From Bacillota bacterium (lineage in GTDB: Bacteria > Eremiobacterota > SpSt-956 > JAKJGF01), in assembly GCA_029555925.1 (NCBI GenBank), contig JAKPQU010000114.1:1-29111 (forward strand): a DNA stretch of 29,111 bases, written 5' to 3'. Both the position numbers and the translations under genes were made by a program. Position 1 is the stretch's first letter; each line of letters opens with the position of its first letter. Below, piece by piece: positions 1-29,111 of the stretch. Below the pieces are notes generated by a model. It was not told the DNA's origin. It did no database searches and saw only the letters and a program-made list of their open reading frames with translations.

Positions 1-223
1 GGAGTATTCTGCGGTCTTTAGGATAAAAGCTATAATATTTTTGAATTTTTGTGAAAAAAAGCAGGAGAATCAGACATATTTTGTGTAATCTTAACATAAA
101 ACATTCATAAGAATCGTAACGCATAACGCGTGACAGGAGAAAGAACTTTATTACATGCTTATGATCGGGTCAATAACCTGTATAAAATATCAAGACACAT
201 AGAGAGGGAAAGGTGTATCTGTT
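1..223. other. 5' spacer upstream of the tandem PilT gene
   Basis: No open reading frame is supported here. The stretch is AT-rich and contains a TATAAT hexamer near position 31, but I see no convincing -35 box at the right distance, so I do not call a promoter. It holds a short heptad array (116-136) followed by a flank that recurs near the far end of the window (see 130-175). A purine-rich ribosome binding site (GGGAAAGG) lies just ahead of the ATG at 224. Confidence 0.6.
116..136 (+). repeat. Heptad array, three units (GTAACGC type)
   Basis: Three consecutive seven-base units (GTAACGC, ATAACGC, GTGACAG) preceded by ATC, the same junction seen at 11846, 21566, 22813 and, on the other strand, at 12064. 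The 46 bases from 130 onward match those at 28380-28425 without gaps, about 36 of 46 identical by eye, and the upstream units also align except that the other copy has one extra heptad. This is a degenerate member of the dispersed heptad family. Confidence 0.8.
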
Positions 224-3200
224 ATGAAAAGCAGAGATAATGATACAGTAGAGAATAAAAGGGAAAGCACGATATCGGATGAAGATTTTCATGTAGAAAA
301 TATTCTGGAAAAAGCAGAGGCCCTTCGTAAAAAAGGTCTCATAGGGGAATCTATTACTTCCTATAACCAGGCATGGGAATATTTCAAGAATAAAAATAAA
401 GTTAAAAAAGCAGCAGAAGTATATGAAAAAATCAAATTCCTCAAAGAAGATATTCCTGCCCTCATGTCTATGGCCTCTCTTTATAAAAATACAGACGATT
501 TTGATAAAGCTATTGAGTGTTATCAGAAGATTTTAAATATTGACGGCAATCACCGTGAAGCTTTAAAGGAATTCAGCCGATTAAATTTCGAATTGAACAA
601 ATATGATTTCATTATGCCATGTCTGAAAAAATTATCCATTATTGAACCGGATAATGTAGAGGTTTTTCTGTGGACCGGTTCTGTCCTGGAAAAACATGGA
701 AGAATAAGAAAATCTGTAACAAATTATCTTAAAGCAGCAGATAATGCAAGAAAAAAAGGCATATATGAACAATCAAGAGAAATCTTAAAGAAAATCTTAA
801 ATATTTCCCCCAATAACATGGAAGCTCTGGAGAAACTGAAAAAAATTGACCGGGAAATAGAAGAAGTGGGAGAAAAAAAAGAAAAACTGCCAGAAATACT
901 AGAAAAGCCATATGAGAAGATTGAAACTGCAGAGAAAAAAGAAGAGCGAAACGACCTGGCAAAAGCAACATCGGAAGAAATAATAGAAACAGAAGATTCA
1001 AAATATACTGTATCGGAAGAAACTCATGAAGAGCACATTGACGAATGTGGCGGGGCACAAAAAGTATATCCCGTTACTTCTCCGAACAGGCTAAAACAGG
1101 AGATAATAGAACAATCAGATAATTCCCAAGCAGAGGAAGAGAGAGAAACATCTCCAGAACCATTGGAAAAAGGAGAAATCTTCGAACTCACAGACAATGA
1201 TAATTTACATATTGAGCTGATTGAATATCTTCTGAGTAAAAAAGGTATGCCCTTAATGCTTGCTATAAACAAAAACAGTCATAAGTTCGACCATAGATTT
1301 TTTGAAGTTTTCGATTATAAGAGGAAAGAAGAAGAGAATCCGAAAAAAGCAAGTATGCTGAACTATATTAATTCACTTATATCCAATCTGCATATTCGAG
1401 AAAAGCTGGCTGAACAATCAGAGCAAAAAGAAAGGGAAAAACCTCCGAAAAAAGAGATAGTACAAGAAGAACAGGCACATGAAAAATCATATAAAGAAGA
1501 AAGATATCTGGATACAATAACTGATACAGGGAAATCATCTGTATCAGAAGGTAATAATTTTTATCTTGATTTACTTGAGAATCTTCCGGAAAATCTGCCG
1601 GATAAAGAGATAGAAGAAGACCTCTATGAAACAAATACATATATAGAAAAACCGGCAGATGAAGAAAACCGGTTAGAAGATTTCGACAATGAACCTGCAG
1701 GAAATGAAGATATAATCCATAACAAAAAGGATGACTTTTATCTTGATTTACTCGACCGGTTAATATGGACTGAAGAAAATTCATTAATCCCTTTTATAAT
1801 GGAACATTTAGATAATTTAGACAAAAGGTTTTTTGAAATTCTGGATAATAAACTGAAGCATAGCACGGAAGAGAGTGATGAACATAAAAATTCTTTAACC
1901 TACCTCAATATGGTTATATCCAACCTGAATATCAGGGACAAATCAGATGAGAAGAGATTATACAAAGAAAAATCCCCGTCTCAGCCGTCAGAAGATTTAA
2001 TAGATTTACAGGGAGACATGATTATTTCCCGGGCAGAATCTCTTATTAAACATACACCCGAAGTGACTGTTATAAAACCTGAGGATTCATCTTTAATAAT
2101 ACAGTTTTCGGAAGAAGAGGACATAAAAGGGAAAGAGATAGAAGAAAAAAAAGCAAAAAAACCTGTAAAACTGGAATTTATCGATGAATGTTTGAAAAAA
2201 GTTATTGCTGTCGGTGCCACAGAATTACATCTTACTACAGGAGAGAAACCTAATATCAGATTCTGGGGAGAACTTCAACCGGTGGATATGCCTGTTCTAA
2301 AAGAAGTGCTGTCAGATGTTTTAATAGCTCAGATGCTATCTGATGAAGAGAAAAAAGAAATCGAAGAGCATATGCATGTAGATTTTATGTATAATTTCAC
2401 GGATCATGACAGAAAAACCCGACGGTTTAGAGGGAATGCCTATTATCACCGGACAGGTCTTAACATAATTATGAAGCTTATGCCGGATAAAATACCTTCT
2501 ATTAAAAACCTGGGACTGCCCGAAATAGTTTCGGCTTTCGGACGATTCGAACAGGGACTTGTACTTGTAACCGGCGGTTCCGGAAGCGGCAAGACGACTA
2601 CACTCCATGCTCTGCTGGATCTTATAAACAGTGAAAGATATGCCCACATAATAACAATAGAAGACCCTATCGAGTTTATCCACATACCTAAAAAAAGCAT
2701 AATAAGACAGAGGCAGATTGATTTACATACAAAGAGTTATTTGAAAGCCCTTAAAGCATCTATTTCCGAAGATCCTGATGTTATACTTATAAGCGAGCTT
2801 CGCGATCCTGAAACAATAGAGCTTGCCATGGTTGCAGCAGAAACAGGATGTCTGGTATTGTCCTCTATGAATACCCTGAGTTGTGCATCAACTATAGAAC
2901 GTATTATAGATTCTTTTCCTCCAGAACAGAATCTTCAGACAGGGGCTATGTTATCAGAATCATTGAAAGCCATAGTAACACAGCAATTACTTCCATCCAG
3001 AGCCAGATCCATAAGATATCCTGCAGTCGAAATTCTTACAGGCTGTACACCTCTCAAGAGTCTTATAAGAGAACAGAAGATTTTTCAAATTAATTCATTG
3101 ATAGAAACCAACAGAAGCATTGGCATGCAATCTATGGATTCTTCTATTTTATCACTGCTGAAAGATAAACTGATAACAGATGAAGTAGCAATGGAGGCTG

Positions 3201-4435
3201 CTACAGATAAAAATAATGTGAAAAATTTTAAAGCGAGCAAAACTGTTGGTACCACACAGGAAGTCATATCTGTATTAAAAAAAGACAGATGTGCTGCCCT
3301 GGGAATTATCACAGATCCTCCTGTAAACAATCAGGGTAAAATAATAAAAGCCAGTCTTTCACCGGATTATACCCTGAAGGATCTTTTTAAAGTTATGGTT
3401 CAGGAAAAGGCTTCGGACTTACATATCGCCGTGGGACTGCCTCCTAAAATGCGTCTGAAAGGTGAGATAGCGGAATTATATTTACCGGCTGTTTCTGAAG
3501 AAAAATCATGGGAATTACTTTCAGGTATTTTTTCAAAAAAACAGATGGAAATATTCAGCAGAGAATGGGATCTGGATTTCACCTATGAAGTATCAAATAT
3601 AGCCAGATTTCGTTGTAATATGTTAAGGGAACAGAACGGGGTGGGAGCAATATTCAGAATAATACCGCCTGAAATCCCTTCTATGGAAATACTCGGATTG
3701 CCTGAGGTTTTAAAGAAAATAGCCTGTTACAGACAGGGACTCGTTATAATAACAGGGCCTGCAGGAAGCGGAAAAACAACTACCATGGCATGTCTCCTTG
3801 ATTATATAAACAGCACCAGAAGTGCCAATATACTGACAATAGAAGAACCTCTCGAATTCATACATAAAAATAAAAAAAGCCGCATCTTTCACAGAGAAAT
3901 AGGTATTCATGCAGCCAGTTTCAGAGAAGCTGTCAGAGCAGCCAGAAAGGAATCTGTCGATATTATAATGATAGGAGAAATGATGGAGAAAGATACTCTT
4001 ATGGAGGCTCTTCTTGCTGCAGACATGGGGAATCTTGTACTCGGCATTATGCATACAACAGGTGTAACAAGAACTGTAGAAAAAATAATTGAAACTTTTT
4101 CAGGTTCCATGCAGGGACAGATACGCTCTATGCTCTGCAATTCCCTGAGGGCCATAGTAGCACAGCAGCTTATAACTACGATGGACGGCACATGGAGATG
4201 TGCAGTTATAGAAGTGGCTATAAATAATCAGAGACTGGCAAATGTTATAAGAGACGGTAAAACAAAAATGATTGACAGTGTACTTCACAGCAGCCGTGAA
4301 GAAGGGATGCAGAGCCTTGATCTGGCTCTCATGCAGCTTGTGAGGGATACAAAGATTGACGAAGAAACTGCAAGGCTTCGTTCCTCCAATCCCCGTTCTT
4401 TTATTATACCGAAGGAATTTAAACCGAAATGGTGA
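224..4435 (+). CDS. TPR protein with two fused PilT-like secretion/retraction ATPase modules
   Basis: 1403 aa. Residues about 25-215 are TPR-like helical repeats, 215-650 an acidic, Lys/Glu-rich linker that contains a roughly 75-residue duplicated module (about 325-400 and 502-578), and then come two complete PilT-like modules (about 655-1015 and 1045-1395). Each has the N-terminal LHL/LHI and FRxN-type region, a Walker A (GGSGSGKT 784-791; GPAGSGKT 1178-1185), an Asp box (TIEDP; TIEEP) and the C-terminal MQSxD motif. PilT proteins are hexameric ATPases that retract type IV pili and are usually about 350 aa and single-module. Here module 1 keeps the Walker B ELRD (E858) but has Asn883 in place of the His-box His, while module 2 keeps His1277 but has GEMME (E1252) in place of GEMRD. 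The ATG at 224 follows a purine-rich SD. No pilin or other pil gene is nearby, so the partner machine is unknown. Confidence 0.88.
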   Translation: MKSRDNDTVENKRESTISDEDFHVENILEKAEALRKKGLIGESITSYNQAWEYFKNKNKVKKAAEVYEKIKFLKEDIPALMSMASLYKNTDDFDKAIECYQKILNIDGNHREALKEFSRLNFELNKYDFIMPCLKKLSIIEPDNVEVFLWTGSVLEKHGRIRKSVTNYLKAADNARKKGIYEQSREILKKILNISPNNMEALEKLKKIDREIEEVGEKKEKLPEILEKPYEKIETAEKKEERNDLAKATSEEIIETEDSKYTVSEETHEEHIDECGGAQKVYPVTSPNRLKQEIIEQSDNSQAEEERETSPEPLEKGEIFELTDNDNLHIELIEYLLSKKGMPLMLAINKNSHKFDHRFFEVFDYKRKEEENPKKASMLNYINSLISNLHIREKLAEQSEQKEREKPPKKEIVQEEQAHEKSYKEERYLDTITDTGKSSVSEGNNFYLDLLENLPENLPDKEIEEDLYETNTYIEKPADEENRLEDFDNEPAGNEDIIHNKKDDFYLDLLDRLIWTEENSLIPFIMEHLDNLDKRFFEILDNKLKHSTEESDEHKNSLTYLNMVISNLNIRDKSDEKRLYKEKSPSQPSEDLIDLQGDMIISRAESLIKHTPEVTVIKPEDSSLIIQFSEEEDIKGKEIEEKKAKKPVKLEFIDECLKKVIAVGATELHLTTGEKPNIRFWGELQPVDMPVLKEVLSDVLIAQMLSDEEKKEIEEHMHVDFMYNFTDHDRKTRRFRGNAYYHRTGLNIIMKLMPDKIPSIKNLGLPEIVSAFGRFEQGLVLVTGGSGSGKTTTLHALLDLINSERYAHIITIEDPIEFIHIPKKSIIRQRQIDLHTKSYLKALKASISEDPDVILISELRDPETIELAMVAAETGCLVLSSMNTLSCASTIERIIDSFPPEQNLQTGAMLSESLKAIVTQQLLPSRARSIRYPAVEILTGCTPLKSLIREQKIFQINSLIETNRSIGMQSMDSSILSLLKDKLITDEVAMEAATDKNNVKNFKASKTVGTTQEVISVLKKDRCAALGIITDPPVNNQGKIIKASLSPDYTLKDLFKVMVQEKASDLHIAVGLPPKMRLKGEIAELYLPAVSEEKSWELLSGIFSKKQMEIFSREWDLDFTYEVSNIARFRCNMLREQNGVGAIFRIIPPEIPSMEILGLPEVLKKIACYRQGLVIITGPAGSGKTTTMACLLDYINSTRSANILTIEEPLEFIHKNKKSRIFHREIGIHAASFREAVRAARKESVDIIMIGEMMEKDTLMEALLAADMGNLVLGIMHTTGVTRTVEKIIETFSGSMQGQIRSMLCNSLRAIVAQQLITTMDGTWRCAVIEVAINNQRLANVIRDGKTKMIDSVLHSSREEGMQSLDLALMQLVRDTKIDEETARLRSSNPRSFIIPKEFKPKW

Positions 4436-4439
4436 AGGC

Positions 4440-4488
4440 GTGACGCGTAACGCGTAACGCGTGACGGGAGGTTATAGCATCCCGTCAC
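4440..4488 (+). repeat. Heptad array ending in a stem-loop after the tandem PilT gene
   Basis: Units GTGACGC, GTAACGC, GTAACGC and GTGACGG run from 4440 to 4467. The upstream stop codon (TGA, 4433-4435) lies in a related GTGAAGGC eight-mer. The last unit opens a perfect 9-bp stem, GTGACGGGA (4461-4469) with TCCCGTCAC (4480-4488), around a 10-base loop. There is no T-tract, so if it terminates transcription it is not a canonical intrinsic terminator. Confidence 0.8.
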
Positions 4489-4533
4489 AGAAGGATAGAT
4501 TTCGTGCATTATGACACATAGATTTGCCGGAAG

Positions 4534-4616
4534 GTGATGCGTAATACGTAACGCTTGATGCGTGACGCACAGGGAGAGATCTTCACCCGTTACGCGTCAC
4601 GCGTCACGCGTTAAGA
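4534..4616. repeat. Heptad inverted repeat between convergent genes
   Basis: Five units in GTGA orientation (4534-4568: GTGATGC, GTAATAC, GTAACGC, TTGATGC, GTGACGC) face four in the opposite orientation (4589-4616: GTTACGC, GTCACGC twice, GTTAAGA) across a 20-base spacer. The arms can pair imperfectly into a long hairpin. It lies between the 3' ends of convergent genes, so both transcripts would read GTGA-type units soon after their stop codons. The right arm is open in the + frame and reads as a spurious VTRHASR-type peptide. Confidence 0.8.
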
Positions 4617-4618
4617 TT

Positions 4619-5755
4619 TTAAGACTCAATCGTTTCCACATTGGCTCTCGGCAATATAACAGTTTCACCTGTTTCCAGTTTGACTTCCACCACTCTGACC
4701 TTTGTTTCACTTTCCATTTTGGTCAGATTATGAGGGAGACTTACAACTGTTCCGAGTACTCCGAAATAGGGTTTTCTTATTACTCTCACAGGGCTTCCCG
4801 GATCCATACCGAGCTGTTCCCTCGACTCATGCTCCTGCTGTATCTCTTCCATGGTATATTTTTCCAGGAGAGGAACTATTACTTCCGGCCTTATAACACC
4901 GGCCCTTATCTGAGTGGCTCCATTTATGGAAGTTTTCAGACCTTCGCTTCTTTTTAAAATATCATAGGTTTTTTCTGCCATTTTTATCTGGCCGAACCCT
5001 TCCGTAACTACGATTGTAAGGCCTATCTCTTCATGGCCTGTAATGGCAACGCCCAGATCATAACCCAGCAATTCTTTCAAATCTTTATCATCGAGTCCTC
5101 CTACAATAATACCTTTTATACCCACTTTTTTCGCTTTCTGTATGACATCATTTGTTACAAGAGAACCGCCGACTATTATCTTACCGGACAGATCTTCTTT
5201 AATATCATCAACAGTAAGAGGTTTATCGACTGATTTTGAAACAATTTCAAGTGGCCCTACCACCTCTCCTCCGACACCGAAAATACCCTGTATATAGGTT
5301 CCCCAGGTTTTAACATTTACTCCCTCGGCTTCTATAACTTCATCTACCACTCCGTCTACATAGGCTGCTATTTCTACCGGTATGGGAGCTTCACGGAGAA
5401 CTAACTGACCTGTAACACTGGATATACTTTCTACCGTACCGTTTATGGGTGATGTACATACAGATTTAAAAAGTCCGAAAAAACTGCTGCTTTTAGCTAT
5501 TACTTCATCGATTTTTATAGGGTCTCCCTCTTTTTTCAGCATACAATCTTTAATTTCGGCAGGAGTAATATTCAATTTATTGACCACATTGACCATATGA
5601 ACATTTCCGGGCAGGTCGGTTCTGGCAACAATTTTATCAGAACTCACTTTATCTCCTTTTTTTACAACTACCTGCCCTCTCAGAGGAAGCCTTCTTTCTT
5701 TATATATAATGGTTTTTTCTACTACTCTTAATCCTGGTGTATAGGCATGAGCCAT
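4619..5755 (-). CDS. Conserved barrel-sandwich/KOW-like protein linked to the GlmL-like ATPase
   Basis: 378 aa, cytoplasmic (no signal peptide or membrane segment). The N-terminal 130 residues are rich in short beta strands with repeated 'VKKGDKV'- and 'SPINGTVES'-style turns typical of biotinyl/lipoyl-like barrel-sandwich folds. I see no biotinylation or lipoylation lysine motif. The middle (about 165-260) looks alpha/beta, and the C-terminal 60 residues (VRVIRKPYFGVLGTVVSLP onward) resemble a KOW/SH3-like barrel. It is the last gene of the minus-strand run, 90 bases after the GlmL-like gene, with a heptad hairpin between. AAGGAG lies 10 bases before the ATG. From memory, such proteins commonly sit beside MutL-type ATPases in several uncultured phyla. 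Its biochemical role is unknown; it could be a scaffold or adaptor for that ATPase. Confidence 0.7.
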   Translation of the reverse strand: MAHAYTPGLRVVEKTIIYKERRLPLRGQVVVKKGDKVSSDKIVARTDLPGNVHMVNVVNKLNITPAEIKDCMLKKEGDPIKIDEVIAKSSSFFGLFKSVCTSPINGTVESISSVTGQLVLREAPIPVEIAAYVDGVVDEVIEAEGVNVKTWGTYIQGIFGVGGEVVGPLEIVSKSVDKPLTVDDIKEDLSGKIIVGGSLVTNDVIQKAKKVGIKGIIVGGLDDKDLKELLGYDLGVAITGHEEIGLTIVVTEGFGQIKMAEKTYDILKRSEGLKTSINGATQIRAGVIRPEVIVPLLEKYTMEEIQQEHESREQLGMDPGSPVRVIRKPYFGVLGTVVSLPHNLTKMESETKVRVVEVKLETGETVILPRANVETIES

Positions 5756-5778
5756 AAAATCATCTCTCCTTTATATTT

Positions 5779-5841
5779 GTGACAGGTGATAGGTAAGAGG
5801 TGAAACTTTTCACTTTTCACTTTTCACTTTTCACTTTTCAC
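5779..5841. repeat. Heptad inverted repeat with five perfect TTTTCAC units
   Basis: On the + strand four diverged units (GTGACAG, GTGATAG, GTAAGAG, GTGAAAC; 5779-5806) meet five identical TTTTCAC units (5807-5841). Read with the flanking minus-strand genes, GTGAAAA units start four bases after the stop of the GlmL-like gene and the reverse-oriented units run up to the ribosome binding site of the next gene. The array fills most of the 90-base spacer. The flavour (GTGAAAA) differs from the GTRACGC arrays elsewhere, though the register and GTGA core are the same. Confidence 0.9.
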
Positions 5842-5845
5842 TTAT

Positions 5846-7669
5846 TTATCTTGCAAGAACACCCTGTCTGGGATATATATCCATAGCATCTATCCATGCC
5901 TGTAATTTTTCTATTCTCTTTTTCTTATCTTTCGGCAGGTCAAAAGGCTGTCTGCCCCGGCAATCAAAGATAATACCGACAACACCGCCGTTTATTTCTT
6001 TAGATTTCGGCTGTCCTTTACCTTCTCCTACATCAAAACCTTTTACCGGGTACAATTCTACCGTTGCTTTCGTATCCACTTCAAGAGGTATAACTTTTAA
6101 ATCTCCATACTTGAGATCCAGTTCCTCTTCTTTACCGCCCGGCATTTTTATTTTTGCTTTGAGAACTGTTTTACCTTCTTTTGCTTTTCCTACAGGAGCA
6201 ATACATGTTCCGATACGTATGAGGCAATCTTTCAAAAACACCTGTGTTGCCGCTTCAGGATGAACCTTTGCAAGAACACCTAACTGGGGCATCATAAATA
6301 TGGAGTCTACAGTAAGTTCTGTTATACCTTCAGGCAGATAGGCATCCATCATCATAAGGGCAGACTGACATCTTCTGGGTGCATGGGAAAGAACTCCGCC
6401 GCTGCCTATAATCATATCAAGACTCATAACATCTACGAGACTTTCATCGCCTGTACTCTGACTGAATATATCTGCAATAGTTCTTTCCTGCTGAACGCCT
6501 TTCAGTCCTACAGCCAGGGCTTTATGCTGTTCGAAGGAAATTCTGAGGGCTTCTCTGCATATGGCCTGTTCAACTACCAGTTCATCAAGTACCTGTGGTA
6601 TTGTAGTGGGTCTTATCATTTTATTTTTTATTCTGTTTCTCAGATCCCTTTCGTCCATATCAAAAGGAACCCATTTCATAACATTTTCCATACCTGCTTC
6701 GGCGAATACTTCTGATATACTGTAACTCATGCCCAGATTTGCACTTACAGTTCTGTTAAATACACCCTTAAAGACGGAAAATACATCTGTTGTAGCTCCT
6801 CCTATATCTGCTCCTACAACCTGAATGCCGTATTGTTCCGATATTCTCTGCATAATATCACCTACTGCAGCAGGTGTGGGCATTATATCTACATCTGTCA
6901 TGGCCATAAGTTTTTTATATCCCGGTGCCTGTGCCATAACATGTTCGAGGAAAAGCTGCTGAATTTTAAGCCTTGAAGGCATTAAATTTTCTCTTTCCAT
7001 GGTAGGTCTTAAATTATCTGTAATATCAAGAGCAGTTTTATCTGCCAGAAGTCTTTCTATTTCTTTCCTTGCGTTGACATTGCCTGCATATATAACAGGA
7101 AGCTGATAGGAAATACCCAGTCTCGGCCGTGGATTGGCTGCTGCTATAATTTCTCCCAGTTCCACCACATGAGAAACTGTGCCTCCGTCCACACCACCCG
7201 ACAGAAGTATCATATCAGGCCTTAAATTACGAATCCTCTGTATCTGTTCATGAGGAAGACGTTTATCATTTGTGGCAAGGGTATCCATTACAATGGCACC
7301 GCCGCCGAGAGCGGCACGGGCAGCACTTTCTGCAGTCATATTTTTCACGACTCCTGCTACCATCATCTGGAGTCCTCCGCCGGCACTGCTCGTAGAGATA
7401 TAAATATCAACACCTTTATCTCCCTTTTTAGGTTTTATTATTCCATTTCCGTCCAGTATCTGTCTTCCTGCCAGCTCACCCACTTCTGTTACTGCATTCA
7501 ATACTCCCTGCGTTACATCTTCTACGGGAGCTTCAACAGTTGTAGGCGCTTCGCCTCTTACAATCAGACGAAATTCATCGCCTCTTTTTTCTATGAGTAT
7601 GGCCTTTGTGGTAGTACTGCCACAATCTGTGGCAAGAATACTTGTGATTTCTTCTTTTTTAATGTTCAT
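5846..7669 (-). CDS. MutL/GlmL-like ASKHA-fold ATPase (glutamate mutase L family)
   Basis: 607 aa. Residues 13-27 (ATDCGSTTTKAILIE) form the phosphate-1 loop of the acetate-kinase/Hsp70/actin fold, and GADIGGATTD (286-295) the phosphate-2 loop. A Gly-rich segment (IGSGGVLSH, about 436-444) fits the adenosine region. In clostridia this family (MutL/GlmL) is encoded between the two subunits of B12-dependent glutamate mutase. There is no mutase subunit or B12-binding domain in this window; instead the gene sits in a run of membrane-protein genes. I start at the ATG at 7669, which has GGAGGT six bases upstream, rather than the TTG one codon earlier. By context it is more likely an ATP-driven regulator of a membrane process than a mutase factor. 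The family call is firm, the function is not. Confidence 0.85.
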   Translation of the reverse strand: MNIKKEEITSILATDCGSTTTKAILIEKRGDEFRLIVRGEAPTTVEAPVEDVTQGVLNAVTEVGELAGRQILDGNGIIKPKKGDKGVDIYISTSSAGGGLQMMVAGVVKNMTAESAARAALGGGAIVMDTLATNDKRLPHEQIQRIRNLRPDMILLSGGVDGGTVSHVVELGEIIAAANPRPRLGISYQLPVIYAGNVNARKEIERLLADKTALDITDNLRPTMERENLMPSRLKIQQLFLEHVMAQAPGYKKLMAMTDVDIMPTPAAVGDIMQRISEQYGIQVVGADIGGATTDVFSVFKGVFNRTVSANLGMSYSISEVFAEAGMENVMKWVPFDMDERDLRNRIKNKMIRPTTIPQVLDELVVEQAICREALRISFEQHKALAVGLKGVQQERTIADIFSQSTGDESLVDVMSLDMIIGSGGVLSHAPRRCQSALMMMDAYLPEGITELTVDSIFMMPQLGVLAKVHPEAATQVFLKDCLIRIGTCIAPVGKAKEGKTVLKAKIKMPGGKEEELDLKYGDLKVIPLEVDTKATVELYPVKGFDVGEGKGQPKSKEINGGVVGIIFDCRGRQPFDLPKDKKKRIEKLQAWIDAMDIYPRQGVLAR

Positions 7670-7770
7670 CAACTTACCTCCACATTAAATTTTTGGCTCT
7701 GTCATAAATTTTGTATAAACCTCTATAAAAACCTGTTTCCGATAAAATTTACACAAAAAGTCTTAAATTC

Positions 7771-8049
7771 TCAAATTTTATTTTTCCTTCCTGCTTCCTG
7801 TGTTTCTATGTATTGTATGAGTAATTCCACATTATTTTTATCTTCCATTAAAGCGGCTATTCTGTCATATTCCTGAAAATTGAAAAATGACTGAATAAAA
7901 GGCTGCATAAAAACAAGAAACTGACTGCCTATAAAACTCAGAGGTTTGGAAGATTCCAGAAAAAAAACAGCCATTGCAGTAAGTCTCCTTGACACAACAA
8001 GACCGGCCAGTTTTTCTATAAGTTTTTTATCTTCCTCTGTTATTGGCAA
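7771..8049 (-). CDS. Small conserved-context protein in the GlmL-like operon
   Basis: 92 aa, no family recognised. The N-terminus (TEEDKKLIEKLAGLVVSRRL) is helical. It is followed by a hydrophobic stretch (about residues 22-60, rich in Phe and Leu, with two short apolar segments broken by Ser-Lys-Pro), then a charged helical tail ending AGRKNKI. It may be a peripheral membrane protein. Translation probably starts at TTG (8049): AGGAGA lies seven bases upstream, and no better start exists before Met25. It overlaps the end of the upstream gene by 10 bases, so the two are probably translationally coupled. The ATPase gene follows 101 bases later. Confidence 0.72.
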   Translation of the reverse strand: MPITEEDKKLIEKLAGLVVSRRLTAMAVFFLESSKPLSFIGSQFLVFMQPFIQSFFNFQEYDRIAALMEDKNNVELLIQYIETQEAGRKNKI

Positions 8050-8489
8050 GACAATTTCTCCTTCACAATATCTAAAATTTCTCTCTCTTTATCTTTATCG
8101 CACAGAAGATGTATACTTCTGTAATTATCCATAGTACAAGGTTCCATATAAGGGGACAGAAAAACTCCCCTACCTGTCTTAACATATCTGCGAAATCTGT
8201 TCCATGGAAATTGTTGAGCATAAAATATATTTTTTATTATAATCTCATCCTGTTCCAGTATATAACCGGTCGGGAAAAACATACTGTTCAAAGAACATAT
8301 AAAGATTACCATTGAAAGGATACATAAAAAAAGATCTTTAAAATTCCAGTATACTGCGGCACAGAAGAAAGATCCGAGAAATATTATCATCAGTACATGC
8401 CGTAAATTAGTTCTTAAAGGGTTGAAAGTCCAGGCCAGCATGACCGATGGCTTGGACTTGTCATCCCTTTCTTTTTTTCTTTTTTTCAT
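8040..8489 (-). CDS. Two-pass membrane protein with a small PH-like domain
   Basis: 149 aa. A very basic, cytoplasmic N-terminus (MKKRKKERDDKSK) is followed by two adjacent membrane segments (about 30-48 and 49-68), then an 80-residue soluble domain with alternating strands and a final helix (residues about 75-149, containing PWNRFRRY and GVFLSPY). That pattern resembles bacterial PH-like (bPH) domains that sit next to a two-helix hairpin; this is an inference from pattern, not a search. The ATG comes one base after the stop of the preceding gene and its SD-like AAGG lies inside that gene's last codons, a sign of tight coupling. It would put a cytoplasmic adaptor surface on the membrane complex of this operon. 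Confidence 0.7.
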   Translation of the reverse strand: MKKRKKERDDKSKPSVMLAWTFNPLRTNLRHVLMIIFLGSFFCAAVYWNFKDLFLCILSMVIFICSLNSMFFPTGYILEQDEIIIKNIFYAQQFPWNRFRRYVKTGRGVFLSPYMEPCTMDNYRSIHLLCDKDKEREILDIVKEKLSCQ

Positions 8490-8490
8490 G

Positions 8491-9183
8491 TTACCTTATC
8501 AGTTGTAACCAGTCTCCCAGTAAAAAGAGCATTCTTCCTATGAGAAGTGATATACGGGCCATAATCGTATAACCGAAAGAAGCGCCGAAAGAAATCATAA
8601 GAAAATATATGCCTATTCTGGATATGCCTCCTACAACTCCCCTGTGTTCCACAGAAAAGAAAAAGTATATGAGGCCACAGAACACTCCTCCAACGATAAC
8701 CCAGTTACAGAAAGACATCCAGATAGATTTGAGTATATCTCCGTCAGGACTCATAACCCATAGAGGTACCATTGTACCTTTAATCTGAGCTATAGCATTT
8801 CCCTGAAGATATGCTATAAGGTTAATTCCTGCTGACAGTCCCACGACAAATGCCAATGACCACCGGCTTATCCAGGCGATGCTGGGGGCAAGTCTGAGGA
8901 GCATAATTATACCCAGTATGCCCGGAACTATATACCAGAGATGATAATCAAATTTTTCAAAACCAATGGCGAGATTATCTATAAGATTTGGTTTCAGAGA
9001 ATTATAATATTGCATTGCTACCCAGTATCCGGCTGAAACTCCGACAAAAAGGTATTCTGCAAATTTATAAAAAGGATTATCTTTATAGAGGAAACTGTAT
9101 ATACAAAGTGTCAGAAAGGCGGCAACCCATATCCCAACATTTTCTATATTAGTAGGCCATACAATTGCCAGATCCATTACCAT
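8491..9183 (-). CDS. Multi-pass integral membrane protein of the GlmL-like operon
   Basis: 230 aa, no characterised family recognised. Six or seven hydrophobic segments are visible: about 12-32, 42-58, 83-102, 107-127, 155-177, 185-203 and 207-228. Conserved-looking loops include YKDNPFYKFAEYLFVG between the first two segments and a short KGTMVPLW element. I place the start at the ATG at 9183, with AGGAGG nine bases upstream; a TTG two codons earlier is only three bases from that SD, too close. The next gene starts one base after its stop. The fold suggests a channel, scaffold or transporter-like membrane subunit, but nothing identifies a substrate. Confidence 0.75.
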   Translation of the reverse strand: MVMDLAIVWPTNIENVGIWVAAFLTLCIYSFLYKDNPFYKFAEYLFVGVSAGYWVAMQYYNSLKPNLIDNLAIGFEKFDYHLWYIVPGILGIIMLLRLAPSIAWISRWSLAFVVGLSAGINLIAYLQGNAIAQIKGTMVPLWVMSPDGDILKSIWMSFCNWVIVGGVFCGLIYFFFSVEHRGVVGGISRIGIYFLMISFGASFGYTIMARISLLIGRMLFLLGDWLQLIR

Positions 9184-9201
9184 AAACAAATGCCTCCTTA
9201 C

Positions 9202-10056
9202 TTAATCTACTATACCGAGTTTCTGTTTCTTTTTTTCATAGAAATAACTTATATTGGCCAGTATGATAAATAGAATGATTACCATATGAACAACAGACTG
9301 AGCTCCCATACCTGCCGAAGCCTGGCCTTTGATAGCAAGCAGGGTTTCATATTCGGACGCACCTTTCATTCCTCCGAGGAGACCGAACATCTGTCTGGCA
9401 TCAAGGTAAGGATAAAATTCGGGAGCACTTACTGCAGTGCAGCCTCCTGCCACGAGAACACCTGTCTGTTCATGACCTATTATCGTCCACTGTTTAAGTC
9501 CGGGATCACCGGAAGAAAGACTTAATACCGCCGCAAAATCAGACAGACGGGTAACATTATTCAATACAGGGAATTTATCGAGAGGTTCATTTTTACTGTC
9601 AGTGGGAAAGGTATCCCGGAAATTGGTGCAGAGTTTCTGTATAACTACATCACCACCGCTTTTATATCCCAGAAAGACATAATCAGTACCGTACTGTTTA
9701 TTGAATTCTTTTGATTTCTCTATAAGAACCTGTTCACCCAGTGCCGAACCTGCAGGCCACAGAGCAATACCGACAACCTTCAGATTTTTTCTGAACAGGT
9801 GTGTTATAAGCCCAACAGTCATAGGATGGCATTCAGGTTTAGTCTGAGGATCGTAATCAAAAGATATAAGTACTTTCGACTCCGGAGGAATTTTTTCTAT
9901 GGTATCATAAATTCCCTGAACTTCTCTGGTAATTTTCTTTGATGGTATTCCAAATCCTGTAAGAAGAGGAATTATAACAGCCAAGGCAGTGAAGAGAAAA
10001 ATTATTCTTCTGTCCAGTGTTTTCAAACTATTAAGAATTTTAGCTAAAGTCTCCAT
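9202..10056 (-). CDS. Membrane-anchored protein with a large soluble domain between two terminal helices
   Basis: 284 aa. One membrane helix near the N-terminus (about 18-36, after a basic segment) and one at the C-terminus (about 250-272, followed by basic KKKQK) bracket a 210-residue alpha/beta domain. That topology puts the domain outside the cytoplasm. The domain has strands such as KVLISFDYDP (61-70), KVVGIALWPAG and DYVFLGYKSGGD. I recognise no catalytic motif. The ATG has AGGAGG four bases upstream, and this SD overlaps the stop codon of the preceding gene. With its neighbours it forms part of a conserved-looking membrane gene run. It is unlikely to be a solute-binding protein because both ends are anchored. 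Confidence 0.75.
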   Translation of the reverse strand: METLAKILNSLKTLDRRIIFLFTALAVIIPLLTGFGIPSKKITREVQGIYDTIEKIPPESKVLISFDYDPQTKPECHPMTVGLITHLFRKNLKVVGIALWPAGSALGEQVLIEKSKEFNKQYGTDYVFLGYKSGGDVVIQKLCTNFRDTFPTDSKNEPLDKFPVLNNVTRLSDFAAVLSLSSGDPGLKQWTIIGHEQTGVLVAGGCTAVSAPEFYPYLDARQMFGLLGGMKGASEYETLLAIKGQASAGMGAQSVVHMVIILFIILANISYFYEKKKQKLGIVD

Positions 10057-10065
10057 ATATCCTCC

Positions 10066-10686
10066 TTAATCTCCACCGAGATAAGACTTATCTATACCGA
10101 ATAATATCTTTATGGAAGTAGAAACTACTCCCAGGGCTATACCTATCATGATGGCTCTCTGCCCTGCAGTAGTGGGGCAATTCATAAGCCAGTCAGCAAT
10201 ATCAGGGAATCTGGGCCATATCCATTCTCCAAGGGGAACACGGCCGAGCATAACAAAAAAAGCTGCTACAAGTAACAGCGTTGCCTCTCTTGACTGGGCA
10301 CGGAATGCTCTGAATGCTGCAGAAGCTATAAAAAAGGCCAGTAGAGAAAACATAGTTGAACCCATAGGGGAATAAAGGTGTCTGAATATATAATTAAAGG
10401 GAGTTCCTATGCTTATACCGCCTATAAGTCCTATAAAAGCCGTGGAAAAAAGACCGACGAGTAATACGATACTGTATGCCCATCCTTCCGACCTTCTGGA
10501 TATTTTATCACCATGAGCCTTTATCAGACTTCCAACACCGAGTAATATGGCAAAAGCTGCTATTATAATAAACCAGCTCTGAAACATTTCTCCTATCATA
10601 TTAAAAGGCGAATGGGGTACAAAATAATACAAAAGGTATCCGAGTCCTGCAATGACTGTTATTATCATTGGAATCTCACGTTTCAT
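10066..10686 (-). CDS. Multi-pass integral membrane protein of the GlmL-like operon
   Basis: 206 aa. About six membrane segments: 5-24, 36-55, 70-92, 108-124, 134-150 and 176-194. A short basic loop (KAHGDKISRRSEG, about 56-68) and the ARSHREA-like loop (FRAFRAQSREAT, about 127-138) are probably cytoplasmic by the positive-inside rule. No known transporter signature is visible. It starts 14 bases after the previous gene ends, and its TAA stop overlaps the SD of the following gene. It is probably a structural subunit of the same membrane assembly; function unknown. Confidence 0.75.
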   Translation of the reverse strand: MKREIPMIITVIAGLGYLLYYFVPHSPFNMIGEMFQSWFIIIAAFAILLGVGSLIKAHGDKISRRSEGWAYSIVLLVGLFSTAFIGLIGGISIGTPFNYIFRHLYSPMGSTMFSLLAFFIASAAFRAFRAQSREATLLLVAAFFVMLGRVPLGEWIWPRFPDIADWLMNCPTTAGQRAIMIGIALGVVSTSIKILFGIDKSYLGGD

Positions 10687-10700
10687 AACAAGCCTCCATT

Positions 10701-11771
10701 TTATTTAGTAATAAACAGGTTTGTAAAAGTTTTAATGCCTGCAGTTTCCAGGATACAGCCTATTATAATAGAGAAGAGAAATACTAATTTACCAATATCC
10801 TGTCCTTTAAGACTGCCAAGCTGTTTCGGGTCTCTTGAAAGATAAGCAGAAGCGGCAAATAATTCTTCTCCTATAAGTGTATAATCGCAGGCTGCAACAA
10901 AAAAGGGCAGCTGTGATGGCATAGCTGTACCTGCCATCTGTATAGCGCCTGTAGAATGTCCTGTTTCAGCAAGTATCAGTGATTCTGCATAGAAACAACC
11001 CATATAAAAATTGGCAGCAGGCTGTTCTCTGACCATAATACCATCAACACCTGCCACAAAACCGAACTGATCATCAGTAAGATAACGGATATTATCTGGA
11101 CGAAAAGCATCAGGCCTTCCTGCTCTTGTATAGGATTCCTTTACTACTTCCTGGGCTGTGCTCATAACAAGAGAAAATCTTGTAGGAACCAGTATAGGTG
11201 TATCATACTCGGCAGTTTTCTGAGCCACATAGGAAAGTATAGACAGACCAGCAAGGGTCTGTATATCATTCATATCAGTAATACCGGGGATATAAAGTAC
11301 AGGTTTACCCATTTCCGTAGCTCTTCCCACTGCATCATCCAGCGCAGAAAGTCCTGCTATTCTGCGTATAAACAGTTCCTGTCCTCTCTGAGCACTGAAT
11401 ATAAAATAGAGTATAAAGCCGGACAGGAGTACTATGGCTATTAACATACTCAATCTTCCTTCATTGAACCATCTTTCATCCTGCTTGGGTTTTTCTTCTT
11501 CCGTAGCAGCAGGGGAAGGAACAGGAGTAACTGGAACTGCTGTCACAGATTGAGCAGGTGATGCTTCAGCGGAAGGAGTAGTAACAGATGTTGTCTCAAC
11601 TGGAGACATCTGTGTTTCAGGACTGGAAGTTACCTGTGCAGAAGGTACCGGAGCGGATGTATTACTCTGAGCAATATCCCGGGGTGACAGACAAAAAGCA
11701 TAATTACAGACGGAAAATAGCAAGAACAGGATCATACTTGCTATGAATAAAGGTTTTTTCTTTTCATGCAA
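10701..11771 (-). CDS. Secreted/anchored protein with a large conserved domain, possibly of the DUF6754 type
   Basis: 356 aa from the chosen start. A basic N-terminus and a hydrophobic stretch (LFIASMILFLLFSVCNYAF) look like a signal sequence. A Pro/Ser/Thr/Val-rich linker follows, then a membrane helix (LSMLIAIVLLSGFILYFIFS), a 210-residue globular domain with motifs GKPVLYIPG, VPTRFS and TAMPSQLPFF, and a C-terminal hydrophobic segment. I recall proteins of this kind being called DUF6754; that name is tentative. I prefer TTG at 11771, which puts the signal sequence at the N-terminus behind an AAGGTGG-type SD, over an ATG at 11840 that lies against a heptad array and has no SD. It is the first gene of the operon, and the next begins 14 bases after it. 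Confidence 0.72.
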   Translation of the reverse strand: MHEKKKPLFIASMILFLLFSVCNYAFCLSPRDIAQSNTSAPVPSAQVTSSPETQMSPVETTSVTTPSAEASPAQSVTAVPVTPVPSPAATEEEKPKQDERWFNEGRLSMLIAIVLLSGFILYFIFSAQRGQELFIRRIAGLSALDDAVGRATEMGKPVLYIPGITDMNDIQTLAGLSILSYVAQKTAEYDTPILVPTRFSLVMSTAQEVVKESYTRAGRPDAFRPDNIRYLTDDQFGFVAGVDGIMVREQPAANFYMGCFYAESLILAETGHSTGAIQMAGTAMPSQLPFFVAACDYTLIGEELFAASAYLSRDPKQLGSLKGQDIGKLVFLFSIIIGCILETAGIKTFTNLFITK

Positions 11772-11845
11772 AATTGGACACCACCTTCTTTCTTGAAATA
11801 CTGCCTCCTGAAAAGGGAGAGCAATGTTAGAGACTGTCATATATC

Positions 11846-11866
11846 GTAACGCGTGACGCGTGACGC
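11846..11866 (+). repeat. Heptad array, three units, ahead of the membrane operon
   Basis: Units GTAACGC, GTGACGC and GTGACGC preceded by ATC. Read on the strand of the genes it is the reverse (GTCACGC) orientation and stands just before the first gene of the membrane operon, as at 21566 and 22813. Together with the opposite-facing array at 12041-12064 it forms a widely spaced inverted pair in the tpiA-operon spacer. Confidence 0.85.
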
Positions 11867-12040
11867 GAAAAAGAAACCATTTCCGGTGTATACAACTTAT
11901 ATTACAATCTCAATGTTCATAAATATATCGCTTAAAAATTCTATGATATTCTTTTTAAATCCTTTATAATCTCATAAAATTTTTATATTTAGGGACTGTA
12001 AGAAAATAACTCTGGCAAATTATGGTTTTTGTCCTCCCAT
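11867..12040. other. AT-rich spacer between two facing heptad arrays
   Basis: No coding potential is supported. The bases between the two arrays are AT-rich and probably contain the promoter of the minus-strand membrane operon. I see no unambiguous pair of promoter boxes and do not call one. Confidence 0.5.
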
Positions 12041-12064
12041 GACGCGTTACGTGTTACGCGTCAC
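12041..12064 (-). repeat. Heptad array, three units, downstream of tpiA
   Basis: On the minus strand the units are GTGACGC, GTAACAC and GTAACGC (12064 down to 12044), preceded by AATC and followed by GTCATGGGAGG. It lies about 70 bases after the tpiA stop and reads in the sense GTGA orientation for that transcript. The upstream flank on the + strand (GTCACGATTGTAAATATAAT) matches the flank that precedes ribosome binding sites at 21546 and 22791, yet here no gene follows on that strand. Confidence 0.82.
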
Positions 12065-12134
12065 GATTGTAAATATAATAAGGTTATTTTTTTACAACCC
12101 CTTATTAACCGGTATTAACCGGTGATAAAATATT

Positions 12135-12884
12135 TTACCCCCTGCAGATAAGTGCAAAACCTTCAGGGTCAAGGCTTGCTCCTCCTACCAGGAGTCCGTC
12201 TACATCTCTCTGTGAGAGAAAAGAAGAAGCATTATCCGGCTTGACGCTTCCGCCATAGAGAAACCTCACTTTAGAAGCTACGGAATAACCGTACGTCGAT
12301 GAAAGAAGATTTCGTAAATATCCCGTAATTTCATTGGTCTGTTCAGGGGTTTCAACTTTACCTGTACCTATAGCCCATATGGGCTCATAGGCTATTACGA
12401 ATTTCTCTATCTGAGAAGGTGTAAAAAAAGCTATGGCTTCTTTCATCTGAGTTGTCAGGACGTCTCTGGTAACCCCTCTGTCTCTCTCTTCTTCTCCTTC
12501 ACCTATACATATTACCGGCACAAGCCCGTAATGTTCGGCTTTTTTAATTTTGGCATTTATTATCTTATCGGTTTCGCCAAAATATTTTCTTCTTTCCGAA
12601 TGTCCTATAATAACATAGGTGCAACCTGCTTCTTTTAACATTTCAGCAGAAACTTCACCGGTAAAAGCACCTTTTTCTTCATAAAATAAATTCTGTGCTC
12701 CCAGCTTTATTGTCGAACCGGCAAGTTCTTTTCCTACGGAGTAGAGGGATGTAAAGGGGGGACAGAGCACAATATCCCTGTCATAAATTCTACCGATAAG
12801 GGATTTGAATTTACCGGCAAAAGCCAGGGATTCCCTGACAGTTTTATGAAGTTTCCAGTTTGCCACTATAAGGGGAACAGGCAA
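12135..12884 (-). CDS. tpiA: Triosephosphate isomerase
   Basis: 249 aa, the normal length. It interconverts dihydroxyacetone phosphate and glyceraldehyde 3-phosphate in cytoplasmic glycolysis. The active-site residues are in place: NWK with Lys11, His95 in VIIGHSERR, and Glu167 in AYEPIWAIGTG. The phosphate-binding YGGSVKP and GLLVGGASL segments are also present. The start is TTG (12884) with AGGAGGT seven bases upstream; there is no ATG near the N-terminus. It is the third gene of gap-pgk-tpiA, following pgk by 58 bases that contain a perfect palindrome. Confidence 0.97.
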   Translation of the reverse strand: MPVPLIVANWKLHKTVRESLAFAGKFKSLIGRIYDRDIVLCPPFTSLYSVGKELAGSTIKLGAQNLFYEEKGAFTGEVSAEMLKEAGCTYVIIGHSERRKYFGETDKIINAKIKKAEHYGLVPVICIGEGEEERDRGVTRDVLTTQMKEAIAFFTPSQIEKFVIAYEPIWAIGTGKVETPEQTNEITGYLRNLLSSTYGYSVASKVRFLYGGSVKPDNASSFLSQRDVDGLLVGGASLDPEGFALICRG

Positions 12885-12906
12885 ATAAATTACCTCCTAA
12901 TTTACC

Positions 12907-12936
12907 TGTAGGGGCGTTCAATTGAACGCCCCTACA
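12907..12936. repeat. Perfect 30-bp palindrome between pgk and tpiA
   Basis: The left half TGTAGGGGCGTTCAA (12907-12921) is followed without a spacer by its exact reverse complement. It lies six bases downstream of the pgk stop codon, in a GC-rich island unlike its surroundings. As RNA it would form a hairpin; as DNA a cruciform or a protein site. It has no T-tract. Compositionally it resembles the GGGC/GCCC hairpin at 17328-17358 and dispersed REP-like palindromes found in many bacteria, so it may be a small mobile repeat. Confidence 0.9.
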
Positions 12937-12942
12937 ATCAAA

Positions 12943-14130
12943 TTATTTATCGTCCAGTGCATCAATACCGGGCAGTATTTTCCCTTCCATAAATTCAAGG
13001 GATGCTCCGCCTCCGGTAGATATATGGGTCATCTTGTCTGCAAATCCGAGTTTTTCTGCTGCAGCGGCAGAATCTCCTCCGCCTATCAAAGAAATGGCAT
13101 TTGAATTATGTGCTATAAAGGTAGCAACTGCTTCAGTGCCTTTTGCAAAGTCATCCAGTTCAAATACTCCGAGAGGACCGTTCCAGAATATCGTCTTTGC
13201 ATCTTTAATAACAGCGCCGAATTTATCTATAGTTTTCGGCCCTATATCGACTCCCATCATGTCAGACGGGATGTCAGTAATATTTACAACCTTATGGTCT
13301 GTACCTTCTTTAATCTCTTTTGCAACTACAATATCTTCAGGGAGAAGGAATTTCACATTTTTTTCCTTTGCCTTCGCCATAAGCTGTCCTGCAAGGGTAA
13401 GACTCTCTGTATCAAGGAGGGACGTACCTATTTCATGGCCCATGGATTTCAGGAATGTATAACTCATACCTCCTCCTATTAGGAGTGAGTCAACTTTTTG
13501 TATAAGATTCTCTATTACTCCGATCTTATCTGACACTTTAGCTCCGCCAAGTATAGCGACTACAGGATGTTCCGGTTCACTCAGAATTTTTCCGAGCATT
13601 TCCAGTTCTTTTCCTACAAGAAATCCTGCTACAGAAGGTATCTTTTTAGTTGCAGGTATGCCTGCTGTACTTGCATGAGCTCTGTGGCATGTTCCGAAGG
13701 CATCATTTACATATACTTCTCCGAGAGAAAGAAGTTCTTCTACAAGACTCTGATCGTTTTTTGTCTCTCCTTTATAAAAACGTAAATTTTCAAGAAGAAG
13801 AATTTCTCCGTCTTCAAGATTAAAGGCAAGTTTTTTTACAACATCCCAGTTCATGTCTTCACAGTATTTAACCTCAATCCCCATTAATTCGGACAATCTT
13901 ATGGCGACAGGTCTCATTCTGTACTGTTCCATTACCTCTCCTTTAGGTCTTCCAAGGTGACTCATAACTATAAGACGTCCGCCATGGTCTCTTATATATT
14001 CCAGTGTCGGAAGAGATGCCCTGATACGTCTGTCATCGGTTATTTTTCCATCTTTGAGAGGAACGTTAAAGTCCACTCTTACCAGAACTCTTTTACCTTT
14101 AAAATCAACATCTTTTACGGTTTTTTTCAT
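12943..14130 (-). CDS. pgk: Phosphoglycerate kinase
   Basis: 395 aa, typical of bacterial enzymes. It transfers phosphate from 1,3-bisphosphoglycerate to ADP. Visible signatures are VRVDFNVPL in the N-terminal substrate domain, SHLGRPKG, the helix with FGTCHRAHAST, and the C-terminal nucleotide site with FWNGPLGVFE, GGGDSAAA and STGGGASLEF. The ATG at 14130 is preceded by AGAGGTGGGG. It lies in the order gap-pgk-tpiA, which is widespread in bacteria, with a 63-base spacer after gap that contains a hairpin. No truncation or unusual residue is apparent. Confidence 0.97.
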   Translation of the reverse strand: MKKTVKDVDFKGKRVLVRVDFNVPLKDGKITDDRRIRASLPTLEYIRDHGGRLIVMSHLGRPKGEVMEQYRMRPVAIRLSELMGIEVKYCEDMNWDVVKKLAFNLEDGEILLLENLRFYKGETKNDQSLVEELLSLGEVYVNDAFGTCHRAHASTAGIPATKKIPSVAGFLVGKELEMLGKILSEPEHPVVAILGGAKVSDKIGVIENLIQKVDSLLIGGGMSYTFLKSMGHEIGTSLLDTESLTLAGQLMAKAKEKNVKFLLPEDIVVAKEIKEGTDHKVVNITDIPSDMMGVDIGPKTIDKFGAVIKDAKTIFWNGPLGVFELDDFAKGTEAVATFIAHNSNAISLIGGGDSAAAAEKLGFADKMTHISTGGGASLEFMEGKILPGIDALDDK

Positions 14131-14151
14131 AACCCCACCTCTTTTTCAGAC

Positions 14152-14184
14152 TTCAGAGGCGCCCACCAGTTGAGCGCCACTGAA
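14152..14184 (-). terminator. Hairpin between gap and pgk
   Basis: TTCAGAGGCGC (14152-14162) and GCGCCACTGAA (14174-14184) pair over 11 positions with one mismatch, around an 11-base loop. On the minus strand it starts nine bases after the gap stop codon. It lacks a T-tract, so an mRNA processing or stability element that sets gap above pgk expression is as likely as a terminator. Confidence 0.5.
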
Positions 14185-14193
14185 TAAGTCTTA

Positions 14194-15204
14194 TTATAAA
14201 CCTTTATCAACTATATATTTAACAAGATCAGCAAGCCTTGTTGCATAACCCCATTCATTATCATACCAGGATATAACCTTTACCATCTTCTCGCCTATTA
14301 CCATAGTCGATTGACCGTCTACAACACTTGAAAGTGGACAGCCTTTAAAGTCTGAAGATACGAGAGGCAATTCTGTATATCCAAGAATCCCCTTCAAAGA
14401 GCCTTCGCTTGCTTCTTTAAATTTCTTATTGACTTCTTCTTTAGTGGTTGCTCTGGCAACATTACAGACAAGATCAACAACAGAAACCGTAGGAGTAGGA
14501 ACTCTGAGAGATATACCGTCAAACTTACCTTTTAAATCAGGAAGTACAAGACCAACAGCTTTGGCTGCTCCCGTTGTAGTCGGTATTATATTAAGGGCGG
14601 CAGCTCTTGCGCGGCGGAGATCCTTATGGGGTAAGTCGAGTATTCTCTGATCATTTGTATAGGCATGGATTGTTGTCATAAAGGCATTCTCTATAGTAAA
14701 ATTCTCATGTAATACCTTGGCAAAAGGAGCAAGACAGTTTGTAGTGCAGGAAGCATTGGAAATAATATGATGTTTTGACGGTTCATACTGGCCTTCATTT
14801 ACTCCGAGAACTACCGTTAAAACGTCACCTTTACCCGGTGCAGAAATAAGAACTTTCTTTGCTCCTGCAGCCATATGTAATTTTGCTTTTTCAGCATCGG
14901 TAAAGAGGCCGGTACATTCCAGTACTATATCTGCACCGAGGTCTTTCCATGGTAATTCTGCAGGGTTTTTCAGGGCCAGAACCCTGAACTTTGCTTTTCC
15001 TGCATGCATAAAGTCTCCTTCAAGATATACCTCATCATGAGATTTTCCATAAGTAGAATCATATTTAAACAGATGGGCATTTGTTTCAGGGCTTGTTATA
15101 TCATTGATTCCTACGATATCAAATTCAGGATATTTATCAAGCAATATCCTCAAGACCTGTCTTCCTATTCTTCCGAAACCGTTTATACCTATTTTTACTG
15201 ACAT
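14194..15204 (-). CDS. gap: Glyceraldehyde-3-phosphate dehydrogenase
   Basis: 336 aa, full length. It oxidises and phosphorylates glyceraldehyde 3-phosphate. The N-terminal Rossmann motif [10 protein letters not shown], Asp35 at the end of the second strand (an NAD rather than NADP preference), catalytic Cys153 in [12 protein letters not shown], His180 in [10 protein letters not shown], and the C-terminal WYDNEWGYA are all present. ATG start with AGGAGG upstream. It is the first gene of the gap-pgk-tpiA cluster. The AT-rich spacer upstream (15205-15349) holds short AGTTTAW heptads and part of another array. Confidence 0.97.
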
Positions 15205-15280
15205 AAATAAAACCTCCTGAAATTTAGATTTTTATAATAACCTGAATAATTCTTTTTTAAATTTATAAATCCTTCTTTAT

Positions 15281-15301
15281 AGTTTAAAGTTTATAGTTTA
15301 A
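15281..15301. repeat. AT-rich heptad array, three AGTTTAW units
   Basis: Three units (AGTTTAA, AGTTTAT, AGTTTAA) with the same seven-base period as the GTGA arrays but a different core. It sits in the spacer between the histidine kinase gene and gap, close to where a promoter for gap would be. Such short AT-rich runs could arise by chance; the shared period is what makes it worth listing. Confidence 0.6.
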
Positions 15302-15332
15302 TTAGAGTGAAAATTGAAAAAAAATAGGACAT

Positions 15333-15360
15333 TACGCACCTTTCACCGGTCACTGGTCAC
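15333..15360 (-). repeat. Heptad array that encodes the kinase C-terminus and its stop codon
   Basis: On the minus strand four units follow one another: GTGACCA (15360-15354), GTGACCG (15353-15347), GTGAAAG (15346-15340) and GTGCGTA (15339-15333). The kinase reading frame enters the array and reads Ser-Asp-Gln, then the TGA inside the second GTGA (15352-15350) stops it. The same arrangement is seen at 21597-21617. Confidence 0.85.
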
Positions 15361-17308
15361 TGATAAGCGGTACCGGTATTCTCAGAAGAACAGTAGTTCC
15401 TCTCCCCGGTTGACTTCTTATCTTAAAGGTACCTCCAAGGAAAGAGGCTTTTTCTTTCATACTATTTATTCCTGGCATTTTTCTCCCGTTAACAGAGGCT
15501 TTTGCATAATCAAATCCAACACCGTCATCTTCTATAGCTACATTAAATTGATCTGAGAGAATCTTTACTCTGACCCTCACACCTGAAGCACCTGAATGTT
15601 CTTTTACATTTTTCAATGCTTCCTGTATGATACGGTAAATAGTTGTTTCAATAGATTCTGCCAGTTTCTTTTTAATTCCTGAAACCATTAATTCCGTGAC
15701 AATACCTGTTTCCAATTCAAATCTCTGTAAATAAATCTCAAGAGAAGGTAATAAATCAATCTTTTCCTGCTCACCGGAGACGGATATTTCAGAAATTTTA
15801 TGCATTTTATTAATACTTTCACTTGTTATTTTTTTCATTTCATCAATTCTTGTTTTAACCTGATTCAATTCGGTATTCAGGGTATCATGAAGGGCTTCCA
15901 GTTCATTAATTGTTTCATTGATGGAATAACCAATCTTACTCTGAGCTTCAGTCATGGATTGAGATGATGATAATTCGGAACTATGTATTAATTTTTCCAG
16001 AAGCTGTTCGACAGCCTGATGTTTTTGTTTTACTGTTTCATAGAGTCTAGCATTATCAAGAGCAACACTGGATTGACTTGCAAGAACGGAAAGGAGGTAT
16101 ATTTCACCCTGCGAATATTCTTTGCGAAAACCGTGATTCAAGTAAATTACGCCAAAAGCTTTATTTTTTATAAAAAGAGGAACTACAATGGTAGATACTA
16201 CTTCAGGTATATTACTTAAAATAAAACGGCCTTTTTCATGTGGCACATCTTTTATAGTCATTGGCTGTTTCTTTTTAATGGCAAGCCTTGCTATACCCTG
16301 TCCGAGATTAAGAGGTTCTCTCTCTGTCAGCAAATCAACAGGGAAATTAAAATTTCCCTGGACAGACCATTCATCAGTTTCTTCATCAAGGAGCATTACG
16401 AGTCCGCTGTCTGCATTTACTGCTTTTCTCATAGCTTCAATAGTGGCTTTAAGAACCGAATTTACATGTATGGCAGAACCCATAAGAGTGCTGCCTTCAT
16501 AAAGTATTTCCAGATCATTAACCCTTGTATTCAACTCTTTCACAAGACTCCTCTGTTTTTCCTGAAGTTCACTGCTCTGTTCTATAAGATACCATATAAG
16601 ACTGGCTGTATCACCTCTTATAATTTCCACAGACGGAGGTTTTTCCCGTTCAATAAGTTCCAGTAATTCCAGGTCGGAAGACAGCATAAAGACAAACTGG
16701 AGGCCTTTTATTTTAAGTAATTCCCTCACATCTGTCGTAGAAAAAATATTAAGCTTCTGTGCCAGTACCATACAGGGAGAGTTTATATCACTGTCAGCCA
16801 CGCCTTTAATAATTATATTATTATCACCCAGAAGAAATTGAATGATGGAAATACCTGCATGACTTGTGCCGACAACAGCAATATTTGTCGGTAAGGAGGG
16901 CAGAATTTCCTGTTTCTCTTTGAGCTGTGCTGTTTTTCTACTTTTAAGTGCTTTTTTTACGACTTCTACAAGCCTCTGAGCGCTGAATGGTTTGGTTATA
17001 TAGTCTGTTACACCTGCATCCCACCCTCTTTTAAGATCTTCTTTTCTGGTTTTGGCAGTTAACATGATGACAGGTATAGCGGCAAGTTCTTTATTTGCTT
17101 TTATTCTCCGGCAGACTTCCAGTCCATCAATATGGGGCATCATAACATCAAGAATAATCAAATCAGGAATTTCTTCGGAAATCCTCTTTAAAGCTGTCTC
17201 TCCGTTATAAGCAACAATAGTTTCATAACCTTCTGTATCCAGATGGAGTTGAATTAATGTTACTATATTCTTTTCATCATCAACAATGAGAACCTTTTCT
17301 TTTTTCAA
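15350..17308 (-). CDS. Receiver-Rossmann-GAF-histidine kinase, NarL-type kinase core
   Basis: 652 aa, no membrane segment. Residues 3-125 are a CheY-like receiver with the acidic pocket D10/D11, phospho-acceptor Asp54 and Lys106. Residues 141-240 look like a Rossmann fold (NIAVVGTSHAG, then a GVADSD strand end). Residues about 265-424 are a GAF sensor domain. Then comes a dimerisation helix with His474 in EALHDTLN, matching the LHD signature of HisKA_3-type kinases, and an HATPase domain (about 530-645) with EALKNVKEH, EDDGVGFD and GGTFKIRSQPGRGTTV. It probably autophosphorylates in response to a cytosolic signal and to its own receiver. No DNA-binding partner is adjacent. The start is TTG with only a weak SD. 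The last residues and stop are encoded by a heptad array. Confidence 0.9.
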   Translation of the reverse strand: MKKEKVLIVDDEKNIVTLIQLHLDTEGYETIVAYNGETALKRISEEIPDLIILDVMMPHIDGLEVCRRIKANKELAAIPVIMLTAKTRKEDLKRGWDAGVTDYITKPFSAQRLVEVVKKALKSRKTAQLKEKQEILPSLPTNIAVVGTSHAGISIIQFLLGDNNIIIKGVADSDINSPCMVLAQKLNIFSTTDVRELLKIKGLQFVFMLSSDLELLELIEREKPPSVEIIRGDTASLIWYLIEQSSELQEKQRSLVKELNTRVNDLEILYEGSTLMGSAIHVNSVLKATIEAMRKAVNADSGLVMLLDEETDEWSVQGNFNFPVDLLTEREPLNLGQGIARLAIKKKQPMTIKDVPHEKGRFILSNIPEVVSTIVVPLFIKNKAFGVIYLNHGFRKEYSQGEIYLLSVLASQSSVALDNARLYETVKQKHQAVEQLLEKLIHSSELSSSQSMTEAQSKIGYSINETINELEALHDTLNTELNQVKTRIDEMKKITSESINKMHKISEISVSGEQEKIDLLPSLEIYLQRFELETGIVTELMVSGIKKKLAESIETTIYRIIQEALKNVKEHSGASGVRVRVKILSDQFNVAIEDDGVGFDYAKASVNGRKMPGINSMKEKASFLGGTFKIRSQPGRGTTVLLRIPVPLISDQ

Positions 17309-17327
17309 AGGAGAACACCCTGTACCA

Positions 17328-17358
17328 ATAAGGGCACGGAGATTTACCGTGCCCTTAT
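17328..17358. terminator. Perfect 12-bp hairpin between the Roadblock gene and the kinase gene
   Basis: ATAAGGGCACGG (17328-17339) and CCGTGCCCTTAT (17347-17358) pair perfectly around a seven-base loop, AGATTTA. On the minus strand it follows the stop of the 112-aa Roadblock gene by 22 bases and precedes the kinase start by 20. There is no T-tract. It may separate expression of the two genes, or be another REP-like repeat related in composition to 12907-12936. Confidence 0.75.
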
Positions 17359-17380
17359 AAAATTTACTCTGTTGTTTCTA

Positions 17381-17719
17381 TCATAAATATTGTTTTAAAT
17401 CTTCAATAGTCCTTTTTATATCAAGACGGAGAATACCGAGATTAACATCTTCTCCGAGTAGAACTACGAGTATGGCACCGGAATTACATAATATTAATTT
17501 ACCCATACTCCCTTCTACCATTACCATATTAAGTTCTCCCTGATTGAGCTCTTCCATGGAACTTTCTGCAGAAGTAAAAACTCCTGCTACAATAGCTCCA
17601 ACAAGATCTGCATTAAAGGAAGTGGGAACAACACTATCTATAACCAGTCCATCTCTGCCTACAATTAAACTCCCTATTACACCCGATGTTTTATTAAGTT
17701 TTTCGAGACACTCCTTCAT
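17381..17719 (-). CDS. Single-domain Roadblock/LC7 protein (MglB-like)
   Basis: 112 aa from the ATG at 17719, which has GGAG eight bases upstream; a TTG five codons earlier has a poorer site. The whole protein is one Roadblock/LC7 domain: an N-terminal helix, then GVIGSLIVGRDGLVIDS, the helix DLVGAIVAGVFTSAESSMEEL, and strands LNMVMVEGSMGKLILCNSG and AILVVLLGE. The family includes MglB, which acts on the small GTPase MglA in polarity and motility, and dynein light chains. No MglA-type GTPase is encoded in the window. The upstream gene carries two more Roadblock domains, so hetero-dimers between the two proteins are plausible. Confidence 0.88.
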   Translation of the reverse strand: MKECLEKLNKTSGVIGSLIVGRDGLVIDSVVPTSFNADLVGAIVAGVFTSAESSMEELNQGELNMVMVEGSMGKLILCNSGAILVVLLGEDVNLGILRLDIKRTIEDLKQYL

Positions 17720-17753
17720 TATTATTAACTCCAATCTTTCATGTTAGCAATTC

Positions 17754-17812
17754 AGCAAGTCAGCTTTCGGCAGGTCAGCAGAAAAGCTGAACTGCTGACC
17801 TGCTGACTTGCT
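17754..17812 (-). repeat. 21-bp stem built of eight-base units, with a seven-base bulge
   Basis: The right arm (17792-17812) pairs perfectly over 21 bp with the left arm split as 17754-17764 and 17772-17781; TTTCGGC (17765-17771) bulges out. Both arms are made of octads of the form GCTGANYT. The arm overlaps the first base of the upstream gene's TAA stop codon (17812-17814 on +), so the hairpin forms immediately at the end of that gene. A terminator or mRNA end-protection role is plausible. Confidence 0.85.
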
Positions 17813-20439
17813 TATAAACCAAGAAGTAGATTAACAACTCTTCCTGCTGCATTCAAATCTGTAGATAAAGCCTGAGAGATTCCTTCATCCTGTACCAGGG
17901 TACATAACATAAGAGGGCCATTTTTAGAACATATTATATTAAGCTCTTTATTATTGACCTGTGATTTAAACATACATCTGTCAACCTCTCCGAGATTTAA
18001 CCTTGAAACAGTATCTTCGGCTGCATGATAGATATAGGTAAGATAGGCTATCCAGTTTTCAGCAGAAAAGTTATTTGAAAGAGACGAGCTTATTAACAGA
18101 CCTTCTCCGGAACCAATAAGGCCGTTTACTATACCGGTATTTTCCTGTAATGACTTTAAAAGCTTTGTCATCATCTGTTCACTGGTTTCATTTTCCCTGT
18201 CAAAATGTTCCATTAATTCATTCAATCTCTTCTCTACTTTATGTTCATCATATGCAGGTTTATCATCTATAAGAGAAGCAAGGACAAATTCCTTCGACAT
18301 ATGTACAAGAAATTTTCCTTCCATTGCTTCAACAACGATACTGACGGGTTTGCTTATACCCATAGCTTGTACTGCACGGGCCAGTCTTCTATTCAGTTCT
18401 ACAGATGTAGCTGCAATAATTTCAGATGTTGCCGTATCATTCAATGTAGTAGTGATAATAAATCCCTCATTATTGGCCAGTGTACTTCCTTTAACGCCTT
18501 CAAGCTCATCGAGAGGTTTTATAGAAGATTGTATATCAGACACACTTTTCCCGACTACTCCGTCACGGGTAATATTATCTATAACCTCCTGAGCTGTAAT
18601 AGTTCGTATCATATCGGCAGAAGTTTCACTTACAGATATATCGGCTGTACCTTCTTCTATAGGTATATCATCAAGAGAAAATCCTTCATCAAGGAAACTC
18701 ATAGCTTCATCAAAGCTGAAATCGGGCTCACCCTCTGAAATATCTGCCATCATATCAGTGTCCATCATATCAGAGCCCATCATATCAGAGCCCATTATAT
18801 CAGTATCCAGATCCATTATGTCAGTATCCATTATATCAGAACTATCAAATTTCATAAGGTCTTCATCTTTCGAAGAAGATTCGTCAAGGAGCATATTAAC
18901 ATCCGTAAGGTCTGAGAAATCCTCCACATCGAGAGACACTTCTTCCTTTACTCTGGATGGAATAACTTCTACAGGTTTTTTTTCTTCTATTTTTATCAGG
19001 TCTTCCTTTATCAGAGCTTCAGGTATGAGATCTTCAGGTTCATCAGACGATAGATCTTCAGGTATAAGATCTTCCAGTTCTTTCTCTATTAAATCCTCTT
19101 CTTCAGGTTTTATTTTTATTATTTCTTCAATTTCTTCTTCTTCCTCTGTTTTCTCTGCTTCAAGTCCGAAGAATCCTGCTACGGCAAGAGGTGCCATATC
19201 AACATAGGTGCAGGATTTAAAATTCTTTAACAGTTCCAGAACATATTCAACTCTCTTTTGTTCCAGAAAAGACGACAGTCTTTGCGGAAGTTCCGTAATA
19301 TTATCTATACATATTATATTTAAATCCGGTAAAACTTCTTTAAAATAATCTTTAATTCCCTGCTTTACTGGCTGAGTAGTAATAAGTATTACATTATCTG
19401 GCCTGTAAATACAGATCTTATTATAGAAAAGATAGGCATCATACATGGTGAAAAGGTCACCTTTTATTTCTACCATAACAAAACTGCTATCACAGTTAAA
19501 GAAGAGATTTATTATATCCACGCCATCTTCCGGACAATCTATAAGAATATCTTCTCCCCAGAGGCCGGCTCCTTTAAGTATGCCGAGCAATCTCACAGCA
19601 AGCCAGTAGCTGCCTCTTGTTATATAATGTCCGTAAGGTGTAATACTTATGCATTGATCAATTTTTTCCTGAGAAACAAGTCTGCCGCAGTGAAAACATT
19701 TAAATCCCTGCTGTGCTGCTTCTTCAATGGAGGAAATAGAATTGACCCTGTTTATTTGATGACCTGTTTGATGGCAGAACACAATATAATCTATATTTAC
19801 GAGTCCCAGTTGTTCCATTTTTTGAACCAGTGCACCTACCATAAGTTTTTCATTTTCATCTGCCAGTTCACTGAGACTTACGCTGGGTTTCATTTTTATT
19901 TTATTAAGTAATTCTCTTGATTTAACACTTTCAAGATCTACTACTGCCCTGTAATCTTCCTGAGCAGGTGCAAAAACAGGAATATCATTCTTTAAAAGTC
20001 TGTATTTATCACTTTTAGGATGATATTCTTTCCATGCCAGATGATGTTCGCTTTTTACCATAGGAAAAATTGCCTGAGTTATAATCTCACAGAATTGATT
20101 GAATTCTTTATCATCGCCTGAACCTCTGTTCATAGCAATGACATCAAGGCATTTCCTGTCTTTTCTCACCTGTACATAATACTGTTCCATCTTGCTGCCA
20201 AGGAATATATCTCCTTCGTAAATTCTGTCCATAACAGACATCTTTCTGAAGAGAGGAGTAGAAAAAATTCCTTTTTCTTTGTAAGGGCTGAAATCTATTT
20301 TAAACTGGGAACAGAGATCCTCCTTGATGGAACTTAAAAAAGGTTTATACTCCCTCCTTAGATGTCTCATTATTCTAAAAAGCATTTCATCAGTAATTGA
20401 TAGATGAAGCTGCCTCCATTTAAAGTCTAGCACGTTCAT
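17812..20439 (-). CDS. wHTH, zinc-ribbon and PD-(D/E)XK-like protein fused to two Roadblock domains
   Basis: 875 aa. Residues 1-170 are unrecognised. About 175-220 looks like a winged helix (SRELLNKIKMKPSVSLSELA and on), followed by a possible zinc site C222-x4-H227 and C248-x2-C251. Residues about 275-385 look like a restriction-endonuclease-like core with Asp308 and Glu324-Ile-Lys326. About 430-650 is acidic and disordered, with EDLIPE repeats and a run of Met/Asp pentads. Two Roadblock/LC7 domains end the protein (about 660-770 and 785-875). The nuclease-like core is inferred from pattern only, and an inactive protein-interaction fold is possible. ATG with GAGAGGAGA upstream. It starts the signalling group with a single-domain Roadblock protein and a kinase downstream. 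Confidence 0.78.
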   Translation of the reverse strand: MNVLDFKWRQLHLSITDEMLFRIMRHLRREYKPFLSSIKEDLCSQFKIDFSPYKEKGIFSTPLFRKMSVMDRIYEGDIFLGSKMEQYYVQVRKDRKCLDVIAMNRGSGDDKEFNQFCEIITQAIFPMVKSEHHLAWKEYHPKSDKYRLLKNDIPVFAPAQEDYRAVVDLESVKSRELLNKIKMKPSVSLSELADENEKLMVGALVQKMEQLGLVNIDYIVFCHQTGHQINRVNSISSIEEAAQQGFKCFHCGRLVSQEKIDQCISITPYGHYITRGSYWLAVRLLGILKGAGLWGEDILIDCPEDGVDIINLFFNCDSSFVMVEIKGDLFTMYDAYLFYNKICIYRPDNVILITTQPVKQGIKDYFKEVLPDLNIICIDNITELPQRLSSFLEQKRVEYVLELLKNFKSCTYVDMAPLAVAGFFGLEAEKTEEEEEIEEIIKIKPEEEDLIEKELEDLIPEDLSSDEPEDLIPEALIKEDLIKIEEKKPVEVIPSRVKEEVSLDVEDFSDLTDVNMLLDESSSKDEDLMKFDSSDIMDTDIMDLDTDIMGSDMMGSDMMDTDMMADISEGEPDFSFDEAMSFLDEGFSLDDIPIEEGTADISVSETSADMIRTITAQEVIDNITRDGVVGKSVSDIQSSIKPLDELEGVKGSTLANNEGFIITTTLNDTATSEIIAATSVELNRRLARAVQAMGISKPVSIVVEAMEGKFLVHMSKEFVLASLIDDKPAYDEHKVEKRLNELMEHFDRENETSEQMMTKLLKSLQENTGIVNGLIGSGEGLLISSSLSNNFSAENWIAYLTYIYHAAEDTVSRLNLGEVDRCMFKSQVNNKELNIICSKNGPLMLCTLVQDEGISQALSTDLNAAGRVVNLLLGL
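18748..18840 (-). repeat. In-frame 15-base tandem repeat in the acidic linker
   Basis: About six imperfect 15-base units (for example CATCATATCAGAGCC, twice in tandem on +) encode Asp-Met-rich pentads of the D-T/S-D-I/M-M type. One unit carries a six-base insertion, which keeps the frame. Such a repeat can change length by slippage in steps of five residues. Confidence 0.8.
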
Positions 20440-20597
20440 CTTCTCCTCTCTATAATAAAAGACCTTTTACTTATTCAAAAATCACAGATGATTTCATAAC
20501 TGTCGTGACATTACGGGCAGTGATAAATTCAACTATAAATTTTCAAATTTACAATTCTATAAATTTTATTTTTTTCCTTCCTGAATAAAAAAGACTG
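20440..20597. other. Spacer with a degenerate copy of a dispersed repeat end
   Basis: No gene is supported. TTTCATAACT (20492-20501) followed by GTCGTGAC resembles the ends of the inverted repeat at 28520-28646 and of the copy at 23887-23929, but without the 16 or so bases that separate the two motifs there. The rest is AT-rich leader upstream of the 875-aa gene and the trailer of the dipeptidase gene's upstream region. Confidence 0.5.
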
Positions 20598-21545
20598 CTA
20601 TCTCAAAATCTGAGATAATACTCTGAGCCAGTTTCCGCCGATAATTTTTTCGATATCTTTACAGGTATGTCCTCTTTTCTTTAATAGTTCCGTTATAGCA
20701 GGCAAAAAAGATGCATCTGATAATCCGGAAGGATAATTATCTGTTCCATGAAAATCAGACCCGAGTCCTACAGAGTTGTAATTACCGGTTAATTTAACAA
20801 TATATTCTATATGATCTGCCACATGTTCTACAGTTACAGGATTTTCTCCCAGGAAATGAGGTACAAAGGTAATACCTGTTACACCTCCCTTTTCTGCAAT
20901 GGCAAGTATCTGTTCGTCTTTCAAATTTCTAGGATGGTTACGGATGGAATAGCAATTGGAGTGAGAAGCTATAACAGGTTCACTGCTCACTTTCATTACA
21001 TCCCAGAACCCCGGCTCAGCCATATGAGAAACATCTACTATCATACCGAGATTATTCATCTTCTTTACTACTTCTACTCCGAATTTTGTGAGGCCTCCCG
21101 GGTTATTGCCGACCGATACACCATCGGCAAGTAAATTTCTATTGCTCCATGTAAGAGTCATGGCTCTCACACCGAGTCTGTAATAGGTGTCCAGCATAAA
21201 CAATTTTCCGCAGAGTGCTTCCCCGCCTTCTATGGAAAGGAGGCACCCGAAGCGCCCATTTTTCACAGGTTCAAGGTCATTACGTGATAATATCAGTGAA
21301 ATGTCACGATTTTCCTCTTTCCATTTGTAAAATAAATCTATCATCTCAAGGGTAAAAGGAATAACAGAATGGGGAATCAATTCCTCAGGTGTATAGAGAG
21401 CAAAAACCTGCAGATTGATTCCTCCCGAAAGTAAAGGTTTTATATCCAGAACAGACGGGTCATCTCTGAGGACTTTACAGAGAGTATCTGCGTGGAAATC
21501 CACAACAGTGGTATTCATATGAAAATTCATAGTTTCATCTGTCAT
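20598..21545 (-). CDS. Membrane dipeptidase family protein (peptidase M19)
   Basis: 315 aa. The di-zinc site of the M19 (renal dipeptidase) family is complete: His18 and Asp20 in DFHAD, bridging Glu106 in LSIEGGEA, His174 in DVSHM, His195 in ASHSN and Asp264 in GSDFHG. The spacing matches the family. These enzymes cleave dipeptides, and some bacterial members accept D-residues or dehydropeptides. There is no signal peptide, so it is probably cytoplasmic. ATG with AAAGGAG. It follows the TPR gene by 54 bases that are almost entirely a heptad hairpin. I cannot predict the physiological substrate. Confidence 0.93.
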   Translation of the reverse strand: MTDETMNFHMNTTVVDFHADTLCKVLRDDPSVLDIKPLLSGGINLQVFALYTPEELIPHSVIPFTLEMIDLFYKWKEENRDISLILSRNDLEPVKNGRFGCLLSIEGGEALCGKLFMLDTYYRLGVRAMTLTWSNRNLLADGVSVGNNPGGLTKFGVEVVKKMNNLGMIVDVSHMAEPGFWDVMKVSSEPVIASHSNCYSIRNHPRNLKDEQILAIAEKGGVTGITFVPHFLGENPVTVEHVADHIEYIVKLTGNYNSVGLGSDFHGTDNYPSGLSDASFLPAITELLKKRGHTCKDIEKIIGGNWLRVLSQILR

Positions 21546-21565
21546 AAAAAATCTCCTTTATAATC

Positions 21566-21617
21566 GTGACGCGTAACGCGTAACGGGTAGCAATACCGGT
21601 CACTGACCACTGCTCAC
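21566..21617. repeat. Heptad inverted repeat filling the TPR-dipeptidase spacer
   Basis: On + the left arm (21566-21586) is GTGACGC, GTAACGC and GTAACGG, preceded by ATC. The right arm (21597-21617), read on minus, is GTGAGCA, GTGGTCA and GTGACCG. The TPR reading frame enters the right arm: its last residues Val-Ser-Ser-Gly-Gln and its TGA stop (21602-21600) come from the heptads. The left arm ends at the conserved flank GTCACGATTATAAAGGAG (minus), which contains the dipeptidase SD. Confidence 0.87.
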
Positions 21618-22790
21618 TGCTCTACCTGCTTCCTTCCTTGCTTCCAGAGCATCAGGATCATCAGGTTCCAGTTCAAGAGCTTTATCAAAGCACAAAAGGG
21701 CTTCTTTATATTTCTTTTCTTCTGACAGTAAAAGCCCTTTATTATAAAAGGCATTGAAATATTTTTCATCGAGTTTCAGAGCCATATCATAACATTTTTC
21801 AGCTTCTTTATATTTTTTCTGATAAGCCATCAGAAGTCCTTTATTATTCCATGGGACAGGATCTGTGCCGTCAATGGCTATTGCTTTATCGTAACACTGA
21901 AGCGCTTTCTTATAATCTTTTTTTTCCGCAAGAGCAAGACCTGTACCGTTCAGGCCATAGGTATTTTCAGGGTCAATCGCCAGTGCCTCATTATAACATT
22001 CTATAGCTTTATCGTATTTTTCCTCTTCACAGAGGAGATCACCTTTGTAATTCCAGGAATCTAAATTTTCCGGATCAATATTTATGGCTTTATCATAACA
22101 TTCCAGAGCCATGTCATATTCTTTTGTTTCAGAAAACACATAGCCTTTGCCGTTCAGAGCATAAACATTTTTTCCGTCAATCGCCAGTGCTTTATCATAA
22201 CATTCTATAGCTCTCTCATATTCTTCCTTTTCCAGATAAACATCACCTTTATTATTCCAGGCGAAAACATTCTCATGTTCAAATTCCAGAACCTTATCAT
22301 AACATTCTATGGCTTCATCATATCTTTCCATTTCTGCCAGTGTATCGCCTTTACTGTTTAAAGCATATATATCATCGGGCTCTATGGCCAGAACTTTATC
22401 ATAACATTCTATGGCTTTATCATATGCTTCCTGTTCACAGAGACAATCTCCGCGGCCGTTCCATGCATCACTGTTGTTCTCATCAAATTCCAGTGCTTTA
22501 TCATAACATTCTATAGCTTTATCATATTCTTCCTGTTCATACAGGGTATCACCCAGGCCGGTCCATCCGTCTATATTTTCCGGGTCAAGTTTTATTACCT
22601 TCTTATAACATTTGAGTGTTTTATCATAAGCTTCCTGTTCGTATAAAGCAAAAGCTTTTCCGAGCCAGGCCTCTACATTTTCACGGTCCATTTTTATTGC
22701 CATGTCAAAAGCTTTCACAGCTTCATCATATTTCTCATCCTCAATCAGCTCTTCCCCTTTTTGAATAAAATCTTCAACAGTTTTTGCCAT
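21600..22790 (-). CDS. Protein of eleven tandem TPR repeats
   Basis: 396 aa, cytoplasmic. After a short N-terminus the whole protein is 11 head-to-tail 34-residue TPRs with the consensus A-x-x-C-Y-D-K-A-L-x-I/L-D-P-E-N. TPR solenoids bind peptides or proteins; there is no enzymatic domain. Repeat ends alternate Trp and Leu (DAW, YAL, FAW, YAL, DSW, YGL, VPW), pointing to duplication of two-repeat blocks. The start is the ATG at 22790 with AGGAG eight bases upstream. A longer reading from 22850 would translate a heptad array into VTRHASR-type sequence and is not real. The C-terminal seven residues or so are heptad-encoded. Confidence 0.93.
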   Translation of the reverse strand: MAKTVEDFIQKGEELIEDEKYDEAVKAFDMAIKMDRENVEAWLGKAFALYEQEAYDKTLKCYKKVIKLDPENIDGWTGLGDTLYEQEEYDKAIECYDKALEFDENNSDAWNGRGDCLCEQEAYDKAIECYDKVLAIEPDDIYALNSKGDTLAEMERYDEAIECYDKVLEFEHENVFAWNNKGDVYLEKEEYERAIECYDKALAIDGKNVYALNGKGYVFSETKEYDMALECYDKAINIDPENLDSWNYKGDLLCEEEKYDKAIECYNEALAIDPENTYGLNGTGLALAEKKDYKKALQCYDKAIAIDGTDPVPWNNKGLLMAYQKKYKEAEKCYDMALKLDEKYFNAFYNKGLLLSEEKKYKEALLCFDKALELEPDDPDALEARKEAGRAVSSGQ

Positions 22791-22812
22791 AATAATTCTC
22801 CTTTTATTAATC

Positions 22813-22840
22813 GTGACGCGTGACGCGTGACGCGTGACGC
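22813..22840 (+). repeat. Four perfect GTGACGC heptads ahead of the TPR gene
   Basis: Four identical units, preceded by AATC and followed by GAGG. On the gene's strand they read GTCACGC and end in GTCACGATTAATAAAAGGAG, the same flank as before the dipeptidase gene, including the SD. The copies are identical here but not at most other loci, which suggests recent expansion or homogenisation. Confidence 0.95.
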
Positions 22841-22932
22841 GAGGATTCAATTTGCGACCGGCTCTGTAATATTTGGAGCACTTACCAGCAATGGTATCTG
22901 AAAATCAGTATTTACTGAAATAACTGCAGAAA

Positions 22933-23868
22933 CTATGCCCTCTCTGTCAGATCAACGCCAAATCTTTCGATCATTTTCTTTATTACAAATTCTCTGTTAT
23001 AGACATTCTTCTTTCCGTCCTGTTCCTGCCATACGGAATGGCCTGAATGGCCCTGCCAGGGATGTCTGTAATATTTATTTCTCTGTTCCTGTCCGGGAAG
23101 AGGATCGGAAAAATTATAACCATGTTTTACAACCTGTTCAAACCAGTATGCCCCTACATCTCCGTCATCATCATAATTACCGAAAAAACATCTTTCTCTG
23201 TCAGTAATAAATTTTGCCGCTTCAATATTGATCATACAGCACCACTCATTTATTCTGCATGCCCTTTTATGGCCGGAAGATTCCGAAATTGTAAGAGGCC
23301 AGTTTTCTGACGGATATATACCTTTCATGATCTTCTCGGGATTACATGGTGAAGGGCCTTTGCCGAAATCACATCTCCAGCACTGTCCCAGTTCTCCTAT
23401 TATAGCACATTTATCTGTCATATTATCCAGATAAAAGCCGATAATATCATCATAAAATTCTATATCGTCATGAACAATAAACACATAGGGTTTATCTGTA
23501 CTGTTAATGGCCCACTGATAGCGAATATCTTCCTCTATGTGAAAAAGTTTTTCTTTTCTGAAGAGATCCAGAAATTTATGATTCAAAAACTTTTTTACAG
23601 ATAAATAGGAAGGTCTGTAATTATTTACAAAAGCACGGTACCATCTGACAGGACTTTTATTTACTCTGACACGAATCTGCCAGCCGGAAAAATATTTTTT
23701 CACCCTGTCATTCAGGTAAATCTCTTCCGGATTATCCCCGCTGCAGTCATCATTTATATATAATGTGTCAATATGAAGGCCGGAGCATTCATGTAAACAC
23801 ATGAGGGTATATAAAAGGGATTCAGATTTTTTATACGATTGTACCGATAGATCTATTTTATGTTTCAT
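22933..23868 (-). CDS. Glycosyltransferase-like protein (GT-A, family 2 type)
   Basis: 311 aa, no membrane segment. The N-terminus (IDLSVQSYKKSESLLYTLMCL, then LYINDDCSGD) follows the family 2 pattern of a first strand, helix and Asp-rich loop. VFIVHDDIEFYDD (about 150-162) fits the metal-binding DxD-like loop. The middle is rich in Cys and Trp (GQCWRCDFG, INEWCCMIN), and the C-terminus has PWQGHSGHSVW. Family members transfer a nucleotide-sugar residue to glycans or lipids. The acceptor is unknown and no other polysaccharide gene is nearby. ATG at 23868 with only a weak upstream site. Family assignment is from motif pattern, so moderate certainty. Confidence 0.68.
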   Translation of the reverse strand: MKHKIDLSVQSYKKSESLLYTLMCLHECSGLHIDTLYINDDCSGDNPEEIYLNDRVKKYFSGWQIRVRVNKSPVRWYRAFVNNYRPSYLSVKKFLNHKFLDLFRKEKLFHIEEDIRYQWAINSTDKPYVFIVHDDIEFYDDIIGFYLDNMTDKCAIIGELGQCWRCDFGKGPSPCNPEKIMKGIYPSENWPLTISESSGHKRACRINEWCCMINIEAAKFITDRERCFFGNYDDDGDVGAYWFEQVVKHGYNFSDPLPGQEQRNKYYRHPWQGHSGHSVWQEQDGKKNVYNREFVIKKMIERFGVDLTERA

Positions 23869-23886
23869 CAGGAATATAAATCCGTG

Positions 23887-23929
23887 TCACGTCACGACCA
23901 CTGAATTTCTAATAAGTTATGAAATACAC
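23887..23929 (-). repeat. Dispersed repeat copy with short GTGACGT core
   Basis: On the minus strand a TTTCATAACT end is followed by a short GTCGTGACGTGAC core. The 23 bases at 23907-23929 are identical to 28629-28651 on the same strand. The copy lies between vapC and the glycosyltransferase-like gene. It appears to be a half of the 127-bp inverted repeat found at 28520. Confidence 0.82.
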
Positions 23930-23982
23930 TATAAAATAGATTATGAAGATAAAAATACACTTTGTCAACTATTGAGGATAGC

Positions 23983-24390
23983 TTACACAATAAGTCTCTC
24001 CTCTTTTAAATCGGTGTTTTTTCCTATTAACTCAAAATGTTTATCCATATGAAGTAACAGAACATCATATCTTATAGCCACAGAAGCTATTAATATATCC
24101 CCGGAAGGTACATTTATACCTTTTCTTTTTAATGTAAAAGCTATTTCAGCCGCTTTTTCCCATACATCGGCTGTTGTATCAAGATATATAATGGCTTCGA
24201 GATTATTTTTTAATTGCTCATATTTTTTCAGAGTCCCGGCACCGGAAAGCAGTTCTACCATAATTATTCCGGTAATAAAAGCACTGTCGTCATCTATGGC
24301 TTTCAAAATCATTTCTTTTATTTTTTCATGGCAATCTTTCTTTAAAGCCTCTATCCATAAGGAAGTATCTATAAGTATTTTTTTATTCAT
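23983..24390 (-). CDS. vapC: PIN-domain ribonuclease toxin
   Basis: 135 aa, the usual length. PIN toxins cleave RNA, usually tRNA or rRNA, with a cluster of acidic residues holding metal. Those are Asp8 (ILIDTSLWIE), Glu46 (MVELLSG), Asp98 (PSGDILIA) and Asp116 (HMDKHF), so it looks catalytically intact. It overlaps the end of vapB by eight bases, the normal gene order of antitoxin then toxin. The tail after Asp116 reaches RLIV. The pair is flanked by repeat copies and may be a recently acquired unit. Confidence 0.92.
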   Translation of the reverse strand: MNKKILIDTSLWIEALKKDCHEKIKEMILKAIDDDSAFITGIIMVELLSGAGTLKKYEQLKNNLEAIIYLDTTADVWEKAAEIAFTLKRKGINVPSGDILIASVAIRYDVLLLHMDKHFELIGKNTDLKEERLIV

Positions 24391-24586
24391 CCTGCCTCAT
24401 TCTCTCCAGTTCGTCCTGATTAAGGTTCAGATCAAAATTCCCGATCATGGATTTGAGATTTTCTTTTTTCTTCTGTCTTATAAAGGTTTTCAATGACAGC
24501 TCAACAAGCGCTTTCTTGGTGGAAACATTGGAAAGTCTCTGTGCTTCTTGAAAAAGTTCATTATTTATATCGATAGTTGTTCTCAT
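24383..24586 (-). CDS. vapB: VapB-type antitoxin
   Basis: 67 aa. The N-terminal half (MRTTIDINNELFQEAQRLSN, then KKALVELSLKTF) fits the type II toxin-antitoxin VapB family with a ribbon-helix-helix DNA-binding domain: a short strand followed by two helices. The charged C-terminal tail would wrap the toxin. These antitoxins usually repress their own promoter. ATG at 24586 with AGAGGTGATG ahead; that leader, GGTGATGCGTTATG, itself looks like a degenerate heptad repeat. It overlaps vapC by eight bases, which implies coupled translation. Confidence 0.9.
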   Translation of the reverse strand: MRTTIDINNELFQEAQRLSNVSTKKALVELSLKTFIRQKKKENLKSMIGNFDLNLNQDELERMRQDE

Positions 24587-24731
24587 AACGCATCACCTCT
24601 ATGCATAATTTTAATTCATTTTTATATGCAAGTCAAATGATTTTGAGACATATATTCATTACAACGAAAAATGAGAATATTTTTTCTTAAAAAAAACCAT
24701 AATTATATTTACAATTACATAAAAACGACTG

Positions 24732-24747
24732 ATAACATATATGTTAT
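24732..24747. promoter_or_regulatory. 16-base palindrome overlapping a -10-like sequence
   Basis: ATAACATATATGTTAT is a perfect palindrome directly adjoining TATATAAT. It lies between divergent vapB and the zinc-ribbon gene, so it could be an operator for either. Palindromes this AT-rich can occur by chance in this region, and I have no family-based reason to name a regulator. The 258-base spacer otherwise shows only AT-rich sequence and a CAGAATATTCTG palindrome at 24774. Confidence 0.4.
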
Positions 24748-24865
24748 ATAATCCTATTTTCTTCTTCTTATCCAGAATATTCTGAAGTCTTCCTCAAAGA
24801 AGGAATTATATTTAACTTTATAGAATGTTTATGAATATTTTTATGTGTTAAAGGACATTATAGAA

Positions 24866-25483
24866 ATGATCTGTTTTAAATGCGGAGAAGACAACCGGCC
24901 GGGTACAAGAATGTGTGTTATTTGTAACGCAAAATTGATATGCCCTCCTGTAAGTGATAACGATACAGGAATTGATATAAAAGAATTCGGCTCAAAAGGT
25001 GATCCATTCGCTATAAAATCAAAGAAATTCGATTTCTCCTATAACTACAAAACAGGGAATTTCATGAAACTCATAGAAGTAGTTGAAGGTATCCTTTCAG
25101 GAACTAAACAGGAAGATGATTTAAAAGCCTGCCTGTCTGTTATAGAAAAAGGTGCAGACAGTTATCTTTACAAATCCCTTCCCGGGATAAGAAAAAAGAT
25201 AGAAGCGCCTGCTGCTGCAAAGTACCGTCATATTTTAGAAAAAGCGGCCAACCTCACAGAAATGGGGTTTCATAAATTCCTGGAAACAGTAGAAGAAATG
25301 GAATTTTTTTTCCAGAATAAAAGAAGTGAGCATCTTGAAAAAGGTCTCAATATATGTCATAAAGCAAATAATCTTGTAAGTTACGGATGCGTTCTTGCTG
25401 AAAAATTTGAACATGGTGAAGATATAACGGAAATAAATAAAGAAATAGATGAATATTTAGGGAAAGAACATATTTCTTTATAA
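24866..25483 (+). CDS. Zinc-ribbon protein with a helical C-terminal region
   Basis: 205 aa from the ATG at 24866, which has AAGGA ten bases upstream; a GTG seven codons earlier has no SD. The N-terminus is a zinc ribbon of the CxxC-x10-CxxC type: C3, C6, C17 and C20 in MICFKCGEDNRPGTRMCVIC. A Pro/Asp-rich linker leads to about 150 residues that look almost wholly helical (for example KAANLTEMGFHKFLETVEEM). Similar ribbon-plus-helix proteins in bacteria are of unknown role. No membrane segment. It is transcribed divergently from vapBC. Confidence 0.8.
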   Translation: MICFKCGEDNRPGTRMCVICNAKLICPPVSDNDTGIDIKEFGSKGDPFAIKSKKFDFSYNYKTGNFMKLIEVVEGILSGTKQEDDLKACLSVIEKGADSYLYKSLPGIRKKIEAPAAAKYRHILEKAANLTEMGFHKFLETVEEMEFFFQNKRSEHLEKGLNICHKANNLVSYGCVLAEKFEHGEDITEINKEIDEYLGKEHISL

Positions 25484-25502
25484 CCCGGGCTATTATAAAT
25501 TA

Positions 25503-25538
25503 TTTAGATAAACTGCCTGTACATAATTTTTATCTAAA
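25503..25538 (+). terminator. Hairpin after the zinc-ribbon gene
   Basis: TTTAGATAAA (25503-25512) and TTTATCTAAA (25529-25538) are perfect 10-base complements with a 16-base loop, 20 bases after the stop codon. A short T-rich stretch follows. The stem is AT-rich and the loop long, so a role as terminator is only possible. Confidence 0.35.
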
Positions 25539-25601
25539 GCTTTATTTTACATTATCAAAAATGAAAATTCCTATACATTTAAATTATTAAGGAGGTTTAA
25601 T

Positions 25602-26663
25602 ATGTTAAAAAAGTGTTTATTTCTGTCTTTTTTATTCTTACTTTCTTTTACCTGCTGTTTTGCCCAGTCAGAACCTGATTTAAAACTCTATGATCAGGCA
25701 ATTGAACTGGAGATGACAGATCTTAACGGAGCCATAGAAAAATACAATGAATTACTAAAAATCAAGCCTGATTTTACCGAAGGTTATGTAGCACTCGGAC
25801 GCTGTTACAGGAAGGTAAAAGATTATGATAATGCCATAAAAATATACAATCAGTTATTAAAAATAAAAGGTGATTTTCCCATAACCTATGAAGAACTTGG
25901 ATGGATTTATCTGGATAAAAATCAGACAGATAAATCTCTGGAATATTTTCAAAAAGCATGGACTCTTGCGCCGGACAACGGTTATATAGAAGCCTGTCTC
26001 GGCCTGCTTTATATTGAGAAAAGATTTTATAATATCGGCATAAGCCACTGCACCAGAGCACTCAGAATTGACAGGGATTGTGTTCCTGCCTATAACAACC
26101 TGGCAAGGGCATATTACAAACTGGATAAAATTGATGAAGCAATAACATATGCAGAGAAAGCAATAGCAATCGACCCTGATTACGCATGGGCATACAATAA
26201 TCTGGGAACATGTTATTACAAGAAAAAAGAATATGATAAAGCCATAAAAGCATTGAATACAGCCCTTAAGATCTGTTTTGACGGAAAAGATACGTCTCAC
26301 GTAAATGTTTTCAGAATATACAATAATCTCGGCCTTACCTATTTCGGACAGGGACAGCTCGATATGGCCTTTCTCCATTTACAGAAATCCATAGAAGCAG
26401 ATCCAAATAATCCCGCCGCATACAATAATGTAGCCTGGTTCTATGCACAGAATGAACTTAACCTGGATGAAGGATTGAAACTGGTTCAAAAAGCTATAGA
26501 TATGGAACCTGACAATGCCGTTTATTTAGACACACTTGCAGAATTATATTACAGGAAAAAAGATTACGGGAAAGCCATTGAAACGATAGAGAAGGCAATA
26601 GAACTGGATCCGAAATCAGAAGTTTACAGAGAACAGAAGAAGAGATTCGAAGAGAGAAAATAG
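25602..26663 (+). CDS. Secreted TPR-repeat protein
   Basis: 353 aa. Residues 1-21 are a signal peptide (MLKKCLFLSFLFLLSFTCCFA, cleavage likely before Gln22). The rest is TPRs: about eight repeats, from GAIEKYNELLKIKPD to AIETIEKAIELDP, with the usual G/A-Y-x-x-A pattern. An insertion between repeats (ICFDGKDTSHVNVFR, about 224-238) breaks the regular spacing. The target is probably the periplasm, where TPR proteins commonly serve envelope assembly. A strong SD, AAGGAGG, precedes the ATG. The gene ends at a heptad hairpin shared with the convergent HEAT gene. No function can be assigned. Confidence 0.87.
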   Translation: MLKKCLFLSFLFLLSFTCCFAQSEPDLKLYDQAIELEMTDLNGAIEKYNELLKIKPDFTEGYVALGRCYRKVKDYDNAIKIYNQLLKIKGDFPITYEELGWIYLDKNQTDKSLEYFQKAWTLAPDNGYIEACLGLLYIEKRFYNIGISHCTRALRIDRDCVPAYNNLARAYYKLDKIDEAITYAEKAIAIDPDYAWAYNNLGTCYYKKKEYDKAIKALNTALKICFDGKDTSHVNVFRIYNNLGLTYFGQGQLDMAFLHLQKSIEADPNNPAAYNNVAWFYAQNELNLDEGLKLVQKAIDMEPDNAVYLDTLAELYYRKKDYGKAIETIEKAIELDPKSEVYREQKKRFEERK

Positions 26664-26716
26664 TGAGTGGTGAGTCGTGAGTAAGAGTAAACTTCTACTC
26701 ACGACTCACGATTCAC
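26663..26716. terminator. Heptad hairpin between convergent genes, GTGAGTN type
   Basis: Units GTGAGTG, GTGAGTC and GTGAGTA (26663-26683) face TACTCAC, GACTCAC and GATTCAC (26696-26716). A perfect 14-bp stem forms between 26670-26683 and 26696-26709 with a 12-base loop. The first G belongs to the TAG stop of the TPR gene, and the outer unit ends four bases from the HEAT gene's stop. Both transcripts would run into the same stem-loop, so a bidirectional terminator or 3'-end stabiliser is likely. Confidence 0.82.
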
Positions 26717-26720
26717 GAAC

Positions 26721-28280
26721 TTATGCAGGATCGAGTTCTACATTGCAGTTGGGACATTTAACAGAGGTCAGGCCTCTTACTACGATAGTATTACAACAAT
26801 TTTTACAGAGTATTTTCTCGCAGAGGGGACATTTCCCAAATCTTATTACATCAAGCTTCTGTCCTTTATATTCTACGGAAGAAGCCTTTCTGGAAATAAT
26901 ACCGCCGCAGTTCGTACACCTTAATTTATCACCTTGCAGAAAAGAACTCAGAGAAGGGCCTTTTACTCTGGAAAGCTTTTCTATTTGATCTGAGAAGAAC
27001 GTTGAAAATCTCTGAAGCAAACTTTCACTGGGTATAAAGGACGGCCCGCCATCCATTTTAAATTTCCTTTTAAGTCGGGTTAATACTTTTGAAGCTGCAG
27101 TTTTTACAGACTTATCACTGTCTTCTTCCGCCACTTCCGTAAGGGCATCAATTGAAGTTTTAGATTCAAGCTCACCGAGGAACTCTATTGCCAGTTTCCT
27201 CTTATCAGGTTCAGGATCACTGAGGAGCTGCAAAAAATAATCGACTCCGTCTGCGCCGAGATGTTTGATTACTTTTTTTATCGTATTACGGCCTTTTTCC
27301 TTTTCCGATGAATAATCTTCAATTAACACAGGTATTATTTTATATCCGAATTTGCAGAGGTTTTCTTCGGCGAGAACTGCAGTTTCTCCATCTTCTTCTA
27401 TTAATATCCTGACAAGAAATTCAATTGCCTGGGGGCCTCCTATATCAACTATGGATTTTATCAATATCCTGTTTAATTCCGGATCGGATTTATTAATCAT
27501 ATTTCTCAGATTATAAAGAGCATCTTCTGCTTTTAACCTGCCCAGGACAGAGGCAATGTTCTTTTTAACTTCCGGCATTTCTTCCTCATCGAGAAGGTCT
27601 ATAAGAGGATTTACAACCTCTTCATTTTTCATCTTTCCCAAAAATTCCACACAGGCTATTCTTATTTTCCAGTTTTCGTCTTTAAGACCTTTAAGGAACG
27701 GTTCTGCTCCGAGATGGAGCAATTTATCCAGTGCAGCAAGAGCATCTTTACAGATCTCGTCACTCGAATTGCCTATAGCTTTAACTAAAATAGACGCAGA
27801 ATCCTTTGTGCCTATAGTAGTAAGGAATTTTACCGCTCTTTTCCTGTCTTCCAGGTGAGGGCTGCCGAGTTCCTTCCCTATTTCCTTTAACATCGGCACA
27901 ATCGCCCTGTCTATTTCTTCAAGTGCAACCATGGCTGTATTCCTTACCTCTTCGTTAAGATCGAGTCTCTGAAGTGTTCTCAGATGGGTAATGGCCCGGA
28001 AATCTCCGATTTTCCCGAGAGCCATGGCCACGGCAACCCTTGTATCTTTGTTTGTATCGGAAAGAGCTTTAATAAGAGACGGCACTGCTCTTTCATTGCC
28101 TGTTTTACTTATGGTTATTGCAGTAGCTGTCCTTATATCAGGATTGTAATCTGAAAGCAGTTCTATGAGATGATCTACAACTTCCGCTTCCTTACGGGTT
28201 GCCAGAGCTTTTACTGCATTTAGTCTTACAGAGTCGTCCTGATGCTTTAAATCAGATAATAATTTTTTAATATCATTCAT
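26721..28280 (-). CDS. HEAT-repeat protein with a C-terminal zinc-binding domain
   Basis: 519 aa. Residues about 1-390 are 10 or more HEAT/PBS-lyase-like repeats with the pattern D-x-x-V-R-x-x-A-x-x-A-L (for example DTRVAVAMALGKIGD). A low-complexity stretch follows, then a tail with four CxxC pairs: C455/C458, C484/C487, C492/C495 and C509/C512, enough for two zinc ions. There is no signal peptide or membrane segment. HEAT solenoids bind proteins; the zinc tail may add another binding surface. Spacing of the Cys pairs is not that of a standard RING as far as I can tell. ATG at 28280. It is the last gene before the repeat-rich spacer ahead of bshC. Confidence 0.85.
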   Translation of the reverse strand: MNDIKKLLSDLKHQDDSVRLNAVKALATRKEAEVVDHLIELLSDYNPDIRTATAITISKTGNERAVPSLIKALSDTNKDTRVAVAMALGKIGDFRAITHLRTLQRLDLNEEVRNTAMVALEEIDRAIVPMLKEIGKELGSPHLEDRKRAVKFLTTIGTKDSASILVKAIGNSSDEICKDALAALDKLLHLGAEPFLKGLKDENWKIRIACVEFLGKMKNEEVVNPLIDLLDEEEMPEVKKNIASVLGRLKAEDALYNLRNMINKSDPELNRILIKSIVDIGGPQAIEFLVRILIEEDGETAVLAEENLCKFGYKIIPVLIEDYSSEKEKGRNTIKKVIKHLGADGVDYFLQLLSDPEPDKRKLAIEFLGELESKTSIDALTEVAEEDSDKSVKTAASKVLTRLKRKFKMDGGPSFIPSESLLQRFSTFFSDQIEKLSRVKGPSLSSFLQGDKLRCTNCGGIISRKASSVEYKGQKLDVIRFGKCPLCEKILCKNCCNTIVVRGLTSVKCPNCNVELDPA

Positions 28281-28358
28281 AAAAAATATCCTTTGTTTTT
28301 AGTAGTATTTGATGAGAGTTATTTTACTGATATAAGCATAAATAATATATATGCTCTC

Positions 28359-28425
28359 GTGACGCATAACGCTTAACGCGTTACGGGAGGAAGATTTTTA
28401 CTACATGTTTATGCTCAGGTCAGTA
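28359..28425 (+). repeat. Heptad array with conserved flank (second copy)
   Basis: Units GTGACGC, ATAACGC, TTAACGC and GTTACGG (28359-28386), then a 39-base flank. It aligns with 116-175 over units and flank, with one extra heptad here and no gaps in the flank. By eye about 36 of the last 46 bases agree. The flank has no coding sense and is not obviously structured. Confidence 0.78.
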
Positions 28426-28519
28426 ATTATATGCCACTCATCACAGATGAACATTTAGCTGTTATTAATCCTTTACCATAAAGGGTCTTTAATGCAAAAT
28501 TCGCTGATGTTATAGTTAG

Positions 28520-28646
28520 TTTCATAACTATCTATAAATAATGACCTCGTAATGCGTACAGCGTAATGCGTGATGCGCAGAGATTAAACCCGTCACGCGT
28601 CACGCGTTACGCGTCACGACGACTTAAATTCTAATAAGTTATGAAA
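28520..28646. repeat. 127-bp inverted repeat with heptad core
   Basis: Outer ends TTTCATAACT (28520-28529) and AGTTATGAAA (28637-28646) are perfect complements. Inside lie four units in GTRA orientation (28549-28576) facing three to four reversed units (28592-28619) around a 15-base centre. It is small, non-coding and flanked by AT-rich DNA, like a MITE. The 23 bases at 28629-28651 recur exactly at 23907-23929. No target-site duplication is evident. Confidence 0.8.
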
Positions 28647-28758
28647 TACACATAATTATACCATGAATTATACTTTATTATTAAGTACAGGTCAATTTCA
28701 TAAAAAATTTTCTATTGTTTAAAAAAGGAAGTCATATATTTACGGTGAATATTTTTTT

Positions 28759-29111
28759 ATGAGACTCAATTTAGATTATAATATACTTCCCGGCCAGAAC
28801 AGGTTTTTTCTGGATTATATTTCAGGCACAGGTGAAGCGGCGAAATTCTTTTCTTACGGCCCCTATGATGTTCAGACAGCATTAAAGAAAGGACATAAAA
28901 ATCACAGAAGATCCGAAATTACAAAGATTATTACCGGTTATAACTTATTCCTGAACAGCCCAGACGAGGCAATAGAAAATGCGAAGAAACTGTCAGACGA
29001 CAGAGTTTTTACTGTAATAACAGGCCAGCAGGCAGGTTTTCTCGGAGGCCCTCTTTATACTGTATATAAGATAGCCACTGCAATAAATGTTTCGGAACAA
29101 ATAAACAGAGA
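28759..29111 (+). CDS. bshC: Bacillithiol biosynthesis cysteine-adding enzyme, N-terminal part
   Basis: 117 complete codons are visible, and the gene runs off the window edge. The signature VITGQQAGFLGGPLYTVYK (about 91-109) is diagnostic of BshC/YllA, and the N-terminus (LPGQNRFFLDY, FFSYGP) agrees. BshC is thought to join cysteine to glucosaminyl-malate in the last step of bacillithiol synthesis, a low-molecular-weight thiol. No bshA or bshB is in the window. The ATG at 28759 is preceded by GGTGA ten bases upstream, a weak site. Confidence 0.9.
   Translation, partial: MRLNLDYNILPGQNRFFLDYISGTGEAAKFFSYGPYDVQTALKKGHKNHRRSEITKIITGYNLFLNSPDEAIENAKKLSDDRVFTVITGQQAGFLGGPLYTVYKIATAINVSEQINR

Follow-up and report, generated by a model that had tools for sequence, protein, structure and literature searches.

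Seven-base repeats are abundant in cyanobacteria as the heptamers known as STRR sequences, for which slippage has been proposed. REP elements are short intergenic palindromic repeats with a conserved tetranucleotide; they are not tandem heptads, they have their own Y1 transposases, and they are thought to stop transcription or to protect transcript ends. The parts of PMC4679880 drawn on here recount the long simple sequence repeats of Mrazek et al. (2007), in which heptamers were abundant and slippage was proposed, and describe the TAACTGA direct repeats of marine Beggiatoaceae. The closest published description for the repeats analyzed in this work is that of the GGGANTN heptamers of Xanthomonas and Nostoc, and we do not claim that the GTRA family itself is absent from print. 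In the parts of PMC4692102 used, these are GGGAATC or GGGANTN heptamers in Xanthomonas and GGGGA(C/T)T heptamers in Nostoc. The GGGANTN repeats lie at gene edges, form convergent pairs and mostly count four units; this four-unit mode is linked to G-quadruplexes, and most repeats lie between the same genes in two species.

The stretch of DNA from an uncultured bacterium that was analyzed as a whole here, the window (29,111 bases, 38% G+C), carries arrays between its genes whose seven-base units start with GTGA or GTAA and continue with three changeable bases (GTRANNN). Compared with those parts of PMC4692102, GTRA and GGGANTN repeats are alike in their seven-base units with fixed first and freer last bases, in their mostly intergenic location and in their convergent pairs. 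In both cases the closest gene is the one behind the repeat, and the repeat occupies the coding strand past stops and the noncoding strand before starts; both have some units that overlap the stop codon, and both change in length and sequence between close species. The four-unit mode of the GGGANTN repeats recurred in some of the genomes examined, but not in the nearest genome met (G045) or in the window. GTRA arrays differ in their core, with A or G at the third base, in triplets that vary from array to array and in the rarity of G-tracts. Moreover, divergent gaps are avoided in the species of PMC4692102 but not in G045, and the GGGANTN repeats are mostly kept between two species, whereas a GTRA array was kept at neither of two loci compared. 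The preliminary description of this DNA had stated that no description of a core-plus-variable design was known; since positions 1 to 4 and 6 of the GGGANTN heptamers are conserved in the same source, this statement did not stand. Thus, the GTRA core variant appears to be new, and the heptameric gene-edge kind of repeat was already known.

The TAACTGA repeats, as far as the portions of PMC4679880 cited describe them, resemble GTRA arrays as intergenic heptamer arrays that are mostly short, occur sporadically across phyla and carry stops in all frames. They differ in being one fixed sequence without a variable triplet, with relatives that are rare as arrays, and in lying mostly just upstream of starts. 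Unlike GTRA arrays, the STRR and Mrazek repeats as described have no core-plus-variable part, gene-edge polarity or core constraint. REP elements and GTRA arrays have in common the short palindromic intergenic form and the conserved tetranucleotide, but only the latter are tandem heptads, and a Y1 transposase was not associated with them.

GTRA arrays in the window and in sampled genomes

Thirteen window arrays had at least three consecutive GTRA cores at seven-base spacing on either strand, compared with a mean of 0.02 and a maximum of 1 in 200 dinucleotide shuffles; 17 had at least two cores (shuffle mean 2.91, maximum 8). Seven, five and one arrays had three, four and five units, respectively. 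Some arrays face each other, and several such pairs were independently recovered by an inverted-repeat search (Table 1). Triplet identity was 0.881 within arrays versus 0.429 for randomly dealt units (maximum 0.667 in 2000 deals).

Table 1. Arrays and a dispersed element located in the window
Feature	Position	Strand	Remark
Degenerate array GTAACGC ATAACGC GTGACAG, upstream of ORF 224-4435	116..136	+	good cores 2/3
GTRA array, 4 units (CGC, CGC, CGC, CGG), directly 3' of the stop of ORF 224-4435	4440..4467	+	
5-unit array, GTRA core in 4	4534..4568	+	
Facing array, 5 units (TTAA first, then four GTRA), just past the stop of ORF 4619-5755 (minus)	4580..4614	-	also found by inverted-repeat search
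Array CAG TAG GAG AAC, upstream of the start of ORF 4619-5755 (minus)	5779..5806	+	
GTGAAAA x5, all identical, just past the stop of ORF 5846-7672 (minus)	5807..5841	-	
3 CGC units, upstream of ORF 10701-11840 (minus, DUF6754)	11846..11866	+	
Facing array, 3 units	12044..12064	-	
Array CCA CCG AAG; second TGA is the stop codon of ORF 15350-17308	15340..15360	-	
3-unit array, CGC, upstream of the start of ORF 20598-21545 (minus)	21566..21586	+	
Degenerate facing array GTGAGCA GTGGTCA GTGACC	21598..21625	-	
GTGACGC x4, identical, upstream of the likely start of a TPR gene (ORF 21600-22850, minus)	22813..22840	+	start probably 22790
Array GTG GTC GTA at the stop codon of ORF 25602-26663	26663..26683	+	
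Facing array ATC GTC GTA at the stop of ORF 26721-28280 (minus)	26696..26716	-	
Degenerate array GTGACGC ATAACGC TTAACGC GTTACGG	28359..28386	+	good cores 1/4
Dispersed element, outer ends TTATAGTTAGTTTCATAAC / GTTATGAAATACAC, two facing arrays within	28510..28655		right limit approximate
Left array within the element	28549..28576	+	good cores 3/4
Right array within the element, 4 units	28590..28617	-	

The claim of GTRA heptamer arrays at many spacer loci was thus borne out, and most of the loci listed in the preliminary description were found again. Those at 4440, 11846, 21566 and 22813 (CGC), at 5807 (AAA, minus strand) and at 26663 were read correctly. The arrays placed at 15333 and 12041 exist, the former with the triplets given, but lie on the minus strand at 15340-15360 and 12044-12064; those at 28359, 28549 and 116 are weaker than claimed. 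The list was incomplete, lacking the facing arrays at 4580, 5779, 26696 and 28590 and the plus-strand array at 4534. Last three bases specific to each locus had also been proposed, which holds in part, since a CGC family is common to many loci.

Three further features of the window were noted. Between two genes at 17746-17812 lie facing arrays with units of eight bases (GCTGACCT-like), which form an octamer counterpart to the heptamers; a near-perfect, REP-like palindrome around GTAGGGGCGTTCAATTGAACGCCCCTAC adjoins the phosphoglycerate kinase gene at 12898-12945; and a fragment at 23884-23930 ends on the right in GTTATGAAATACAC, like the element at 28510-28655.

A HEAT-repeat protein of the window was 64% identical to a protein named Candidatus Eremiobacteraeota and had a 65% match in G045. 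From this genome 0.93 Mb was sampled, mostly in stretches that came from HEAT-protein matches or evenly numbered contigs (C15 and C89 came from an array listing). As the pattern also appeared in other phyla, stretches of G019 (a Cloacimonadota record; 19 of 20 chosen independently of arrays), of G243 and G276, which are congeners, and of G232 were used as well. Because the stretches of G276, G243 and G232 were selected for a four-unit match, their array density and ratio of three- to four-unit arrays are biased. Genes in these comparisons were called by a simple ORF caller, so start positions are rough.

The array count that the preliminary description had suggested genome-wide was made on samples of the other genomes. 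The G045 sample contained 146 GTRA arrays of at least three units at period 7, and one shuffle contained none. The remaining periods between 4 and 13 gave 0 to 4 arrays each and period 15 gave 3; the 45 arrays at period 14 fall on a multiple of 7. Among cores of the form XYRZ, GTRA led in the window, G045, G019, G243 and G276, of which the last two had been picked for GTRA matches; across 80 loci of many phyla (1.15 Mb), GTRA gave 5 arrays and was not the top core. Period 7 also accounted for 59 of 125 perfect tandem repeats of any sequence in G045 (periods 5 to 15) and for 33 of 50 in G019, and it was not dominant in the 80 loci of many phyla (8 of 28).

A search for four-unit arrays in the phylum of G045 matched 7 of 149 genomes, with 556 places in G045 (55 for a reversed-pattern control) and 1 to 7 in each of the other six; the remaining 142 had no match. 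In the phylum of G019, 58 of 117 sampled genomes matched, which need not all reflect proper GTRA arrays because the reversed-pattern control was itself high in several of these genomes (e.g., G236, G220 and G215). Array-rich genomes of this phylum had their own favorite triplets among the matches listed. G187, a third congener beside G243 and G276, had two four-unit matches only. This patchy presence, with 142 of 149 genomes lacking a match and only two matches in G187, means that the function of the arrays is not essential.

Core constraint and stop codons

The preliminary description had claimed that units resemble each other more within loci than between them, and that arrays are homogenized locally. 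Both claims were upheld, the latter at the last three bases. Unit likeness within G045 arrays was 0.65, compared with 0.34 when units were dealt at random, and in the window and in each of four genomes (G045, G019, G243 and G276) the likeness of triplets within arrays exceeded the maximum of 2000 random deals. This likeness supports local homogenization. Of the copying from a template that had been named as the other possibility, no sign came up in the course of these comparisons.

To free the scored unit from the assumed core, an adjacent identical pair of GTRANNN units was taken as the reference, and a neighbor with exactly one mismatch was scored by the position of that mismatch. Single mismatches at positions 1 to 7 numbered 1, 1, 19, 0, 13, 17 and 45 (n = 96; these events are not independent), the count at position 7 being probably inflated because arrays end there. 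Of the 19 mismatches at position 3 (R3), 17 were exchanges between A and G. Thus, the G, T and A of the core are held, with 2 of the 96 differences among them, and variation at R is almost confined to A/G exchanges. The claim of a fixed GTRA core was therefore confirmed. The contrast that had been drawn with fixed protein-binding sites was not, since a nearly unchanged G1, T2 and A4 and an R3 that changes almost only between A and G are as expected for a recognized sequence. The likeness of R within arrays was at the random level for G243, G276 and the window; in G045 it was borderline, being reached by 81 of 2000 deals, and in G019 R was alike within arrays (0 of 2000). Arrays with GGRA or GARA cores also exist in small numbers, and a wider GNRA rule was dropped because they are too few to claim one.

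Every GTRA unit contains a stop triplet, TGA or TAA, and since seven bases do not make up whole codons, three units supply a stop in every frame. At gene ends the arrays might accordingly terminate translation that overruns the gene or has left its frame, an explanation we consider unlikely. R3 indeed varies almost only between TGA and TAA, and the TRA of the array was the stop codon of the gene in 41 of 101 cases in which a gene on the sense strand ended between 30 bases before the array and the end of the array. GTRA arrays past stops carried stop codons in the sense direction only in 49 cases, in the antisense direction only in 17 and in both in 2. In addition, a GTRA array and a TAA-bearing ATTAARA array hold the same place past a stop in the two congeners, and the all-frame property is noted for TAACTGA in the parts of PMC4679880 cited.

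Several observations do not fit this explanation. G1, which is needless for stops, is kept no less strictly than T and A, with 1 change compared with 13, 17 and 45 at positions 5 to 7. The stop set ranked only sixth of 48 comparable triplet sets in 201 non-GTRA arrays, and near gene ends these arrays carried stops in the sense direction only in 10 cases, antisense only in 10, in both directions in 9 and in neither in 16. An earlier test on loosely drawn arrays, each unit of which had to contain a stop, ranked the stop set first in G045 and G243 and not in the other samples; it was replaced by one with runs of four units and GTRA arrays split from the rest. A second family in G045, with CTRA cores, is oriented the opposite way, and many G045 arrays lie antisense behind a 5' end (see below). 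Reportedly, one study of eubacteria also came upon no evidence for selection of extra 3' stops. As a whole explanation, stop cassettes were rejected: they fit the GTRA arrays and fail on the held G1, the CTRA family and the non-GTRA arrays.

Placement at gene edges and pairing

In the four genomes, the nearest gene boundary was behind the array, which thus faced away from it, in 144 of 197 cases (86 of 117 in G045, 20 of 21 in G276 and 21 of 29 in G243); this polarity was weak in G019 (17 of 30). In G045, the median gap was 3 bases past 3' ends; ahead of 5' ends the tenth percentile was 18 bases, which leaves space for a ribosome-binding site. Solitary arrays nearest to a 3' end were in the sense orientation in 47 of 62 cases, and all 21 arrays of G276 that lie outside ORFs and are flanked by genes had a gene 3' end behind them. 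In G045, 57 of 117 arrays lay behind a 5' end, antisense to that gene. In G045 and the window, arrays were present in 19 of 96 divergent gaps, compared with 59 of 313 gaps between tandem genes and 16 of 68 between convergent ones, so divergent gaps were not avoided. Only 4 of the 159 arrays of the window and G045 were inside predicted ORFs (30 partly); inside ORFs that were often short or doubtful were 14 of 45 in G019, 7 of 35 in G276 and 6 of 8 in G232.

The CTRANNN family of G045 (L100, L103, L105-L107 and others) comprised 49 arrays, none in ORFs, with the same freedom between A and G as GTRA. These arrays had the nearest edge ahead in 26 of 40 cases, facing it, and the three close pairs in G045 were all back to back.

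Of 71 neighboring GTRA pairs less than 150 bases apart, 45 converged, 13 pointed in one common direction, 13 in the other, and none were back to back. Convergence was strong in G045, the window and G243, and was seen in 1 of 8 pairs in G276, 0 of 9 in G019 and 0 of 2 in G232. Facing arrays could fold onto each other by base pairing of GTRA with TYAC, and the long imperfect hairpins so formed would terminate transcription or shield the ends of transcripts. Facing pairs made up 35 of 40 close neighbors in the window and G045, and their arms shared triplets at 0.461 versus 0.322 when re-dealt (0 of 2000 permutations). The mean folding energy of 45 pairs was -33.6 kcal/mol, compared with -29.6 kcal/mol (SD 1.0) when right arms were swapped between loci of a genome. 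However, units at the same depth matched hardly better than units at other depths, whether counted from outside (0.486 versus 0.469) or from inside (0.501 versus 0.465), and the R bases of the two arms looked independent (both A in 11, with 9.0 expected; 12 and 9.3 from inside). Arrays without a partner were also common (35 of 117 in G045, 12 of 21 in G276 and 25 of 30 in G019), and close neighbors pointed in the same direction in G276 (7 of 8) and G019 (9 of 9). We therefore regard hairpins as an improbable explanation. As the source of the core constraint, hairpin covariation was rejected, because the arms are not matched unit by unit and R does not covary; each unit seems instead to be constrained on its own.

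Turnover, unit number, and candidate explanations

Between the sampled loci of G243 and G276, there were nine protein matches at more than 45% identity, and in two of these the gene edge carried an array. Both of these comparable GTRA arrays were absent from the matching place in the other congener; at one of the two loci, the stop codon of the orthologue was directly followed by four ATTAARA units. Such differences, like the sporadic distribution, would be expected if the arrays were the ends or the middle of small, nonautonomous palindromic elements moved by a transposase that recognizes GTRA or TYAC. One sharp-ended element family is common to G045 and the window: 9 of the 16 G045 arrays that share flanks belong to one element with TATAGT ends, the left end of which lies beside six G045 arrays and recurs letter for letter in the window at 28510. 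Outer flanks resembled those of another array in 24 of 35 cases in G276, partly via other preceding repeats, and in 21 of 45 in G019; other repeats often adjoin the flank-sharing arrays of both genomes. On the other hand, shared outer flanks were found for only 16 of 146 arrays in G045 and 3 of 39 in G243. A Y1 transposase (PF01797, the only transposase family compared; tallied by eye) was present in 20 of 25 array-rich genomes (at least 10 matches) and in 72 of 92 others. Mobility is thus quite improbable as the origin of the arrays, and the Y1 transposase was rejected as their mover, as it showed no association across genomes. At the gathering threshold, Rfam gave no match on the arrays of five sources and none in the window; its matches off the arrays were four tRNAs in L189 and one Acido-Lenti-1 (L171:1178-1224).

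Among arrays of at least four units in the whole genomes, exactly four units were present in 52 of 60 in G243 and 54 of 64 in G276 (counted by eye). Arrays of three, four and five units numbered 15, 26 and 4 in the G019 sample and 82, 39 and 17 in G045. As the GTRA core lacks GGG, such a tract requires a triplet with GG as its last two bases, followed by the G of the next unit. Units capable of this were 28 of 397 in G045 (TGG, AGG, CGG and GGG triplets), 1 of 101 in G276 and 1 of 108 in G243. Single GTGATGG arrays could form a quadruplex. As the general reason for a four-unit heptamer design, however, the quadruplex is unlikely, because G243 and G276 have a clear four-unit mode almost without G-tracts, and because the same placement, pairing and sometimes four-unit mode occur in repeats that are generally unable to form one.

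A conserved factor might instead read a genome-specific tetranucleotide every seven bases, often four times, leading away from the gene. In this unlikely case, one general bacterial system, spelled GTRA here, GGGA in Xanthomonas and otherwise elsewhere, would mark gene or transcript boundaries, and the four-unit rule would belong to the reader rather than to a quadruplex. A held core beside a free, homogenized remainder provides a natural experiment, in which slippage drives the free bases and something holds the four, and the old puzzle of the seven-base preference in bacterial satellites becomes more testable.

Stops, hairpins and the Y1 transposase each fail to explain the whole pattern. 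What remains after these tests is slippage and local homogenization, under a putative recognition of each unit. The arrays are most likely a putative recognized mark of gene edges, and they may quite possibly be the GTRA-core members of the heptameric gene-edge repeat class, subject to slippage under recognition. Units would be gained and lost through replication slippage and local conversion, which would homogenize the free bases, and a unit would persist only while it carries GTRA. A putative nucleic acid-binding factor would read GTRA, tolerating A or G at the third base. Its reading mainly at transcript ends, the least certain step, is suggested by the mostly sense orientation of solitary arrays near 3' ends and by the one species with arrays almost only past stops. 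A purely RNA-level role would fit poorly, given the 57 of 117 G045 arrays behind 5' ends and the divergent gaps that are not avoided. A Pfam scan of ten window proteins yielded no candidate array binder; no binding protein was found, and the Y1 transposase, the sole family tested, did not track the arrays. The opposite orientation of the CTRA family of G045 and the weak polarity of G019 also count against recognition as a mark, and so do the 80 loci of many phyla, in which neither GTRA nor period 7 prevailed. The genomes with GTRA arrays also contain seven-base families whose cores are quite unlike GTRA, and so part of the pattern may be slippage alone.

Other tandem repeats were noted in the sampled genomes. 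The G243 stretches contained ten perfect period-8 repeats, and in L156-L175 of G276 many arrays were preceded, as judged by eye, by another tandem family of about 11 bases (AAGAGTCGGCC-like). In G019, intergenic stretches of L213 and L215 held many heptamer families (GGGAGAC, GGAACTC, GTGATCG and AAAATGT), and one heptamer run near L215:6498 reached 16 units.
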